DNA of 64,000 bases, from assembly GCA_947469885.1 (NCBI GenBank), contig CANIQT010000001.1, positions 248,001 through 312,000 of the forward strand, in the 5' to 3' direction. The notes under the pieces are model-generated. The model made no database searches. It saw only the letters and a list, made by a program, of their open reading frames with translations, and was not told the DNA's origin. The translations under genes and the position numbers were made by a program. The stretch's first letter is position 1. Every line of letters begins with the position of its first letter. The DNA comes from Bacteroidota bacterium (GTDB taxonomy: Bacteria > Bacteroidota > Bacteroidia > 2-12-FULL-35-15). This document shows positions 1-64,000 of the stretch, piece after piece.

Positions 1-453
1 CAACTAGACAAACAGAAAGTGAATAGTTTTTACGATTTATTACTTACTGACGAAACTTCTCGGTATATTTTTCGAATTTTAGCAATCAAAGAAATTATTT
101 CTCGACCAAAAGTGTATGGATTTCTGCTTCGTAAAAAAGATTTATTTCCAACTATTCAAACTAAACCAATTGTTGTAGATAGCACCATTTCTAATCTCGC
201 TGATTTTGCATTAACTTATAAAATCAATTATAAAATTTTGAAATTATATAACCCTTGGCTGAGGAGTAACCTGCTTTCAAATCCTTCCAAAAAGAAATAT
301 ACTATTGAATTACCCAAAGGCTCAGTAAATATTTATGATATAAACGGTGATTATTATGGCAGCAATAAACTATCAGCTATGGATTCCATTAATTTAATGT
401 TTAATTTTACCATGTCGCACGATACTGTTATTCCAGACCAAACACCCAAATAA
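1..453 (+). CDS. Lytic transglycosylase, C-terminal fragment (cut by window start)
   Basis: This is the 3' end of a gene that begins before the window. The frame is open from base 1, so the GTG at 19 is not a credible start. The visible ~150 residues contain TSRYIFRILAIKEI and, after a beta-rich stretch, NYKILKLYNPWLR. From memory, this is the region following the catalytic GH23/SLT domain in Bacteroidota periplasmic lytic transglycosylases, which cleave peptidoglycan glycan strands. The catalytic glutamate region lies outside the window, so activity cannot be judged. The gene ends in front of a bidirectional terminator shared with the convergent cold-shock gene. Confidence 0.75.
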   Translation, partial: QLDKQKVNSFYDLLLTDETSRYIFRILAIKEIISRPKVYGFLLRKKDLFPTIQTKPIVVDSTISNLADFALTYKINYKILKLYNPWLRSNLLSNPSKKKYTIELPKGSVNIYDINGDYYGSNKLSAMDSINLMFNFTMSHDTVIPDQTPK

Positions 454-472
454 CATAAAATTTATTGAAACG

Positions 473-502
473 AAAAAAGCCCCGCAAATTGCGGGGCTTT
501 TT
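473..502. terminator. Bidirectional intrinsic terminator
   Basis: A 7-bp GC stem (GCCCCGC/GCGGGGC, loop AAATT) is flanked by an A-run on the left and a T-run on the right. It can therefore terminate both the transglycosylase transcript (+) and the cold-shock transcript (-), which converge here. Confidence 0.9.
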
Positions 503-527
503 AGGTAAATTACATTTTTGAATATAA

Positions 528-719
528 TTATGCTAATCTTACATTTACAGCATTTAAACCTTTTTTGCCTTCTTGAACTTCAAAAAGAACTTCGTCATTC
601 TGACGGATTTCTTCTTTCAATCCTGACACGTGTACGAAGAATTCTTCGCCTGAGTCTGTGGCTTTAATAAAACCAAATCCTTTGGTTTCATTAAAAAACT
701 TTACAGTTCCATTTTTCAT
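528..719 (-). CDS. CspA-family cold-shock protein
   Basis: A 63-residue single cold-shock domain, about the normal length for a bacterial Csp (65-70 aa). RNP1 is visible as KGFGFI (residues 13-18) and RNP2 as FFVHV (residues 27-31). Proteins of this family bind single-stranded RNA and DNA and melt RNA secondary structure in the cytoplasm. It is a single-gene unit: a promoter lies upstream at 753-785 and a shared terminator downstream. Which Csp paralogue it is cannot be told from one copy. Confidence 0.95.
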   Translation of the reverse strand: MKNGTVKFFNETKGFGFIKATDSGEEFFVHVSGLKEEIRQNDEVLFEVQEGKKGLNAVNVRLA

Positions 720-752
720 TTAATTTTTGATTTTTTTAATTAATAATTAGGA

Positions 753-785
753 CAAAGATACACTAAATAATCCATCTCCAACAAA
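753..785 (-). promoter_or_regulatory. Promoter of the cold-shock gene
   Basis: On the minus strand TTTG (complement of 782-785) is followed after 21 nt by TATCTTTG (complement of 753-760). This fits the Bacteroidota primary sigma consensus TTTG...TAnnTTTG. It implies a 5' leader of roughly 30 nt before the ATG at 719. Confidence 0.7.
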
Positions 786-851
786 TTATTATAATTATAA
801 TATACTACCATTGCTCAGAACCCCTATTTAATAAGCTCTTTACCACACAAC

Positions 852-884
852 AAAAAAGAGCTCAGAAATTATTCTGAACTCTTT
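852..884 (-). terminator. Intrinsic terminator after tRNA-Leu
   Basis: Read on the minus strand, a stem of about 12 bp (AAAGAGTTCAGA paired with TCTGAGCTCTTT, one mismatch) is followed by a T-run. It lies immediately downstream of the tRNA gene. Confidence 0.75.
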
Positions 885-889
885 ATCTG

Positions 890-971
890 TGCGGATGAAG
901 GGACTCGAACCCCCACGCCTCTCGGCACCAGATCCTAAGTCTGGCGCGGCTGCCAATTACGCCACATCCGC
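890..971 (-). tRNA. tRNA-Leu (anticodon UAG)
   Basis: An 82-nt class II tRNA on the minus strand. The acceptor stem GCGGATG pairs with CATCCGC and the discriminator base is A. The anticodon loop CTTAGGA sits between CCAGA and TCTGG, giving anticodon TAG, which reads CUA/CUN leucine codons. A long variable arm (GTGCCGAGAGGC) and the T-arm GGGGGTTCGAGTCCC are present. The 3' CCA is not encoded. It lies downstream of serS on the same strand. Confidence 0.95.
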
Positions 972-1028
972 ATACTACTTTTAATTGGGTCGCAAAGATA
1001 TATTAATTTAAGATGCAAAAATGCAAAA

Positions 1029-2300
1029 TTATTTTATCCACTCAAAACCTGTATAAGGAATCAATAATTTCGGTATTCTTATTCCTTCGGCAGTTTGATT
1101 ATTTTCCAGCAAACAAGCCACAATGCGAGGCAATGCCAAAGCACTTCCGTTCAATGTATGCGCCAATACAGGTTTTCCATCACCTTCCTTAAAACGTAAT
1201 TTCAAACGATTACTTTGAAAGGTTTCGAAATTGGAAACAGAACTTACTTCCAGCCATTTTTGTTGTGCGGTACTATAGGTTTCAAAATCATACGTCAATG
1301 CCGAAGCAAAACTCATATCACCTCCACAAAGCTTTAAGATACGGAAAGGCAATTCCAAATCGCGCAACAAACCTGCAACATACGTGCGCATTTGCTCTAG
1401 TGTTTCGTAAGATTTATCAGGATGTGCAATCTGAACAATTTCTACTTTATCAAACTGATGCAAACGGTTTAATCCTCTCACATCTTTTCCATAACTTCCT
1501 GCTTCCCTTCGGAAACAAGGAGTATAGCCGCAATTCTTAATCGGCAACTGATCGGCTTTTAAAATTACATCTCTGTAAATATTGGTAATAGGCACTTCGG
1601 CTGTAGGTATCAGATATAAATTATCAATAGTTGCATGATACATTTGTCCTTCTTTGTCCGGCAATTGCCCTGTGGCGTAACCCGAAGCTTCGTTCACCAA
1701 TATAGGAGGCTGAATTTCCAGATACCCTGCTGCAGTAGCTCTGTCAAGGAAAAAATTAATTAAGGCTCTCTGTAAACGAGCTCCTTTGCCTTTATACACA
1801 GGAAATCCCGCACCGGTTAGTTTATTTCCTAATTCAAAATCTATTAAGTCGTATTGTGTAGTCAGGTCCCAGTGGGGTTTTGCTCCATCATATAGTGTTG
1901 GAATTTCTCCTTCCTGATCCACATTTTCGTTTTCAGCAGGAGTTTTTCCTTTGGGAACAGTGATATTTGGAGTATTCGGAACAGTAACCAAAAGTTTCTG
2001 CTGCTCTTCTTCTATTGTTTTTAAAGCTTCTGCCAGCTTATTCGAACTTTCTTTTACAGCCGCACTTTTGTTTTTCAAATCATCTGCTTCTGCTTTTTTT
2101 CCTTGTTTGTACAAATCTCCCACTTGCTTTGCAATGGTATTTGCCTCGTTCAATAAGGAATCCAGCTCATTCTGAGTTTTTCTGCGGTCGTTGTCCAGTT
2201 CCAAAACTTGTTCCAAAATTGGTTTCGCATCAAAATTTTTAATTGCCAATCGTGCAATTGCTTCGTCTTTGTTTTCGCGGATGTAGGTAAGTTGTAACAT
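1029..2300 (-). CDS. serS: Seryl-tRNA synthetase
   Basis: Class II aminoacyl-tRNA synthetase charging tRNA-Ser with serine in the cytoplasm. The 423 residues match the usual length. Residues ~1-110 are charged and helical, as expected for the tRNA-binding coiled-coil arm. Motif 2 is seen as FRREAGSYGKDVRGL (about residue 264) and motif 3 as NGSALALPR near residue 385. It follows rplU-rpmA on the same strand with a terminator between them, so it probably has its own promoter; the tRNA-Leu gene lies 57 bp downstream. Confidence 0.97.
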   Translation of the reverse strand: MLQLTYIRENKDEAIARLAIKNFDAKPILEQVLELDNDRRKTQNELDSLLNEANTIAKQVGDLYKQGKKAEADDLKNKSAAVKESSNKLAEALKTIEEEQQKLLVTVPNTPNITVPKGKTPAENENVDQEGEIPTLYDGAKPHWDLTTQYDLIDFELGNKLTGAGFPVYKGKGARLQRALINFFLDRATAAGYLEIQPPILVNEASGYATGQLPDKEGQMYHATIDNLYLIPTAEVPITNIYRDVILKADQLPIKNCGYTPCFRREAGSYGKDVRGLNRLHQFDKVEIVQIAHPDKSYETLEQMRTYVAGLLRDLELPFRILKLCGGDMSFASALTYDFETYSTAQQKWLEVSSVSNFETFQSNRLKLRFKEGDGKPVLAHTLNGSALALPRIVACLLENNQTAEGIRIPKLLIPYTGFEWIK

Positions 2301-2332
2301 AAATTAGAATAATTTTATAAAGTATAAAAAAT

Positions 2333-2373
2333 AAAAAATCTCCTAAACTTAGATTAAAGCTCAGGAGATTTAT
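2333..2373 (-). terminator. Intrinsic terminator of the rplU-rpmA operon
   Basis: On the minus strand AAATCTCCTGAG...TTAGGAGATTTTTT forms a hairpin with a stem of about 9 bp followed by a T-run. It lies between the rpmA stop and the serS start. Confidence 0.8.
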
Positions 2374-2394
2374 TAAAAATTGTGTTGAATAACC

Positions 2395-2661
2395 TTATGC
2401 TTCAGCTGTAAAGGGAACAATCGAAACATACGATTTATCATCGCGTTTCTTTCTGAATTCCACAGTACCATCCACTAAAGCAAACAATGTATGGTCTTTT
2501 CCGATACCAACATTGGCGCCAGGACGGTGTTTTGTACCTCTCTGACGTACAATGATATTTCCGGAAATAGCTAATTGCCCTCCAAAGATTTTTACTCCAA
2601 GACGTTTACTATGCGATTCGCGACCATTGTCACTACTACCAGCTCCTTTTTTATGTGCCAT
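2395..2661 (-). CDS. rpmA: 50S ribosomal protein L27 (bL27)
   Basis: An 88-residue large-subunit protein located near the peptidyl-transferase centre. The N-terminus starts directly [16 protein letters not shown], without the cleavable extension found in Firmicutes L27, so no prepeptide processing is expected. The core [20 protein letters not shown] is typical. It is the second gene of an rplU-rpmA operon, 26 nt after rplU, the conserved arrangement in most bacteria. Confidence 0.97.
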
Positions 2662-2687
2662 TTTATTTTAGAATTTTATATTGTTAA

Positions 2688-3149
2688 TTATTCTGACTTT
2701 TTAGCTGCCTTTTTAGGTGCTGCTCTTTTTTTAGGTGCTGCCACCTTTGCTTCTGTTGTTTCAGCAACTTCAGCAACTTCTTTCTTTGCTTTAGGAGCTT
2801 TTTTAGCAGTTGCAGCTCCTTCTTTCAATGTTTCACCTTTTCCCAAAATACCCTCAATAAAAATTTGGGTAAATTGCTGACGATGACCATTTGATTTCTG
2901 GTAACCTTTTCTGCGTTTCTTTTTAAATACGATGACTTTGTCACCTTTAACGTGCATAATAACTGAAGCAGCTACTTTTGCACCGTCAATTGAAGGAGTT
3001 CCTACCTGAACTTTTCCGTCCTTGTCAATCAGCATCACTTTGCTGAATTCAACTTTGGACCCTTCGCTAGCATCTAGGCGGTGAACATAGACTTTGTTGC
3101 CTTGTTCTACCTTAAATTGTTGCCCGGCTATTTCTACGATTGCGTACAT
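2688..3149 (-). CDS. rplU: 50S ribosomal protein L21 (bL21) with C-terminal extension
   Basis: Residues 1-~103 form a standard L21 (start [17 protein letters not shown]; core [16 protein letters not shown]), which binds 23S rRNA. The protein is 153 residues, about 50 longer than a usual L21. The extra tail from residue ~105 is almost entirely Ala, Lys, Glu, Pro and Thr (for example [13 protein letters not shown] and [15 protein letters not shown]). It is probably disordered and basic, able to contact rRNA. The first gene of the operon; a near-consensus -7 box (TACTTTCG, complement of 3202-3209) lies ~50 nt upstream. Confidence 0.96.
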
Positions 3150-3219
3150 TGTTTAAGATTTAAATGATTAATAATTAACCCAGTTTTTTTACTTGGGGGC
3201 ACGAAAGTACTAAAACTTT

Positions 3220-4116
3220 TCATTCCGGCAATATTTTTGATGCTTTTTTCTTGTTCACAAGGTACACGCCAAATAAAATCAATGCTATCCAAACAAAATG
3301 AAATAGGTATATTGAATCGCCATCCACTACCCCCCAACCCATTGCTACAATTGGAATTAGGTAAGTTACGGAAGAAGCAAAAAGTGTTGTGGTATTCTTG
3401 ATTAATATGTTAAAAAGGATGACAGAAATGGCAGTGCCAAATATTGCTAAAAGACAGATATACCCTAAACTGTGCAAAGCATTTACATTTGTGCTAAAGC
3501 GAGTGGTGAAATCGGTAAAGCCAAAAACATATATTCCTGCTAAGGGTCCTATAAACATCATTGCCCAAACAGTTGCTGTAACTGAATTTACTGCACCCAG
3601 TTTACTTTTCACAATATTTACACTTAGACCGTAAAAAACCGTGGCGAGCAATATATAAGAGCCATAAACAAGATTATTGCCAATGTCCACATTTTTCCCA
3701 ACCGTCATCATTCCAACAGCTCCTACAAAACCAAGTATTAAACCAATAACATTTACCAACCTTGTTCTAGCCTTGAATATAATTACTCCCAATAACAATG
3801 TAAATAGTGGTGTTAACGAGTTAAGAATTCCAGCAAGCGAACTGCTTATTCCTGTTTCAGCTTTGGTAAATAAAAATGCAGGAATAAAATTGCCGAACAT
3901 TCCCATTCCAAGAAAACTTTTCCAGTGCTTCCATAATTTTTTTTTTACATGACGATATATTAATGGTGAGAGAAAAAGGAAGGAAATAAAAATTCGTAAT
4001 CCGGCTACTTCATTGCTGGAATAAACATCCAGCCCACGTTTCATGAGTATAAACGAACTCCCCCAAATGAGTCCAAGAATAATTAATATAAACCAGTTAA
4101 TGAATTTCGAATTCAC
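3220..4116 (-). CDS. EamA-family (DMT) transporter
   Basis: A 298-residue integral membrane protein with about ten hydrophobic segments in two halves, the duplicated EamA layout of drug/metabolite transporters. The first helix contains ILGLIWGSSFILMKRG, a typical EamA start. The family exports amino acids, metabolites or drugs; the substrate cannot be read from sequence. The start is a GTG at 4116, two bases after the stop of the upstream LysM transglycosylase, so the two are co-transcribed, with no obvious functional link. Confidence 0.88.
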   Translation of the reverse strand: MNSKFINWFILIILGLIWGSSFILMKRGLDVYSSNEVAGLRIFISFLFLSPLIYRHVKKKLWKHWKSFLGMGMFGNFIPAFLFTKAETGISSSLAGILNSLTPLFTLLLGVIIFKARTRLVNVIGLILGFVGAVGMMTVGKNVDIGNNLVYGSYILLATVFYGLSVNIVKSKLGAVNSVTATVWAMMFIGPLAGIYVFGFTDFTTRFSTNVNALHSLGYICLLAIFGTAISVILFNILIKNTTTLFASSVTYLIPIVAMGWGVVDGDSIYLFHFVWIALILFGVYLVNKKKASKILPE

Positions 4117-4118
4117 CG

Positions 4119-5633
4119 CTACATTATCCCAACCTTGATTTTTTGTCCGGGCATTAGGTTGATATTATTCCCAAGGTTATTCAGTCGTTTCAATTCTTCA
4201 ACTGTAGTCTTATTTAATAAGGCTATCCGATAAAGTGAATCACCTTTTTGAACTGTGTAATATTTGAATTCGCCCGAAGTAGTTCTGTTTTCAGATGGCA
4301 CAACAGTGCCCGTAGCCTTGTTTTCTACAAGGGTATTTGCTTTCACCACTGGAACAACGGGCTTTTTCTGGTAAGAATAAATGGTTAATTTCTTTCCGGC
4401 CTTAACTGTATTAGTAGTTATTCCATTCCATGATTTTAAATCCGCAACTGTAATATTGTATTTTTTCGCAATCGTGCTTAAATGTTCTCCATTCTTAACA
4501 ATGTATGTAAATTTAACTTCTTGCATTGCCAACACATCCTCGCTATTCAGCGAATCATTTTTATTAGGATTGTATATTGCCTCTTCATTATTTATAAACG
4601 CTCCCATTTTATTTGCAGGTAGTGTTAAAACACTTCTCGCATCTCCTGTTACTGGAATTACTTGTTTTCGATAACATGGATTCAGATACGCAAGCTCATC
4701 CATTGGTATATCTAGCACATTGGAGATTTGCAAAAACGAAAGTTGTTTTTTAACACAAACAGTATCTACCTGCAAAAATGTTTTTTTGGGAATGGCTGAA
4801 TACAAGTTATGTTCGGCTGTATAATTCATAACATAATTCACAGCAATAAAAGCAGGCACATACCCTTGAGTTTCTCTTGGCAGATAAGGACGGATTTCCC
4901 AATAGGTTTTTTTACCTCCGCTTCTTCGTATGGCTCTTGCCAGATTTCCTTCACCGCAGTTGTATGCTGCAAGCACCATTTGCCAGTCACCAAACAAACT
5001 GTATAAATATTTTAAATATTCGCAAGCTGCAATGGTTGATTTATAAGGGTCGCAACGTTCGTCCACATAAGAATAAACTTTGAGTCCGTAAATTTTTCCG
5101 GTGGGATACATGAACTGCCAAATACCAGTTGCACCTGCTCTCGACCTTGCTAATGGGTTCAACGCTGATTCGCAAATGGCAAGGTATTTTAATTCTAAAG
5201 GCAAATTGTATTTATCTAGTTGCTCTTCAAACAAGGGGAAATAATATTGCGACAACGCCATCATTCTTGCCACCAGCTCTCGTTTGCGAACGGTGTACAT
5301 TTCAATATATCCTTTTACAACACTGTTATATTGTAAATCAAAAGGAGATTCGGCATCTATTTTTGCAAGTCGGGATTCAAACACGAGTTCTTCGTAACGG
5401 GGCACAGAATCCGGTGCAAAATGATATTTTGAAGTTCTTGGGTAATTTATTTTTGCAAACCCTTTTTCAAACAAATTAAGACCGTTCAAACTGTCAAGTA
5501 CTGCAGCAACTGGGTCATCGTATAAAGTATCAGGGGCATAACCAGATTGGCTGTATCCACAAAAAACACTTCCTGTACCTATGATGGTAAAGAGTAAAAC
5601 CAAAGTAAAGAAACTGTTTTTTGTTTTTTTCAT
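4119..5633 (-). CDS. MltD-like lytic transglycosylase with two LysM domains
   Basis: A secreted cell-wall enzyme of 504 residues. A signal peptide covers residues ~1-27. The GH23 domain lies around residues 100-280 with catalytic Glu155 in AICESALNP and the following GATGIWQFM. Two LysM modules lie near residues 373-418 (IVKNGEHLSTIAKKYNIT) and 457-504 (TVQKGDSLYRIALLNK); these bind the glycan strands. The family cleaves MurNAc-GlcNAc bonds to form 1,6-anhydro ends. It overlaps no gene and is followed after 2 nt by the EamA transporter. Confidence 0.92.
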   Translation of the reverse strand: MKKTKNSFFTLVLLFTIIGTGSVFCGYSQSGYAPDTLYDDPVAAVLDSLNGLNLFEKGFAKINYPRTSKYHFAPDSVPRYEELVFESRLAKIDAESPFDLQYNSVVKGYIEMYTVRKRELVARMMALSQYYFPLFEEQLDKYNLPLELKYLAICESALNPLARSRAGATGIWQFMYPTGKIYGLKVYSYVDERCDPYKSTIAACEYLKYLYSLFGDWQMVLAAYNCGEGNLARAIRRSGGKKTYWEIRPYLPRETQGYVPAFIAVNYVMNYTAEHNLYSAIPKKTFLQVDTVCVKKQLSFLQISNVLDIPMDELAYLNPCYRKQVIPVTGDARSVLTLPANKMGAFINNEEAIYNPNKNDSLNSEDVLAMQEVKFTYIVKNGEHLSTIAKKYNITVADLKSWNGITTNTVKAGKKLTIYSYQKKPVVPVVKANTLVENKATGTVVPSENRTTSGEFKYYTVQKGDSLYRIALLNKTTVEELKRLNNLGNNINLMPGQKIKVGIM

Positions 5634-5768
5634 TAAATTTTATTGCGGGTAAAAGTAGTAAAATTAAAGACTGACAAAAACCCTGTAACTTTTTTTAAGA
5701 ACTATATGATGTTAGTAAATTTCTTTTTTGTCAATTCGTTAGTTTTAGGTATTACTTAACTTCGTGAA

Positions 5769-8507
5769 ATGTTTAAAAAAATATCCTTCATAGTTTTTGT
5801 TACAGTTTGTCTTGTTGGCGGTGTTTGGTGGCTACTTTATGTTAAGCAAATTAAAACTCCTGTAAGTCCTGGTATTAATGCCATTCCGAGTAACGCTGCA
5901 TTTATTTTGGAAAGCAAACAATCAAAAAATGTGTGGCAAAAACTTTCGCAAACCAATATTATGTGGGAAGAATTACTGGGTACCGAAACCTTTTCAAAAA
6001 TTAATACTTCTGCCCGCTATCTCGATTCGTTAACAAATCTAAATACTGATGTGGTTAATTTATTAGACAATCGTTCTGTTTTTATTTCCGCTCATGTTGC
6101 CACCAACAATTCGTTCGATTTATTATATGTGTATAGTTTGCCCAATGTTACTCATCAATCTACAGTTGACGAATTTCTGAAAACCGTAAATAATAAAACA
6201 GCACCTATTTATACAGAGTATGTAGGAGTGAAGATTGGGACCATTCATCCGAAAGAAAAGCCGGAATTTAATTTTGCCTTTTTGGACGGAACATTGATGA
6301 TGAGTACAAAACATAGTTTGGTGGAAGATGCCATTCGTCAATTAAAATCGGGCTCTCCGCTGGCAAAGGATAAATACTTTAGCAAAGTAATTTCTACTGC
6401 CGGAAAAAATGTAGATGCAAATATTTATATTAACTATAACTATTTTGCGAAATTTTTAAATCGTTTTTCAAACAAAGATTCAAAATCGAAAACTGCTGGA
6501 TTAGCTAATTTTGCTGATTGTTCGGGATGGGACATTACCATTAAGCCAAATGCAGTAATGCTAAATGGTTTTACCCAGGCAAACGATTCGACCAATACTT
6601 TTTTAAACATTTTCTCTCGGCAGAAACAAAAAGAAATTGAAGTAACAAAAATAATTCCTTCGCGAACTGCACTGTTGTTATGGTTTGGCGTAAGCAACAT
6701 TAAAAACATACACGATGATTATTGGAAATATTTAAAACGAAAACATCTTTCTGAATTTTCTGATACGTATTTGCAGGAAATCAATTCGAAATACGATGTC
6801 AACATTCAGCATGATATGCTTAATTGGATAACCAACGAAATTGCTTTGGTGGTTACTGAGCCTAATTCTGCGGATTTTTCGAACAACACGTATGCCGTAT
6901 TTCATAGCACCGATATTTCGAAAGCAAAAGCATCGCTTACCGATTTGGCAAAAACTATTTGCGCAGCCGATAAACAAAAGCTGGACACCGTTAGTTTCCG
7001 AAATCATAAAATTACTTATTTGCATTTGCCTGGTATTTATAAAAATTTGCTGGGTGGTGCTTTTGCTGCTGTGAGAGAAAATTATTTTACTTCTATTGAA
7101 AAGTATATTGTGTTTGCCAATACATCCGAATCGTTGAAGCGCATTATCAATGATTATGAAAACAATAAAACATTGTTCAACAATAAAAATTACAAAACAT
7201 TTTCTGAAAATATTTCGAACCAAGCCAACGTGTTTCTTTATTCGGCCATTTCGCGGTCATCCGATTTTTACTCTTCTTTTCTCAATGATGATTTATCAAA
7301 ACAAATTGAAAACAAATTGGCGTTGTTTAAAAAGTTTGAAGGGGCAGCTATTCAGTTTACGAATAACAATCATGCGTTTTACAGCAATATGTATTTAAAA
7401 TATAACCCAGAGCAGAAGCAGGAAAGCGGCACGTTGTGGGAAGTTAAACTGGACACCACCATCAACTCGAAACCTTATTTGGTGATTAATCATAACAACA
7501 AAACAAAGGAAGTTTTTGTGCAGGATGATGCTAACAAAATTTATTTGATAAGTAATACCGGAAAAATTATCTGGACCAAACAATTGCCCGAAAAGATTAT
7601 CAGTGAAGTTGTTCAGGTGGATGTGTTGAAAAACGGGAAGCTGCAAATGTTGTTTAATACCCGTTCGGCTATTTACTTGTTCGACCGGAATGGTAATGAT
7701 ATGGATGGTTTCCCAATCAAATTAAAATCAGGAGCTACTAATGCGCTTACGCTGGTAGATTATGAAAACAAAAAAGATTATCGTATTTTTATTGCTACCG
7801 AAAACAAAACTATTGTTTGTTACAAAACCAACGGGGAGTTGCTGAAAGCCTTTAAAAATGTGCAAACAACGAACAAAGTGTTTTTGCCGATTCAGTATTT
7901 TAAAGCGGCAGGCAAAGACCATTTGTGTGCGGTGGATGCAAAAGGAAAAATATATATCATAGACCGGCAGGGCGATACACGAGTAAAAATGAAAGAGCAA
8001 CTGGAAGCGGGTGTTTCTAATTTCTTTATTGAAACATCAAAAGATTACGCCAGAACATTTATTGTTACTGCTGATACGCTAGGGGTGGTGACCAAAATAA
8101 GTTTGACGAATAAAAAAGAAATAGTGAAACTAAACGATTTTGAAACTTCGCCTTATTTCAATTTTCAGGATTTGAATAATGATGATAAAAACGAATTTAT
8201 TTTCCTGACCCGAAATGAGCTCAACATTTTTTCGTCCGAAAAATCGCTGGTGTATAAATATGATTTTAAGGATACTCTTACTCTAAGTCCGCAAACTTTT
8301 GTGTTTGCTGATTGGACTACTTACATTGGTGTTACTTCTGAAAAAAATAATAAACTTTATCTTTTTGATGATAATGGGGTGCTGATGGATGGTTTCCCGA
8401 AAACGGGTAAAACGTTGTTTTGTGTTGGTGATTTGAATAATGATGGTACGCTGAATGTGGTTGCGGGAAGTGCTGATGGTAGTATATATGTGTATCAGGT
8501 GAGGTAG
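5769..8507 (+). CDS. DUF3352-like membrane-anchored protein with beta-propeller-like C-terminus
   Basis: 912 residues. A single N-terminal transmembrane segment (residues ~5-27) is followed by a large extracytoplasmic part. Residues ~35-560 resemble the DUF3352 type (start INAIPSNAAFILESKQS). Residues ~565-912 carry repeated strand-turn units with DxxG and DGFP motifs (RNGNDMDGFPIKL, DDNGVLMDGFPKTG, SADGSIYVYQ), as in PQQ/FG-GAP-type propellers. No catalytic motif is visible. Function unknown; it may sense or scaffold in the envelope. It stands alone, and the region downstream is a noncoding 21-nt repeat array. Confidence 0.75.
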   Translation: MFKKISFIVFVTVCLVGGVWWLLYVKQIKTPVSPGINAIPSNAAFILESKQSKNVWQKLSQTNIMWEELLGTETFSKINTSARYLDSLTNLNTDVVNLLDNRSVFISAHVATNNSFDLLYVYSLPNVTHQSTVDEFLKTVNNKTAPIYTEYVGVKIGTIHPKEKPEFNFAFLDGTLMMSTKHSLVEDAIRQLKSGSPLAKDKYFSKVISTAGKNVDANIYINYNYFAKFLNRFSNKDSKSKTAGLANFADCSGWDITIKPNAVMLNGFTQANDSTNTFLNIFSRQKQKEIEVTKIIPSRTALLLWFGVSNIKNIHDDYWKYLKRKHLSEFSDTYLQEINSKYDVNIQHDMLNWITNEIALVVTEPNSADFSNNTYAVFHSTDISKAKASLTDLAKTICAADKQKLDTVSFRNHKITYLHLPGIYKNLLGGAFAAVRENYFTSIEKYIVFANTSESLKRIINDYENNKTLFNNKNYKTFSENISNQANVFLYSAISRSSDFYSSFLNDDLSKQIENKLALFKKFEGAAIQFTNNNHAFYSNMYLKYNPEQKQESGTLWEVKLDTTINSKPYLVINHNNKTKEVFVQDDANKIYLISNTGKIIWTKQLPEKIISEVVQVDVLKNGKLQMLFNTRSAIYLFDRNGNDMDGFPIKLKSGATNALTLVDYENKKDYRIFIATENKTIVCYKTNGELLKAFKNVQTTNKVFLPIQYFKAAGKDHLCAVDAKGKIYIIDRQGDTRVKMKEQLEAGVSNFFIETSKDYARTFIVTADTLGVVTKISLTNKKEIVKLNDFETSPYFNFQDLNNDDKNEFIFLTRNELNIFSSEKSLVYKYDFKDTLTLSPQTFVFADWTTYIGVTSEKNNKLYLFDDNGVLMDGFPKTGKTLFCVGDLNNDGTLNVVAGSADGSIYVYQVR

Positions 8508-8651
8508 TTTATTGGTCATTGTTCATTAGGTGTTAGGAAAGGTAAAATGCTCGCGCGAACAGGTAAAACTTCTATAAAAAAATGCAGACGCTCTTAAAAA
8601 AACAGGCTAATGCTCTCGAAAATGAATTAAAAAGGAGTTTAAAAAGCTAAA

Positions 8652-8952
8652 CAGGTAACCAAAATTGGCAACCATTTATCCAATAATTGCTTCCCTTTTT
8701 CCAATAATTGTTTCCCTTTTTCGGATAACTGTTTACCTTTATCCGATAAATGGAAACAACTTTGTTAAAACTAACATAGTTTTAACAAAGTTGCCAGTAA
8801 TTATTAAATAGTTACTGGCAATTATTTATTAGTTACTACCAATTTTTAAAAAATCCCTACCGATTTTTAGGTAATTGCCTGCCCTTTTGGGGCTATTTTT
8901 CGAGATAAAGAGGGTATTGCTTACCTTTAATTGGTTATTTGTTAATTAGTTA
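8652..8952. repeat. Array A: degenerate tandem repeat, strict 21-nt period
   Basis: About 14 consecutive units. Cores recur at 8659 (CCAAAATTGGCAACC), 8680 (CCAATAATTGCTTCCC), 8701 (CCAATAATTGTTTCCC) and 8722 (CGGATAACTGTTTACC). The right half keeps register at 8790 (GTTGCCAGTAATTATT), 8811 (GTTACTGGCAATTATT), 8832 (GTTACTACCAATTTTT), 8853 (ATCCCTACCGATTTTT), 8874 (ATTGCCTGCCCTTTTG), 8895 and 8916 (ATTGCTTACCTTTAAT). Units diverge gradually but never leave the 21-nt spacing. Confidence 0.8.
8757..8793. repeat. Perfect 16-bp inverted repeat inside array A
   Basis: CAACTTTGTTAAAACT, loop AACAT, AGTTTTAACAAAGTTG. It is not followed by a T-run, so it is unlikely to be a terminator. A second perfect inverted repeat follows directly (8791-8821: TTGCCAGTAA ... 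TTACTGGCAA), sharing the TTG. Confidence 0.85.
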
Positions 8953-9203
8953 GGCGTTTTGGGTGAAATTGTGTAGTTTGGGTTTGGTGGGCGTACTATT
9001 AGTATTAGGGGCATAATTTTGTCGAACTTATGTAATCAGTCAACAAATTAATGCTGAACAGTTGGTTGCCCTTCTCTTCCATAAATTGCATTAAGCATTA
9101 AACCCATCTTCTAAATTTTTCATACAACCCCAAAAAAAACTTCTTGCTAAAAAACAGTCAGGTGTTTTTTATGGTTTGTTTTACTCAACTGATAAATTAT
9201 TTT

Positions 9204-9211
9204 TACATTTG
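9204..9211 (+). promoter_or_regulatory. -7 element of the OmpA-family gene
   Basis: TACATTTG matches TAnnTTTG exactly, 17 nt before the ATG at 9229. No well-spaced TTTG -33 element is obvious (the nearest is 9175-9178, 25 nt upstream). Confidence 0.6.
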
Positions 9212-9228
9212 AAAAAAATAATTTCGTC

Positions 9229-11712
9229 ATGATTAAAAATCTACTACTTTCATTTTCATTTGTTTTATTTTCTCTTTGTGCATGGTCGCAAGATTTTATT
9301 GGTTTTGGCAATAGCAATTATGCTGGTGTAATTGGTACCGATTTGCAGCCGGCTTCGGTGGTGGATAGCCGGATGAAGCTGGATATTGTGGTGATTGGGA
9401 GTAGTATTAATTTGTATAATAATTACATTGGGCTCAAACACGAGGCGCTGGATTATAATTATCATTGGTATAATTTTAATACTGATAATTATTATGCGTT
9501 TAATGAAAAGCCGGTGCAAAAGCATATTGATATTGGTAATGGTCCAAAAGCAAAGTCGCTTTATTTGGGGCATAATCTTTATTTGCCTTCGGCAATGATT
9601 ACGATTAATAAAAATAATGCAATAGCGGTGAAATGGAAAATTCGCACGATAGTGAATGCTGACGGGCTAGAGGCGAGTTTGGCTAATTTGTTGTTTACGC
9701 AGTTGAAGGATGAGGCTTTGCATATTCCGTTGATTAATAATAAGGATTTGAATTTGCAAACGATGACTTGGGCGGAGTATGGGATTACATACGGGCATGT
9801 GTTGAGAGCGGAGGGTGAACATTTTTTGAAAGCGGGTGCAACGGTTAAGTATATCCAGGGTTTGAATGCTGCTTATATGTATGTTAAAGATTTGCATTAT
9901 GAGTTCAGTAATGATACGATACTTTCGATTTCGCATGGTGATGCGGGTTACGGGCATTCGAGCAACCTGAATGGAACAGAAAATAATTTAAGATATAAAA
10001 TGTCGAGCGAGCCATCGTTGGGGTTTGATGTGGGTGTGGTGTATGAATGGAGACCGGAGCATGCAAAATATAAATATGAAATGGATGGCGAAAAAGATTT
10101 GATTCGAAGAGATTTGAATAAATATAAACTTCGGGTTGGGCTGTCGGTGTTGGATATTGGGAGGGTGAAATATAAAAATGCCTTGAATCAAACGTTTAAT
10201 CCAACGGTGATTAATTGGAATATTCATCAGTTTGATGCTGGGAGTGTTTATCAGTTAGATACTATTTTGGATAATAAATACACAGGGTTTACGGCAAATA
10301 ATAATTCGAGTTTTGTGATGAATTTGCCAACGGTGATTACTGCTCAGATTGATTATCAGATATGGAAAGATTTTTATGTAAACCTGACACCTCGTTATGC
10401 TTTTCAGTTTAAGAAACGTCCGGCAAAGGTTCATGAAATGTCGATGATTAGTTTGACACCAAGGTGGGATCATAAACATTTTGGAGTTTTTGTTCCGCTA
10501 ACTTACGACCAAATGGGAATGTTTAGAGTGGGGTTGGGCTTGCGTATTGGTCCGTTGATTATTGGTACTTCTAATCTTGCACCTTTTCTTACTACAAAAA
10601 CCATGTATGGTGCCGATGTGGAAGCGATACTTCGTTTTCCGTTGTTGTATCCTAAAATTCATGATAAGGATGGTGACCATGTTTCGGATAAAAGAGACCG
10701 TTGTAAGGATGTGGCGGGTACGTGGGAATTTTTGGGTTGCCCTGATAGGGACCATGACCATGTGGAAGATAAAGATGATATTTGTCCGGATGAGGCTGGA
10801 TTGCCTGAGTTTAATGGGTGTCCGGATAAAGATGGTGATAAGATTCCTGATAAGCAAGATGCTTGTCCTGATGTGTTTGGTTTAGCACAATTTAATGGTT
10901 GCCCTGATACGGATGGTGATGGGATTACAGACAAAGAAGATGATTGTCCGACAGAAAAAGGGTTAGCACAGTTTAAAGGTTGCCCAGACAGAGATGGAGA
11001 CGGGGTGATGGATAAAAAAGATTTGTGTCCTGAAAAGCCTGGTCCGGTGAGCAATAATGGTTGTCCGGAAACAAAATTAATTTTGGTTGATAGTGCAGGG
11101 CTTGCGTTGAAAACAGTGGTGCAGAGCAAAGATGGCAGTTATAGTTTTGACGAATTGCCAAGCGATGAATTGGTACGTTTTAAATTGGAAGGAGAGCATG
11201 TGGATACTATTTTTGATGTAAAAGTGTTTCAGGGAGGCATTGCCAAACGAGCAATAAAAGATAACCGTGATGGGTATTTGCATTTCATAGTTTTGAAAAC
11301 AGATGTAAATAAATTGAATATGATGAAGGAAGTGGATGTGGCGGTGAAGCTGGATACGCTAGAAAAAGCAATTGTTGCAAAAGCATTTAGTAATCTTGAA
11401 TTTGCAGTTGGTAATGATGTGATTAAAAAAGAATCGTACAAATCGTTGGATGAGTTGGCAACTTTGCTGACAAAAAAATCGAAATGGAGATTAAAAATTT
11501 CGGGACATACGGATGATCAAGGCTTGCCTGCTGCTAACTTAAAACTTTCGCAAAAACGTTCTGAAGCTGTTAAAAAATATTTGGTTGGAAAAGGAATTAA
11601 AGCAGAGCGATTTAAAGTGGAATGGTTTGGGCAAACAAAACCAATTGCTGATAATAAAACCAACGAAGGCAGGCAGAAAAATAGGAGAGTGGAAATGTTG
11701 ATAATAAAATAA
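9229..11712 (+). CDS. DUF5723 / thrombospondin type 3 / OmpA-domain outer-membrane protein
   Basis: 827 residues. A signal peptide ends near residue 20 (CAWSQ). Residues ~22-460 match the DUF5723 type (NYAGVIGTDLQPASVVDSR), predicted as an outer-membrane barrel. Residues ~479-615 hold five or six calcium-binding TSP3 repeats (DKDGDHVSDKRDRC, DTDGDGITDKEDDC), each ending in a conserved GCPD-type turn. Residues ~720-827 form an OmpA C-terminal domain (ISGHTDDQGL; NEGRQKNRRVEM), which binds peptidoglycan. It probably links outer membrane and cell wall through a calcium-stiffened stalk. Monocistronic, with its own promoter. Confidence 0.9.
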   Translation: MIKNLLLSFSFVLFSLCAWSQDFIGFGNSNYAGVIGTDLQPASVVDSRMKLDIVVIGSSINLYNNYIGLKHEALDYNYHWYNFNTDNYYAFNEKPVQKHIDIGNGPKAKSLYLGHNLYLPSAMITINKNNAIAVKWKIRTIVNADGLEASLANLLFTQLKDEALHIPLINNKDLNLQTMTWAEYGITYGHVLRAEGEHFLKAGATVKYIQGLNAAYMYVKDLHYEFSNDTILSISHGDAGYGHSSNLNGTENNLRYKMSSEPSLGFDVGVVYEWRPEHAKYKYEMDGEKDLIRRDLNKYKLRVGLSVLDIGRVKYKNALNQTFNPTVINWNIHQFDAGSVYQLDTILDNKYTGFTANNNSSFVMNLPTVITAQIDYQIWKDFYVNLTPRYAFQFKKRPAKVHEMSMISLTPRWDHKHFGVFVPLTYDQMGMFRVGLGLRIGPLIIGTSNLAPFLTTKTMYGADVEAILRFPLLYPKIHDKDGDHVSDKRDRCKDVAGTWEFLGCPDRDHDHVEDKDDICPDEAGLPEFNGCPDKDGDKIPDKQDACPDVFGLAQFNGCPDTDGDGITDKEDDCPTEKGLAQFKGCPDRDGDGVMDKKDLCPEKPGPVSNNGCPETKLILVDSAGLALKTVVQSKDGSYSFDELPSDELVRFKLEGEHVDTIFDVKVFQGGIAKRAIKDNRDGYLHFIVLKTDVNKLNMMKEVDVAVKLDTLEKAIVAKAFSNLEFAVGNDVIKKESYKSLDELATLLTKKSKWRLKISGHTDDQGLPAANLKLSQKRSEAVKKYLVGKGIKAERFKVEWFGQTKPIADNKTNEGRQKNRRVEMLIIK

Positions 11713-11747
11713 AGGGTATTAGTATTGAGGACAAAGCCTCTATTAAA

Positions 11748-11897
11748 ATGAAAAACAAAAAACTATTAAGTGAAGAAGAAAAATTGGAAGTTCGTTTAGG
11801 CTATAGTCATACGAAGCGTTTCGAAATTCTGATGAAATTAATAAGAATAAATAAAATGTTGAAGGGTGCTAAAATTATTTACCCAGAAAAAAAATAA
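11748..11897 (+). CDS. Small basic protein (49 aa) paired with nucleotidyltransferase
   Basis: A small ORF of 49 residues: starts MKNKKLLSEEEKLEVRLG and contains HTKRFEILMKLIRINKMLK. It is Lys/Arg-rich and predicted helical. Its stop codon overlaps the start of the next gene (TAATG, 11895-11899), so translation is likely coupled. I recall similar short genes before nucleotidyltransferase genes in other Bacteroidota, so I take it as real. The role is unknown; it could be a partner or antitoxin-like subunit of the downstream enzyme. Confidence 0.65.
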   Translation: MKNKKLLSEEEKLEVRLGYSHTKRFEILMKLIRINKMLKGAKIIYPEKK

Positions 11898-12367
11898 TGG
11901 ATATTCTCGATGAAGAGTTGTTGGAACTTTGGCGTTTGTTGAACAAACACGGTGTTCTTTATATTATGGTAGGAGGTTTTGCTACCAATTTGCATGGGTT
12001 CAACCGTATAACTGCTGATTTGGATTTATGGATTAAAGACACCAAAGACAATCGAAATAAATTGAGAACTGTTTTAAAAGAATTAGAGATTGGGGATTTT
12101 GAAGAAATTGAAACAGTTAATTTTTTACCTGGATGGTCGGGTATAATGCTTAATTCAGGATTTGAACTGGATATTATGACTTTTCTGAAAGGTTTTGAAC
12201 AGAATACTTTTGACGAATGTTATGATTTAGCACCCACTGCTATTATTTCGGAAATTGAGGTTAAATTTTTAAGTATTAATCATCTTATTGAGGCGAAAAA
12301 AGCTTCTGCAAGAGAAAAAGATTTAATAGATATTGTTGAATTGGAAAAAATAAAAAATAAAAAATAA
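11897..12367 (+). CDS. MNT-type nucleotidyltransferase (DUF6036-like)
   Basis: 156 residues with the minimal nucleotidyltransferase signature GGFATNLHGFNRITADLDL (residues 26-44). The metal-binding acids are Asp41 and Asp43, with Asp92 (FELDIM) as likely third carboxylate. Such small enzymes transfer a nucleotide to a protein, tRNA or drug and often form two-gene modules, including toxin-antitoxin and AbiE-like systems. Here the partner is the overlapping 49-residue gene upstream, not a HEPN protein. Substrate unknown. The high Lys content of the C-terminus (LEKIKNKK) is typical of the neighbourhood. Confidence 0.78.
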   Translation: MDILDEELLELWRLLNKHGVLYIMVGGFATNLHGFNRITADLDLWIKDTKDNRNKLRTVLKELEIGDFEEIETVNFLPGWSGIMLNSGFELDIMTFLKGFEQNTFDECYDLAPTAIISEIEVKFLSINHLIEAKKASAREKDLIDIVELEKIKNKK

Positions 12368-12377
12368 AATTTCTTTT

Positions 12378-12385
12378 TACTTTTG
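12378..12385 (+). promoter_or_regulatory. -7 element of the secreted 209-aa protein
   Basis: TACTTTTG matches TAnnTTTG exactly and lies 25 nt before the ATG at 12411. Confidence 0.65.
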
Positions 12386-12410
12386 CAATCTAATCATAAA
12401 TAAAAAAACA

Positions 12411-13040
12411 ATGAAAAATATAATTTTATCAGCACTACTAATTGCATCAGTTAGTTTTGCAACTGCCCAAGGCAAGTCAACCGTGTTTTCGACCAACGAA
12501 ATAGTTTGGTATGGATTGGATTTTACAAAAGCAAAATTTGTTGGTCAGTTTGACCAAGGTATGGGAGCCATGCCAGCAAAGGGTTACGACATGAAAGTGA
12601 AATGGGTGCCTCAGTGGAATTCTTTGATAGCAAAGGAACCAAAGAATTTTGATTTGAGAAAAGCGATGGAAAAGGAAAATATAATTTATGATTTGGAGCC
12701 TGTTAATACAGTGAATTCGAAGATGGACAAAGATGATTGCATGTCGTTTAATGCTGGAAAAATTGAAAAAAATAAAATTGATTATATGATAGAGGCTTAC
12801 CCTAGGGGAGAACAAAAAAATGGTATCGGCTGTGTGTTTATTGTCGAAAATTTTAATAAAAATATGGAATCAGCATCAGTGTATGTTACCTTTTTCGACA
12901 TTGCTTCTAAAAAAGTATTGCTTTGCGAAAAGATGGAAGGTAAACCAATGGGTGTTGGAATGAGAAATTACTGGGCAGGAGCAATTAAAGCAATTATAAA
13001 ACAAATTGGCGATAGTCAATGGAGCAATTGGAAAGGATAA
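12411..13040 (+). CDS. Secreted protein of unknown function
   Basis: 209 residues. A clear signal peptide (MKNIILSALLIASVSFATAQ, cleavage about residue 20) targets it to the periplasm or beyond. The mature part begins GKSTVFSTNEIVWYGLDFTKAKF and alternates beta strands with few helices. The end (AGAIKAIIKQIGDSQWSNWK) is a probable amphipathic helix. There is no T9SS sorting domain, lipobox or catalytic motif that I recognise. It is a single transcription unit with its own promoter and terminator. I have seen similar proteins only as Bacteroidota hypotheticals. Confidence 0.8.
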   Translation: MKNIILSALLIASVSFATAQGKSTVFSTNEIVWYGLDFTKAKFVGQFDQGMGAMPAKGYDMKVKWVPQWNSLIAKEPKNFDLRKAMEKENIIYDLEPVNTVNSKMDKDDCMSFNAGKIEKNKIDYMIEAYPRGEQKNGIGCVFIVENFNKNMESASVYVTFFDIASKKVLLCEKMEGKPMGVGMRNYWAGAIKAIIKQIGDSQWSNWKG

Positions 13041-13050
13041 AATAATATTT

Positions 13051-13086
13051 TAAAAATCCCTCGCAATGTTCGAGGGATTTTTTTTT
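13051..13086 (+). terminator. Intrinsic terminator
   Basis: AAATCCCTCG, loop CAATGTT, CGAGGGATTT followed by a T-run. It ends the 209-residue secreted protein transcript. Confidence 0.9.
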
Positions 13087-13199
13087 GTGATGAATTTATT
13101 ATGAAGCCTAGTTTTTTCAAAGTAAAAAAATAATCGAAAAACAGGAATTGTAACCAAAAAATAAATTGGATATTTACCTAATATTTATAAACCAAAAAA

Positions 13200-14054
13200 A
13201 TGAAACTGCACAGCATACACACCGGAAATTTTAAATTAGATGGAGGAGCCATGTTTGGGGTTGTTCCTAAAAGCATTTGGTACAAATCAAATCCATCGGA
13301 CGAAAACAATATGTGCAATTGGGCAATGCGGTGTTTATTGATTGAAGATGGAAACAGACTGATATTAATAGACAACGGAATGGGAACCAAACAGGATGCA
13401 AAGTTTTTTGGTTACTATTATTTAAATGGAAATTATTCGCTAGAAAACTCATTGAAACAAGCAGGTTTTGGTAGCGATGATGTGACCGATATGTTTTTAA
13501 CACATCTTCATTTCGACCATTGCGGAGGAAGTATTAAATATAATGAGGACAGAACAAAATATGAAACTACTTTTAGAAACGCTACTTACTGGAGCAATAC
13601 AGAACATTGGGAATGGGCAACAAAACCTAACCCAAGAGAGAAGCCAAGTTTTTTGAAAGAAAATATTTTTCCAATTCAGGAAAGCGGGCAACTAAAAATG
13701 GTGGATGGAGAAAACACCAAACAACTTGGTGAGGCTGTTTCGCTGAATTACATGCGCGGACATACCGATGCCATGATGCTCCCTAAAATTAATTACAAAG
13801 GAAAAACAATAGTTTATATGGCAGATTTGGTTCCTTCTGTCGGTCACATTCCGTTGGCTTATGTTATGGGATACGATACTCGTCCGCTATTAACATTAAC
13901 AGAAAAAGAAAAACTATTGAACGAAGCAGCCGACAAAGAATATATTTTATTTCTGGAACATGATTCGGTAAATGAATGTTGCACAGTTCAGCACACGGAA
14001 AAAGGAGTACGATTGAAAGAAGTTTTTACATTAAAAGAATATTTTGGAGAGTAG
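13200..14054 (+). CDS. Metallo-beta-lactamase-fold hydrolase (AHL-lactonase-like)
   Basis: 284 residues with no signal peptide. The metal site is complete: HLHFDH at residues 102-107, a histidine in RGHTDAM (about 187), an aspartate in MADLVP (about 209) and a histidine in LEHDS (about 254). This pattern fits the subgroup that includes N-acyl-homoserine lactonases. The actual substrate cannot be inferred, and many members hydrolyse other lactones or esters. The next gene starts 55 nt downstream on the same strand. Confidence 0.87.
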   Translation: MKLHSIHTGNFKLDGGAMFGVVPKSIWYKSNPSDENNMCNWAMRCLLIEDGNRLILIDNGMGTKQDAKFFGYYYLNGNYSLENSLKQAGFGSDDVTDMFLTHLHFDHCGGSIKYNEDRTKYETTFRNATYWSNTEHWEWATKPNPREKPSFLKENIFPIQESGQLKMVDGENTKQLGEAVSLNYMRGHTDAMMLPKINYKGKTIVYMADLVPSVGHIPLAYVMGYDTRPLLTLTEKEKLLNEAADKEYILFLEHDSVNECCTVQHTEKGVRLKEVFTLKEYFGE

Positions 14055-14109
14055 GGGTTATGAATTTCTAATCTATACGAATTTACAAATAACAAATAAC
14101 TATAATAAC

Positions 14110-14511
14110 ATGAAGCCAGATTTTTACACCAAAGCTGTGTTGACGGTGATAGCCGTTTCGCTTGTAGCACTTGTATTTCAAAATGCACATTTTGTTAGCG
14201 ATGCAAAAGCAGACAAAGTGAACTTTAATAAATTTTCTTCTATACCCATAAATGAGGATGGTTCCATAAACATAAAAATGACAAGCGATATGGATGTGAA
14301 TATTCATAGCATTGGCGGAAGTAGCGTGTATGGCACTTTACCTATTAATTTAAAAGAAATAGGAGGCAATAGTTTTTACGGGACATTACCAATTAATGTA
14401 AAAGAAATTAACGGTAGTTCCATTAATTCGAGCTATGGAATACCAATAGACATAAAGTCTGTTAATGGGTCGAGTATTTACAGTTCAATTCCTGTAAAAG
14501 AAACAAAATAA
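14110..14511 (+). CDS. Membrane-anchored protein with YGTLPI repeats
   Basis: 133 residues from the ATG at 14110. The frame extends upstream into the MBL gene, but this ATG opens the recognisable MKPDFYTKAVLTVIAVSL start. One N-terminal transmembrane helix (residues ~8-26) is followed by a low-complexity exported part. That part has five imperfect repeats such as GSSVYGTLPINLKEIGG, NSFYGTLPINVKEING and SSIYSSIPVK. From memory, proteins starting MKPxFYTKAVLTVIA are widespread small hypotheticals in Bacteroidota and Cyanobacteria. Function unknown. It is 20 nt from the next gene and probably co-transcribed with it. Confidence 0.75.
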   Translation: MKPDFYTKAVLTVIAVSLVALVFQNAHFVSDAKADKVNFNKFSSIPINEDGSINIKMTSDMDVNIHSIGGSSVYGTLPINLKEIGGNSFYGTLPINVKEINGSSINSSYGIPIDIKSVNGSSIYSSIPVKETK

Positions 14512-14531
14512 AAAAACTATTGTTTATTATT

Positions 14532-15488
14532 ATGTATAAAAAAATCAGCCTTTCTCTTCTTTGTTCCATCATCGGTTTTCTATTTGTTTTTGCTGGATAC
14601 ACCAAAGCAGGCGCCCCTCTGCCCTACTCTTCTCCCATTGAACCATTCGAATTTACATTTGTTGATTTAGGTTTTATCAACTGGCGACTTGCACCATTTA
14701 TGGCACGTATACTAATAGGCGTTGAATTTTTTATTGGGTTACTTTTACTTTTCAATTTCAATCCCCGAAAAATATCCTATAAATTGGGCATAGGTATTTT
14801 GGTTTTCTTTAGCGGTTATTTATTAGTGTTATTAGCAATGAAAGGAAATGTTGGCAATAATTGCGGGTGTTTTGGTTCCTATTTTAAAATGTCGCCACTG
14901 CAAGCATTATTAAAAAATCTAATAATGCTGGCGGTGCTTTTTGTTCTATATAAATATCATTCGGGATGGGACTTAAAAAACAAAAGCAAATATTTAATGG
15001 TTGTGTTATTTCTAACATCTTTTGCAATGCCATTTATTTGGAATCCAGTAGAATTAAATTATTCGGAAGCCTACCTTAATAGACCAGAAGAAAATTTCAA
15101 AATTGAACTGGATACTTTATATAATAATGCAGAACTTACTATTCCGCCTAGAAGTTTATCTCAAGGAAAACAGGTGATTGCTTTTTTAAGTTTAACATGT
15201 AGTCATTGCCGAACGGCTGCAAAAAAAATTAGGATAATGCATGAACGCAATCCTGAAATTCCGTTTTATTTTGTTTTGGATGGGAAGGATGATGAACCGT
15301 TGAAGAAATTTTTTGATGACACACACACTGAAAACATTTCGCATTGTGCTTTATCGGATAGAAGCTTTGTTTACCTTGCTGGAACTGTGGTTCCAACAAT
15401 CTACTTAGTAAATAATAGTGTGGTAGAGCACGATTTAGATTATATGATACTAGATCAAACAGAAGTAGAAAAATGGTTGGCTAAGTAA
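14532..15488 (+). CDS. MauE/DoxX-like membrane protein fused to a thioredoxin-like domain
   Basis: 318 residues from the ATG at 14532 (a TTG 12 nt earlier is less likely). Residues ~1-165 form a four-helix membrane domain of the MauE/DoxX type with the paired cysteines NCGCFG (about residue 110). Residues ~170-318 are a periplasmic thioredoxin-like domain with CSHCR (about 223) and the cis-proline segment VVPTIYLV. MauE-type proteins pass reducing equivalents across the membrane, so the fusion probably acts in disulfide or redox handling in the envelope. It is similar to BT_3928-type proteins. Confidence 0.82.
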   Translation: MYKKISLSLLCSIIGFLFVFAGYTKAGAPLPYSSPIEPFEFTFVDLGFINWRLAPFMARILIGVEFFIGLLLLFNFNPRKISYKLGIGILVFFSGYLLVLLAMKGNVGNNCGCFGSYFKMSPLQALLKNLIMLAVLFVLYKYHSGWDLKNKSKYLMVVLFLTSFAMPFIWNPVELNYSEAYLNRPEENFKIELDTLYNNAELTIPPRSLSQGKQVIAFLSLTCSHCRTAAKKIRIMHERNPEIPFYFVLDGKDDEPLKKFFDDTHTENISHCALSDRSFVYLAGTVVPTIYLVNNSVVEHDLDYMILDQTEVEKWLAK

Positions 15489-15498
15489 TTTTTTTCTA

Positions 15499-16299
15499 TT
15501 ACCAACTTCCACTAGCACCGCCACCACCTGCGCTGCCTCCACCAAAACCACCGAAGCCACCTGAAGAACCGCCACCTCCCCAGCCTCCGCCACCGCCACC
15601 AAAGCCTCTGCCCATCATAGAGCCAAGGAAAAAACCTGTACCCATACTCATTCCCCCTCTATTTCCTCCACCACCTTTTGAAGAGCGAATAACAATAAAG
15701 AGAATCAGAAAGATGATTGGAATAATAAGTCCTTTTGGAAAACGATTTTTGGAACGATTTTGTCCGTATTGGTCTGAATTATATTCGCCTTTTGCCAACG
15801 ACATTAATACATCTGTAGCTTTATCAAATCCTCCATACACATCCCCGTTTGCAAAACTTCCATTCAATTCGTTCTCTACAATTTGTTTTGCCGTTAAATC
15901 AGGAATAGCACCTTCTAATCCATAGCCCACAGAAATAATTGATTTTCGTTGTCCTTTTCCTCCAGTTGGTTTTAAAACGATAACAATTCCATTGTCTTGT
16001 TTTTCCTGACCTACTTTCCATTTCTGATGTATCCGAACAGCAAAATCATAAGGTTCCAATCCTTTTAAATCATCAACAATAACTATTACAATTTGATTGG
16101 AAGTTTGATTGGCAAAATCTTCTAGTTTTCTTTCTAATCTATCCGCATCTTGTGAAGAAAGAAAATCAGGCATTTGCTTGGACAGATTATTTACTAATCG
16201 TGGAGGATTAGGGCGTTCGGGAATACTATCTGTTATTGCCAATAAACTGTATGAAGAAAGAAGGATTGAAAAAAGAAAAAGGAAATATTTTTTTATCAT
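15499..16299 (-). CDS. TPM-domain (YgcG-like) membrane protein with Gly-rich tail
   Basis: 266 residues: signal peptide (1-~22), an exported TPM domain at residues ~35-165 (NQIVIVIVDDLKGLEPYDFA; DNGIVIVLKP), a transmembrane helix at ~190-206 (GLIIPIIFLILFIVI), then a glycine-rich tail containing WGGGGSSGGFGGFGGG. This is the classic YgcG layout. It lies 10 nt after a second TPM gene and downstream of lemA, forming the lemA-TPM-TPM operon common in Bacteroidota. Its role is thought to be in membrane or envelope homeostasis; the biochemical activity is not established. Confidence 0.9.
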   Translation of the reverse strand: MIKKYFLFLFSILLSSYSLLAITDSIPERPNPPRLVNNLSKQMPDFLSSQDADRLERKLEDFANQTSNQIVIVIVDDLKGLEPYDFAVRIHQKWKVGQEKQDNGIVIVLKPTGGKGQRKSIISVGYGLEGAIPDLTAKQIVENELNGSFANGDVYGGFDKATDVLMSLAKGEYNSDQYGQNRSKNRFPKGLIIPIIFLILFIVIRSSKGGGGNRGGMSMGTGFFLGSMMGRGFGGGGGGWGGGGSSGGFGGFGGGSAGGGGASGSW

Positions 16300-16309
16300 T
16301 TTGTATTTA

Positions 16310-16747
16310 TTATTTCCCGTAAGTTATTTCGTCACTCAATTCATTTCTATCATTTGATTGCAAAGGAAAATGTGATTTCAGCTTTTCTCCTGCCATTTCA
16401 ATTCCTTTACATAACCCCTCGGTAAATTGTTGTTGTTTGAAATGTTCGGTCATCACATCTTTAATATTATCCCAGAAATTTGCTGGAACCTTTTGATTGA
16501 TTCCTTTGTCGCCAAGAATGGCGAATTTTCTATTCGATACAGCGAGATAAAACAAAACACCATTTCGCAATTCTGTTTTATTCATTTTCAATTTATGAAA
16601 AACATTTGCTGCTACATCCAAAACATCGCCTTTACATTCATCATCAATATGAACGCGAACTTCACCTGAAGTTGCATTTTCAGCATCTGCTATTGCTTTT
16701 TGAATAGCAACTTGCTGTTCTTTTGTAAAGAATTTTTTTGCGCTCAT
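16310..16747 (-). CDS. Small TPM-domain protein
   Basis: 145 residues, a lone TPM domain without signal peptide or membrane helix (FFTKEQQVAIQKAIADAENATSGE; NGVLFYLAVSNRKFAILGDKG). It stands between lemA (upstream, 62 nt) and the YgcG-like gene (downstream, 10 nt). As it lacks export signals it may face the cytoplasm while its paralogue faces the periplasm. Exact function unknown. Confidence 0.88.
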   Translation of the reverse strand: MSAKKFFTKEQQVAIQKAIADAENATSGEVRVHIDDECKGDVLDVAANVFHKLKMNKTELRNGVLFYLAVSNRKFAILGDKGINQKVPANFWDNIKDVMTEHFKQQQFTEGLCKGIEMAGEKLKSHFPLQSNDRNELSDEITYGK

Positions 16748-16766
16748 TTATTGGTGGATTTACTAC

Positions 16767-16799
16767 ACCCCTGTCAGTGTTTGGAAACCTGACAGGGGT
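16767..16799. repeat. CCCTGTCAGG-type inverted repeat
   Basis: ACCCCTGTCAG, loop TGTTTGGAAAC, CTGACAGGGGT: an 11-bp perfect stem without T-run, between lemA and the small TPM gene. A related degenerate copy lies at 47557-47589. It looks like a dispersed hairpin element; it may act as an mRNA stabiliser or processing site within the operon. Confidence 0.7.
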
Positions 16800-16809
16800 A
16801 AAGTACTAT

Positions 16810-17418
16810 TTACTTAGTCCCTTCACGCATTGATTTAATATCCGGTGCTGTATCAGCTCCTTCCTGTGCGGCAAAGTAAGCACGCTTTTGGAAACCAAAC
16901 ATTCCTGCCCAAATGTTTCTTGGAAATCTACGAATAGAGGTATTCATTTCCTGACATGCTTCGTTAAATAATCTACGCTCGGTGGCAATTCTATTTTCCA
17001 TTCCTTCGTATTGTGTCTGGAAATCTCTGAATGCTCCCACGCTTTGCAGTTGAGGATAGTTTTCAGCAACAGCCATCAATCGCCCTAATGAAGAACCAAA
17101 AGCACTCTGAGCTTTTTCAAACTCAGCTAATTTCTCCGGAGTTATGTTGCTTGGGTCAATAGTAATACTAGTTGCTTTGCTACGGGCAGCCATCACTTCT
17201 TTTAATGTTCCTTTTTCGAAATCGGCAGCCGACTGAACTATTTCAAACAGGTTTTTAGTTTTGTCCATACGAGCCTGATATGCTACTTCCACTTGTTTCC
17301 ATTGTGCACTAACACCTTCGTCCATAGTTACCATTGAGTTGTATGAACTACAACCGTTAAATCCGAACAGCAAGAATATTCCTACTATTACTAATAAAAT
17401 TATTGTTCCTTTTTTCAT
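16810..17418 (-). CDS. lemA: LemA family protein
   Basis: 202 residues. An N-terminal transmembrane helix (IILLVIVGIFLLFGF) is followed by a long four-helix bundle with the family signatures YNSMVTMDEGVSAQWKQVEV, RMDKTKNLFEIV and FNEACQEMNTSIRRFP (near the C-terminus). FNGCSS near the membrane segment could be a lipoprotein-type cysteine. LemA-family proteins are typically co-encoded with TPM proteins, as here. Function is poorly known. It is the first gene of the operon; a near-consensus -7 box (TACTTTTA) lies about 30 nt upstream. Confidence 0.93.
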   Translation of the reverse strand: MKKGTIILLVIVGIFLLFGFNGCSSYNSMVTMDEGVSAQWKQVEVAYQARMDKTKNLFEIVQSAADFEKGTLKEVMAARSKATSITIDPSNITPEKLAEFEKAQSAFGSSLGRLMAVAENYPQLQSVGAFRDFQTQYEGMENRIATERRLFNEACQEMNTSIRRFPRNIWAGMFGFQKRAYFAAQEGADTAPDIKSMREGTK

Positions 17419-17462
17419 TTTGTTTGTTTTGGTTTTTGTTGTTTGTAAAAGTACTACTATTA

Positions 17463-19397
17463 TTAATCTATTAATTCAACACTACGTTTTATAAATTTAG
17501 TCAGTTCTTCGCCTTTCAATAGTCCTTGCGAAAGCATTGCCAAATCGGCTGTTTGTTTGGTCAATTGTTTTTGTTTATCAGCATCTTTTTCATTTAATAT
17601 TTTTGAAATCAATGGGTGATTACTGTTTACCACCAAGTTGTGCATATCAGGTAATGAGCCATAGAACTGCATTCCACCACCTCCCATAGCACTCATGTCT
17701 TTCATTCTGCGCATGAATTCGGGTTTAGTAATTATCATCGGTGCATCTTTTTCGCTTAAGCTTTCGAACGACACCGAAAATTTTTCCTTCGGCACAATAC
17801 TTTCTACTATTGGTTTCAGTGTTTCTTGTTCTTTGTCCGATAATTTTGATGGTTGTGCTTCGTCTTTCTTAATCAATTTATCAATAGTATCAGCATCCAC
17901 ACGAACAAATGAAGTGTTCTCTATTTTTTGTTCCAAGTGATTGATGTAATGCGAATCAATCGGGCTGTCAAACACAATGACATCGTAACCTCTGTTTTTA
18001 GCGGTTTCTATAAAGCTGTGTTGCTCATCCACATTGGTGGTGTATAAATAAATAACACGTTTGTCTTTATCTGTTTGAATTGGTTTTACTTTCTCAGCAT
18101 ATTCTTCCAACGTAGAATACGTTCCATCAGTGCTTTTCAGCAATGCAAACTTTTGTGCTTTGTCATAAAATTTTTCTTCCGAAAGCATTCCATACTGAAC
18201 AAACACTTTAATATCTTCCCATTTTGTTTCAAAATCTTTTCTGTCGTTTTTAAAAATCTCTTCCAGTTTATCTGCAACTTTTTTAGTGATGTGTGCCGAA
18301 ATCTTTTTCACATTACCATCGCTTTGCAAATAACTACGGCTTACATTTAAAGGAATATCGGGCGAATCTAAAACTCCTTGCAACAAGGCAAGAAAATCAG
18401 GAACAATGTTTTCTACCGAATCGGTAACAAACACTTGATTGCTGTACAATTGAATTTTATCTTTTTGTAATTCAAAAGCCTTTTTCAGTTTTGGGAAATA
18501 CAATATCCCGGTAAGATTAAAAGGATAATCTACATTCAAATGAATATGAAACAAAGAGTCTTCAAAATTCATCGGGTACAATTCGCGATAAAATTTTTTA
18601 TAATCTTCGTCAGTCAAATCAGCAGGTTTCTTTGTCCAGGCAGGACTAGGATTATTGATAATATTATCAACCTCTATTTCTTTTTTTTCCTTCTTATTTT
18701 TTTTCTTTTTCTTATCCTTTCCTTCTTCTACAAGCTCTTCCGCATCTTCATCTTCACCACCTATAAATTCTTTTTTGGTTCCAAATTTTATTTCAATTGG
18801 CAAAAATTTACAATACTTAGTTAGTAATGTACTGATACGATATTCTTCCAAAAACTCTTCCGAATCTTCAGCAATGTGCAACACAATGTCGGTTCCAATT
18901 CCTGTTTTTGTTCCTTCTTCCAACACATAGTCAGGGCTACCATCACATTCCCAGCGAACAGCTGTAGAGCCTTCTTTGTGCGACAACGAAAATATTTCTA
19001 CTTTGCGAGCCACCATAAACGAAGAATAAAAACCTAACCCAAAATGCCCGATAATGGCATTGGCTTCTGCCGTTGTGTCTTTGTATTTATTCACAAATTC
19101 TTCGGCTCCGCTAAAAGCAATTTGAGTAATGTATTTTTCAATCTCTTCGCCTGTCATACCAATACCGTTATCACGGATGGTAAGTGTTTTGGCTTCTTTA
19201 TTAATAATTACTTCCACCTGCAATTTATCAATCGGAGCTTTTGATTCGCCAATAGAAGCAAGTGTTTTAAGTTTTTGCGCAGCATCCACCGCATTCGAAA
19301 CCAATTCGCGAAGAAATATTTCGTGGTCGGAGTAAAGAAATTTTTTGATAATCGGAAAGATGTTTTCCGTTTGAACGTTTATTTTGCCAGTTGACAT
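17463..19397 (-). CDS. htpG: Hsp90 chaperone HtpG
   Basis: 644 residues, cytoplasmic ATP-dependent chaperone. The GHKL ATPase domain has LRELVSNAVDA (Asn/Asp near residues 35-40), DNGIGMTGEEI and GHFGLGFYSSFMV. A strongly charged Lys/Glu linker follows around residues 215-245 (EEGKDKKKKKNKKEKKE), longer than in Escherichia coli HtpG and reminiscent of eukaryotic Hsp90 and other Bacteroidota HtpG. Middle and C-terminal dimerisation domains are complete. Monocistronic; 44 nt upstream of lemA on the same strand. Confidence 0.97.
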   Translation of the reverse strand: MSTGKINVQTENIFPIIKKFLYSDHEIFLRELVSNAVDAAQKLKTLASIGESKAPIDKLQVEVIINKEAKTLTIRDNGIGMTGEEIEKYITQIAFSGAEEFVNKYKDTTAEANAIIGHFGLGFYSSFMVARKVEIFSLSHKEGSTAVRWECDGSPDYVLEEGTKTGIGTDIVLHIAEDSEEFLEEYRISTLLTKYCKFLPIEIKFGTKKEFIGGEDEDAEELVEEGKDKKKKKNKKEKKEIEVDNIINNPSPAWTKKPADLTDEDYKKFYRELYPMNFEDSLFHIHLNVDYPFNLTGILYFPKLKKAFELQKDKIQLYSNQVFVTDSVENIVPDFLALLQGVLDSPDIPLNVSRSYLQSDGNVKKISAHITKKVADKLEEIFKNDRKDFETKWEDIKVFVQYGMLSEEKFYDKAQKFALLKSTDGTYSTLEEYAEKVKPIQTDKDKRVIYLYTTNVDEQHSFIETAKNRGYDVIVFDSPIDSHYINHLEQKIENTSFVRVDADTIDKLIKKDEAQPSKLSDKEQETLKPIVESIVPKEKFSVSFESLSEKDAPMIITKPEFMRRMKDMSAMGGGGMQFYGSLPDMHNLVVNSNHPLISKILNEKDADKQKQLTKQTADLAMLSQGLLKGEELTKFIKRSVELID

Positions 19398-20256
19398 GGT
19401 TTTGGAATTATGTGTTATGAATTATAAATTTGTGTGCAGGGATTTCAAACGATGTGCCAAGGGGAAAGGACTGACAAGATGGCAATAAATATTTTCTTTT
19501 CAACACAGAGGGCACGAAGTTAAAGGAGTTTCACAGAGAAATAAAAAAATCCCGCTCTTTTTCGCTTCTCCCCTGCCGCGCTTTAAATTAGGGGGGCGGT
19601 TTCCGGAATTGCTAGTATAAAAAACATTAACAAACTCAATAGAGCACCTTGTATGCAATTTATACCTTGGATGCTATAAGTGAATTCCGGAAGAGAGAAA
19701 ATAATTTATGGGGCCTTAAAATGGGTATTTTTTATTTCGGAGTGATTTTTTTGAGATTTAATGTATTTTTCATGATATCGCAAGTGTTTCCCACAGTTGT
19801 CATTTCATTTATTTTGATATCGCAGGTGTTTCCCACGATGCTCTTTTGGCATATTACGACATCGCATGTGTTTCCCGTGGTAGTCATTTCATTTATTATG
19901 ACATCGCAGATGTTTCCCACGATATTCATTTGTCATATTATAACATCGCATTTGTTTCCCACCGCATCGCACCTGCTTCCGGTAACATCGCGTTGGCATA
20001 TTATGACATCGCATGTGAATTTTGGGATATGGGGAAAGAGAAATTTGGAATTGGTTGTGGGAATTTTGATGTTCGATTTTGAAACGGAAGATTGAGGTTT
20101 GTATTATTTTGAAACTGACCGGAAGATTTTTGAAATGATTTGGAAAGAAATGATTGCCTGTGTTGATTTATGCAATGTTGTTTTTATTAATTATTTTGTT
20201 GTTTGATATTATTTGAAGCCTTATCTTTACTTTCATAAACTTTTAACTTAAATAAA
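19398..20256. other. Long intergenic region without a credible gene
   Basis: 859 bp. Positions 19500-19541 hold a degenerate CACAGAGGGCAC...CACAGAGAA element of the type dispersed in Bacteroidota. Array B occupies 19774-20046. ORFs of 65-148 codons cross the array in several frames only because a 21-nt period keeps frames open; none looks like a protein. No clear promoter for the downstream gene is visible, though TTATCTTTA near 20220 is close to a -7 box. Confidence 0.75.
19774..20046. repeat. Array B: 21-nt periodic repeat with 42-nt alternation
   Basis: Thirteen consecutive 21-nt units. One unit type starts at 19774, 19816, 19858, 19900 and 19942 with GAYATCGCAnnTGTTTCCC; the spacing is exactly 42 each time. 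The intervening units (19795, 19837, 19879, 19921) carry TCATTTCATTTATT or GGCATATTA words. From 19963 the CATCGC word appears every 21 nt (19963, 19984, 20005). All spacings are multiples of 21. Confidence 0.88.
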
Positions 20257-21195
20257 ATGGGCTTTAATGATTATTGTGCTGCACACCTAAATCAATATGC
20301 GGAACTGGAATTATTGTTTTCGCGCAACGGGGATGCAATAGGTTTTAATGAATCGTTTAGGGCAGGAAGGAATTCTTTTAATGAAGGGTTGCGAAAGTGT
20401 TATGAATACAGGGATACAGCAAACGGAAGCACGAAAGGATTTACAAAAACAAAGAATGATTGTAAAAGAATTTCGAGCATTTCGGCATCGAGTGTTTCAG
20501 GGAAAGGGCGGTCGTATGCAATAACGATAAGGGATACGGAGCTTGAAGAAAAAATGAGCCGATGGACAAAACGGTTTTTGTGGAAAAGCAATGACGGAGA
20601 TTTTGCGGGACTGGTTCAAAATATTTATGATGAGTTGGTTGCATTTACTGAGTCGGATGCTGAACTGTCGGCAGATTATTTTACTGCGGAAGAGCTGGAA
20701 AATATGGTGAATGATATGGATGATTACACCAAGAAATTGAATTTGTACAAAAACGCAATGAGTGAAATTAATACTGCAAAGAAAGATTTTAAGAAAAAAC
20801 AAATTCCGATAATGGAAGAGCATATCCGGTTTTTAGAAGGGTTTTTGATTGATTTAGAAGTTGTGCATCCTGATTTTGTAAAACAATTTAAAAAGATAGT
20901 TGCGAAAATAATTAAAGCGAGAAAACGAAACCAGGGTGTGAGTGCGGAAATGGTGGATGATGAAACAGGTGTAGCTATTGTGTTAAAGGGTGAATTAAAA
21001 ATGGTGAATTACACTGTGGGTAAAAAACCGAAAGAAAGTTTTACTAATAATATGGGCGGGATTCCGCTTTTAAAGTTAAAGGCGGGAAGCTGGGATGGGG
21101 TGTTTAGTGCTAAGGGTTATGAGGATGTGCACATTGTAATTAAAGTGGAACCGAGAAAAGTGACGATTCTTAAGGTAAGGATGATGAGGGTTTGA
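20257..21195 (+). CDS. Unknown protein: helical N-terminus, beta-sandwich-like C-terminus (array B neighbour)
   Basis: 312 residues, no signal peptide or membrane helix, so cytoplasmic. Residues ~1-225 are charged and mostly helical (FLWKSNDGDFAGLVQNIYDE; IMEEHIRFLEGFLIDLEVV). Residues ~240-312 are strand-rich and end SWDGVFSAKGYEDVHIVIK then VEPRKVTILKVRMM, resembling a PEGA or CarboxypepD-regulatory type sandwich. I do not recognise a family with certainty. The gene stands alone, 210 bp after the end of array B. Two other proteins here share this build (40511-41140 and 60945-61610) and also lie beside arrays. Confidence 0.72.
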   Translation: MGFNDYCAAHLNQYAELELLFSRNGDAIGFNESFRAGRNSFNEGLRKCYEYRDTANGSTKGFTKTKNDCKRISSISASSVSGKGRSYAITIRDTELEEKMSRWTKRFLWKSNDGDFAGLVQNIYDELVAFTESDAELSADYFTAEELENMVNDMDDYTKKLNLYKNAMSEINTAKKDFKKKQIPIMEEHIRFLEGFLIDLEVVHPDFVKQFKKIVAKIIKARKRNQGVSAEMVDDETGVAIVLKGELKMVNYTVGKKPKESFTNNMGGIPLLKLKAGSWDGVFSAKGYEDVHIVIKVEPRKVTILKVRMMRV

Positions 21196-21216
21196 TAAGA
21201 AGTACTTTTAAATAAT

Positions 21217-21224
21217 TACATTTG
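21217..21224 (+). promoter_or_regulatory. -7 element of the 291-aa T9SS protein
   Basis: TACATTTG ends 4 nt before the ATG at 21229. If used, the mRNA would be leaderless or nearly so. A TTTG lies at 21191-21194, 22 nt upstream of the box. Confidence 0.6.
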
Positions 21225-21228
21225 TTGA

Positions 21229-22104
21229 ATGAAGAAACTCTTTTTCATACTTTTATTATGTGGGTGTTTTGTTAATGCGGATGCGCAAGCATGGATATAT
21301 CATCCAATGCCGGAAAGTAATGCGGTGTGGAGAGTGGATCAAGGCGCAGCATTTTGCAATCAATTAACTTCTACCTTTCAATATTCAACAAGAAGTGACA
21401 CTGTGATAGGTAGTTTTAATTATAATAAAATCTATGCTTCTGGTGTGTTTATGATTTGTGCGGGTGGTTATTGGGACAATTATTATCGCGGAGCAATGCG
21501 AAATGATACTTTAAATAAAAAAGTTTACTTTATTGAACGTGATTCATTAAATGAAATACTTCTTTATGATTTTTCTTTAAATGTGGGAGATACTCTTTAT
21601 GGAACAATGCCCTTTGGTAATTCTCCAGTTACTTCTATAGATTCGGTTTTGGTTGGGAGTAATTATCATAAAAGGTTCTTTTCTAGTACATGGGAAATAA
21701 TAGAAGGTGTTGGTTCAACTTATGGATTGTTAGAAATCAAATTCCCTGAGTTTATCGAGTCTATGTACCTAATTTGTTTTACACACAATGCAGATACTTA
21801 CATAAATAATAATTTCGGTAATTGTGTAGTAATAGATAGTACAATGGTTGGTATAAATGAAATCTATAAACCACCATCAACAATCGAAATCTCCCCCAAC
21901 CCCGCCACCTCTGCATTTACTATTACTTCTTCATCAAAACTAAAAGAAATAAAACTGTTTAGTGTTTTGGGGGAATGTATTTATCAATCCGAAATCTCAA
22001 ATTCGAAATCCGAAATTGATATAAGTAGTTTAGCAAAAGGAATTTATTTTGTTGAAATAAAAACGGAAGAAGGAATAGTGAGGAAGAAGGTGGTGAAGCA
22101 ATAA
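21229..22104 (+). CDS. Secreted protein with T9SS type A sorting domain
   Basis: 291 residues. A signal peptide (residues 1-~19, ending ADAQ) and a C-terminal sorting domain from residue ~220 (IEISPNPATSAFTI; KLFSVLGECIYQ; LAKGIYFVEIKTEEG; RKKVVKQ) show export by the type IX system. The ~200 residues between have several Cys and aromatic residues and no recognised domain (GSFNYNKIYASGVFMICAGG). Cargo function unknown. It is followed after 46 nt by another T9SS cargo gene that has its own promoter. Confidence 0.87.
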   Translation: MKKLFFILLLCGCFVNADAQAWIYHPMPESNAVWRVDQGAAFCNQLTSTFQYSTRSDTVIGSFNYNKIYASGVFMICAGGYWDNYYRGAMRNDTLNKKVYFIERDSLNEILLYDFSLNVGDTLYGTMPFGNSPVTSIDSVLVGSNYHKRFFSSTWEIIEGVGSTYGLLEIKFPEFIESMYLICFTHNADTYINNNFGNCVVIDSTMVGINEIYKPPSTIEISPNPATSAFTITSSSKLKEIKLFSVLGECIYQSEISNSKSEIDISSLAKGIYFVEIKTEEGIVRKKVVKQ

Positions 22105-22138
22105 ACATATTAAACTCTACTTCTCCATAATTTTATTT

Positions 22139-22146
22139 TACCTTTG
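22139..22146 (+). promoter_or_regulatory. -7 element of the FG-GAP T9SS protein
   Basis: TACCTTTG ends 4 nt before the ATG at 22151; the predicted transcript would have almost no leader. Confidence 0.6.
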
Positions 22147-22150
22147 TAAG

Positions 22151-24481
22151 ATGAAAAAAACAATTTTATTTTTCTATTTCTTTTCTTTTCTATTTCTTTT
22201 GCCTTCGGCAGATGCACAACCGTATTTTCTGAGGAACGATAACATACAAGTAAAAATAAACGGCAACTTTATTACCTTCCCCTGGGCTGGAGGGCTCAAT
22301 TTTATTCAGGCTTCCAACATTGATTTGAATGGTGACGGAGCGAAAGACCTTTTTTTGTTCGACCGTACAGGAAATAAAATACGCACCTTTATTAATAACG
22401 GAACTCCGGGACTGGCTGATTATACTTACGCTCCGCAGTGGGAAAACTTTTTTCCTTACTTGCATGATTGGGCATTGCTGGTAGATTACAACTGCGACAA
22501 CAAAGAAGATATTTTTAGTTTTTCGGATGCGCAGGGCGGCATCAAGGTGTATAAAAATGTTTCTACCACGCAGTTTGGTTTGCAATTTCAATTGGTGGAT
22601 ACGTTGATTCATACAATTATGAATCCTGATTCTCCGCCCAATATTCCTTGTAGTCCTGGCTCATCTTTTCAATGCAATTTATATGTCGGTCAGGCCGATA
22701 TACCAGCTATTGCTGATATAGACAACGATGGAGATATAGACATTATTACCTTTACCAACGGGGCTTTTGCTTCTTGTTTAGAGTATCACCAAAATCAAAG
22801 TGTCGAAAACGGACACAATTGTGATGATTTGACATTTAAAATAAAAAACCGTGGATGGGGCTTTGCCAGCGAAGATGCGGCTTCCAATTTATTTATAATT
22901 GGTGATACGTGTAATCCCAATGTGTTGAATCCAGGAATTGCAGTTGACAATAATCAAACAGGAAACCGCACTGCCGAACGCCATTCGGGCAATTGCGAAC
23001 TGTGTTGGGATTTGGATGGAGATGCTGATAAAGAAATTATTATAGGTAATATTTATTACAACAATTTGAATATGCTAACCAATGGAGGCACTCCTTTGCA
23101 AAGCAACATCATTTCTAACGATACACTTTTTCCGTTCAACAATGGAGGAAGCACACCCATTGCATTAACCTTAATGCCTTGTGCCTTTAAAGCAGATGTA
23201 AATAATGACGGAATAAATGATTTGCTTATCAGCCCCAACGACCCTGCCGAATCCGAAAATTTTAATTCCCTGCTCTATTACAAAAACACAGGCACCAATA
23301 GTGTTCCGGCTTTTCAATTTCAGCAACATAATTTTTTGCAGGACAATATGATTGATGTAGGCAAAGGAGCTTATCCGGTGTTCTTTGATTATGATAACGA
23401 TGGGTTGCAAGATTTATTTGTGGGCAATCATAATTATTTCGACACTGCCGGTCATGGAAATAAAATTACCCTGTTTCGTAACATTGGAACTGTCACCAAT
23501 CCGATGTTCGATTTAGTTACTCGAGATTATGACAATCTGAGCCAATTACAAATACAAAATATGATTCCTACTTTTGGAGATTTGGATGGAGATGGAGATG
23601 ATGACATGATAATTGGAGGAGAGCAAGGCAGAATATATTATTTCCAAAACATTGCAGCAATAGGCGATACAGCACAGTTTGTATTATCAATGCCCAATTT
23701 AAAAAACACATTGAATCATTATATAGATGTTGGAGATTTTTCTGCTCCGCAAATTGTGGACATGGATGGTGATGGAAAAAAAGATCTAATAATTGGCGGA
23801 ATGGGTGGCAAGTTAATGTACCTGCATCATACCGGCACTGGCACCGAAACAGTTCCTTTGTTCGATTCTGTTACCAATTATTTCGGTCATGTAAATGTTC
23901 GTTTGCCTTATCATATTTCTGGATTCAGCTATCCATGCGTGTTCAAAGAAGGAACAATTACAAAAATGTTGGTGGGCGAAGATGGCGGTTACATTCGGTT
24001 GTACGATAACATTGACGGCAATCTTTCAGGCTATTTCAATCAGGTGGACTCGATGTATCAAAATATTTTTCAAGGAACACGCACCGCTCCAAACGTTTCA
24101 GATATTGATAACGATGGGTTGAAAGATTTAGTACTGGGAAATTATGAAGGCGGAGTTACTTATTACAAAGGCAGTGCAACTCCGTTTGGTATTAATGAAG
24201 TTGCAACTAAATTTACATGGACATTTAATTTATTTCCAAATCCTGCCAGCAACAGCATTACTTTAAAAATAAGTAATGACACAGAAAGTGCAGGCTATTC
24301 AATAGAAGTAACCAATTTATTGGGGCAATTAATTACTTCCGAAAAAATAACAACCAACACGTTTGTTTTAAACACACAAAATTTTAATTCAGGAATGTAT
24401 TTCTTTAAAGTAACAGAAATAAACCCCAAAAATAGTATCAAGTCAGGCACACTTATTAAGAGAGCCGTGATACAGCATTAA
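22151..24481 (+). CDS. FG-GAP/VCBS repeat protein with T9SS sorting domain
   Basis: 776 residues: signal peptide (1-~22), then about nine FG-GAP/VCBS-type repeats with calcium-binding D-x-D-x-D loops (DLNGDGAKDLFLFD, DIDNDGDIDIITF, DYDNDGLQDLFVGN, DLDGDGDDDMIIGG, DMDGDGKKDLIIGG, DIDNDGLKDLVLGN). Together these form an integrin-alpha-like beta propeller. The C-terminal ~85 residues are a type A sorting domain (NLFPNPASNSITLK; NFNSGMYFFKV). Likely a cell-surface or secreted adhesion or binding protein. Ligand unknown. Confidence 0.92.
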   Translation: MKKTILFFYFFSFLFLLPSADAQPYFLRNDNIQVKINGNFITFPWAGGLNFIQASNIDLNGDGAKDLFLFDRTGNKIRTFINNGTPGLADYTYAPQWENFFPYLHDWALLVDYNCDNKEDIFSFSDAQGGIKVYKNVSTTQFGLQFQLVDTLIHTIMNPDSPPNIPCSPGSSFQCNLYVGQADIPAIADIDNDGDIDIITFTNGAFASCLEYHQNQSVENGHNCDDLTFKIKNRGWGFASEDAASNLFIIGDTCNPNVLNPGIAVDNNQTGNRTAERHSGNCELCWDLDGDADKEIIIGNIYYNNLNMLTNGGTPLQSNIISNDTLFPFNNGGSTPIALTLMPCAFKADVNNDGINDLLISPNDPAESENFNSLLYYKNTGTNSVPAFQFQQHNFLQDNMIDVGKGAYPVFFDYDNDGLQDLFVGNHNYFDTAGHGNKITLFRNIGTVTNPMFDLVTRDYDNLSQLQIQNMIPTFGDLDGDGDDDMIIGGEQGRIYYFQNIAAIGDTAQFVLSMPNLKNTLNHYIDVGDFSAPQIVDMDGDGKKDLIIGGMGGKLMYLHHTGTGTETVPLFDSVTNYFGHVNVRLPYHISGFSYPCVFKEGTITKMLVGEDGGYIRLYDNIDGNLSGYFNQVDSMYQNIFQGTRTAPNVSDIDNDGLKDLVLGNYEGGVTYYKGSATPFGINEVATKFTWTFNLFPNPASNSITLKISNDTESAGYSIEVTNLLGQLITSEKITTNTFVLNTQNFNSGMYFFKVTEINPKNSIKSGTLIKRAVIQH

Positions 24482-24490
24482 ATAAAGTAG

Positions 24491-24498
24491 TACTTTTG
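24491..24498 (+). promoter_or_regulatory. -7 element before the His/Cys-rich protein
   Basis: TACTTTTG. Its last G is also the first base of a GTG that extends the reading frame; because the box is promoter sequence, the ATG at 24507 is the better start. Confidence 0.65.
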
Positions 24499-24506
24499 TG
24501 CCACAA

Positions 24507-24821
24507 ATGAATCAGCAGTCAAAAAAATATTTTTCCATTTTCTTTTTGTTCCTCTTTCTGTTTCCGCTTGCGGAAAAAGAAATACATGCGTTGGAACATA
24601 AAGCAGATATACATTGCGGAGCCACTGACAAACACTTCCACTCTGTAGAGCACAATTGTTCCATCTGCGATTTCACTAATACAACTACTACCTCTGCACC
24701 CGAAACAAGTTCACAATTTATTATTTCTTTTCAGCAATTTTCTTTTCTTCCTTTTATTGAAAGCATTACCACTGCAAATGCTTTTCATCATTTACCAGCC
24801 AGGGCACCTCCTGTAGTGTAG
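24507..24821 (+). CDS. Small exported His/Cys-rich protein (metal-related)
   Basis: 104 residues from the ATG at 24507. An N-terminal hydrophobic segment (FSIFFLFLFLFPLAEKEIHA) is a signal peptide or anchor. It is followed by a compact set of potential metal ligands: HALEHKADIHCGATDKHFHS and EHNCSICDF. The tail has a second hydrophobic patch. Similar short proteins with an H-x-x-EHxCxxCDF segment precede TonB-dependent receptor genes in Bacteroidota, as here. The most likely role is metal binding or sensing in the envelope, perhaps for zinc or copper. This is inference from ligand content and neighbour. Confidence 0.7.
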   Translation: MNQQSKKYFSIFFLFLFLFPLAEKEIHALEHKADIHCGATDKHFHSVEHNCSICDFTNTTTTSAPETSSQFIISFQQFSFLPFIESITTANAFHHLPARAPPVV

Positions 24822-24823
24822 CC

Positions 24824-24958
24824 ACCTCACCCTCTCCCCTCTCCAAAGGAAAGGGATAGCGCTTATAAGGTAGGGGTAAAACAATTTTCCTTTTTATTAA
24901 TTAAAAACAGGCTACTCATCTCCTACCCTTCTCTTTTGAGAAGAATAAAGGGTGAGAT
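24824..24958. repeat. Pair of pyrimidine/purine hairpin elements in inverted orientation
   Basis: ACCTCACCCTCTCCCCTCTCC ends near 24846 and is followed by AAAGGAAAGGG; the opposite-strand counterpart TCTCCTACCCTTCTC...GGGTGAGAT lies at 24927-24958. They belong to the dispersed CCCTCTCC family also seen at 45169, 59275, 60745 and 60837. Here they separate the His/Cys-rich gene and the TonB receptor gene. Confidence 0.6.
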
Positions 24959-24962
24959 AAAA

Positions 24963-27461
24963 ATGAAACATATAATACTATTTTCAATTATTTTATTAGT
25001 TACATCTTCTCTTTTTGCAGTAAATCCCAAAGCAGGAAAAACTTCTTTATCGGGCAAGGTAACCGATAAAGCAACCGGAGAAACACTGGTAGGTGTTGCA
25101 ATTTATGTTCCTGATTTAAAATCGGGAACAGTAACAAGTGTTGACGGGACTTACAGAATAGATAATTTACCACAAACAAAAATTCTAATTCAGGTAAGTT
25201 ATATAGGTTACAAATCTATCATCGAAATTGTTGACCTTGCCGCAGTAACTTTTAGAGATTTTGCAATAGAAGTGTCGGCAAAAGAAATAAAAGAAGTGGT
25301 AATTACAGGAACATCAAAAGCTACTGAAATAAAGCGAAACCCGGTGCCCATGGTGGCTATCAATCAGCAATATCTTTCTCAAAATTCTTCCACCAATATT
25401 ATTGAAACCTTGAGCAAAGTGCCCGGAGTTAGTACCTTATCAACAGGACCTAATGTTTCCAAACCTTTTATTCGTGGGCTGGGATACAACCGTGTACTCA
25501 CCATGTTTGACGGTGTTCGGCAAGAAGGACAACAATGGGGCGATGAGCATGGAATAGAAATTGACCAGTTTTTGATTGACCATATTGAAGTCATCAAAGG
25601 TCCTGCAAGCATGATGTATGGCTCCGATGCACTGGCAGGCGTAGTTAGTTTGCTTCCTGCAAATCCAGTTCCGGTGGGTGCAATAAAAGGAAGTGTACTT
25701 TCTAATTACCAAACCAACAACAAACAAATTGCCGGCTCGCTAGCTATTGAAGGCAATTTGAAAGGATTTGTTTTTTCAATAAGAGGCTCTCACAAAAATG
25801 CTTCTGACTATCAGAATAAATATGATGGAAAAATTTTCGGAACAAAGTATAATGAAAACGATGTGAATGTAAACATTGGTTTGCATCGCCATTGGGGCTA
25901 TTCGCATTTGAATTTTAGTGTTTATGATAATCAACAAGAAATACCCGATGGTGTTCGCGATTCGGTAACAAGAAAGTTCAGAAATAATTTTGTTGGCGGA
26001 GATATTGTTTATGTGAACAGACCAATTGCTTCTGATAAAGAATTAAATTCTTATACCATAGATAATGTTCATCAACATGTTCAGCATTACAGAGTGTATT
26101 CCAACAGTAATTTTATTTTCGGCAGAAGTAAATTAACATTGAATCTTGCGGCTCAACAAAGCATTCGAAGAGAATTCGGATATTATGATCATCCGACAAT
26201 TGCCGGACTGTATTTGATTTTGAAAGTATATTCTTATGATGTAAAATTTTATTTTCCCGAATGGAAAGGAATAGAATCAACCATAGGAGTAAATGGGATG
26301 TACCAAAATAACAATGCTTCCAAAGGGACAGAATTTGTGGTTCCCGATTATCATTCGTTTGATGTTGGTCCGTTTGTTCATTTCAAAAAATCGTTTGGCA
26401 AGTTGGATGTAGCCATGGGTGCGAGATATGATGGAAGAACTTTCGAGAATGATTCTATGTTTTCGAAACCTAACCCAGCAACCGGATTTGATATGAGTTC
26501 AGCTTACAATCCGAGCGACACATCAGTTGCAAAACAATTTGATTATTACAAACATACCTTTACAGGGTTCAGCGGAAGTATTGGTGCCACTTATAATATA
26601 AATGACAACATAAGTATAAAAGCTAATGTGGCAAGAGGATACCGAGCTCCCAATGTTTTTGAAATAACTGCCAAAGGAGTTCATCCCGGCACCGGACTTG
26701 AACAATTGGGTGATACTAATTTCAAACCTGAGTTTAGTTTGCAGGAAGATGCAGGAATATTTTTTGAAGAAAAGCATATTTCAGGGAGTCTGGAATTATT
26801 TGCAAACACTATCACCAATTATATTTACAACGAAAAATTAATGAGCCTAAATGGTGGTGATTCGCTTTTTCAGCAGAGCGGAAACACTTTTCCTGTTTAC
26901 AAATTTCGTCAAACCACAGCGCAATTGTATGGAGGAGAATTTAGTTTTGATATTCATCCTCACCCGTTGGATTGGTTGCATTTCGAAAATTCAGTTTCTC
27001 TTATTTATGCCATAAACAAAGGTGGTAACGGGGCAACAATAAATGATAGTACAAAGTATCTGCCCTTTATTCCTCCCATACATACCAACTCAGAACTCAG
27101 GGCAGATATTAAAAAGAAACTTGCCTGCTTTGCTAATATATATATGAAAGCAGGTATGCAGTATTTTGCTGAGCAAAATCAGGCTTTCCTTGCGTATGGA
27201 ACAGAAACTAAAACTCCTTCCTATTTTTTAATTGATGCCGGAGCAGGAGCCGATGTAGTAAATAAAAAAGGAAAAACACTTTTAACAATTAGTATTCTTG
27301 CTACTAATCTAGCAGATGCTGCTTATCAATCGAACATGAGTCGCCTAAAATATTTTGATAACTATCCAGTGAACGGGACAGGAAGAAGCGGTATTTACAA
27401 CATGGGAAGAAACATAAGTTGCAAACTTGTGATTCCTTTTAACATTAAAAAAGCTTCCTGA
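24963..27461 (+). CDS. TonB-dependent outer-membrane receptor
   Basis: 832 residues from the ATG at 24963, which opens a good signal peptide (MKHIILFSIILLVTSSLFA); the frame extends 27 nt further upstream. Residues ~28-110 are a CarboxypepD-regulatory-like domain (SLSGKVTDKATGETLVGVAI). The plug domain follows (~115-240; RGLGYNRVLTMFDGVRQEGQ, IEVIKGPASMMYGSDALAG) and then a 22-strand-type barrel. The cognate SusD is absent, so it is not a Sus-type glycan importer. With the metal-ligand-rich neighbour upstream, uptake of a metal or metal complex is the best guess. Confidence 0.9.
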   Translation: MKHIILFSIILLVTSSLFAVNPKAGKTSLSGKVTDKATGETLVGVAIYVPDLKSGTVTSVDGTYRIDNLPQTKILIQVSYIGYKSIIEIVDLAAVTFRDFAIEVSAKEIKEVVITGTSKATEIKRNPVPMVAINQQYLSQNSSTNIIETLSKVPGVSTLSTGPNVSKPFIRGLGYNRVLTMFDGVRQEGQQWGDEHGIEIDQFLIDHIEVIKGPASMMYGSDALAGVVSLLPANPVPVGAIKGSVLSNYQTNNKQIAGSLAIEGNLKGFVFSIRGSHKNASDYQNKYDGKIFGTKYNENDVNVNIGLHRHWGYSHLNFSVYDNQQEIPDGVRDSVTRKFRNNFVGGDIVYVNRPIASDKELNSYTIDNVHQHVQHYRVYSNSNFIFGRSKLTLNLAAQQSIRREFGYYDHPTIAGLYLILKVYSYDVKFYFPEWKGIESTIGVNGMYQNNNASKGTEFVVPDYHSFDVGPFVHFKKSFGKLDVAMGARYDGRTFENDSMFSKPNPATGFDMSSAYNPSDTSVAKQFDYYKHTFTGFSGSIGATYNINDNISIKANVARGYRAPNVFEITAKGVHPGTGLEQLGDTNFKPEFSLQEDAGIFFEEKHISGSLELFANTITNYIYNEKLMSLNGGDSLFQQSGNTFPVYKFRQTTAQLYGGEFSFDIHPHPLDWLHFENSVSLIYAINKGGNGATINDSTKYLPFIPPIHTNSELRADIKKKLACFANIYMKAGMQYFAEQNQAFLAYGTETKTPSYFLIDAGAGADVVNKKGKTLLTISILATNLADAAYQSNMSRLKYFDNYPVNGTGRSGIYNMGRNISCKLVIPFNIKKAS

Positions 27462-27493
27462 TAAAAGATTAGCCATGGATAAATCCTTTTCAT

Positions 27494-27501
27494 TACTTTT
27501 G
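27494..27501 (+). promoter_or_regulatory. -7 element of cdd
   Basis: TACTTTTG matches TAnnTTTG; 20 nt before the cdd ATG. Confidence 0.65.
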
Positions 27502-27521
27502 AAAAAAAATAATTTATATCA

Positions 27522-28010
27522 ATGCAAAACCTTGAACTAAAAATAGCTTACACTGAACTGGAAAACGAAAGCGAATTAAATACAGAAGAAAAAAAACTAC
27601 TTAGTAAAGCTAGAGAATCAAGCGATTTGGCATATGCTCCCTATTCAAATTTTTTTGTAGGGGCCGCCATTCTTTTAGAAAACGGAATAACAGTATGCGG
27701 GAATAACCAGGAGAATGCAGCATTCCCTTCTGGTTTATGTGCAGAGCGAGTAGCCATATTTTCAGCAGGATCTACTTACCCTAACGTTAAAATAAAAACA
27801 ATTGCCATTACTTGTAAATCAGAATCATTTAAAGTGAACCAACCACTATCTCCATGTGGTGCTTGTCGTCAGGCAATGAGCGAATATGAAATAAGACACA
27901 AATCAAACATCAGAATTATTCTTCAAGGCGAAACAGGGAAGATTAGAATAATGAACAGTATTGCAGATTTGTTACCTTTTATGTTTGTTGCAGAGGAGTT
28001 GAAGAAATAA
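27522..28010 (+). CDS. cdd: Cytidine deaminase
   Basis: 162 residues, cytoplasmic zinc enzyme converting cytidine or deoxycytidine to uridine. The zinc site is Cys73-Ala-Glu75 (CAERVA; Glu75 is the proton shuttle) with Cys112 and Cys115 in PCGACRQ. The substrate loop YAPYSNFFVGAA is standard. The three-Cys ligand set and ~160 residues fit the small tetrameric form. Own promoter upstream; pdhA follows 121 nt later with its own promoter. Confidence 0.95.
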   Translation: MQNLELKIAYTELENESELNTEEKKLLSKARESSDLAYAPYSNFFVGAAILLENGITVCGNNQENAAFPSGLCAERVAIFSAGSTYPNVKIKTIAITCKSESFKVNQPLSPCGACRQAMSEYEIRHKSNIRIILQGETGKIRIMNSIADLLPFMFVAEELKK

Positions 28011-28105
28011 AAAAATAACTCCTGTCTTAATTTCTCCTCAAAGGGAGAGGCAATGCTTAATCAGATTGAACATTATTAATATAGTTTATGAATAAGATTT
28101 TATTG

Positions 28106-28113
28106 TAAATTTG
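28106..28113 (+). promoter_or_regulatory. -7 element of pdhA-pdhC
   Basis: TAAATTTG matches TAnnTTTG, 18 nt before the first ATG of pdhA. Confidence 0.6.
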
Positions 28114-28131
28114 CTTCGCAAAAAATAAAAA

Positions 28132-29175
28132 ATGGAAAAAGTAGTAACCAAAGAAAAAAAAATGGCATCCACTGAAACAAAATCATCCATCAAGTTCAGC
28201 AAAGAAACTTATATGAAATGGTTTGAATCTATGCTGTTGATGCGCAAATTTGAAGAAAAAACAGGACAATTATATATTCAGCAAAAGATTCGCGGGTTCT
28301 GTCATTTATACATCGGACAGGAGGCATTAGTAGCTGGTTCGGAATCGGTATTAAAAAAAGATGATAGAGTAATAACAGCTTACCGTTGTCACGCTCATCC
28401 GATAGGAAGAGGATTACATCCAAAATACATTATGGCGGAAATGTTTGCAAAAGCAACAGGTTGCTCTAAAGGCAAAGGAGGCTCGATGCATATGTTTTCA
28501 AAAGAGTTTAATTTCTTTGGCGGACACGGTATTGTTGGTGGGCAAATTCCATTAGGTGCAGGTATTGCCTTTGCAGATAAATACAATGGAAATGATAATG
28601 TAACTCTTTGTTATATGGGCGATGGAGCAGTTCGCCAGGGTGCTTTGCACGAAGCATTCAATATGGCAATGCTTTGGAAACTGCCTGTAATCTTTATTAT
28701 CGAAAATAATAATTATGCAATGGGCACTTCGGTAGAGCGTACTTCCAATGTTCATGATTTATATAAAATTGGTTCTTCTTATGAAATGCCTTCTAAAGCT
28801 GTTGACGGAATGACTTGTGAAGCTGTTCATGAAGCAATAGAAGAAGCAGTGAACAGGGCAAGAAAGGGAGACGGACCAACATTACTTGAAATGAAAACCT
28901 ATCGTTACAAAGGCCATTCGATGAGTGATGCACAAACATACAGAACAAAAGATGAGGTAAAAGAATATCAAGCACAAGACCCTATTGAAAAGGTATTGGC
29001 CATCATCAAAAAAAACAAATGGGCAAACGATTCAGATATTGAAGCAATAGAAAAGAAAATAGAAGATGAGGTTGCAGAATGCGTAAAGTTTGCAGAAGAT
29101 TCTCCATTTCCTACAATTGACGAATTGTATAAAGATGTTTATGCACAAGAGGATTATCCTTATATTATAGAATAA
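28132..29175 (+). CDS. pdhA: Pyruvate dehydrogenase E1 component, alpha subunit
   Basis: 347 residues. The thiamine diphosphate/Mg motif GDGAVRQGALHEAFNMA begins near residue 163 and ends in IIENNNYAMG. The phosphorylation-loop-like segment YRYKGHSMSDAQTYR is present, as in alpha subunits. It decarboxylates pyruvate and acetylates the E2 lipoyl group with the beta subunit. It starts with a Lys-rich extension (MEKVVTKEKKMAST); an internal ATG at residue 11 is an alternative start. E2 follows after 6 nt. The E1 beta gene is not in the window, a split common in Bacteroidota. Confidence 0.94.
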   Translation: MEKVVTKEKKMASTETKSSIKFSKETYMKWFESMLLMRKFEEKTGQLYIQQKIRGFCHLYIGQEALVAGSESVLKKDDRVITAYRCHAHPIGRGLHPKYIMAEMFAKATGCSKGKGGSMHMFSKEFNFFGGHGIVGGQIPLGAGIAFADKYNGNDNVTLCYMGDGAVRQGALHEAFNMAMLWKLPVIFIIENNNYAMGTSVERTSNVHDLYKIGSSYEMPSKAVDGMTCEAVHEAIEEAVNRARKGDGPTLLEMKTYRYKGHSMSDAQTYRTKDEVKEYQAQDPIEKVLAIIKKNKWANDSDIEAIEKKIEDEVAECVKFAEDSPFPTIDELYKDVYAQEDYPYIIE

Positions 29176-29181
29176 AAAATT

Positions 29182-30441
29182 ATGGCAGAAATAGTTCGAA
29201 TGCCCAAACTTAGTGATACCATGACAGATGGTGTTGTTGCAAAGTGGCATAAAAAAGTAGGTGATAAAGTTAAATCAGGCGAGTTGCTTGCCGATATTGA
29301 AACCGATAAAGCAACAATGGAATTTGAATCGTTTCAAACTGGAGTGCTTTTGCATATTGGAATTGAGGAAGGGAAAGCAGTACCTGTTGATTCCATAATT
29401 GCAATACTTGGAAATGCAGGTGAAGATGTTTCTGCATTGCTTGCAGAAGAAGCAAAAAAAGGAAGTGCTGCAAAGGAAGAAGTAAAAGCAGAAACTAAAA
29501 AAGAAGCAGTTAAGGAAGCTCCAGTTGCTAAAGTTGAAACTGTTCAAACTCCAGCTGCTAATATCCAACAGCCAACAGCCAACAGCGATGGACGTTTGAA
29601 AGTATCTCCTCTCGCAAAAAAAATAGCCGAAGAAAAAGGTATTAATTTAAATTCATTTAAAGGCTCCGGAGATAACGGAAGAATAATTAAGCGGGATATA
29701 GATCAGCATAAATCCCTTGGCGGACTTGCCGGACCACAGGTAAGTGTTGAAAGCTTTACTGAAGAGCCAGTTTCGCAAATGCGCAGAACAATTGCAAAAC
29801 GTTTGGCTGAAAGTAAATTCTCCGCTCCGCATTTTTATCTCATAATGGAAATTGATATGGACGAGGCCATCAAAGCTCGTGAAGCTATCAATACTGTTGC
29901 GGGAGTAAAAATTTCTTTTAATGATATTGTGATTAAAGCAGTAGCGGTCAGCTTGAGAAAACATCCTAAAATTAATTCTTCATGGCTTGGAGATAAAATC
30001 AGATATAACAATCATATTCATATTGGTGTTGCAGTTGCCGTGGACGAAGGGTTGCTGGTTCCGGTTGTAAGATTTGCTGATGGAAAAACATTAACGCAAA
30101 TAGCAACCGAAGTAAGAAACTATGCTGTGAAAGCAAGAGAAAAGAAATTGCAACCAAGCGATTGGGAAGGAAATACATTTACTATTTCTAATCTTGGTAT
30201 GTTTGGTATCGAAGAATTTACTGCCATCATCAATCCTCCTGATGCCTGTATATTAGCTGTGGGTGGAATTAAACAAACACCTGTTGTTAAAAACGGACAA
30301 CTAGTTCCGGGTAATGTTATGAAAGTAACTTTATCTTGCGATCACAGAGTAGTAGATGGGGCAATGGGTTCTGCATTTTTACAAACATTAAAACATAATC
30401 TAGAAAACCCTGTATTGATGCTAGGGGCTTATTCAATATAG
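29182..30441 (+). CDS. pdhC: Pyruvate dehydrogenase E2, dihydrolipoamide acetyltransferase
   Basis: 419 residues in the usual E2 order. One lipoyl domain (1-~78) has the lipoylated Lys43 in ETDKATMEFES. An Ala/Lys/Glu-rich linker (~85-130) follows, then a peripheral subunit-binding domain (VSPLAKKIAEEKGINLNSFK, GDNGRIIKRDI). The catalytic domain (~185-419) ends with HRVVDG, in which His388 and Asp392 are the acetyl-transfer residues. It transfers the acetyl group to CoA. Co-transcribed with pdhA (6-nt gap) and ended by a strong terminator. Confidence 0.95.
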   Translation: MAEIVRMPKLSDTMTDGVVAKWHKKVGDKVKSGELLADIETDKATMEFESFQTGVLLHIGIEEGKAVPVDSIIAILGNAGEDVSALLAEEAKKGSAAKEEVKAETKKEAVKEAPVAKVETVQTPAANIQQPTANSDGRLKVSPLAKKIAEEKGINLNSFKGSGDNGRIIKRDIDQHKSLGGLAGPQVSVESFTEEPVSQMRRTIAKRLAESKFSAPHFYLIMEIDMDEAIKAREAINTVAGVKISFNDIVIKAVAVSLRKHPKINSSWLGDKIRYNNHIHIGVAVAVDEGLLVPVVRFADGKTLTQIATEVRNYAVKAREKKLQPSDWEGNTFTISNLGMFGIEEFTAIINPPDACILAVGGIKQTPVVKNGQLVPGNVMKVTLSCDHRVVDGAMGSAFLQTLKHNLENPVLMLGAYSI

Positions 30442-30463
30442 TAAAGAAGTAATTATTCAAAAT

Positions 30464-30494
30464 AAAAAAGTCCCGCACGTGCGGGACTTTTTTT
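30464..30494 (+). terminator. Intrinsic terminator of pdhA-pdhC
   Basis: A perfect 16-nt palindrome TCCCGCACGTGCGGGA (30471-30486), extended by AG/CT pairs and followed by a long T-run. The A-run on the left makes it potentially bidirectional. The same 16-mer recurs at 40398-40413. Confidence 0.92.
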
Positions 30495-30628
30495 ATTTCC
30501 AAAAAACGGGTTAAAAAAGCAAGGCAGAAAGGTGTTTTTACGGACAATGGGACTTTTTGGGTTTTTATCCCTTTCTTTTTGGAAAAGAAAGGGAATAAGG
30601 AGGAAAAGAAAGGAACATTTAAGATGAA

Positions 30629-30775
30629 ATTAGGGAAGCTTGGGGTGAAAATTTGGGAAATTTCAGGCAAAATTTGGGAAGTTTAGGTAAAACTTAGGGA
30701 AGTTTAAGCCAAACTTCCTGAAGTTTTTGATAAAAAAGGGGATATTTAGGCGAAACATGGCTTTCTTTTCGAAAA
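30629..30775. repeat. Array E: degenerate 21-nt periodic repeat
   Basis: Units start at 30629, 30650, 30671, 30692, 30713, 30734 and 30755. Aligned cores: ATTAGGGAAGCTTGGGG, AATTTGGGAAATTTCAGG, AATTTGGGAAGTTTAGG, ACTTAGGGAAGTTTAAG, ACTTCCTGAAGTTTTTG, AAAAGGGGATATTTAGG. The first four are closest; the register then fades toward 30817. Confidence 0.75.
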
Positions 30776-30850
30776 TAATAGGGAGTGCCTTTTTTGAGGT
30801 TTCCACATTGTTTGAATGGCTTAAACAGATAGGTAGATGCACTATTTAAT

Positions 30851-32047
30851 TTATTTTTCTTCGTTAAGATTCTTAGCCAAATAATATCCCATACTAAAAC
30901 AAGCCTGTAATAAATAACCTCCGGTGGGTGCATCCCAATCAAGCATTTCGCCAACGCAAAAATTATTTGCTAATCTTTTTAATTGAAAGTTTTCATCCAC
31001 TTCAGACAGTGCAATTCCTCCAACCGTTGAAATAGCCTCATCTATAGGAGCTAATTCAACGACAGTTAATGGAAGGTTTTTTATTTTATTAGAAAGTAAT
31101 TCAATAGAAGTAAATTCTTCTTTTGTTAAAACAGATTTCAATAATGCTAGTTGAATTTCGTTTAGATTTAAATTGTCTTCTAATTGTTTTGTTATTGATT
31201 TATTTCCTCTGTTAGATATTCTATTTTTTATTTCTTCAACAGAAATGGTTGGTTTTAAATCAATAGTAATAGTTGCATTATTATCTTTCAATTGTTTTCT
31301 TATCTCTCCAATCATCGTATAGATAGCTCCACCTTCCAATCCAAATTTTGTAATTACGATTTCCCCTTTTCTTTCTTTATCTCCGCATTTTACAGAAATG
31401 TTTTTCAATGAATTACCTTCGGCTAAATCAATAAATTCTCTTTTCCAATTAATCTTTACAGCACAATTGGAAGGTTGAAAAGGAATTGTTTTAATTCCCT
31501 TTTCTTCAAAATATTCTAACCAATTCCCGTCACTTCCTGTTACTTTCCAACTGCCACCACCTATTGCAAATACAGTAATGTCAGATTTTATATTTATTGT
31601 TTTAGAATTATTTTCAAAGATTAATTCACCATTTGCGTTCCACCCTTTCCATTCATGTTGCGTTTTTATAACAACTTTATTTTTCTTCAAAACTTCCAAG
31701 ATTGCATTCAAAACATCAATCGGTTTTATCCCTTTTATTGGAAACACTCTTTTACTTGTACCAATGTATGTTTCAATTCCAATGGACTTAAGCCAGTTTC
31801 TTAAATCAGTATTTGAAAAAAAACGAATACTTTTTTCTAAAAGAGAAGAAGGGGAATAGCGGGAAATGAATGGTTCTGTTTCTTCTGAATGCGTTAAATT
31901 AAATCCTCCATCACCGGCAACTAATAGTTTTCTTCCAACTGCATTATTGCGTTCGTAAATAGTAACATCAAATTTAGTTGAATCAAGTTGTGATGCAAGC
32001 ATAAGAGCCGAAGCTCCTCCACCAATAATTGCTGTTGACTTTTTCAT
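30851..32047 (-). CDS. NAD(P)/FAD-dependent oxidoreductase (HI0933/BaiN-like)
   Basis: 398 residues. The FAD-binding Rossmann motif is at the very N-terminus (AIIGGGASALMLASQL), with the HI0933-family segment VGRKLLVAGDGGFNLTHSE near residue 38 and the conserved GGIALSEVD and GEMLDWDAPTGGYLLQACF toward the end. The flavoprotein family is widespread, and its substrate is mostly unassigned; my recollection is that this subgroup is annotated as TIGR03862-type. It is followed upstream by rluF (8-nt gap), so the two form an operon. A repeat array lies just past its stop. Confidence 0.88.
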   Translation of the reverse strand: MKKSTAIIGGGASALMLASQLDSTKFDVTIYERNNAVGRKLLVAGDGGFNLTHSEETEPFISRYSPSSLLEKSIRFFSNTDLRNWLKSIGIETYIGTSKRVFPIKGIKPIDVLNAILEVLKKNKVVIKTQHEWKGWNANGELIFENNSKTINIKSDITVFAIGGGSWKVTGSDGNWLEYFEEKGIKTIPFQPSNCAVKINWKREFIDLAEGNSLKNISVKCGDKERKGEIVITKFGLEGGAIYTMIGEIRKQLKDNNATITIDLKPTISVEEIKNRISNRGNKSITKQLEDNLNLNEIQLALLKSVLTKEEFTSIELLSNKIKNLPLTVVELAPIDEAISTVGGIALSEVDENFQLKRLANNFCVGEMLDWDAPTGGYLLQACFSMGYYLAKNLNEEK

Positions 32048-32055
32048 TACATTAC

Positions 32056-32802
32056 TTATTCATCCAGGTTATCCGGCAGGTAGGAACCTTCTTCTGTTTT
32101 AACTGAATTAGCCACAAGTTTATTGATGGTGTCCATTTCTTCTTCGCTTAAATATCTCCACTTGCCGCTTGACAAACCATCTAAAGTGACATTCATAATT
32201 CTTACTCGTTTCAGTTTTGTTACTTTATAATCAAGCTCCTCACACATTCTCCTGATTTGTCTGTTAAGTCCTTGTGTTAAAATTATTTTGAAAGAAGTAT
32301 TGTCTAATTTCTCAACAAAACATTTTTGTGTTACTGTTTCCAATATGGAAACTCCATTTCCCATTTTAGAAATAAACTCCGGAGTTATTCGTTTATCAAC
32401 TGATACTATGTATTCCTTTTCATGATTATTTCCTGCACGCAATATTTTATTTACAATATCTCCATCATTAGTTAAAAACAATAAACCTTCTGATGGCTTA
32501 TCCAATCTTCCTATCGGGAATATTCTTTTCCGGTGATTAATAAAATCAATGATGTTGTCTTTGTCTTTTAAATCGGTAGTAGAAGTAATTCCAGGTGGTT
32601 TATAAAAGGCAATGTATATGAGTGGTTCTTTTAATTTCAATGGTTTGCCATCTATCTCCACTTTGTCTCCGTCACTTACTTTGGTTCCCATTTCAGGAAT
32701 TGCACCATTTATTTTTACACGCCCCTGTTCAATAAGTTTGTCCGCTTCCCTCCGGGAACAAAATCCTGTTTCGCTAATATATTTATTTATTCGTGTTTGC
32801 AT
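32056..32802 (-). CDS. rluF: 23S rRNA pseudouridine synthase, RluF type
   Basis: 248 residues. An S4 RNA-binding domain (residues ~1-60; [20 protein letters not shown]) precedes an RsuA/RluB/E/F-type catalytic domain with the nucleophile Asp101 in [38 protein letters not shown] is conserved in the family. RluF isomerises U2604 (and lesser U2605) of 23S rRNA in Escherichia coli. Start context [23 protein letters not shown] segments match RluF better than RluB. First gene of a two-gene unit with the FAD oxidoreductase. Confidence 0.88.
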
Positions 32803-32845
32803 CGTTTCAAAACTACTAAAATAAACTTCAACAATTCAGATAATA

Positions 32846-32875
32846 TTTGAGTAATGAAACAAAAGAATATATTTG
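32846..32875 (+). promoter_or_regulatory. Promoter of the MbnP-like gene
   Basis: TTTG (32846-32849), an 18-nt spacer, then TATATTTG (32868-32875), an exact TAnnTTTG. This placement makes TTG codons overlapping or preceding the box unusable as starts and favours the TTG at 32894. Confidence 0.7.
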
Positions 32876-32893
32876 CAAAAATATTGTTTGCAA

Positions 32894-33637
32894 TTGAAAA
32901 AGTTAATTACCCTTTTTGTATTCACCGCAACCCTTTTGAGTATCCTGTCTTTTTCCTTTTCAGGCAAAAGAAAATTACCTAGTCAAGGGAAGTTGATTAT
33001 TAATTTCAAAAATTATGTTGGAAATAAAATATTAAAACTTGATTCATCTATTTATAAAAACGAGGCAGGACAAACATTTTCTGTTACCAATTTTAAATAT
33101 TATGTGGGCAATTTTCATTTAGTAAGAAAAGATGGAAATGAATTTATCTCTTCTAATTATTTTTTAATCAAGGAAGATGACGAACAATCGAAGCAAATTA
33201 TTTTAAATAATATTCCTGAAGGAGAATATGTTTCTTGCAATTTTATCGTTGGGGTAGATAGTATTCATAATTGCAGCGGTGCGCAGTCAGGAGCTTTGGA
33301 CCCTGTTAATGGGATGTTCTGGGCATGGAATACAGGGTATATATTTATGAAACTGGAAGGAAAATCTTCTGCTTCCAATTCACCCGGACACATTTTTGAA
33401 TTTCATATAGGGGGTTATAAACAGCCGTCCAATTGCATTCGAACTATTTCTTTACCGATAAATAAATTAATAATTTATCCTGACAAACCATCTTCAATTG
33501 AAATAAAAGCAGATGCAAATGAAGTGATGAAAACTCCTACAAATATTGATTTATCAAAACTTTCGTCAGTTACTGATTTTCATAATGCAACTATTATTGC
33601 AGATAATTACAAGGATATGTTCAAGATCAATAAATAA
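32894..33637 (+). CDS. MbnP-family exported protein
   Basis: About 247 residues, started here at a TTG (32894) that opens MKKLITLFVFTATLLSIL, a normal signal peptide. The open frame begins at a TTG 21 nt earlier, but that codon is part of the -7 promoter box. No in-frame ATG exists, because an in-frame stop lies at 32855. The mature part carries the MbnP-like pattern (VGVDSIHNCSGAQSGALDP, NGMFWAWNTGYIFMKLEG, HIFEFHIGGY). MbnP proteins accompany copper-chelator (methanobactin) and cytochrome-peroxidase-like partners elsewhere. No such partner is visible here. Start uncertain. Confidence 0.82.
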   Translation: MKKLITLFVFTATLLSILSFSFSGKRKLPSQGKLIINFKNYVGNKILKLDSSIYKNEAGQTFSVTNFKYYVGNFHLVRKDGNEFISSNYFLIKEDDEQSKQIILNNIPEGEYVSCNFIVGVDSIHNCSGAQSGALDPVNGMFWAWNTGYIFMKLEGKSSASNSPGHIFEFHIGGYKQPSNCIRTISLPINKLIIYPDKPSSIEIKADANEVMKTPTNIDLSKLSSVTDFHNATIIADNYKDMFKINK

Positions 33638-33664
33638 TTATCGAAGAAAAATAATAATTTTCAA

Positions 33665-34651
33665 TTAATCATTATGCCCCTTGATTTCTTTGTCTGAATT
33701 GTATTTCAATTGCTCTTCTGCTTTATTTGCAAGTTTTAGAGAGTCAGAAATATCCTTATTGTCAAATTTATCAAGGTTAGGTTTGCCTGCATTTACCCAG
33801 GAAGTGTACCACATACTTCCAACTGTAATAATTGCTCCCCTCATTCTTCGCTCCACCATTCCGTTCAACATATTATTATATGCATTGGTATAATCGGCAG
33901 AATACACCTTTACAACAGTTGCTCCGCGGTTTTCAAAACTATATTTTTTATCAGCAGGAAATTTTGAATTCAAATTGGCTTCAAATAACAAAACCGAATC
34001 GAGTGCTGCATTGCTTGCCTTGACAGTACTCCAGGCTTTTTCAATCGGTTTATCAATATATTTTGCTTTACCCACCCAATAATCATAACCTTCTGATTTC
34101 ATTTCAGGAATGCGCGATTCCCAAAAACCATGTATCCCTTTCTGGTTAGTTGCAAGTCCGTTATAATTAGATGTTGTATGTAAAGGAACGTGGGAATCGC
34201 CAATGTAATGACCCAAATCGGCAGAGTAATGCAAAATCAAATCCATGTTTTCTGCTTTAAATGCCTGGGTTAAACGATACATCATTTTATCAATCCACCA
34301 GGGAACAATTCCATTTTCATTCAACGTATCCTCTGTATATTTTTTTACCGCATCATTCCATCTATGAGGTACAGAATCATAAGCATATTTTCCATATCTG
34401 TCCATATCAATATAATGACGGGGAGCTTCATCTTTATTTGCATATCTGCGTTTGTCGGGATCCACAGCGTGTTCGGTTATATAGTCAATATGTTTTTTAT
34501 AAAACCCAATCATTCCTTCAGGCAAAGTAAAAACAGCCATGCGGTTTATTTTTTTATGAGCAAAGAAGCCCCATGAATAAGCAGAATTATTATTCGGAAT
34601 AATAAAAATGATAAGAGAAAAAAGAAGGAATAAGAAAATTATTTTTTTCAT
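33665..34651 (-). CDS. Zinc-dependent phospholipase C / S1-P1 nuclease-like protein
   Basis: 328 residues with a signal peptide (1-~25). The trinuclear-zinc enzyme pattern is visible: WGFFAHKKINRMAVFTLP just after the signal (N-terminal Trp and a His ligand), HYSADLGHYIGDSHVPLHT (HxxxD plus further His) and HGFWESRI. It probably hydrolyses phosphodiester bonds (phospholipid or nucleic acid) outside the cytoplasm; sequence alone does not separate the two. Its start is 2 nt after the comB stop, so they are co-transcribed despite no evident functional link. Confidence 0.82.
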   Translation of the reverse strand: MKKIIFLFLLFSLIIFIIPNNNSAYSWGFFAHKKINRMAVFTLPEGMIGFYKKHIDYITEHAVDPDKRRYANKDEAPRHYIDMDRYGKYAYDSVPHRWNDAVKKYTEDTLNENGIVPWWIDKMMYRLTQAFKAENMDLILHYSADLGHYIGDSHVPLHTTSNYNGLATNQKGIHGFWESRIPEMKSEGYDYWVGKAKYIDKPIEKAWSTVKASNAALDSVLLFEANLNSKFPADKKYSFENRGATVVKVYSADYTNAYNNMLNGMVERRMRGAIITVGSMWYTSWVNAGKPNLDKFDNKDISDSLKLANKAEEQLKYNSDKEIKGHND

Positions 34652-34652
34652 T

Positions 34653-35378
34653 TTATTTGTTTAGCCGAATTAAATATTTCCCATCCAGCACAGGAATAAT
34701 ATCTGTTTTATCAAACGTAAGACAATATTTTATATCGTGTTTTAAGCCCATTTCAGATAATCTCTCGGTGTGAGAAGAATTGCGTAAATATTTATAAGGA
34801 TTTTTTTGTGCCGAAGTATACAAATAACTTGCTGCTAAAGCTCCATCTCCAGAACGGAATAAATTATGTTCTGCCAGAAGTATATCCGATACAGCACCTG
34901 CAAACAAAGTATCTTCCAGGTTAAATTTGTTTTTCCAGCCTGAACAAAGTAACAATACATCTCTGTTCTGAGTTTTTAACCAATTACATAATGAAGTAAT
35001 ATTTGTAAAAGCACCAATTACTACCTGGTAGGCTTGCCGTGCAGCTTCTATTGCCTGGGTGCCGTTGGTAGTGGAGATAACTATTGTTTGTCCTTTTATT
35101 TTTTCGGTTTGATAAGAATAAGGAGAGTTGCCAAAATCAAATCCTTCAATAGCAATACCGTTTCGTTCAGCACCTACAAGGAAACCTTGTTTCTTGTATT
35201 CTGTAGCTTCTTCCAGCGAAGCAACAGGAATCATTTTATCCACTCCAAATTCAAAAGCAGTACACATGGCAGAAGTAGCACGAAGAATATCTATTACCAC
35301 CACAATGCTGTCCGGCCTATGATACATAGGATACAGATAGGGTGAAAAACAAACATCTACGATTAACTTTTTTGGCAT
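34653..35378 (-). CDS. comB: 2-phosphosulfolactate phosphatase (ComB family)
   Basis: 241 residues with the ComB signatures VVVIDILRATSAMCTAF, VGAERNGIAIEGFDFGNSP and VISTTNGTQAIEAA. In methanogens the Mg-dependent enzyme dephosphorylates 2-phosphosulfolactate on the way to coenzyme M. Bacterial members occur widely, where sulfolactate or another sulfonate is the probable product. No other coenzyme M-type gene is visible here. It sits 9 nt after gcvT and 2 nt before the phospholipase-like gene, in a gcvT-comB-PLC unit. Confidence 0.9.
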   Translation of the reverse strand: MPKKLIVDVCFSPYLYPMYHRPDSIVVVIDILRATSAMCTAFEFGVDKMIPVASLEEATEYKKQGFLVGAERNGIAIEGFDFGNSPYSYQTEKIKGQTIVISTTNGTQAIEAARQAYQVVIGAFTNITSLCNWLKTQNRDVLLLCSGWKNKFNLEDTLFAGAVSDILLAEHNLFRSGDGALAASYLYTSAQKNPYKYLRNSSHTERLSEMGLKHDIKYCLTFDKTDIIPVLDGKYLIRLNK

Positions 35379-35387
35379 ATTATTTAT

Positions 35388-36491
35388 TTACGGTTTTAAA
35401 AACGGAATCTTTACCACTTTTGCTTTTATAGCTTTGTCACGAATAATAATAAATATTTCGGAATCAGCTTTTGAAAATGCAGTTGGCACATATCCCATCC
35501 CTATTGCTTTATTCATTGTCGGAGATTGTGTACCCGAAGTAACTTTCCCGATTGTATTTCCTGCAGCATCAGCAATAGGGTAATCATGACGGGGAATACC
35601 TCTGTCAATCATTTCGAAGCCAACTAATTTTTTGGAAACACCTTTTTCTTTTTGTTCTAAAAGAACAGCTTTATTAGTAAAGTCTTTTGTGAATTTGGTT
35701 ATCCAACCAAGTCCAGCTTCAATAGGAGAAGTGGTATCATCAATGTCATTTCCATAAAGACAGAAACCCATTTCTAAACGTAAGGTATCACGGGCTCCTA
35801 AACCAATAGGTTTAATGCCGTATTCAGCACCCGCTTCAAATATTGCATCCCACATTTTGTTTGCAAATTCATTTTCAAAATAAATTTCAAATCCTCCTGC
35901 ACCTGTGTAACCTGTGTTTGAAACCACTACATTATCCACTCCGTTAAATTTTCCTTTCTTAAAAGTATAATAAGGAATTTCGGAAAGATTAATATCCGTT
36001 AATTTCTGTAATGCTAAAATTGCTTTCGGACCTTGAACTGCAAGTAAAGATGTTTTATCAGAAATATTATGCATCTCTACATTCTTAGTATTATACTTCT
36101 GAATCCAGTTCCAGTCTTTTTCAATGTTGGAAGCATTTACAACCAGCATATATGTTTTTTCATCAATGCGATACACCAATAAATCATCTACTATTCCTCC
36201 TTTATCATTTGGCAGGCAGGAATATTGAATCTTTCCGTCAGTCAATACCGATGCATCATTGGAAGTAACACGCTGAATTAAATCCAAAGCGTTTTCTCCT
36301 TTTAAAATAAATTCACCCATGTGACTTACATCAAAAACTCCCATTGCATTCCGCACGGTTGCATGTTCATCATTTAATCCGCTATACGATACAGGCATTA
36401 AATATCCTGCAAAGGGTACCATTTTAGCTCCAAGTGAAATATGTTTTTCTACCAGTGCTACATTCTTTAATTCTGTTGCTGTTGATTCCAT
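35388..36491 (-). CDS. gcvT: Glycine cleavage system T protein (aminomethyltransferase)
   Basis: 367 residues, normal length. The protein transfers the aminomethyl group on the H-protein lipoate to tetrahydrofolate, releasing ammonia. Recognisable parts: [24 protein letters not shown] near the start, [11 protein letters not shown] (~55), [16 protein letters not shown] (~190), the catalytic-region [20 protein letters not shown] (~225) and the C-terminal [21 protein letters not shown]. GcvP and GcvH are not in the window, which is normal for Bacteroidota. First gene of the gcvT-comB-PLC unit. Confidence 0.96.
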
Positions 36492-36582
36492 TTTTTATTT
36501 TTATTGTTTTATAATTTTTCTGTAAAGATAAATATAGATTTGAGAATTGGATTTTTTTGTTTGATCTAAAATTAAAATACAC

Positions 36583-36909
36583 CTACTTTTTCTTATTTCG
36601 TTTTACAATCTTTTTAGGATTTTGTTTAACGTGAAAAACATCAGTAATAATAATTTCACTTTTTTCAACCTGATAAATAACCTTGTAATTCCCTTCAAGA
36701 AGATATCTACTGTTTTGGCCAATAGCCTTCAATAATTCCTCTTCTTTACCTGATTCAGGAAAAGTTTCCAATTGTTCTACTCTTCCCAATAATTTTTGAA
36801 TATACGTATCTGCAATTTTTTCCGATTTACTTTCTGTTAATAAATAGCTATGAATTTCTTCCAGGCACCATAAAGCAAATGGTGTCCACTTAATTTTATA
36901 GCGTTTCAT
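36583..36909 (-). CDS. RelE/ParE-type toxin
   Basis: 108 residues with the ParE/RelE pattern: KIKWTPFALWCLEEIHSYL, VEQLETFPESGKEEE, SRYLLEGNYKVIYQVE and DVFHVKQNPKKI. ParE-like members poison DNA gyrase; RelE-like members cut mRNA on the ribosome. The C-terminal QNPKKI and the lack of the RelE catalytic set favour the ParE side. It overlaps the upstream antitoxin by 4 nt, so expression is coupled. The tail NRNKKK-type basic end is unremarkable. Confidence 0.88.
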   Translation of the reverse strand: MKRYKIKWTPFALWCLEEIHSYLLTESKSEKIADTYIQKLLGRVEQLETFPESGKEEELLKAIGQNSRYLLEGNYKVIYQVEKSEIIITDVFHVKQNPKKIVKRNKKK

Positions 36910-37148
36910 TTATTTTTGAAAGCAAAACGCTTTTTCACGTCCTTGTGGGAAATCAGTTTGCCACTTTTTATTTCCTTTTGCGATTGGGCATTCCGGGCAT
37001 AAAAGGCTTCTAAACTAAACGGAGTTATTTCCGGCTTTGAGTTGGAAACGGTTTTATTTAAAATATCATAAAAAGCAGACAATAAAGCATTATCATCTAT
37101 TTTTTCAATTGTTTCTAATAATTGTTTTTTTAAAGCGGCAGTTGTCAT
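36906..37148 (-). CDS. Antitoxin of the RelE/ParE pair
   Basis: 80 residues. The N-terminal half is helical (ALKKQLLETIEKIDDNALLSAFYDIL), and the C-terminal half is basic (AFYARNAQSQKEIKSGKLIS, KKRFAFKNK), as expected for a toxin-wrapping tail. Its start and order (antitoxin first, 4-nt ATGA overlap with the toxin) fit a type II module. It is not a classic Phd or RHH sequence by eye. It probably represses its own promoter. Confidence 0.8.
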   Translation of the reverse strand: MTTAALKKQLLETIEKIDDNALLSAFYDILNKTVSNSKPEITPFSLEAFYARNAQSQKEIKSGKLISHKDVKKRFAFKNK

Positions 37149-37218
37149 AATCGTATTGGTATTAATTTACACAAAGTTAGTAAATTTAAGTATTATTATT
37201 TTCGAAAAATGAAAGGAG

Positions 37219-38304
37219 CTATCGATTCAATAAATCATTCAGGTAATTCAGATAATTCATTTTTTGCGATTCAAGTGAATAGTTATCTTCCACAGTTTTC
37301 CTTCCATTCTTTCCCAATGTCTTTCTCGATTCGAAAGAATCTATTAATTGAGAAATTTTGTTTACCCATTCTTCATCAGCGTTTGCAATAAATCCGTTCA
37401 CACCATCATTTATTATTTCCGTATTCACTCCCACCCCTGACATAATAGTAGGTACTTCCAACGACATATAGGATAACCCTTTCAAACCACATTTCCCTTT
37501 CACCCATTGATCATCCGGCAAAGGCATAATGCCAATATCAAAACCGGAAAGAACCGGCACTTCTGTTTCACTGCTCCATGGAATTCCTTTAATTCCCAAA
37601 TCTTTATTTTCGTATTCAGCATCTCCCATTACTTTAAAGTAAACCTTGTCTCCATATTTTTGTTTTATTGTTTTAAGGAAAGGAATGGCTGCCTCAAAAT
37701 GTTTTATGGTAGTGTGACTTCCGCTCCAGCCAATACAAATCTGCTCGTTGTTTGTATATTCTTTTTCACGTTTAAAAATGGAAGTATCAATGGTAGTTGG
37801 AATAATTTTTACATTTGAATTAAATTGTTTAGCATAATCGGCAAGATAGTTATTGCCTGCAAAAATTAGATTGGAAAGAGAAATAATCTTACTTGTTTTT
37901 TTTGCACTTTTCAACCATTGCCAAATTTTATTTGCATCCGAAGTATCAAGCAACCAGATTGAATCATCAAAATCAAAAACAAGTTTCGCTTTCGATTTGC
38001 TGAATTGTTTTTCAAAAAAGAAAGAGCGCGTCATAAATGCTTCGCGTTGTACGAAAATAATATCATAATTATTTGCTTGCTTTACATCCTTCCATCTAGT
38101 TTTGGCACTTTTTAAAGTAATCAGAAATTTCTTAAAGATATTTCCCGGGCTGTAAAAAATCTTCTCATCTCTTTCATTTAAAATAAAAGAAAGCTGGCAT
38201 TCAAAACCTTTTTCTCTTAAGAAATCAAAATATTGTTCGAACCGATAACGCTGACTTGGCGAACGATTTGGACGATGAGCGGCTATGAATAAAATTTTGG
38301 GCAT
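37219..38304 (-). CDS. Glycosyltransferase family 4 protein
   Basis: 361 residues from the ATG at 38304 (MPKILFIAAHRPNRSPSQRY). The frame extends 48 nt upstream, but that stretch holds the -7 promoter box. GT-B fold: N-terminal Rossmann-like half, VFDFDDSIWLLDTSDANKIW, and a C-terminal nucleotide-sugar half with WSGSHTTIKHFEA and LKGLSYMSLEVPTIMSGVGV (the EX7E-like region, weakened). It likely adds a sugar to a surface glycan. It is divergent from the CapD-like dehydratase gene with a shared 67-bp promoter region, so the two probably serve the same polysaccharide pathway. Confidence 0.85.
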   Translation of the reverse strand: MPKILFIAAHRPNRSPSQRYRFEQYFDFLREKGFECQLSFILNERDEKIFYSPGNIFKKFLITLKSAKTRWKDVKQANNYDIIFVQREAFMTRSFFFEKQFSKSKAKLVFDFDDSIWLLDTSDANKIWQWLKSAKKTSKIISLSNLIFAGNNYLADYAKQFNSNVKIIPTTIDTSIFKREKEYTNNEQICIGWSGSHTTIKHFEAAIPFLKTIKQKYGDKVYFKVMGDAEYENKDLGIKGIPWSSETEVPVLSGFDIGIMPLPDDQWVKGKCGLKGLSYMSLEVPTIMSGVGVNTEIINDGVNGFIANADEEWVNKISQLIDSFESRKTLGKNGRKTVEDNYSLESQKMNYLNYLNDLLNR

Positions 38305-38319
38305 CTTTATTATTGCGTG

Positions 38320-38327
38320 CAAAGATA
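38320..38327 (-). promoter_or_regulatory. -7 element of the GT4 gene
   Basis: Minus-strand TATCTTTG (CAAAGATA on +), an exact TAnnTTTG, 15 nt before the ATG at 38304. It places the start after, not within, the upstream part of the ORF. Confidence 0.65.
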
Positions 38328-38358
38328 AAAAGTAAGTACGACTAGCAACCAAATTTTA

Positions 38359-38366
38359 TATCTTTG
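38359..38366 (+). promoter_or_regulatory. -7 element of the CapD-like gene
   Basis: TATCTTTG, exact TAnnTTTG, 5 nt before the ATG at 38372. Together with the minus-strand box at 38320-38327 it forms a divergent promoter pair. Confidence 0.65.
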
Positions 38367-38371
38367 ACCCA

Positions 38372-40249
38372 ATGCGAACTCTCGACAAACTATTTCAACG
38401 TAATACACCAAGATGGATTATCTTTTTCATCGACATGGGTATTTGCTTGTTTTCAGTTGTTCTCGCTTATTTAGTTCGTTTCAATTTTTCCATTCCTCAT
38501 TCTGAAATAGCAGCTTTCCCTACTGTGTTCGGATTGATTTTATTAATCCGGGCTTTCAGTTTTTATTTTTCCAAAACATACCAGGGAATAGTAAAATATA
38601 CAAGCTCTAAAGATGCTCAACGGATTTTTATTGTTATTTCAATCGGTAGTATTGTTTTTTGTGTGATTGATTTTATCTCTTATTATTTCATTAACAAAAA
38701 ATTCCCCATTCCATTTTCAATCATAATAATTGATTACATGGCAACTACTTTCCTGATGATTAGTTTGCGGGTAATGTTCAAAGCACTTTATTTGGAACTT
38801 ACTAATCCTAATAAAGACAAACGAAGTGTTATTATTTTCGGAGCAGGAGAATCAGGAATAATAACCAAACGAACACTGGATAGAGATGCAGGAACAAAAT
38901 ACAAAGTACTTGCATTTATTGATGATGATGCGAAAAAACAAAATAAGAAACTGGAAGGAGTAACCATTTATGGAATGGAAACACTGGATGAATTATTGCA
39001 GCACAATAATGTTTCTAATTTAATTATCTCTGTACAGAACCTTTCCCCAACCCGAAAACAAAGGATAGTAGATATTTGTTTGAATCATAATGTTAAAGTA
39101 TTAAATGTACCACCTGTTACTAATTGGATTAATGGAGAACTGAGTTTCAAGCAAATTAAAAAAGTGCAGATTGAAGAATTGCTGGAGCGTGAACCTATTC
39201 AACTGGACAAAGATGATATTCAAAAACAATTATCAAACAAAATAATATTAGTAACAGGTGCTGCCGGAAGTATTGGAAGTGAAATTGTAAGACAATTAAT
39301 TCGTTTCAATCCTAAAAAAATTGTGTTGTTAGACCAGGCTGAATCTCCTTTGTATGATATGGAAATGGAATTGTTCGATAAATACGAAGGACTTTCTTAT
39401 GAAGTGGTAATGGGGGATATAAGAAATAAAGAACGCATGGAAAATGTTTTTCAAACATTTAAACCGGAGATTGTTTTTCATTCTGCCGCTTATAAACATG
39501 TGCCAATGATGGAAAACAATCCTTCAGAATCTGTATTGACAAATGTACTTGGAACAAAAACCATTGCTGATTTATCTGTTGAATACAAAGTAGAAAAGTT
39601 TGTAATGGTTTCAACTGATAAAGCAGTAAACCCAACTAATGTAATGGGAGCAAGTAAACGCATTGCAGAAATATATACTCAATCATTAAATAAAAAATCA
39701 ACTACAAAATTTATTACCACTCGCTTTGGAAATGTACTTGGTTCCAGTGGTTCCGTCATTCCCCGCTTTCGTCAGCAGATAGAAACAGGAGGACCAATCA
39801 CTATAACACATCCTGATATTACCCGTTATTTTATGACTATTCCCGAAGCTTGCCAGTTGGTATTGGAAGCTGGTGCAATGGGTAAAGGCGGAGAAATATT
39901 TATTTTTGATATGGGAGATTCTGTGAAGATTTACGACCTTGCTGTGAAGATGATTAAGCTTTCCGGTTTAGTCCTCGATAAAGACATTCGTATTATTTAT
40001 ACAGGTTTACGTCCCGGGGAAAAACTATTTGAAGAGCTATTGGCTGACCATGAAAATACATTGCCAACACATCACAAACAAATATTAATTGCCAAAGTAA
40101 AAGAGTATGATTTCGCAACTGTTTCCAATTCTATTTCCGAATTAATACTTCTTTTTGAAAAGCAGAATAATAAATCAATTGTTAAAAAAATGAAGGAACT
40201 AGTACCCGAATTTAAAAGCAATAATTCCGTGTATGCGGAGTTGGATTAA
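38372..40249 (+). CDS. CapD/WbpM-like nucleotide-sugar 4,6-dehydratase
   Basis: 625 residues. Four membrane helices (residues ~15-135) are followed by a CoA-binding-type Rossmann domain (IIFGAGESGIITKRTLDRD, ~150) and a large SDR domain. The latter has NAD motif VTGAAGSIGSEIVRQL (~292) and VSTDKAVNPTNVMGASKR (~412), in which Met replaces the usual Tyr of the YxxxK motif, as in the PglF/WbpM/CapD group. Members convert UDP-GlcNAc to a 4-keto-6-deoxy sugar for capsule, O-antigen or protein glycosylation. Divergently transcribed from the GT4 gene. Confidence 0.92.
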   Translation: MRTLDKLFQRNTPRWIIFFIDMGICLFSVVLAYLVRFNFSIPHSEIAAFPTVFGLILLIRAFSFYFSKTYQGIVKYTSSKDAQRIFIVISIGSIVFCVIDFISYYFINKKFPIPFSIIIIDYMATTFLMISLRVMFKALYLELTNPNKDKRSVIIFGAGESGIITKRTLDRDAGTKYKVLAFIDDDAKKQNKKLEGVTIYGMETLDELLQHNNVSNLIISVQNLSPTRKQRIVDICLNHNVKVLNVPPVTNWINGELSFKQIKKVQIEELLEREPIQLDKDDIQKQLSNKIILVTGAAGSIGSEIVRQLIRFNPKKIVLLDQAESPLYDMEMELFDKYEGLSYEVVMGDIRNKERMENVFQTFKPEIVFHSAAYKHVPMMENNPSESVLTNVLGTKTIADLSVEYKVEKFVMVSTDKAVNPTNVMGASKRIAEIYTQSLNKKSTTKFITTRFGNVLGSSGSVIPRFRQQIETGGPITITHPDITRYFMTIPEACQLVLEAGAMGKGGEIFIFDMGDSVKIYDLAVKMIKLSGLVLDKDIRIIYTGLRPGEKLFEELLADHENTLPTHHKQILIAKVKEYDFATVSNSISELILLFEKQNNKSIVKKMKELVPEFKSNNSVYAELD

Positions 40250-40259
40250 GATGAAAAGA

Positions 40260-40500
40260 TTTATAACCCTTAGCTAAATCAGGTTCTACCCAGATAAAAA
40301 TCGGGGTGGAATAGGAAAAATTTAAACACATAGGTACATAGAAAAAAGAACGAGATAGTTCTTCTTCGAAGAAAAACACATAGCTTGCCTATGTGAATCC
40401 CGCACGTGCGGGACTATGAATACTTTTTTGGAAAATTATTTACTATGTTCCTATGTGTTTAAAAATTTTACCCATAAAAAAACTTGTAGAACCCTAAATC
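40260..40500. repeat. Nested palindromic element (~240 bp)
   Basis: The intergenic region before 40511 folds on itself. Outer GGTTCTACC (40282) pairs with GTAGAACC (40485). The next pair, AAACACATAGGTACATAG (40324-40341), pairs with CTATGTTCCTATGTGTTT (40443-40460) with one mismatch. Inner palindromes are AGAACGAGATAGTTCT (40347-40362), CACATAGCTTGCCTATGTG (40377-40395) and TCCCGCACGTGCGGGA (40398-40413). No ORF is inside. It resembles a non-autonomous repetitive element. Confidence 0.7.
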
Positions 40501-40510
40501 AAAAATAATC

Positions 40511-41140
40511 ATGAGTGAATTCCCTAAATACATTGTGGTGCTTAAACTGCCAAGGGCAGTACCTAAAATAATTGTAACTGCAAATGTTATTAAGAAAGCA
40601 ATTAGCAGCAGCATTTATTACCCCACACCCAACCCATCCGTTAGTACTTTTAATACTCACATTAAAAACGCCACCGATGCACAGGCAGGTACCAAAACCA
40701 AACCTCCCACCGTAACCCCTGAAAACCGGGACAAAGCCGTGAATACTATGTTAGAGGATATTAAAAATTACCGGGTTGATTGCCAGAAGCTGGTAAATGC
40801 TGCCCCTGACCATGCTACCGCATTGAAAATTGCTCAAAGTTTTGGTATGCACCTGAAAGGCAGCACATCGCGTGGCTCACGCAAGGATGAAATTCAGGAT
40901 GGTACCGAACCTGGCACTGCTATTTATAAAATGAAAGGTGAAGGTGCTCACATGCTTCAAATTAGTTACGATGCCGGTGCCACTCATGAGGTTTTAGACC
41001 CTACAGGAAATGGAATAACCACGATTAGGGGTTTGACGCCAAACAAAAACTTCTGGTTAAGAAACAGGCAAATTCTTACCAGAGGACAATATTCAGAATG
41101 GACCGACTGGAAAAAGTTCTCTATCAGGGATAACTCATAG
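40511..41140 (+). CDS. Unknown protein: helical N-terminus plus fibronectin type III-like domain (array C neighbour)
   Basis: 209 residues without signal peptide or membrane helix. The N-terminal half begins FPKYIVVLKLPRAVPKIIVT and includes PTPNPSVSTFNTHIKNATDAQ and a helical TPENRDKAVNTMLEDIKNYR. The C-terminal ~95 residues resemble an fnIII domain (AHMLQISYDAGATHEVLDP; IRGLTPNKNFWLRNR; GQYSEWTDWKKFSI). From memory, proteins of this build are common Bacteroidota hypotheticals. It stands alone between the nested palindromic element (upstream) and array C (starts 20-40 nt downstream). Function unknown. Confidence 0.75.
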   Translation: MSEFPKYIVVLKLPRAVPKIIVTANVIKKAISSSIYYPTPNPSVSTFNTHIKNATDAQAGTKTKPPTVTPENRDKAVNTMLEDIKNYRVDCQKLVNAAPDHATALKIAQSFGMHLKGSTSRGSRKDEIQDGTEPGTAIYKMKGEGAHMLQISYDAGATHEVLDPTGNGITTIRGLTPNKNFWLRNRQILTRGQYSEWTDWKKFSIRDNS

Positions 41141-41159
41141 CCTTTCCTCCATATAGTTA

Positions 41160-41348
41160 AGTATTTTATTTCACATTTAGTGTTTGCAAGAGTATTTTCC
41201 CTGAATAAGCTCTTACATTTCCTGTTTGCAAGAGCATTTTCCCCGAATAAGCTCTTACATTTCTTTTTTGCAAGAACTCTTTCCCCGGATAAGCTCTTAC
41301 ATTCGCCAAATGAGGTCTCCGATTCCCGAAATGAGATCTCCGATTCCA
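41160..41348. repeat. Array C: 21-nt periodic repeat with 42-nt units
   Basis: TGTTTGCAAGAGTATTTTCC begins at 41181, and its copies follow at 41223 and 41265 (42 nt apart). The alternating unit with AATAAGCTCTTACATT begins at 41202, 41244 and 41286. Two further 21-nt copies follow at 41307 and 41328 (AAATGAGGTCTCCGATTCC, AAATGAGATCTCCGATTCC). AAGAG in one unit and CTCTT in the next make each 42-mer a partial dyad. Confidence 0.9.
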
Positions 41349-41428
41349 AGGGCGATAAATCCAATCAAACAGGACTGTGGTTTTTATTTTTATTAATGAA
41401 AGATAAGGTTGGAAAGTAAAATTAATTT

Positions 41429-41436
41429 TAGATTTG
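41429..41436 (+). promoter_or_regulatory. -7 element of the BspA-like gene
   Basis: TAGATTTG, exact TAnnTTTG, 22 nt before the ATG at 41459. Confidence 0.6.
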
Positions 41437-41458
41437 TGGGAGAAATAAAATAAACAAC

Positions 41459-44092
41459 ATGAAGAAAGTAATTGCAATTGTTTTGGCGCTTGTTATATAT
41501 GGGGGGGTGAAAGGGCAAGTGCCCTTCATTACCAAATGGGATTTATCTTATGCAGGCAGTGGGGCTACGCAAATTACATTTGGTGTGGGCACCACAGGCA
41601 TTGTTAATTATACATGGTTACAATTAACAGGTGGCAGTGCTACCGGCAGTGGTACTTTTAGTGGAACTACTGCAACTATTACAGGTTTGCCTATAGGGGC
41701 TACAATACAATTAAGTATTGACTCTGTAAATTTCAATAGATTAAGTATTAATAGTGGGATAGACAGAAGCCGCTTACTTGATGTGGAACAATGGGGCACT
41801 ATAGCATGGAACAGCATGCAGTCTGCTTTTACAGGTTGTGCTAACTTAAATATTACAGCCACGGATTTGCCAAACTTAATTGGAGTTCATGACATGAGTT
41901 TTATGTTTTCTAATTGTCCTGTTTTGAATGGACCAGCTAACATAGGTAGTTGGAACACCTCCGGGGTTACCAATTTTTCTAGTATGTTTAATGGTGATTT
42001 AACTTTCAATCAACCCATTGGCAATTGGAATACTTCTGCAGTAACTAATATGAGTGGTATGTTCCAATATGCTCATGCCTTCAATCAACCTATAGGAACC
42101 TGGAATACTTCTTCTGTTGCAAACATGGGCTGGATGTTTAATTATGCATTTAACTTCAATCAACCCATCGGTAGCTGGAATACATCTTCTGTTACAAATA
42201 TGAATACTATGTTTAATCATGCAAGCGCCTTCAACAAACCAATTAATAGTTGGAACACATCTGCTGTTATTAATATGAGTTTTATGTTTAATTATGCAAC
42301 TACCTTCAACCAACCAATTGGGAGTTGGAATACATCTTCCGTTACTAATATGAATTCTATGTTTGGTGAGGCGCATGCATTTAATAGGCCAATTGGTAGT
42401 TGGAATACATCATCAGTAACCGATATGAGCTGGATGTTTTATTATGCCTATTCTTTTAATCAACCATTAAATGGTTGGGATACACATGCGGTAACAAACA
42501 TGAGTGTGATGTTTGAAAAAGCCAGCAGTTTTAATCAATCCCTTGACAACTGGAATCTAAGTTCAATTCTTAGTTTACAAGACATGCTTGACAGTTGTGG
42601 TATGAATTGTGCAAATTACTCAGCTACTTTAGTAGGATGGAATTCTAATATTAATACACCTAATAGTCGCAACCTACAACTATTATATACACTTCATTAT
42701 GGCACAGATGCAGTGGCTGCGCGTAATAATCTTATTAACATAAAAGGATGGACATTGATTGGAGACATAGCGAATGGTTTTGCATGTTTGCCAATTCCTC
42801 CTTCATTTACCGACTGCCCTGGCACGCAAAATAGTAGTACTGATAGTGGTACCTGCTCTGCAATGCTAAATTACACCGATACTTTAACAGGGAATCCTGT
42901 TCCAATTCTTACTCATACTTTCAGCGGTGCAACAACAGGCAGTGGCGCAGGTGATGGCAGTGGAACCGCCTTTAATGCTGGAACAACTGTAGTAACCATT
43001 ATTGCTGCAAACATGGGAGGCAGCGACACCTGCTCTTTCAATGTAATTGTTACCGATAATGAAAGTCCAACTATTACGGCACCAATAGATGTTGCAGGGT
43101 GTCTTGGTTCAACTGTTGTGCTTGGTACTCCCACATCAAGCGATAATTGCGGCAGTGTATTTGTTACCAACGATGCGCCTGCTGCTTTTCCTTTTGGAGC
43201 CACTATAGTAACCTGGACAGCCGATGATGGTCATGGCAACACAGCTACTGCAACTCAAAATGTAGTGGTTAATTCTGCGACATCATATACCCTATTTCAA
43301 ACAGCTTGTGATAGTTACGCATTAAATTCACAAACTTACACTTCTACAGGAGCATACACGCAAATGCTTACCAATGTAGAAGGGTGTGACAGTGTATTAA
43401 CAATTAATCTTACTATAAATAATGCAACAAGTAATTCCATTTCTCCAACTGCCTGTGATAGTTATACATTAAATTCTCAAACTTATACTACCTCAGGAGC
43501 ATACACTCAAACTCTTACCAATTCAATAGGGTGTGATAGCGTATTAACTATAAATTTAACGATTAATCCATTACCAATTGTTATATTTACAGAAAGTATT
43601 GATACAACTTGTGGTAGTAATCCTCCGATGGTTTTTACAATTGATCCTGCAACTCCTTTAGGTGGAATATATTCCGGTACCTGTGTTTCGGGTAATATAT
43701 TTGATGCGTCATTCGGAAACTTATTGGCATTTAATAATATCGTTTACAGTTATACAGATTTAAATGGTTGTTCTGCAAGCGCCACAGATTCCGTGTTTTT
43801 AGATTTTTGTGTTGGCATTAATAAACCATCATCTTCCGAACAACTCACCATCTTCTTGTCCCCCAACCCCGCCACCACCCAATTAACAATTCAACAATTG
43901 GACAATTCAACAATCGAAACCATACATATATATAATGTGCTTGGGGAGATGGTGCAGTCATCGGACATCGGACATCGGACATCGGTTGCTTTAGATGTAA
44001 GCGGGCTGAACAAAGGAATTTATTTTATTGAAGCAGCACTTATTCGGGGTAACAACAATCAAATAATAAGAAAGAAATTTGTAAAAGAATAA
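41459..44092 (+). CDS. BspA-like (DUF285) repeat protein with HYR-type domain and T9SS sorting domain
   Basis: 877 residues. Signal peptide (1-~19). Residues ~120-400 contain about ten 25-residue DUF285 repeats with the core [20 protein letters not shown], which bind as leucine-rich-like solenoids on the surface. Residues ~445-600 look like HYR/Ig-type domains ([30 protein letters not shown]). Two short repeats follow ([20 protein letters not shown], ~615-705). A type A T9SS sorting domain ends the protein ([21 protein letters not shown]). Probably a surface adhesin. The DUF285 coding repeats are nearly identical and could vary by recombination. Confidence 0.9.
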
Positions 44093-44096
44093 AAAT

Positions 44097-44195
44097 TAAC
44101 CGCAGAGGGCGCAGAGAAAAGGGAGGAAAGGCAGAGAGCCGCTGAGTATATTCTCTCAGCGGCTCTCTGCCTTTCCTCCCTTTTCTCTGCGGTTA
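44097..44195. repeat. Long inverted repeat (41-bp stem)
   Basis: The left arm (TAACCGCAGAG...AGAGCCGCTGAG, 44097-44146) and right arm (CTCAGCGGCTCT...CTCTGCGGTTA, 44155-44195) match perfectly over 41 bp except for a 9-nt insertion in the left arm (GGCGCAGAG). It ends with a T-rich run and lies 5 nt after the BspA-like stop codon, so it may also terminate transcription. It belongs to the CCGCAGAG... family seen dispersed in Bacteroidota. Confidence 0.9.
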
Positions 44196-44265
44196 TATTT
44201 TTTTATTTGTAAATTTGTAAAGATTCGTAATTCGTAAATTCGTATTAATTTGTTATCCGTACTCA

Positions 44266-44679
44266 ATGAACCCATTCAAACAAAAAACACCCATTCAAAT
44301 TCGTTTCAAAGACATTGATCGTTTAGGACATGTAAATAATGCCAACCATGTTACTTATTTTGAGTTGGCAAGAGTAGATTATTTTAATGCCCTTTCTGGT
44401 GATGATATAAAAATAGATTGGGATAATGAAGGAGTAATTCTGGCAAAAATAGAAATGGAATACAAACAACCTATTTTATTAGACGATAAAGTATTTGCTT
44501 ATACTTGGGTTTCAAAAATTGGTTCAAAGAGTTTTGATATGAGTTGTTCTATTGTTCGTGTTGTAAATGGTGTGGAAGTGGAAGCAGCTAAAGGATTAGC
44601 TATTATTGTTTGTTTTAATTACCGAACCAACCAGAGTATTCCTATTCCCGAAACATGGAAGGCTAAAATGATTTCTTAA
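44266..44679 (+). CDS. Acyl-CoA thioesterase (4HBT hotdog fold)
   Basis: 137 residues, single hotdog domain. IQIRFKDIDRLGHVNNANHV and YFELARVDYF carry the 4HBT signature with the catalytic Asp in the D-x-x-GHVNN segment (DRLGHVNN). It hydrolyses acyl-CoA thioesters in the cytoplasm; chain preference is not predictable. The gene is a standalone unit after the long hairpin; it overlaps no neighbour. Confidence 0.9.
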   Translation: MNPFKQKTPIQIRFKDIDRLGHVNNANHVTYFELARVDYFNALSGDDIKIDWDNEGVILAKIEMEYKQPILLDDKVFAYTWVSKIGSKSFDMSCSIVRVVNGVEVEAAKGLAIIVCFNYRTNQSIPIPETWKAKMIS

Positions 44680-44768
44680 AAAAAGTTTAATTTAAATGTC
44701 CAATTCCAAAAACTGAATCGTTATTAGGGTATAAATTCAATAATTATTAATCAAAACAAAAACAAAAA

Positions 44769-45152
44769 ATGACAGCAAAAGAAAATGCACTCAATTGGTT
44801 CGAAATATCTGTATCGGATATGAACCGCGCAAAAAAATTCTATGAAACAGTTTTCGGAATTGAAATGCAACTGCAGGAAATGATGGGAATGCAAATGGCA
44901 TTCTTTCCTGCCGAAGATATGAACGGAAAAGTTTCCGGTTCGTTAGTACAAGGTCCTAACCACAAGCCAAGCATGGATGGGGCAAAAATTTATTTGAACG
45001 GCAATCCCGATTTAGCAAATGCACTTGCTAAAGTGGAAGCTGCAGGAGGTAAAGTAATAATGCCTAAAACTAAAATCAGTGATGAGATTGGTTGTATGGC
45101 ATTTTTTATTGATACCGAAGGAAACAATGTGGCATTACATTCGAATAACTAA
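44769..45152 (+). CDS. VOC-family (glyoxalase/dioxygenase superfamily) protein
   Basis: 127 residues. Two beta-alpha-beta-beta-beta modules start with NWFEISVSDMNRAKKFYETVFGIE and end MAFFIDTEGNNVALHSN, the standard glyoxalase/bleomycin-resistance pattern; the final Glu in the GNNVALH region and an early Glu/His set would bind a metal. The substrate is not evident. It is the first gene of a run (VOC, SnoaL, YCII, sigma factor) that resembles ECF42-linked clusters. Confidence 0.87.
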   Translation: MTAKENALNWFEISVSDMNRAKKFYETVFGIEMQLQEMMGMQMAFFPAEDMNGKVSGSLVQGPNHKPSMDGAKIYLNGNPDLANALAKVEAAGGKVIMPKTKISDEIGCMAFFIDTEGNNVALHSNN

Positions 45153-45168
45153 ACAGTAACTCTCTACT

Positions 45169-45210
45169 CCTCTCTTCCCTTTCTACAGACTCAAGGAAAG
45201 GGGAGAGAGG
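45169..45210. repeat. Pyrimidine/purine hairpin element
   Basis: CCTCTCTTCCCTTTCT pairs with AGGAAAGGGGAGAGAGG (loop ACAGACTCA). Dispersed CCCTCTCC-family hairpin between the VOC and SnoaL-like genes; not a classical terminator, since no T-run follows. Confidence 0.7.
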
Positions 45211-45263
45211 AAAGTGTGAGGCAAAAAAATTAACTAATTAATTAAAATTAAAACAAAAAAATT

Positions 45264-45638
45264 ATGACAACAAATCAAAAAACAATGACTACCCAAGAGG
45301 TAGCAAACAGATTAGTTGAACTTTGCCGCAATGGGAAAGTTCTGGAAGCACAGGAAGAATTATTTGCTGATGACGTTACAAGTCACGAACCAGCACATGC
45401 ACCTGCCCCTCCCGCCATTGGCAGAGAAGCAGCTTTGGCGAAAGGGAAACATTTTGCTTCGATGATAGAAGAGCGTCACGGTGGTTCATTTTCTGACCCT
45501 ATTGTTGGCGGAAATTATTTTAGCATTGTTTGCAAATTGGATGCTACCATGAAAGGACAAGGAAGAATGCAGTTAGATGAAATTTGTGTTTTTGGAGTTA
45601 GAGATGGCAAAGTAATTTCCGAACAATTTTTCTATTAA
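45264..45638 (+). CDS. SnoaL-like / NTF2-fold protein
   Basis: 124 residues with the NTF2/SnoaL-like cone fold pattern: EVANRLVELCRNGKVLEAQEE, LFADDVTSHEPAHAP (catalytic-region His/Asp) and LDEICVFGVRDGKVISEQF. The family contains isomerases and non-enzymatic ligand-binding proteins; no specific activity can be assigned. It lies 24 nt before the YCII gene and is likely in the same transcript. Confidence 0.85.
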   Translation: MTTNQKTMTTQEVANRLVELCRNGKVLEAQEELFADDVTSHEPAHAPAPPAIGREAALAKGKHFASMIEERHGGSFSDPIVGGNYFSIVCKLDATMKGQGRMQLDEICVFGVRDGKVISEQFFY

Positions 45639-45662
45639 TTCTTAAATTTAAAACAAAACATA

Positions 45663-46010
45663 ATGAAAGAATTTTTATTAGTATTCAGAAGAGATGCGGT
45701 GACCAAAGACGCTCAGTTATCCCCCGAACAAATGCAGGCAATGATGAAACCTTGGCAGGACTGGATGGGCGGGCTGGCAGCACAAAACAAATTAGTGAGT
45801 TCGGGCAACAGGCTTGATTCTGACGGAAGAGTAGTGAAACCTGATAATGTAATAACCAACGGTCCTTATGTGGAAACGAAGGAAGCCATAGGAGGTTACA
45901 TAATTATTAGAGCTGATTCTATTGACGAAGCCGCTGAGCTTTCAAAAGGTTGTCCAATCTTAAAAACAGGAGGAAATGTGGAAATTCGCACGCTTGTACC
46001 TATGGATTAA
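45663..46010 (+). CDS. YCII (DGPF)-family protein
   Basis: 115 residues with the YCII signature: EFLLVFRRDAVTKDAQLSPE at the start, and NGPYVETKEAIGGYIIIRAD and DEAAELSKGCPIL toward the end (the DGPF-type motif is here NGPY). These small proteins are regularly encoded next to ECF42-type sigma factors, as here. Their biochemical role is unresolved. Confidence 0.9.
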   Translation: MKEFLLVFRRDAVTKDAQLSPEQMQAMMKPWQDWMGGLAAQNKLVSSGNRLDSDGRVVKPDNVITNGPYVETKEAIGGYIIIRADSIDEAAELSKGCPILKTGGNVEIRTLVPMD

Positions 46011-46027
46011 AATCAACAAATAATTCG

Positions 46028-46060
46028 AAAGCCTTCCGAAATCAACGGGAGGCTTTTTTT
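46028..46060 (+). terminator. Intrinsic terminator directly before the ECF42 sigma gene
   Basis: AAAGCCTTCCG, loop AAATCAA, CGGGAGGCTTT, followed by TTTTTTT (46054-46060). An 11-bp stem with one G-T pair. It ends only four bases before the ATG at 46065, so any transcript from the YCII gene would have to read through it. This looks like an attenuator or a dampening terminator. Confidence 0.9.
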
Positions 46061-46064
46061 ATTT

Positions 46065-47300
46065 ATGCAGGAAGAAGAATTAATACCTCATTTGTTCAGA
46101 ACTGAATATCGGAAAATTATTTCTGTGTTGTGTAAAGTATTCGGCATTGAACACATCGAAATTGCTGAAGACATAGTAAGTGATACTTTTCTGTTAGCCT
46201 CCGAAACATGGGGATTAAAGGGATTGCCAAAAAATCCTACTGCATGGCTTTATACTGTTTCTAAAAACAAAGCATTAGATTTTATCAAACGAAATAAACT
46301 ATTTAATGACAAAATATCACCTGAACTAAAACAAACAGAAATGATATCGGATAATATTGAAATTGATTTGTCGAACAAAAATATTAATGATAGTCAGTTG
46401 CAAATGATGTTTGCAATTTGCCATCCTTCTATTTCCACTGAAGCACAAATTGGTTTATCATTGAATATTCTCTGTGGATTTGGAGGAGATGAAATAGCAG
46501 ATGCCTTTTTAACCAACAAAGAAGCTACTTACAAACGACTGGCAAGAGCAAAGGAAAAACTAAGAACAGAAAAAGTAAAAATTGAATTTCCTTCGCCTTC
46601 AGAAATTTCAAGCAGGTTAGAAACAGTTCTAACTACTTTATATCTGCTTTTCAGCGAAGGATACTATTCTTCTTCACAAAACACCACCTTGCGTAAAGAC
46701 CTTTGTGTGGAAGCAATGCGATTAAATTTAATGCTTGTTGAAAATGAACAAACCAATACACCTGCTGCCAATGCATTACTTTCGTTGATGTGTTTTCATT
46801 CATCAAGATTTGAAGCACGAATAAATAAAAATGGAGAAATAATTTTATATGAAGACCAGAACGAAGAATTGTGGAACAAAGAATTAATTGAAAAAGGAGA
46901 ATACTATCTGAATCGTTCGTCAAAGGGCAGTAGGCTATCTAAGTATCATCTGGAAGCTGGAATTGCATACTGGCACACCATAAAAAACGACACAACAGAA
47001 AAATGGGAAAATATTTTACAGTTATATAATAAACTGCTTCAATTGGAATACTCACCTATTGCAGCATTAAACAGAACGTATGCTCTTTCGAAAGCGAATG
47101 GAAAAGAAGAAGCAATAACAGAAGCTGAAAAATTAAATCTTGCCGGCAATCATTTGTACCATTCGTTATTAGGCAATCTTTATACTAATGTGGATACTAT
47201 AAAAGCAATTCAACATTTGCAAACTGCTTTGGAACTTGCAAGAACAGTGGCAGACAAAAAGGTTATCTCAAATAAAATTGCTAGCCTAAAAGGAAAGTAA
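46065..47300 (+). CDS. ECF42-type RNA polymerase sigma factor with TPR-like C-terminus
   Basis: 411 residues, much longer than a normal ECF sigma (~190). Residues ~1-160 hold sigma-2 (ELIPHLFRTEYRKIISVLCK; EIAEDIVSDTFLLASETW) and sigma-4 (LNILCGFGGDEIADAFLTNK). Residues ~170-411 form a long helical domain with TPR-type repeats (NALLSLMCFHSSRFEARIN; AALNRTYALSKANGKEEA). This architecture and the YCII neighbour match the ECF42 group, in which the C-terminal domain replaces an anti-sigma factor as the regulator. The signal is unknown. Confidence 0.92.
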   Translation: MQEEELIPHLFRTEYRKIISVLCKVFGIEHIEIAEDIVSDTFLLASETWGLKGLPKNPTAWLYTVSKNKALDFIKRNKLFNDKISPELKQTEMISDNIEIDLSNKNINDSQLQMMFAICHPSISTEAQIGLSLNILCGFGGDEIADAFLTNKEATYKRLARAKEKLRTEKVKIEFPSPSEISSRLETVLTTLYLLFSEGYYSSSQNTTLRKDLCVEAMRLNLMLVENEQTNTPAANALLSLMCFHSSRFEARINKNGEIILYEDQNEELWNKELIEKGEYYLNRSSKGSRLSKYHLEAGIAYWHTIKNDTTEKWENILQLYNKLLQLEYSPIAALNRTYALSKANGKEEAITEAEKLNLAGNHLYHSLLGNLYTNVDTIKAIQHLQTALELARTVADKKVISNKIASLKGK

Positions 47301-47328
47301 GACTAATCAAAATTAATCGGATTATTTT

Positions 47329-47547
47329 TTAATCATTTACAAATTCAAATCTCGGCATTTTCACGCCTTCAATTTCTACTTCTTCAGTAAACATTTTAAG
47401 TGGACGAACCCATAAGTTTTCTCCTTCATTTTGATAAAGTGCTTTGTAAACTACTAACTTTTCAAGCGTTTCGCTGTGTGTTGCAATTCCAATAACTTCA
47501 TAGATATTGCCCTTGTAATGTTTGTATTTACCTAATTTAATATTCAT
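47329..47547 (-). CDS. DUF1653 domain protein
   Basis: 72 residues covering a full DUF1653 domain: LGKYKHYKGNIYEVIGIATHSETLE, VVYKALYQNEGENLWVRPL and FTEEVEIEGVKMPRF. The family is small, cytoplasmic and of unknown function; an SH3-like barrel is usually assumed. It is followed by a degenerate CCCTGTCAGG-type element, and the MBL hydrolase gene upstream on the same strand ends 51 nt before it. Confidence 0.85.
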   Translation of the reverse strand: MNIKLGKYKHYKGNIYEVIGIATHSETLEKLVVYKALYQNEGENLWVRPLKMFTEEVEIEGVKMPRFEFVND

Positions 47548-47556
47548 CGAAATATT

Positions 47557-47589
47557 ACAAATACCCCTGTTAAGGTTTAAAACCCCGAC
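47557..47589. repeat. Degenerate copy of the CCCTGTCAGG element
   Basis: ACCCCTGTTAAGGTTTAAAACCCCGACAGTG, related to the perfect copy at 16767-16799 but with a broken stem. Between the MBL hydrolase and DUF1653 genes. Confidence 0.5.
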
Positions 47590-47598
47590 AGTGCTAAG

Positions 47599-48237
47599 TT
47601 AAATTAAAAAAGGATTATTATTTCTTTCAAAACCAATAGTAGTTTCTGGTCCGTGCCCGCTGTAAACTTTATAATCATCACCCAATGGAAATAATTTTGT
47701 TTTGATGCTATTGATAAGAGTTTCATGGTGTCCGCCCGGAAGGTCGCTTCTCCCAATACTACCATAAAACAAAACATCACCGGCAATCATAAATTTTTGC
47801 CCTCTATTATAAAAAGTAATGCTTCCGGGAGAATGCCCGGGGGTGAAAAGAATTTCAAGCGTTGAATTTCCGAATTTTATTACATCACCTTCATCCAAAT
47901 AAATAGAAGGCACTGGCGAAGGCTGTGCATTGAGATTGTACATACTTGCAACGCCTAAATAAGAATCTAAAACCAGTTGGTCGTTTTTATTTATTTCCAG
48001 TTGAAGTCGGTATTTTTCAGCAACAAATCCATTTCCAAAAACATGGTCGAGATGACAATGTGTATTTAAAAGTTTAACAGGCTTCAACTTATTCTCTTCA
48101 ATAAATTTAGTTAATTCAGCCCGTTCAGAACTATCATAACATCCAGGATCAATAATTATACATTCTTTTGTTTCATCAAATAAAATGTATGTGTTTTCCT
48201 GGAAAGGACCAAATGTAAAATAGTGAACAGAAATCAT
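47599..48237 (-). CDS. Metallo-beta-lactamase-fold hydrolase (glyoxalase II-like)
   Basis: 212 residues without signal peptide. Complete metal ligands: THCHLDHVFG (HxHxDH), GHSPGSITF (His), IAGDVLFYG (Asp) and YSGHGPETTIGFE (His). This is the short glyoxalase II/YcbL-type (about 210 aa), acting on glutathione or other thioesters or related esters. Bacteroidota often lack glutathione, so the natural substrate is uncertain. The gene for DUF1653 follows 51 nt downstream. Confidence 0.9.
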   Translation of the reverse strand: MISVHYFTFGPFQENTYILFDETKECIIIDPGCYDSSERAELTKFIEENKLKPVKLLNTHCHLDHVFGNGFVAEKYRLQLEINKNDQLVLDSYLGVASMYNLNAQPSPVPSIYLDEGDVIKFGNSTLEILFTPGHSPGSITFYNRGQKFMIAGDVLFYGSIGRSDLPGGHHETLINSIKTKLFPLGDDYKVYSGHGPETTIGFERNNNPFLI

Positions 48238-48333
48238 ATTTATTTTTTTTCAAAATTAACAAAACTTATCATTAAAAATAGGCGAATAGTTGCGTTATAT
48301 TTATTAATTTAGCGTTCCAAATTAAAAACAGGT

Positions 48334-51300
48334 TTGAAAAAAAATAGCTTTATATATAAAATAGTTTTAATCCTCATCAGCATTATTCTTTCGAATAATT
48401 TATCCACTGCTCAGTTTTATAATGGCTCACAAACTGATTTCGGAAAAAACAGAGTGAAGTACGAAGACTTTTTCTGGACATATTATTCGTACGACCGTTA
48501 CGATGTTTATTTTTATGAAGAAGGAAGAGATGTGGCAAATTATGTTTCGAAGGCAGTAAAAAAGCAAATTGAGTCTGTTGAAAAACTTTTCGATTATTCG
48601 TTTGATGAAAAAATTCAATTTATCTGTTACAACAAGCAATCTGATTTTAAACAAAGCAATATCGGGCTTGGTGAGCAGGAAGAGTACAATACAGGGGGAG
48701 TAACACGAATAGCAGGTTCAAAAATTATTCTTTACTTTGAAGGCGACCATGCCAAATTGGATGCTCAAATAAGAAGTGGAGTAGCCGAAGTATTGATGAA
48801 TCAAATGATGTACGGAGGGAAGGTTAGCGAAATGTTTAAAAACAATACCCTCTTAAATTTACCGGAATGGTACACCAAAGGATTTACTGATTATGTTGCT
48901 AATGACTGGAATTCAGATATTGATAACCGTGTGAAAGATGGAATTTTAAGCGGAAAATTTAAAAACATCAATCGTTTGGAAGGCGAGGATGCAGTATATG
49001 CAGGGCATGCCTTATGGAAACATATTGCTGATAATTATGGAGAAGCTGTTTTTTCAAACATATTATACATGACAAAAGTTAGTCGTAATATTGATAATTC
49101 GGTAAGTTTTGTGTTGGGTATCTCTATCAAAGGTTTATGGAAAGATTGTAGCGAATCGTTTACTAATAAATACAATGAAAAAGATAACAGCAAAAAATTA
49201 CCAGAACAAACACCTCTCTTAAAAAAAATAAAATCTACAAGAGTTTATAATCAGATGAAGATAAGTCCTGATGGAAAATTTGTGGCCTATTCTACTAACG
49301 AAATGGGGCAGTACAAAATATGGTTGTATAACGTGGAGAGAAATAAAGCAAAACGAATTTTAAAATCAGGACATAAAATTGACAGAATAAATGATTACTC
49401 CTTCCCTTTACTGGCATGGCATCCGAGTGGTAAATTATTTTCTTACATTATCGAAAGTAAAAACCGGGAGGTAATGACCACCTATGAAATAGAAAACAGA
49501 GAACGGAATTCGAGAAACATTTTTGGTTTCGAAAAAATATTAGACTATTCGTATAATTCGGATGGAAAAAGGTTTGTAATGTCGGCAGTACAAAAAGGAC
49601 AATCTGATATTTTTATTTTTACAGCAGCTTCGAATGCCTACGATCAAATAACAAAAGATATTTATGACGACATGACTCCACGTTTTGTTCATAATTCAAA
49701 AAGCATTGTTTTTGCTTCCAATCGCCCAACAGATACTTTGAATTTTGATGCGAAGAAAAAAATACCTGATGCACAATTACATAAAGATTTGTTTATGTTC
49801 GATAATATTACAAAATCAAAAGTATTAACACGTATTACCAATACTCCCACTATAGATGAATCGTATCCTGCTGATTACGATAGTACACACATCTCTTATT
49901 TAAGCGATTTGAACGGAATAAGAAACAGATATATTGCACGATTCGACAGTGCAATTGCTTATGTGGATACCAGTTCACATTACCGCACAGTAGTTTCAAC
50001 TTATCCTGTCTCAAACTATTCAAGAAATATTATTGAACAGGATATAAATGTGAAAGCAAACAAATTTACTGAAATTGTTTACGAAAAAGGAAAATACAAA
50101 ATGTATGTGGCACCTATTGCAAGTTCAAGCGCGTTGGCACCACTTTATCTAGTAAATACGTCCTACAGGGATTATAAAAACAGACTGGAGAAAAAAGAAC
50201 AACAGGAAATAGATTCAAAAAACAGGAATTTATATGAAACACCAATGCTTGAGAATGTAAAAATTTTGGTGATTGAAACTAAAAAAACAGACACAACACA
50301 AGTAGATATTAATAATTATGTTTTTGAAAATGAGAAAAAGGAAGTTGATAATAACGAAGGACCTACTAGTATATCGGCCAGTGGCAACGACACTGCCAGT
50401 ATGTTTTCAAAATTAAATGAGGATTTTGTTTTAGGGAAACAAAAAAATTACAATACTAATTATTCTGTTGATTATGTAGTTTCTCAATTAGATAATTCCT
50501 TTTCAAACACGTCCTATCAGAAATTTACCGGAGGTGCTGGTCCAATTTATTTGAATCCCGGAATTAATGCCCTGTTTAAAATTGGTATTTCCGATTTATT
50601 TGAAGATTATCGAATAATAGGAGCTGTGCGTTTTTCGGGCGATTTAAATAGCAATGAATTTTTTGTGAGCTATGAAAACAGATTACACAAAATTGACAGG
50701 CAGGTAATTCTCCACCGTCAAGCATTGCTAAATGTTTCAGATAACAATTCTATGGCTAAAATTCACTCTCACGATATAAGATATATTTTAAAATTTCCTT
50801 TTAGTGAAGTTGCCGGGGTTCGTGCCTCTGTTTGTTATCGAAATGACAGAGTAGTTTATCTTGCAACCAATGATGCTAATTTACGCGAACCAAATAAATA
50901 TGAAAATTGGGGGACAGCAAAACTGGAATATGTTTTTGATAACTCAATTAAAAAAGGCTTGAATCTATATAATGGTATCAGAGCAAAATTGTTTGGTGAA
51001 TATTATCGGCAGATAGATAAAGACAAAACAGACTTTTTTGTAGTAGGCTTTGATGCACGTTTTTACAAAAAAATACATCGCTGTTTTATCTGGGCAAACA
51101 GATTAGCAGGTAGTACTTCATTCGGCAATCAAAAATTAATTTATTACATGGGCGGAGTAGATAATTGGTTTGGTGCAAATAATCCAAGAAATTTTGATTA
51201 TACCACTAACATTGCTACCGACCAGAATTATGCTTATCAAACTTTGGCAACTAATATGCGAGGCTTTATTCAAAATGCACGAAACGGAAATAGTTTTGTA

Positions 51301-51654
51301 GTAGGTAATAGTGAATTACGATTTCCTGTTTTTAAATATTTATATAAACGTCCTATTCGCGCTGATTTCATTGAGAATTTCCAATTGATGACTTTTGTGG
51401 ATGTTGGTACCGCATGGACAGGCACATCACCCTATGATGACACAAACTCACTAAACACAACTGTTATCGGAAATGCACAAACACCTTTAATTATAACCTT
51501 AAATATACAACACAATCCAATCATTGGAGGATATGGATTTGGAGTTCGTACTCGATTGTTCGGATATTTTATCCGAATTGACAGGGCATGGGGAGTGCAA
51601 GATGGGGTGGTATTATCTCCAATTACTTATTTGTCGTTAAGCCTTGACTTTTAA
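48334..51654 (+). CDS. TolB/PD40-like propeller protein with outer-membrane barrel
   Basis: 1106 residues from a TTG start (MKKNSFIYKIVLILISIILS, signal peptide ~1-27). Residues ~55-260 look like a gluzincin-type peptidase fold (LPEWYTKGFTDYVANDW). The helix that should hold HExxH reads RSGVAEVLMNQMMYG here, so it is probably non-catalytic. Residues ~290-560 are PD40/TolB-like propeller blades (SPDGKFVAYSTNEMGQYKIWL; YNSDGKRFVMSAVQKGQSDI). From ~780 to 1106 an outer-membrane barrel is predicted, ending LSPITYLSLSLDF (terminal Phe). An envelope protein of unknown role. It ends 32 nt before the TauE gene. Confidence 0.82.
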   Translation: MKKNSFIYKIVLILISIILSNNLSTAQFYNGSQTDFGKNRVKYEDFFWTYYSYDRYDVYFYEEGRDVANYVSKAVKKQIESVEKLFDYSFDEKIQFICYNKQSDFKQSNIGLGEQEEYNTGGVTRIAGSKIILYFEGDHAKLDAQIRSGVAEVLMNQMMYGGKVSEMFKNNTLLNLPEWYTKGFTDYVANDWNSDIDNRVKDGILSGKFKNINRLEGEDAVYAGHALWKHIADNYGEAVFSNILYMTKVSRNIDNSVSFVLGISIKGLWKDCSESFTNKYNEKDNSKKLPEQTPLLKKIKSTRVYNQMKISPDGKFVAYSTNEMGQYKIWLYNVERNKAKRILKSGHKIDRINDYSFPLLAWHPSGKLFSYIIESKNREVMTTYEIENRERNSRNIFGFEKILDYSYNSDGKRFVMSAVQKGQSDIFIFTAASNAYDQITKDIYDDMTPRFVHNSKSIVFASNRPTDTLNFDAKKKIPDAQLHKDLFMFDNITKSKVLTRITNTPTIDESYPADYDSTHISYLSDLNGIRNRYIARFDSAIAYVDTSSHYRTVVSTYPVSNYSRNIIEQDINVKANKFTEIVYEKGKYKMYVAPIASSSALAPLYLVNTSYRDYKNRLEKKEQQEIDSKNRNLYETPMLENVKILVIETKKTDTTQVDINNYVFENEKKEVDNNEGPTSISASGNDTASMFSKLNEDFVLGKQKNYNTNYSVDYVVSQLDNSFSNTSYQKFTGGAGPIYLNPGINALFKIGISDLFEDYRIIGAVRFSGDLNSNEFFVSYENRLHKIDRQVILHRQALLNVSDNNSMAKIHSHDIRYILKFPFSEVAGVRASVCYRNDRVVYLATNDANLREPNKYENWGTAKLEYVFDNSIKKGLNLYNGIRAKLFGEYYRQIDKDKTDFFVVGFDARFYKKIHRCFIWANRLAGSTSFGNQKLIYYMGGVDNWFGANNPRNFDYTTNIATDQNYAYQTLATNMRGFIQNARNGNSFVVGNSELRFPVFKYLYKRPIRADFIENFQLMTFVDVGTAWTGTSPYDDTNSLNTTVIGNAQTPLIITLNIQHNPIIGGYGFGVRTRLFGYFIRIDRAWGVQDGVVLSPITYLSLSLDF

Positions 51655-51686
51655 CTTGTTTGTTCTTGAAACAACCTACTTTTAAT

Positions 51687-52049
51687 ATGACAACAATACT
51701 AATTTTGCTTTGTATCGGATTAGCGGCTGGAATATTAAGCGGAATGGTGGGTGTTGGTGGTGGTATAATCATAGTTCCTGCTTTAGTTTATTTTATTAGC
51801 ATGAGTCAACACGAAGCACAAGGAACTTCGCTAGCTGTACTTCTTTTACCAGTTGGTATTTTGGCTGTTTACAATTATTATAAAGAAGGATATGTAGATA
51901 TTAAAACAACTTTAATAATTGCATCTACATTTATTATTGGTGGATTTATTGGTTCGAAAATTTCCATTGCACTCGACCAAAACATGGTCAAAAAATTCTT
52001 TGGAGGAGTACTGCTCTTAGTTGCATTGAAAATGATTTTAGGAAAATAA
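51687..52049 (+). CDS. TauE/SafE-family permease, half-length
   Basis: 120 residues from the ATG at 51687 (MTTILILLCIGLAAGILSG); a TTG 27 nt upstream also opens the frame but adds a weak start. It has about four membrane helices with the TauE/SafE motif GMVGVGGGIIIVPALVYF and a second GFIGSKISIALDQ. A full TauE protein is ~250 residues with two such repeats; this one has a single repeat and should act as a dimer. Exports or imports sulfur-containing or organic anions. Next gene begins 1 nt after its stop. Confidence 0.85.
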   Translation: MTTILILLCIGLAAGILSGMVGVGGGIIIVPALVYFISMSQHEAQGTSLAVLLLPVGILAVYNYYKEGYVDIKTTLIIASTFIIGGFIGSKISIALDQNMVKKFFGGVLLLVALKMILGK

Positions 52050-52050
52050 T

Positions 52051-53241
52051 ATGCTTCCATTAAAAACTAAAATCAAAACTCTTTCCAAAGAATATCTTCC
52101 CGAAACAATTGAAATACGAAGACATTTACATTCTCATCCCGAATTATCATTTCAGGAATTCAACACTTCCAATTACATTGCTTTCAAACTAAAGCAATAC
52201 AACATTCCATACTCTCAAGGTTTAGTAAAAACTGGAATAGTAGCTTTAATTGAAGGAAAAAATCCCACAAAAAAAACAATTGCTTTGAGAGCTGATATGG
52301 ATGCGTTACCCATTCAGGAAACAAATATTGCAGAATACAAATCTCAAAATAATGGCATTATGCATGCTTGCGGGCATGATGTACACAGCGCATCTTTATT
52401 GACATCCGCAAAAATTTTATCTGAATTAAAGAACGAATTTGAAGGTACTATAAAATTAATTTTTCAGCCTGGAGAAGAGAAACTACCAGGAGGCGCATCT
52501 TTAATGATAAAAGAAGGAGTACTTGAAAATCCTCATCCCCAAAGCATTTTCGGACAACATGTTTTCCCGTCAATGGAAGTTGGAAAAGTTGGTTTCAGAA
52601 AAGGAATGTACATGGCAAGTACGGATGAAATTTATTTAACGGTGAATGGAAAGGGGGGACATGCCGCCATGCCAACTGAATACAGCAATCCATTATTAAT
52701 TGCTTCACAAATTCTATTAGAACTAAACAAAACATTTATGTTGGAAGAACAAAAGCTTCCAACCGTATTAGCCTTTGGAAAAATAATTGGAAACGGTGCT
52801 ACCAATGTTATTCCTAACGAAGTAAAAATGGAAGGAACTTTCAGAACCATGGATGAAACGTGGAGAAAGGAGGCACATGCAAAAATGAAAATGATTGGTG
52901 AACATATTGCCAAACAAATGGGAGGAGCCTGTGATTTTAGAATTGAAATTGGTTATCCCTTTTTGGTGAATGATGAATCAACAACTTCCCGTGCACAAAT
53001 TGCAGCAGAAGAATTTCTTGGAAAAGACAATGTAGAAGAGTTGCCCATCAGGATGACAGCTGAGGACTTTGCATTTTATTCACAACAAATTCCTTCCTGC
53101 TTTTATCGTTTAGGTACAGGCAATACATCCAAAGGAATTATTAGTGGAGTGCATTCCTCCACATTCGATATTGATGAACAAGCTCTAGAAATAGGTTCCG
53201 GCCTAATGGCTTGGTTAGCTATAAACGAATTAATTTCATAA
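52051..53241 (+). CDS. M20-family amidohydrolase (hippurate/N-acyl amino acid hydrolase type)
   Basis: 396 residues, cytoplasmic. Metal ligands are visible in HACGHDVHSASL (~107), QPGEEKLPGG (Glu-Glu, ~140) and HVFPSMEVGKVGF; a dimerisation insert lies at ~185-300 and the last ligand in the segment around GVHSSTFDIDEQALEIG. The family removes acyl groups from amino acids (for example IAA-amino acids, N-acetyl-diaminopimelate or hippurate). The substrate is unresolved. Probably co-transcribed with the TauE permease, which would suit coupled export of a product. Confidence 0.9.
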   Translation: MLPLKTKIKTLSKEYLPETIEIRRHLHSHPELSFQEFNTSNYIAFKLKQYNIPYSQGLVKTGIVALIEGKNPTKKTIALRADMDALPIQETNIAEYKSQNNGIMHACGHDVHSASLLTSAKILSELKNEFEGTIKLIFQPGEEKLPGGASLMIKEGVLENPHPQSIFGQHVFPSMEVGKVGFRKGMYMASTDEIYLTVNGKGGHAAMPTEYSNPLLIASQILLELNKTFMLEEQKLPTVLAFGKIIGNGATNVIPNEVKMEGTFRTMDETWRKEAHAKMKMIGEHIAKQMGGACDFRIEIGYPFLVNDESTTSRAQIAAEEFLGKDNVEELPIRMTAEDFAFYSQQIPSCFYRLGTGNTSKGIISGVHSSTFDIDEQALEIGSGLMAWLAINELIS

Positions 53242-53275
53242 AAAAACACCTAAAGAAATTTCTTTAGGGGTTTTT
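53240..53275. terminator. Bidirectional terminator between M20 and recQ
   Basis: AAAACACCTAAAGAAA/TTTCTTTAGGGGTTTTT forms a long stem flanked by A- and T-runs, between convergent genes. Confidence 0.85.
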
Positions 53276-53295
53276 GTTTCTGATTATCTCGAAAT

Positions 53296-55506
53296 CTAAT
53301 TTCCGAACTCACTCATAAATTTAATTCTCATCAGTCGCATTTCTTCTTCCGAATATTCTTCTTCTCCCAATTCTTTCAAGGCTTCCTGAATAGAATCACT
53401 TTCTGACTCTTTAAAATACTGCAATGCCTCTTGCTGTTTGTCATCATCCAAGATATCATTAATATAATATGCAATATTTACTTTAGTCCCAGACGAAACA
53501 ATACTTTCAATTTCTGTAATTAAATCAGCAAGACTCAATCCTTTTGCACCCGCAACATCTTCCAAAGGTAATTTCCTGTCGATACTTTGAATAATATAAA
53601 CTTTAAGTCCTGATTTATTTACAATTGATTTCACAACCATATCCAATGGCCGGTCAATTTCATTCTCTTCTACATACTTTGCAATTAAATCAAGAAATGG
53701 TTTACCGAATTTTTGTGCTTTCCCTTGCCCTACACCTGTGATATTAACTAATTCATCCATTTTAATCGGATAATTAATTGCCATTTCTTCTAAAGATAAT
53801 TCCTGAAAAATAACATAAGGAGGTAGTTTTAATTTATGCGCAGTTTGTTTCAATAAATCTTTTAATGCACCAAATAATATAGGGTCGGAGCCGGAACCTG
53901 CTTTGTTTCCCCCACCAGAAGACATATCATCATCGTCACCCTCCGTTCCTTCATAATCATGGTCTTTGGTAATCATCATTGAATAAGGCTTTTTCATAAA
54001 TGATTTTCCTTCCTTGGTCAATTTTAATGTACCATAACTTTCTACATCCTTTGCCAACAAACCAGAAACCAATGCCTGACGAATAACTGCGTTCCAATAC
54101 TTTTCGTTTTTATTATCCTCAGCACCTTTCCCGAAACACTCCAAATCGTTATGTTTATAAGATTTAACAGTTGCTGTAACATTTCCCATCAACACATTGA
54201 TAATATCTTTTGTTTTAAATTTTTCTTTTACATCCGAAACAGCTTCAAGCACTAATTCCACATCCTCCATTCCTTCAAATTTTTGTTTTGGATTGCGACA
54301 ATTATCGCACATTCCATTACAATCTTTTTCATCAAATTCTTCACCAAAATAATGCAATAAAAATTTTCTACGACAACTTGCTGTTTCTGCATACGAAACT
54401 GTTTCGTGCAATAATTGTTTTCCTATTTCCTGTTCGGCTACAGGTTTACCTTTCATGAACTTTTCTAATTTTATGATGTCATCGTAACTATAAAAGGTAA
54501 GTAAGTTTCCTTCACCTCCATCTCTTCCTCCTCTTCCTGTTTCTTGATAATATCCTTCTAAAGATTTTGGTATGTCGTGGTGAATTACAAAACGAACATC
54601 TGGTTTGTCGATACCCATACCAAATGCAATGGTTGCAACAATGACATCAATATCTTCCATCAAAAAAGCATCCTGTGTTGTTGCTCTTTCTTTTGCTTCC
54701 AAACCTGCGTGATATGCTTGTGCTTTCACTCCATTCACACGCAATGTTTCAGCCAACTCTTCCACTTTTTTTCTACTCAAACAATAAATAATTCCTGATT
54801 TTCCAGCTTGCGTTTTTACATATTTAATAATTTCTTTAATCGCATTTTGTTTAGGACGAACCTCGTAATATAAATTACTTCTGTTAAAAGAAGATTTATA
54901 AACATTGGCATCACTCATCCCCAGATTCTTTTGAATATCCTGCTGCACCTTAGGAGTGGCAGTTGCTGTTAAAGCAATAATAGGAACAGTTCCAATTTCC
55001 TCAATAATTGGACGTAATCTGCGGTATTCCGGTCTAAAATCATGTCCCCATTCTGAAATACAATGAGCTTCGTCAATTGCAAAAAATGAAATTTTGATTT
55101 CGTTAAAGAAAGCAACATTTTCTTGCTTGGTTAAACTTTCGGGAGCCACATATAATAATTTTGTTTTTCCATCCGTTATATCTTTTTTCACTTTTAAAAT
55201 TTCCATTTTAGAAAGTGAAGAATTTAAAAAATGCGCAATGCCTTCTTCGTTTCCAAAATTGCGCAACGCATCCACCTGATTTTTCATTAGTGCTATCAAT
55301 GGTGAAATAATAATTGCTGTACCTTCACTTACCAAAGCGGGTAATTGATAGCATAACGACTTACCACCTCCTGTTGGCATGATAACAAACGTATCCTTTT
55401 TTGCTAATAAACTTGTAATGATTTCTTCTTGTTGTCCTTTAAAGCTATCAAAGCCAAAGAACTTTTGTAAGCATTGATGAAGGGTTAATGATTCTACCTC
55501 GAGCAT
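53296..55506 (-). CDS. recQ: ATP-dependent DNA helicase RecQ
   Basis: 736 residues. Helicase motif I is MPTGGGKSLCYQLPA (Walker A), motif II DEAHCISEWGHDFRPEY, motif III ALTATATPKVQ and motif VI QETGRGGRDG. The RecQ zinc site is present (CRRKFLLHYFGEEFDEKDCN, CDNCRNP). It continues with RQC winged helix and HRDC domain (LFGALKDLLKQTAHKLKLPP). It unwinds DNA in recombination and fork repair. The tail beyond HRDC (~645-736) is acidic (EEYSEEEMRLMRIKFMSEFG), longer than Escherichia coli RecQ, as in other Bacteroidota. Confidence 0.96.
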   Translation of the reverse strand: MLEVESLTLHQCLQKFFGFDSFKGQQEEIITSLLAKKDTFVIMPTGGGKSLCYQLPALVSEGTAIIISPLIALMKNQVDALRNFGNEEGIAHFLNSSLSKMEILKVKKDITDGKTKLLYVAPESLTKQENVAFFNEIKISFFAIDEAHCISEWGHDFRPEYRRLRPIIEEIGTVPIIALTATATPKVQQDIQKNLGMSDANVYKSSFNRSNLYYEVRPKQNAIKEIIKYVKTQAGKSGIIYCLSRKKVEELAETLRVNGVKAQAYHAGLEAKERATTQDAFLMEDIDVIVATIAFGMGIDKPDVRFVIHHDIPKSLEGYYQETGRGGRDGGEGNLLTFYSYDDIIKLEKFMKGKPVAEQEIGKQLLHETVSYAETASCRRKFLLHYFGEEFDEKDCNGMCDNCRNPKQKFEGMEDVELVLEAVSDVKEKFKTKDIINVLMGNVTATVKSYKHNDLECFGKGAEDNKNEKYWNAVIRQALVSGLLAKDVESYGTLKLTKEGKSFMKKPYSMMITKDHDYEGTEGDDDDMSSGGGNKAGSGSDPILFGALKDLLKQTAHKLKLPPYVIFQELSLEEMAINYPIKMDELVNITGVGQGKAQKFGKPFLDLIAKYVEENEIDRPLDMVVKSIVNKSGLKVYIIQSIDRKLPLEDVAGAKGLSLADLITEIESIVSSGTKVNIAYYINDILDDDKQQEALQYFKESESDSIQEALKELGEEEYSEEEMRLMRIKFMSEFGN

Positions 55507-55688
55507 TTTTTTAATATTTTTTTTATCAGTTTTTAAATTAAATTTGCAACGTAAATATATAATTAAATTTTGTTATAGCATCAAACTATTTATATAAAGA
55601 TATTAAAATTCTACCAAGCAGACAATACGCACGACAAATATTTTGCGCCTGTTTCGTTTTATTTATTTATATTAAGCCTTGTTAACAA

Positions 55689-56402
55689 ATGAAGATAGCC
55701 ATAATTGTTCCCGCTTATAACGAAGAGAAATCTATTTCATCTGTAGTGGATGATATTAATTCTGTTGCGAAAGAAAATAATTTGAATATCACAGCAATTG
55801 TTGTGAATGATTGTTCAACCGATACGACATCCGAAGTAATTTCAAAATTGAATTGCGTAAAATTAAATTTACCAATTAATCTTGGTATTGGTGGTGCTGT
55901 GCAAACAGGCTTTAAATATGCGTTTAAGAACGGATACGATTATGCGATTCAGATTGATGGTGACGGACAACATCCAGCAAATGAAATTCCGAAACTTGTA
56001 AATTTATGCGTGGAGAATAACATGGATGTTGTAATCGGTTCGCGATTTATTAATAAAGAAGGATTTCAATCTTCTGCTATTCGCAGATTCGGAATAAATT
56101 ATTTTAAATGGCTGAACCGCTTGTTAGTTGGAGAAACCATTAATGATAGCACTTCAGGATATAGATTATTAAATAGGAAAGCCATGGAAATTGTTTATGA
56201 TTATTATCCAGATGAATACCCTGAGCCGGAAGCAATAATATTATATAGTTTGAATAAATTAAAAATTGGGGAAATGTCGGTGACCATGAAAGAGCGGCAG
56301 GGAGGGGTTTCTTCAATAGGAACTACTGCATCGGTTTATTACATGTTCAAAGTAACCTTGGCAATTTTATTTACTTATTTCAGAATTAAATTTAAAAAAT
56401 AA
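55689..56402 (+). CDS. Glycosyltransferase family 2 (DPM-like)
   Basis: 237 residues, GT-A fold. IIVPAYNEEKSISSVVDDI opens the protein; the DxD-type motif is QIDGDGQHPANEI (~95), preceded by NDCSTDTTSE and followed by GSRFINKEGFQSS. It is similar to dolichyl/undecaprenyl phosphate-sugar synthases without the C-terminal membrane helices. Paired with a DUF2304 protein 5 nt downstream, the normal arrangement: the small membrane partner anchors or supports the transferase. Makes a lipid-linked sugar or adds a sugar to a surface glycan. Confidence 0.9.
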   Translation: MKIAIIVPAYNEEKSISSVVDDINSVAKENNLNITAIVVNDCSTDTTSEVISKLNCVKLNLPINLGIGGAVQTGFKYAFKNGYDYAIQIDGDGQHPANEIPKLVNLCVENNMDVVIGSRFINKEGFQSSAIRRFGINYFKWLNRLLVGETINDSTSGYRLLNRKAMEIVYDYYPDEYPEPEAIILYSLNKLKIGEMSVTMKERQGGVSSIGTTASVYYMFKVTLAILFTYFRIKFKK

Positions 56403-56407
56403 AAAGT

Positions 56408-56758
56408 ATGGTACGAATTCAGATTATTGCAATAGCTGCGAGTGTATTGTTTTTATCATACATTGCGCGATTAATAATTAAAGGAAAACTTCGTGAAGAA
56501 TATTCGATAGTATGGATAGTTTGTACTATTGTGTTGGTACTTTTTTCTTTTTGGAGAAATGGACTGGAAATTATTGCTCACACTCTTGGCGTTTTTGAAG
56601 CACCTAATTTAGTTTTTACAGGAGCCATTTTTGCAATATTTATTTACATGCTGCACTTATCGGTGGTGGTTTCTAAACTACAATCACAAAACAAACAACT
56701 TGCTCAGGAGATTGCCTTGCTCAAAGAAAAAACAGAAAAAAAACTTACCGATAACTAA
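56408..56758 (+). CDS. DUF2304 membrane protein
   Basis: 116 residues with three hydrophobic segments (IIAIAASVLFLSYIARLII; YSIVWIVCTIVLVLFSFW; LVFTGAIFAIFIYMLHL) and a C-terminal coiled-coil-like tail (KLQSQNKQLAQEIALLKEKT). DUF2304 partners of GT2 enzymes. Translationally close to the upstream GT2 gene (5-nt gap). Its stop overlaps by 4 bp the stop of the convergent SDR gene. Confidence 0.9.
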   Translation: MVRIQIIAIAASVLFLSYIARLIIKGKLREEYSIVWIVCTIVLVLFSFWRNGLEIIAHTLGVFEAPNLVFTGAIFAIFIYMLHLSVVVSKLQSQNKQLAQEIALLKEKTEKKLTDN

Positions 56759-57438
56759 ACTATCCCTCCATTCAGGTCAATGCAGGAGCCTGTTAAATAA
56801 GGCGTTTCTCGGATGTATTGAATGGTATTAAATATATTCTGAGGGTCGCCAAATTCATTAAATGCAATTTTTGTTTTTATCTTTTCCTGCATTTCCATGG
56901 GAACTGTGTTTATCATTCCTACTTTAAAATATCCTAAATTAATACTATTTACTGTAACAGCTTTTTGCGCGTTTTCCAATGCAATACTTTTTATCATTCC
57001 GTTGAGTCCTGCCTTGGAAGCGGCATAAGCAGATGTCCCCATCACTCCTGTTTGAGCAACTATGGACGAAAGATTTATGATTCGTCCGAAATTCTGTTCC
57101 CTCATCAATGGTAAAATTGCTCTTATTAAATAAAATGTTCCTGTCAGATTTACATTTATTACACTTGCCCATTCGTGAACATCCGATTTGTGTGCAAACG
57201 CATTATACGATATCCCTGCACAATTGATAAGGGTAATGTTTTCGGAATGCGATGATATACTGTTTACAAATTTCTCTACCTCGCTATTATCAGTAATGTC
57301 CAATTGAACACAGTTTTTATATTGCTCTCCTTCAGGTTTGGATAAATGATAGGTTCCAATTATCTCTTCCCCATTTTTAAAAAACGAATTGAATAAATAA
57401 TTCCCTATTCCACCTGTTACACCTGTTATTATTATCAT
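56755..57438 (-). CDS. SDR-family oxidoreductase
   Basis: 227 residues, classical short-chain dehydrogenase: NAD(P)-binding TGVTGGIGNYLF at the N-terminus, NCAGISYNAFA (NAG motif), catalytic Ser-Tyr-Lys in SSIVAQ...TSAYAASKAGLNG (YxxxK at ~150) and a C-terminal GSCIDLNGGIV. FabG-like appearance; the actual substrate is unknown. In this neighbourhood (GT2, TPR-GT) it may modify a sugar or fatty acyl group. Starts 13 nt after the TPR gene on the same strand, so probably co-transcribed. Confidence 0.9.
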   Translation of the reverse strand: MIIITGVTGGIGNYLFNSFFKNGEEIIGTYHLSKPEGEQYKNCVQLDITDNSEVEKFVNSISSHSENITLINCAGISYNAFAHKSDVHEWASVINVNLTGTFYLIRAILPLMREQNFGRIINLSSIVAQTGVMGTSAYAASKAGLNGMIKSIALENAQKAVTVNSINLGYFKVGMINTVPMEMQEKIKTKIAFNEFGDPQNIFNTIQYIRETPYLTGSCIDLNGGIV

Positions 57439-57450
57439 GATTTATTTTTT

Positions 57451-59229
57451 CTATTTACTTATTTGTTCATTCGCCATGTTCATGTAATTCTCTGCCTCTG
57501 CATTTCCTGGTATTGTTTGCAAGGTAGTTTTTGCTGCTTGCAACAAATTGTTCCAATCACCGATTTTATAATATAGTTTCATCAGTTCCAAACGAGCCGC
57601 TAAATGTGCAGGAGAAATTTCAATAGCTTTTGTAAGTTTTTCAATCGCTTCCTCGTTCCTGTTCACATTATTTAAAAATCGTCCGTAAAAATACCAACTA
57701 TCGGGATAAGATGCACCTTTTTGTATGGCTGTTTTAAAATAACTTTCTGCATTTATATAATCTCCGGTTGATTCTTTTAAAACACCCATGTTGACATACA
57801 AAAAAGAATACTCGGACCACATACTTAATGCTTGCAAAAAATAGCTTTCCGCTTCGGGATAATTTCCTTTTCTCATTTGCGACAAACCGTAATTCATCAA
57901 TCCCCGTGCATTCTTAGGGCTTTTAACAGCTACATCTTTCCACAATGTTTCTTCTGTGTTCCACACTTTGTTTCGTTGGCGAACTCCATACGCATAGCCT
58001 GATAATAAAAATAAAACAGAAGCAATAACTACTGCTTGATAATTCTTTATTGAACTTTGAAATTGTTTTTGATATTTTAAAAGCAACAATCCCACCGCCC
58101 AGCAAACGCTTATTACCAAACCAATGTAAGGAAAATAAATACGATGGTCGTTCAATACTTCTGCAAAAGGAATGAAGCTGGAAGAAGGCAGCAATGCAAT
58201 AAAAAACCAACTAATTCCAAATGAAATGGGGCGCAAGCGTTCATCTTTAGAAAATAAAATGGCTATTAAAATCATCATACTTATAAATAGTAAGCCAATA
58301 AAGAATTTTATATTCCAAATTGTTTGCAATGGTTCCCAATCGGTGTCAGCACTTAACCCAAATGGTAAAAAGAAAGTGGTAAAATAATGAAGAATGACAA
58401 AAGGTTGTGAAATCATATAATTAAAAGTAGATGCTCCGCCCGATTGCCATGTTTTGGGAGTAAACGCATCTACCCATTTATACATTATGATACAAAAAAT
58501 AAAAGCAGGAATAGTTTTAATAAATACTCCTCCTACACGTTTCAAATTTTCTTTTTTAAAAACACTTAGGAAACTTATTTTTTCTTCAAACATCAAAATA
58601 TAAAAAAACAAAAGTGGTGCAAAAGTTACTGCAGAAGGTTTTGCCAAGATGCCAATACCTACAGGAAGTAAATACAAAAATGTTTTTTTGCAGAAAGGAG
58701 AAAAAATATATAACACTAAACCAAGCAATAAAAAAAAGGTGGATTGCAAATCGCTGCGTGCAATAATGTAATTTATTGTTTCTGCATTGGCAGGATGCAG
58801 CATGTACCACAAAGTGGCAATGGAGGCAATGTAAAAATTCCAGGAGTTTTTATAAGATATATCTAGGAGTTTAAAAATTAAAAAGAACATCAAAACACCT
58901 TGCAGCAAAAACAAAATGAAAGAAGACCAGTGAAAATAAAATAAATTGTATCCATTGCCCAGCCAATAATCAAATGCTAACGATGCGCTTACAATGGGAC
59001 GATACGATTGGTTTTGAGGCAATGAACTAAAAGTAGTACCATCCTTAAAAAACAAAGGTATATTGTGAATGTTCTGAATAAATAAATTATTTTCGATGGT
59101 ATGTGCATCATCAAAATGAAAAGAGTTTTGAAAGTGATTGGAATAAGTAAGCGTAACAACAACAATTAATAAAAATAAAAACAGGAATGTTTTTGTTTTG
59201 GGTAAATGTTCGAATAATTGTTTAAACAT
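57451..59229 (-). CDS. Multispanning membrane protein with TPR C-terminus (TMTC/GT-C-like)
   Basis: 592 residues. About ten membrane helices fill residues ~15-430, with the first loop HFDDAHTIENNLFIQNI that resembles GT-C-type enzymes (Asp-containing first loop). The C-terminal third has TPR repeats (EAESYFLQALSMWSEYSFLY, NAESYFKTAIQKGASYPDSW, EAIEKLTKAIEISPAHLAARL). Similar proteins are often annotated as TMTC- or O-mannosyltransferase-like. Probably transfers a sugar from a lipid carrier to a surface molecule. First gene of an operon with the SDR. Confidence 0.82.
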   Translation of the reverse strand: MFKQLFEHLPKTKTFLFLFLLIVVVTLTYSNHFQNSFHFDDAHTIENNLFIQNIHNIPLFFKDGTTFSSLPQNQSYRPIVSASLAFDYWLGNGYNLFYFHWSSFILFLLQGVLMFFLIFKLLDISYKNSWNFYIASIATLWYMLHPANAETINYIIARSDLQSTFFLLLGLVLYIFSPFCKKTFLYLLPVGIGILAKPSAVTFAPLLFFYILMFEEKISFLSVFKKENLKRVGGVFIKTIPAFIFCIIMYKWVDAFTPKTWQSGGASTFNYMISQPFVILHYFTTFFLPFGLSADTDWEPLQTIWNIKFFIGLLFISMMILIAILFSKDERLRPISFGISWFFIALLPSSSFIPFAEVLNDHRIYFPYIGLVISVCWAVGLLLLKYQKQFQSSIKNYQAVVIASVLFLLSGYAYGVRQRNKVWNTEETLWKDVAVKSPKNARGLMNYGLSQMRKGNYPEAESYFLQALSMWSEYSFLYVNMGVLKESTGDYINAESYFKTAIQKGASYPDSWYFYGRFLNNVNRNEEAIEKLTKAIEISPAHLAARLELMKLYYKIGDWNNLLQAAKTTLQTIPGNAEAENYMNMANEQISK

Positions 59230-59274
59230 ATATTGTATAGTATATGTGTAAAAGTAATAAAATATTTTAAAGAC

Positions 59275-59330
59275 CTCACCCCCTACCCCTCTCCTTGAAA
59301 AAAGGAGAGGGGAGTTGGCGCCTGAAGTAC
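59275..59330. repeat. Pyrimidine/purine hairpin element, copy 1 flanking a T9SS gene
   Basis: CACCCCCTACCCCTCTCC TTGAAAAA AGGAGAGGGG then GTTGGCGCCTGAAGTAC. Shares its layout with 60745-60800, in the same orientation and differing at few positions. Together they flank the T9SS gene at 59339-60670. Confidence 0.8.
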
Positions 59331-59338
59331 ACTCAAAT

Positions 59339-60670
59339 TTATTGCTTAATCAATTTTTTATTTAGTATTCCCTGCTCTGTTTTTATATTTACAAAATAAA
59401 TTCCTTTAGCAAAAGCACTCATATCTATTATCAGTTGTTGGTTGTTAGTTGTTAGTTGTTGGATGGTATTTCCTAAAATATCCTTAATATTTATAGCTGT
59501 ATTTTTTTGTTCTTCTGAAAAAGTAATTGTGGTGGAGGAGTTGAAGGGGTTCGGGGAAATAGTGACTAAAGATAGAGGATTTGAAATTTCGGAGACAGAA
59601 GTTAATACACCACATGTATCGGTATAATTTCCGCCATTCCATTGGGTAACATAATTCATGGTATCTCCAAGAACAGTTTTGAAATTCCCTCCCAAATACA
59701 AATTGTTATTATAAACCGCCAAACAATTAACGAATGTACTGTTTGCATTGAAACCTAAGCCACACCACTCTGTCCCATTCCACTTTGCTAAACTATATAT
59801 CGGACACCCACCCGCTTGAAAAAAATGTCCACCGGCATATAATTCATTATTATAAACCTGGAGGTCCTTAACTGAGAAGTTTACACCACCACCAACATTA
59901 TCCCATTGAATTCCATCCCAACTTGCAATATTATGTATAAGCAAAGGATTTCCATTATTAGTTCCTATATATCCTGCAGCATATAACTTATTATTATATA
60001 CTTCCAGGCATAAAATATTAACATTAAATGAGCTACTTAAATTGCCCACAGGTTGCCATTGAGTACCATCCCATTTTGCAACAAAACCTATAGTTCCTGT
60101 TTGATTTAGAAAATTTCCTCCAATATATAATTCACCATTATACATTGCAGCACAATTTATAGAACCTGTAAATGATGTTGTTGTATCCATTGCTCTCCAT
60201 ACAGTTCCGTCATACCTTGCTATTCGGCTTGCTATGACACCATTGATAGAATCGATAACACCCATAGCATATAAATCATTATTGTTTACAAACAAAGACA
60301 ATACCCATCCGTTAGTATGCACCGCTATTGTATCTGCACTTATTCCATCAGAACTTAAAATTGCATCATTTGCGGTAAAAACAAGTTTATTGTTATACGT
60401 AATAATGGAGCCAATAATATAAGAACTATTATTTATGACGGGGATGGTATCCCACTTCACTCCATTATATTGAGCAGTACTATTAGGAGTATTAACACTA
60501 CCCCCAGCCACAGTAAAATAACCGATGGCGTATAATTTATTATTGACGGAATCAAAAGTCAATTGATTTACATAGCTAGTAAAACCTGAATCAACACTTA
60601 CCCAATTTTGAGAGAAAGATTCAAATGGCATTAACCAAAGGAAAATACCAACAATTAAATATTTTTTCAT
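59339..60670 (-). CDS. Secreted protein with kelch-like repeats and T9SS sorting domain
   Basis: 443 residues from the ATG at 60670 (MKKYLIVGIFLWLMPFESFS, signal peptide); the frame extends 30 nt further upstream. The central part has about seven repeats of the type YNGELYIGGNFLNQTG, AKWDGTQWQPVG, YNNELYAGGHFFQAGG and WNGTEWCGLG, forming a delta-60/kelch-like propeller. The C-terminus is a type A sorting domain (ISPNPFNSSTTITF; NIKDILGNTIQQL; KGIYFVNIKTEQG). Secreted or cell-surface protein of unknown ligand. Both flanks carry the same hairpin element (59275, 60745). Confidence 0.88.
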   Translation of the reverse strand: MKKYLIVGIFLWLMPFESFSQNWVSVDSGFTSYVNQLTFDSVNNKLYAIGYFTVAGGSVNTPNSTAQYNGVKWDTIPVINNSSYIIGSIITYNNKLVFTANDAILSSDGISADTIAVHTNGWVLSLFVNNNDLYAMGVIDSINGVIASRIARYDGTVWRAMDTTTSFTGSINCAAMYNGELYIGGNFLNQTGTIGFVAKWDGTQWQPVGNLSSSFNVNILCLEVYNNKLYAAGYIGTNNGNPLLIHNIASWDGIQWDNVGGGVNFSVKDLQVYNNELYAGGHFFQAGGCPIYSLAKWNGTEWCGLGFNANSTFVNCLAVYNNNLYLGGNFKTVLGDTMNYVTQWNGGNYTDTCGVLTSVSEISNPLSLVTISPNPFNSSTTITFSEEQKNTAINIKDILGNTIQQLTTNNQQLIIDMSAFAKGIYFVNIKTEQGILNKKLIKQ

Positions 60671-60744
60671 GAGTAGAAGTATTAATAATTTCTCCCTCAA
60701 ATATACATCTTATATATACAGTTACAATAAATTATTTATAAAAC

Positions 60745-60800
60745 TTCACCCCCGACCCCTCTCCTTGAAAAAAGGAGAGGGGAGCCAGAACCTGAAGTAC
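60745..60800. repeat. Pyrimidine/purine hairpin element, copy 2
   Basis: CACCCCCGACCCCTCTCC TTGAAAAA AGGAGAGGGG then GCCAGAACCTGAAGTAC, aligned with copy 1 at 59275-59330 in the same orientation. Confidence 0.8.
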
Positions 60801-60836
60801 TTTGTAAATAAAATAATTTTAGCGATTTTTTTACGT

Positions 60837-60884
60837 CCTACCCCCTCTCCTTCCTTCAAGGAGAGGGGATGAAGGGGTGAGGTC
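60837..60884. repeat. Pyrimidine/purine hairpin element, copy 3 (opposite orientation)
   Basis: CCTACCCCCTCTCC TTCCTTCAA GGAGAGGGGATGAAGGGGTGAGGTC. Related to copies 1 and 2 but inverted. Confidence 0.7.
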
Positions 60885-60894
60885 TTTTTCAAAA

Positions 60895-60924
60895 TAAAAA
60901 AGCCCCACTTTTGTGAGGCTTTTA
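60895..60924 (-). terminator. Intrinsic terminator after 60945-61610
   Basis: Read on the minus strand: AAAAGCCTCAC, loop AAAA, GTGGGGCTTTTTT. It ends 20 nt past the stop of the 221-residue gene. Confidence 0.8.
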
Positions 60925-60944
60925 GAATTTAGATTTATTTATTA

Positions 60945-61610
60945 TTAAGCAATTAAAGTACTGAAAGGTTCTCCGTCAGGTCCTGCTTCGCCAGTAGGAT
61001 TAAGATAAAAAGCAATTATCCAAACTCTTTTTCCAACTTGGTCGGAAGTATAAAATGTATCAAAAACAGTTTTCTTTTTTGGCAACTGCAACTCATACGC
61101 ACTCAATGCAGGAGCCGCAGCATCAGCATCGGTTATCGCTATTCTGTAACCTACTGCGGCTACATCTTTTTCTTTCCCTTTTTTTGTAGGGTTAGCCGGA
61201 TTAAACACAAATATTTTAATAGTTAAAGGTGTTTTGCTTAAAAAAGTAACCGATGGTCGTATGTCGGATACAGGAACATGTGTTCTGTGCGGTTTGTCTT
61301 CCGGAATATCAAGTGCCAAACGGGCAGTACCTGTTAAAGTAATAGCAGGATTTGATTTGATTTGACCTTGAATTCTACCGGTATAAATTGAATCAGTATT
61401 ATAAGCACCATGAATGTTGGACTCGCTTCCCGGTCCGTAAGTGGTGGGATTGGTATAAGCATTCATAAATCCCTGGTAGTTGGTCCACATACCTTCAAGA
61501 GTTGTTTTTTGAGTATCAGACACATTAAGATTTGCCTGATTAGCTACTACGTACGCTACAAATTCTTTTAAAAAGAAATAATATAGCACTAAGGTTACAT
61601 TAAATTTCAT
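60945..61610 (-). CDS. Unknown protein: helical N-terminus plus Ig/fnIII-like domain (array D neighbour)
   Basis: 221 residues. The N-terminal third is helical with a hydrophobic start (VTLVLYYFFLKEFVAYVVAN) and TTLEGMWTNYQGFMNAY. A middle strand section (ITLTGTARLALDIPEDKPHR; HVPVSDIRPSVTF) and a C-terminal Ig-like part (KDVAAVGYRIAITDADAAAP; FYTSDQVGKRVWIIAFYLN; TGEAGPDGEPFSTL) follow. No secretion signal is evident. I recall similar ~210-aa hypotheticals in Bacteroidota. The gene is alone, with terminator downstream and array D starting 134 nt upstream. Confidence 0.75.
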   Translation of the reverse strand: MKFNVTLVLYYFFLKEFVAYVVANQANLNVSDTQKTTLEGMWTNYQGFMNAYTNPTTYGPGSESNIHGAYNTDSIYTGRIQGQIKSNPAITLTGTARLALDIPEDKPHRTHVPVSDIRPSVTFLSKTPLTIKIFVFNPANPTKKGKEKDVAAVGYRIAITDADAAAPALSAYELQLPKKKTVFDTFYTSDQVGKRVWIIAFYLNPTGEAGPDGEPFSTLIA

Positions 61611-62198
61611 AATTGTTTTGGTTTAAATTGTTATTTATTAATTGATTAATTTACTTATTTTACTATTTATCTTATTCATTAGTATTACTTTGTATTTCCT
61701 ATTTCACTTTCATTTTTTCTAAAATCAGGACATTTACCCCCATCTTCAAAGATTTAGTGTTTACCTTCAAACATTTTACATTTATCTTCAAACATTTTCA
61801 TTTTATTTTCAACCTTTTGTTGTGCAACCTTTAAAGGTTTTTGTTTTTTCTTTAAAGATTTACTTAAATGTTTGAACCATTTCATTTTTCTTTCAAAGAT
61901 TTTGTATTTTTCTTCAAACAAAAACTAATTTTAGTATTCGTTTTTTTCATTCATCTTCAAAGATGGAACAAAATGTTTGAAGATGGAACCGAAATCTTTA
62001 AACATAAAAGTGAAATCTTTGAAGTGGCGAAAAACTTGCTTCTTTTTGTCTTTCAACTGTTGTTTCAACCGGTAATTATACTTACAAAGAACGATGCTCA
62101 ACACCAAAATCAAATTTAGATGCCGTAAAATTACTCCTCTTCAATGAGATACTATGTAGTCCGTTTTAAAAAGGCGACTACAAAGCTTCACTTTTACA
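61611..62198. other. Long intergenic region holding array D
   Basis: 588 bp between the divergently placed ends of 60945-61610 and 62199-62648. 61611-61740 is very AT-rich, array D covers 61744-62037, and 62040-62198 shows nothing I recognise. The 83- and 60-codon ORFs here are by-products of the repeat. Confidence 0.75.
61744..62037. repeat. Array D: degenerate 21-nt periodic repeat, both orientations in phase
   Basis: Fourteen consecutive units. CTTCAAAGATTTAG at 61744, CTTCAAACATTTTA at 61765, CTTCAAACATTTTC at 61786, TTTCAACCTTTTG at 61807, CCTTTAAAGGTTTT at 61828, TCTTTAAAGATTTA at 61849, GTTTGAACCATTTC at 61870, TTTCAAAGATTTTG at 61891 and CTTCAAACAAAAAC at 61912. Then from 61954 the complement dominates: GTTTGAAGATGGAA at 61975, CTTTAAACATAAAAG at 61996, CTTTGAAGTGGCG at 62017. 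Every spacing is 21. Confidence 0.9.
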
Positions 62199-62648
62199 TT
62201 AGGAATAAATTTTAATAAAAAAATATTCTCTAAGCATTTTTGCACTTGGTTTTATAAGGATACCTGCTTTTTCGTTCATGCGCGAAACAGAAGTACTTAC
62301 TGTTGTTCTGGCTATGTTGTTTAATATTTTTGCAATTTCTTTTACCGATTTCCCATCCATAATATACGGCATAATTTGCGTTTCTTGTGGCGAAAACAAC
62401 AATAATTTACATAATTTATCGGTTTCCAAAACCAACCACAACTTTTCCATTTGTTCAAAAAATCGATTTGATTTTAAAAACTCCATTTTGTAATGGGCTG
62501 TAGCATACAACTGAATGATTTCCGGCTTTGCAAAATGAATTTGATAATAATTAATTTCATCCTGTAAGGTTTGAAAAGAAGGGACATGAATAACTGCTAT
62601 TTGTTCGCCTGTGGCGGTTACAAAATGGATGATTTTTTCTTGTGTCAT
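62199..62648 (-). CDS. LuxR-type helix-turn-helix protein
   Basis: 149 residues from the ATG at 62648 (MTQEKIIHFVTATGEQ); an in-frame ATG 39 nt upstream is an alternative. The C-terminal half reads as a GerE/LuxR-type HTH: FSPQETQIMPYIMDGKSVKEI, KILNNIARTTVSTSVSRMNE. The N-terminal half has no typical response-regulator or autoinducer domain, so it is a stand-alone DNA-binding protein of unknown signal. Its stop lies 160 nt from array D, and its start is near a GT-C-like gene transcribed divergently. Confidence 0.75.
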   Translation of the reverse strand: MTQEKIIHFVTATGEQIAVIHVPSFQTLQDEINYYQIHFAKPEIIQLYATAHYKMEFLKSNRFFEQMEKLWLVLETDKLCKLLLFSPQETQIMPYIMDGKSVKEIAKILNNIARTTVSTSVSRMNEKAGILIKPSAKMLREYFFIKIYS

Positions 62649-62744
62649 ATATATAAGTATTAATTGGTCTCTATATATAAGATGCACAGATTTGAAAATT
62701 CCATAAAAAAATTTAAAATTTTTATAAACTAATCCGAATCGTGT

Positions 62745-62752
62745 TACTTTTG
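62745..62752 (+). promoter_or_regulatory. -7 element of the GT-C-like gene
   Basis: TACTTTTG, exact TAnnTTTG, 23 nt before the ATG at 62776. Confidence 0.65.
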
Positions 62753-62775
62753 CACAATCAAAATTTTAAAAACTA

Positions 62776-64000
62776 TGTCTAAATTTATTAATTTCTATTC
62801 CTGTGTTATAGCCATTGCTATTGGATTAGTGGTGGGTGAGTTTATTTCGTTTTGGAATTTTATGGCAGATGACGCTTATATATTAATGCGGTATGCCACC
62901 AACCTGATTACTCACGGGCAGTGGGTGTACAACATCAACGATTACATAACCGCCATGACATCGCCTCTGCATGGCTTTGTGGAAGTGATTCTTTACTTTA
63001 TCACGCGCGAACTGCCGGTAACCAACAAAGTAATTTCGGTGCTTGCATTTGTAATTATTGGCGTTTCGGGTTTCCGATATTTTAAAGGACACAAAACTTC
63101 GCAACTATTATTTGTAGTGGTTTTCGGAACATCGCCTTTTGTTATTTTATGGACTGTTGGCGGATTAGAAACTCCTTATTTTTCTCTTGTTTTGTTTTCG
63201 ATGATATACATGTGTGCTAAACTGATGCAGGAATATACCACCAAACGCATGGTTTTGCTGGCAATTCTTTCGGGTTTATGCTTTATCTCCCGTTTCGATT
63301 CCATTATTTTTATCACCTGTTTAATTCCATTTTTTCTTTTCAAATTTGGGTGGAAACCTTTTTTTACCTGGGGTTTCATAGCTGCCATCATTCCGGTGTT
63401 ATGGCTAGGTTTTTCTTATTTTTATTTTCAGGATATATTTCCTACATCGTATTACGAAAAACACCCGAAGTTCAGCGACCGTGCTTTTTTAATTCAAAAT
63501 TTTGATTACATCACCGATTTTCTAGTGCTGTCGGGATTGCTGCTGTTGGCGGTGGTTTTGCTGATGTGGTTTGTTGCTAAAAAATCATTGCGACAAAAAA
63601 TAATTTTACATTTTACCACTTACGGATTTGCTTATGTTGGGTTGTATTTTATTTTTATTTACGGATTAGGCACTGCCACTGTTCACATGATGTTTTCGTT
63701 CCGCATGTTTGTGCCCTATCTTCCGGTGGTTGCCTTTTTATTTGCCGAAATGGTGAAACAAAAAGAAGGAGAAAATTTACCAACCTATTTTTCAGTTTCG
63801 TTAAGCGTTTTTGCGGTATTACTGCTTGCATCCAACATGTGGCTCACCAATTATATAAAATATACTGCCATCAATCCATCGCGAAACACGTGGGATTATT
63901 TTAAAACCAGTTTGAACGATTACATCATCAGTCAGGATATAATTGCTGAAAGTGGAGAGCTGATAAACAAGCATTGGAAAACTCAGCCTCAATCGAAAAC
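62776..64000 (+). CDS. GT-C-like membrane glycosyltransferase, 3' end cut by window
   Basis: At least 408 residues, open to the window end, starting ATG TCT AAA (MSKFINFYSCVIAIAIG). About nine membrane helices are visible. The first extracytoplasmic loop reads FMADDAYILMRYATNLITHG (Asp-Asp) followed by MTSPLHGFVEVILY, the pattern of GT-C mannosyl/arabinosyl-transferase-type enzymes acting on polyprenyl-phosphate sugars. Later loops contain QDIFPTSYYEKHPKF. The C-terminus is not in the window. It is not in any six-frame list because it lacks a stop here. Confidence 0.8.

What the first reader, a model, noticed from the sequence alone, without database searches (positions are those of the whole stretch)
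8652..62037. Family of five noncoding arrays with a strict 21-nt period but unrelated sequences
Five intergenic regions (8652-8952, 19774-20046, 30629-30775, 41160-41348, 61744-62037) each contain tandem units spaced by exactly 21 nt, or 42 nt as alternating pairs. I aligned unit starts by position: no indel breaks the register over 7-14 units. The consensus differs completely between arrays (CCAATAATTG-TTCCC; CATCGCA-TGTTTCCC; TTTGGGAAGTTT; TTTGCAAGAG/CTCTTAC; CTTCAAACATTT). What is shared is the period, which equals two turns of B-DNA (2 x 10.5 bp). Ordinary tandem repeats decay by indels; a preserved period with drifting sequence implies selection on spacing or a copying process that acts in 21-nt steps. 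Possible roles: helically phased binding sites for a nucleoid or silencing protein, a phased structural DNA element, or an unknown array-building mechanism. I cannot choose between these.
Basis: partly seen in the sequence, partly recalled or inferred. Interest (0 to 1): 0.92.

Follow-up and report, generated by a model that had tools for sequence, protein, structure and literature searches.

The report
21-nt spaced promoter-side DNA repeat arrays
A small group of Bacteroidota fills gaps between its genes with short DNA arrays whose sequences differ everywhere but whose step is held at 21 bases, about two turns of the double helix, which looks like a repeat kind already described in Bacillus but still unexplained.

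Summary
In detail: all five arrays are real (z 7-13 against shuffles) and part of a genome-wide trait. In the 437-kb contig, non-coding repeat signal stands at lags 21-126 in steps of 21 (11-21 times the median). I counted 35 arrays of 21 nt against 4 of other unit sizes 17-26 in the window's genome and three congeners, and none of 21 nt in seven other congeners. A fifth species, placed in the group by an HtpG tree and sampled afterwards, had 6 of 21 nt and none of other sizes. New here: units are dyad-symmetric (24 of 39 arrays) and indels are depleted about 6-12-fold against other non-coding DNA. The arrays are not coding, show no RNA-type covariation and favour divergent promoter regions. 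They meet the tested features of a published, unexplained class, 'constant repeat size, variable sequence' (PMC8161180, Bacillus). Preferred mechanism, inferred only: a helically phased scaffold for a dimeric DNA-binding protein with little base specificity. Main rival: a copying process in 21-nt steps.

The parts
8652..8952 (.). Array 1: about 14 drifting 21-nt units with a 37-nt palindrome in the middle; between DUF3352 and OmpA-family genes
   Evidence: dispersed copies at G000:C3 and C34; gain and loss of a 21-nt unit between copies; dyad P 0.002
19774..20046 (.). Array 2: alternating 42-nt pairs, between divergent htpG and a 312-aa gene
   Evidence: 21-nt arrays of other sequence upstream of htpG in G014, G004 and G012; dyad P 0.08, not significant
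30629..30775 (.). Array 3: about 7 units of 21 nt, the core of a dispersed element
   Evidence: dyad P 0.004
30513..30807 (.). Roughly 300-bp dispersed element around array 3: conserved left arm with a hairpin, 21-nt array core, conserved right arm; 6 copies in the genome; not found at this locus in G004 (50 bp between the genes) and G014 (70 bp)
41160..41348 (.). Array 4: alternating inverted 21-mers (AAGAGC / GCTCTT cores 21 nt apart), upstream of a DUF285 surface-protein gene
   Evidence: dyad P 0.007
61744..62037 (.). Array 5: CTTCAAA/TTTGAAG units, weak in the middle, one +1 step
   Evidence: dyad test not significant (P 0.32, on 61725-61831 only)

Best explanation
These are bacterial satellite arrays of the 'constant repeat size, variable sequence' kind. 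A short, often dyad-symmetric 21-nt seed (or 42 nt, two roughly inverted 21-mers), usually upstream of a gene, is amplified, then drifts by substitution while its spacing is held. Shown here: constant period, sequence turnover, indel depletion, dyads, bias to divergent intervals, clade restriction, whole-unit gain and loss. Inferred: the spacing is held because a dimeric, oligomerising protein with little base specificity binds one dyad every two helical turns on one face of the DNA and forms a scaffold near promoters, perhaps insulating divergent promoters. Any seed with the right symmetry and step would do, which would explain unrelated sequences in one genome.
Against: No protein was identified; HU copy number does not follow the trait. 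No 10.5-bp A/T phasing. 15 of 39 arrays show no significant dyad, among them arrays 2 and 5 of the window. Near-perfect two-copy tandem duplications of 16-60 nt outside arrays are almost absent from non-coding DNA (one, itself 21 nt), which fits a biased copying process better than selection among random duplications. Co-location of arrays in relatives is not significant (3 of 7 against 2 of 18, p 0.11). 20 of 22 arrays have a flanking gene starting towards them, but 57 of 67 intervals of 200 bp or more do so anyway (divergent plus tandem), so that adds nothing. Nothing here is experimental.
Confidence: 0.4

Rival explanations
1. A clade-specific copying process builds arrays in 21-nt steps (slippage or template switching at hairpin-forming seeds, constrained to two helical turns). 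Function is not needed; dyads are a by-product of the seed and the step size is set by the machinery.
For: Almost no young tandem duplications of other sizes in non-coding DNA of the contig; 35 arrays of 21 nt against 4 of other sizes 17-26, 6 against 0 in G012; dyads present without compensatory covariation; whole-unit gains and losses.
Against: Does not by itself explain indel depletion after birth or the bias to divergent intervals. Reverse transcriptases do not follow the trait: no RVT_1 in G000 and G004, present in 6 of 8 genomes outside the group. Y1 transposases do not follow it. The substitution spectrum is ordinary (184 transitions, 200 transversions, no A-only bias).
Confidence: 0.33
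2. The arrays work as transcribed hairpin arrays (RNA-level binding sites or sponges).
For: Dyads, and lower folding energy than column-permuted arrays (mean z -2.4, n 19); among non-Watson-Crick cells G-T outnumber A-C, 268 to 186, on the contig strand, not controlled for composition or transcription; 52-nt Bacillus arrays are reported as transcribed (PMC8161180, discussion; PMC8625621, passages).
Against: No covariation of paired columns (1551 observed against 1549.9 expected); half of the array-bearing intervals lie between divergent gene starts (10 of 20); no Rfam family other than a tRNA in the window.
Confidence: 0.1
3. Ordinary neutral tandem repeats that happen to have a 21-nt unit.
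For: Tandem repeats of any unit gain and lose whole units; low indel rates alone would keep a register for some time.
Against: One unit size for unrelated seeds in five species, indel depletion relative to other non-coding DNA, no 21-nt array in the samples of seven congeners.
Confidence: 0.09
4. Array 3 and perhaps others are cores of small mobile elements, and the 21-nt pattern spreads by transposition.
For: 6 copies of a roughly 300-bp element in the genome with conserved arms; locus without it in G004; hits in 4 of 19 genus genomes searched (own, G004, G005 and a weak one in G015).
Against: Among the C1 arrays compared with each other only the array-3 family members match over their length; two homologous arrays of about 17 units in G004 share sequence from the array's start and not beyond it.
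Confidence: 0.08

Closest known systems
Bacterial tandem repeats of constant size and variable sequence, 20-21 nt class of Bacillus (Subirana and Messeguer 2021, PMC8161180; read: abstract, first of two parts of the results, discussion, figure legends and tables)
   Same: Non-coding, constant 20-21 nt unit with some of 40-41 nt, several families per genome with different sequences, species-specific, present in some species only; the authors note two helical turns and suggest a protein that polymerises on DNA
   Different: Different phylum; here the unit is 21 with hardly any 20. Dyad symmetry, indel depletion and promoter-side bias were measured here; I did not see them measured in the parts read (the paper does say that short signals and their reverse often occur in one 52-nt repeat)
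52-nt tandem repeats of Bacillus (same paper)
   Same: Constant length, variable sequence; of the 27 consensus units of its Table 1, 8 are dyad-symmetric at P<0.05, Fisher 1.2e-5
   Different: 52 nt, about five helical turns
Survey of satellites in prokaryotes (Subirana and Messeguer 2019, PMC6749651; abstract and two results sections read)
   Same: Intergenic satellite families; families of transposed satellites in Leptospira
   Different: Other unit sizes stand out in the sections read
Iterons and plasmid centromere repeats (recalled, no call)
   Same: Steps of about 20 bp on which proteins assemble
   Different: One sequence per replicon and base-specific binding; here sequences differ between arrays of one genome

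Membership tests
Constant-size, variable-sequence bacterial tandem repeats (20-21 nt class) | One constant repeat length dominating non-coding tandem repeats of the genome | tested here: met
   35 of 39 arrays with unit 17-26 in four genomes are 21 nt; 6 of 6 in G012
Constant-size, variable-sequence bacterial tandem repeats (20-21 nt class) | Several families with unrelated sequences in one genome | tested here: met
Constant-size, variable-sequence bacterial tandem repeats (20-21 nt class) | Species-specific sequences | tested here: met
   (no match to the arrays in the stretches searched against G004, G005, G014). Exceptions: array-3 element also in G004 and G005; one array family shared by the sister species G012 and G014
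Constant-size, variable-sequence bacterial tandem repeats (20-21 nt class) | Not protein coding | tested here: met
   31 of 39 with an open frame, 29.8 expected; codon-position substitutions 413/446/417
Constant-size, variable-sequence bacterial tandem repeats (20-21 nt class) | Transcribed | not testable with these tools
   no RNA data at hand; reported for 52-nt arrays
Phased curved DNA | A/T periodicity near 10.5 bp | tested here: not met
   harmonic 2 (1.43) is not above harmonics 3 and 4 (1.39, 1.73)
Structured ncRNA array | Compensatory base changes | tested here: not met
Known Rfam family | Match above gathering score | tested here: not met
   only a tRNA in the window
Mobile element (array 3) | Several copies with defined ends and empty sites | tested here: inconclusive
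   copies and a locus without it seen; no terminal inverted repeat or target duplication established

The most novel reading that the evidence does not exclude
A lineage of bacteria maintains some two hundred DNA lattices near promoters (22 in a ninth of the genome) that are read by geometry, not by base sequence: dyads at one- or two-turn spacing serve a protein that reads helical phase, or are written by a copying machine with a 21-nt step.
Probability: 0.3. Interest if true: 0.9.

Novelty: new member of a known kind. Interest (0 to 1): 0.6.

Why it matters
The authors who described constant-size, variable-sequence repeats call them enigmatic (PMC8161180, abstract). A group of species with many arrays next to congeners where samples show none, plus measured indel depletion and dyad symmetry, turns 'why this length' into a question that can be tested by comparative genomics and by respacing experiments. 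If geometry alone is read, it would be an unusual form of chromosomal regulation.

Tried and rejected
Rejected by test: protein-coding heptapeptide repeats (two arrays of C1, at 392664 and 431536, were first called as ORFs); RNA structure with covariation; A/T curvature; Rfam RNAs; reverse-transcriptase link; Y1 transposase link; HU copy number; mutagenic A-only copying; a shared function of neighbouring genes (30 proteins: htpG, ftsK, NA37, pyruvate dehydrogenase E2, T9SS-sorted surface proteins, OmpA, a transglutaminase, an HNH-repeat protein and many without a family; no common theme).

Inconclusive: co-location of arrays in relatives (p 0.11). Array birth could not be watched: even between sister species G012 and G014, whose genes flanking the htpG array are 90-92% identical, the alignment breaks off at the array on both sides and only short pieces of it match. 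Target duplication of the array-3 element not found.

Weaknesses: neighbouring units and some arrays are related, so counts are not fully independent; one search drops 4 homologous arrays. The non-coding samples of G002, G003 and G006 are small (3-4 kb each, with a small overlap in G003); most of the negative evidence is G009, G010, G011 and G015; six congeners (G001, G007, G008, G013, G016, G017, G018 less those seen only at htpG) were not sampled beyond htpG loci. The HtpG tree joins the five array-bearing species with weak support only (85/45); in its label count G012, then unsampled, stood as without arrays. Gene calls come from my own hexamer script. The indel baseline rests on 36 and 21 alignments. 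Dropped before counting: arrays with strong 7- or 14-nt periodicity (8 and 16 too) and those under 100 bp. The comparison of 21-mer z-scores returned no number.

Full report
What is there. The window is G000:C1:248001-312000 of a 4.07-Mb genome in 50 contigs; its E2 protein is closest to uncultured Bacteroidota. The five reported regions are real tandem arrays with lag 21 or 42 as the best lag, z 7.3 to 12.6 against 500 dinucleotide shuffles each. Register is very good but not perfect.

Genome scale. I took the whole contig C1 (437 kb; plus the window). In its 185 non-coding intervals, 6-base match runs at lags 21, 42, 63, 84, 105 and 126 are 11-21 times the median lag (z 24-48); lags 7 and 14 reach about 5 times and all others at most 3.4 times. 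The arrays have unrelated units.

Group of species. With one detector (at least 100 bp, non-coding, short-period repeats removed) the window's genome and G004, G005, G014 hold 20, 6, 5 and 4 arrays of unit 21 in 95.3 kb of non-coding DNA, and 4 in all of any other unit 17-26. Samples of seven other congeners (G002, G003, G006, G009, G010, G011, G015; about 88 kb non-coding) hold none of unit 21 and 5 of other units; at equal density about 32 of unit 21 would be expected (numbers). By HtpG, G005, G014, G004 and G012 are the nearest congeners (96, 91, 87%, and 92 and 88% in two pieces). A tree of HtpG puts G012 with G014 (98/96) and joins all five with weak support (85/45). G012 was sampled only then: 6 arrays of unit 21, none of other units, lag 21 at 32 times the median in 26.7 kb. 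Isolated cases occur elsewhere: one array each in G021 (same class) and in a Flavobacteriales locus, L095.

Turnover. The arrays in the stretches searched do not match anything in G004, G005 and G014, except array 3. Upstream of htpG, G014 and G004 carry 21-nt arrays of other sequence; no array was detected in the other 14 of 16 congeners seen there, G005 included. G012, seen later, has one too; it and the one of its sister G014 share only short pieces although the flanking genes are 90-92% identical. So four of the five species of the group carry arrays there. Copies of array 1 at C1 and C3, 88% alike, differ by one gained and one lost 21-nt unit and by one single base at the edge. One copy of the array-3 element lacks 64 nt, three units plus one base.

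Array 3 is the core of a roughly 300-bp dispersed element with conserved arms: 6 copies in the genome, hits in 4 of 19 genus genomes (own, G004, G005, and a weak partial one in G015). At the orthologous place G004 has only about 50 bp between the two genes.

Spacing is held. Array self-alignments show 11 gap openings per 1277 mismatches; other non-coding paralogs of the contig 44 per 436. Using each stretch once: arrays 7/528, non-coding DNA against relatives 61/533, paralogs 29/357; Fisher 2e-11 and 2e-6. Tracking phase along the 39 arrays gave 14 one-base events, most near array edges, for 2183 mismatches. Simulated arrays passed through the same detector give 0.0073 (range 0.003-0.014) for no indels, 0.013 for a ratio of 0.01, 0.032 (minimum 0.019) for 0.03 and 0.083 for 0.1, so the detector does not create the depletion seen (0.0086). 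It is not reading-frame selection: 31 of 39 arrays have an open frame against 29.8 expected, and substitutions fall evenly on codon positions, 413/446/417.

Dyads. For 39 arrays of four genomes, column profiles were tested for circular dyad symmetry against 1000 column permutations: 24 of 39 at P<0.05, Fisher 6e-28; 42-nt arrays 7 of 9, 21-nt arrays 17 of 30. After removing 4 homologous arrays 20 of 35, Fisher 1e-23. Random intergenic 21-mers and 42-mers give 2.5% and 6% (600 each) against 6 of 30 and 6 of 9 for array consensuses. In 42-nt arrays such as array 4 the second half is close to the inverted first half (13 of 19 positions, counted by eye); the array L318:730-1018 of G012 shows the same to the eye. 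Paired columns do not covary (1551 complementary cells against 1549.9), so the symmetry is not kept by compensatory change. Of the window's arrays, 1, 3 and 4 pass the dyad test and 2 and 5 do not.

Place. 10 of 19 divergent intervals of 200 bp or more hold an array, against 10 of 48 others (p 0.017). 20 of 22 arrays have a flanking gene that starts towards them, no more than expected, since 57 of 67 such intervals have one. Neighbouring genes have no common function.

Mechanism. Shown: constant step, drifting sequence, indel depletion, dyads, bias to divergent intervals, restriction to one group of species. Inferred: a dimeric, oligomerising protein reads the helical step. Against it: no candidate found (HU copy number does not follow the trait), no A/T phasing, and the near absence of other-sized young duplications, which points to a 21-nt-step copying process as main rival. 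RVT_1 is absent from G000 and G004, Y1 transposases do not follow the trait, and the substitution spectrum is ordinary.

Known kind. PMC8161180 (abstract, first part of the results, discussion, legends and tables read) describes 20-21-nt and 52-nt Bacillus repeats of constant size and variable sequence, species-specific, with a suggested nucleoid or RNA role, and notes two helical turns. PMC6749651 (abstract and two sections) surveys prokaryote satellites. The defining features that could be tested are met. Of 27 published 52-nt-class consensuses, 8 are dyad-symmetric at P<0.05, Fisher 1.2e-5, which suggests that dyads belong to the class. My searches (listings) showed no paper on such arrays in Bacteroidota; the J. 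Bacteriol. 2020 survey is not held and may include some.

Noticed in passing
window 19486-19550 and 21850-22120: Short dispersed repeats with many hits in G004, G005 and G014; the first, between htpG and array 2, contains ACACAGAG and TTCACAGAGAAA.
   Followed up: no
window 42005-42466: 75-nt tandem repeats inside a DUF285 (PARCEL) T9SS-sorted surface-protein gene directly downstream of array 4.
   Followed up: no
contig C1 57837-58087, 92236-92385 and 256640-256898: These arrays fold much better than column-permuted versions (z -5 to -8), apparently because opposite-orientation units or a central palindrome occur in one array.
   Followed up: partly
L045 (G018, upstream of htpG): A different tandem pattern with lags 63-64, 55 and 32 upstream of htpG.
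   Followed up: no
L174-L175 (G021): Non-coding lags 43, 63, 86 and 129 are strong in this same-class outgroup; one 21-nt array was listed there.
   Followed up: partly
G000:C3:182909-183207 (L002): Homology with the window runs through the 3' end of the DUF3352 gene and array 1, then stops: a duplication of gene end plus array.
   Followed up: partly
L313:9019-9150 (G012) and L244:16688-16965 (G014): Two sister species share one array family (up to 88% identity, no gaps over 78 nt in the best matches) with different numbers of units.
   Followed up: partly
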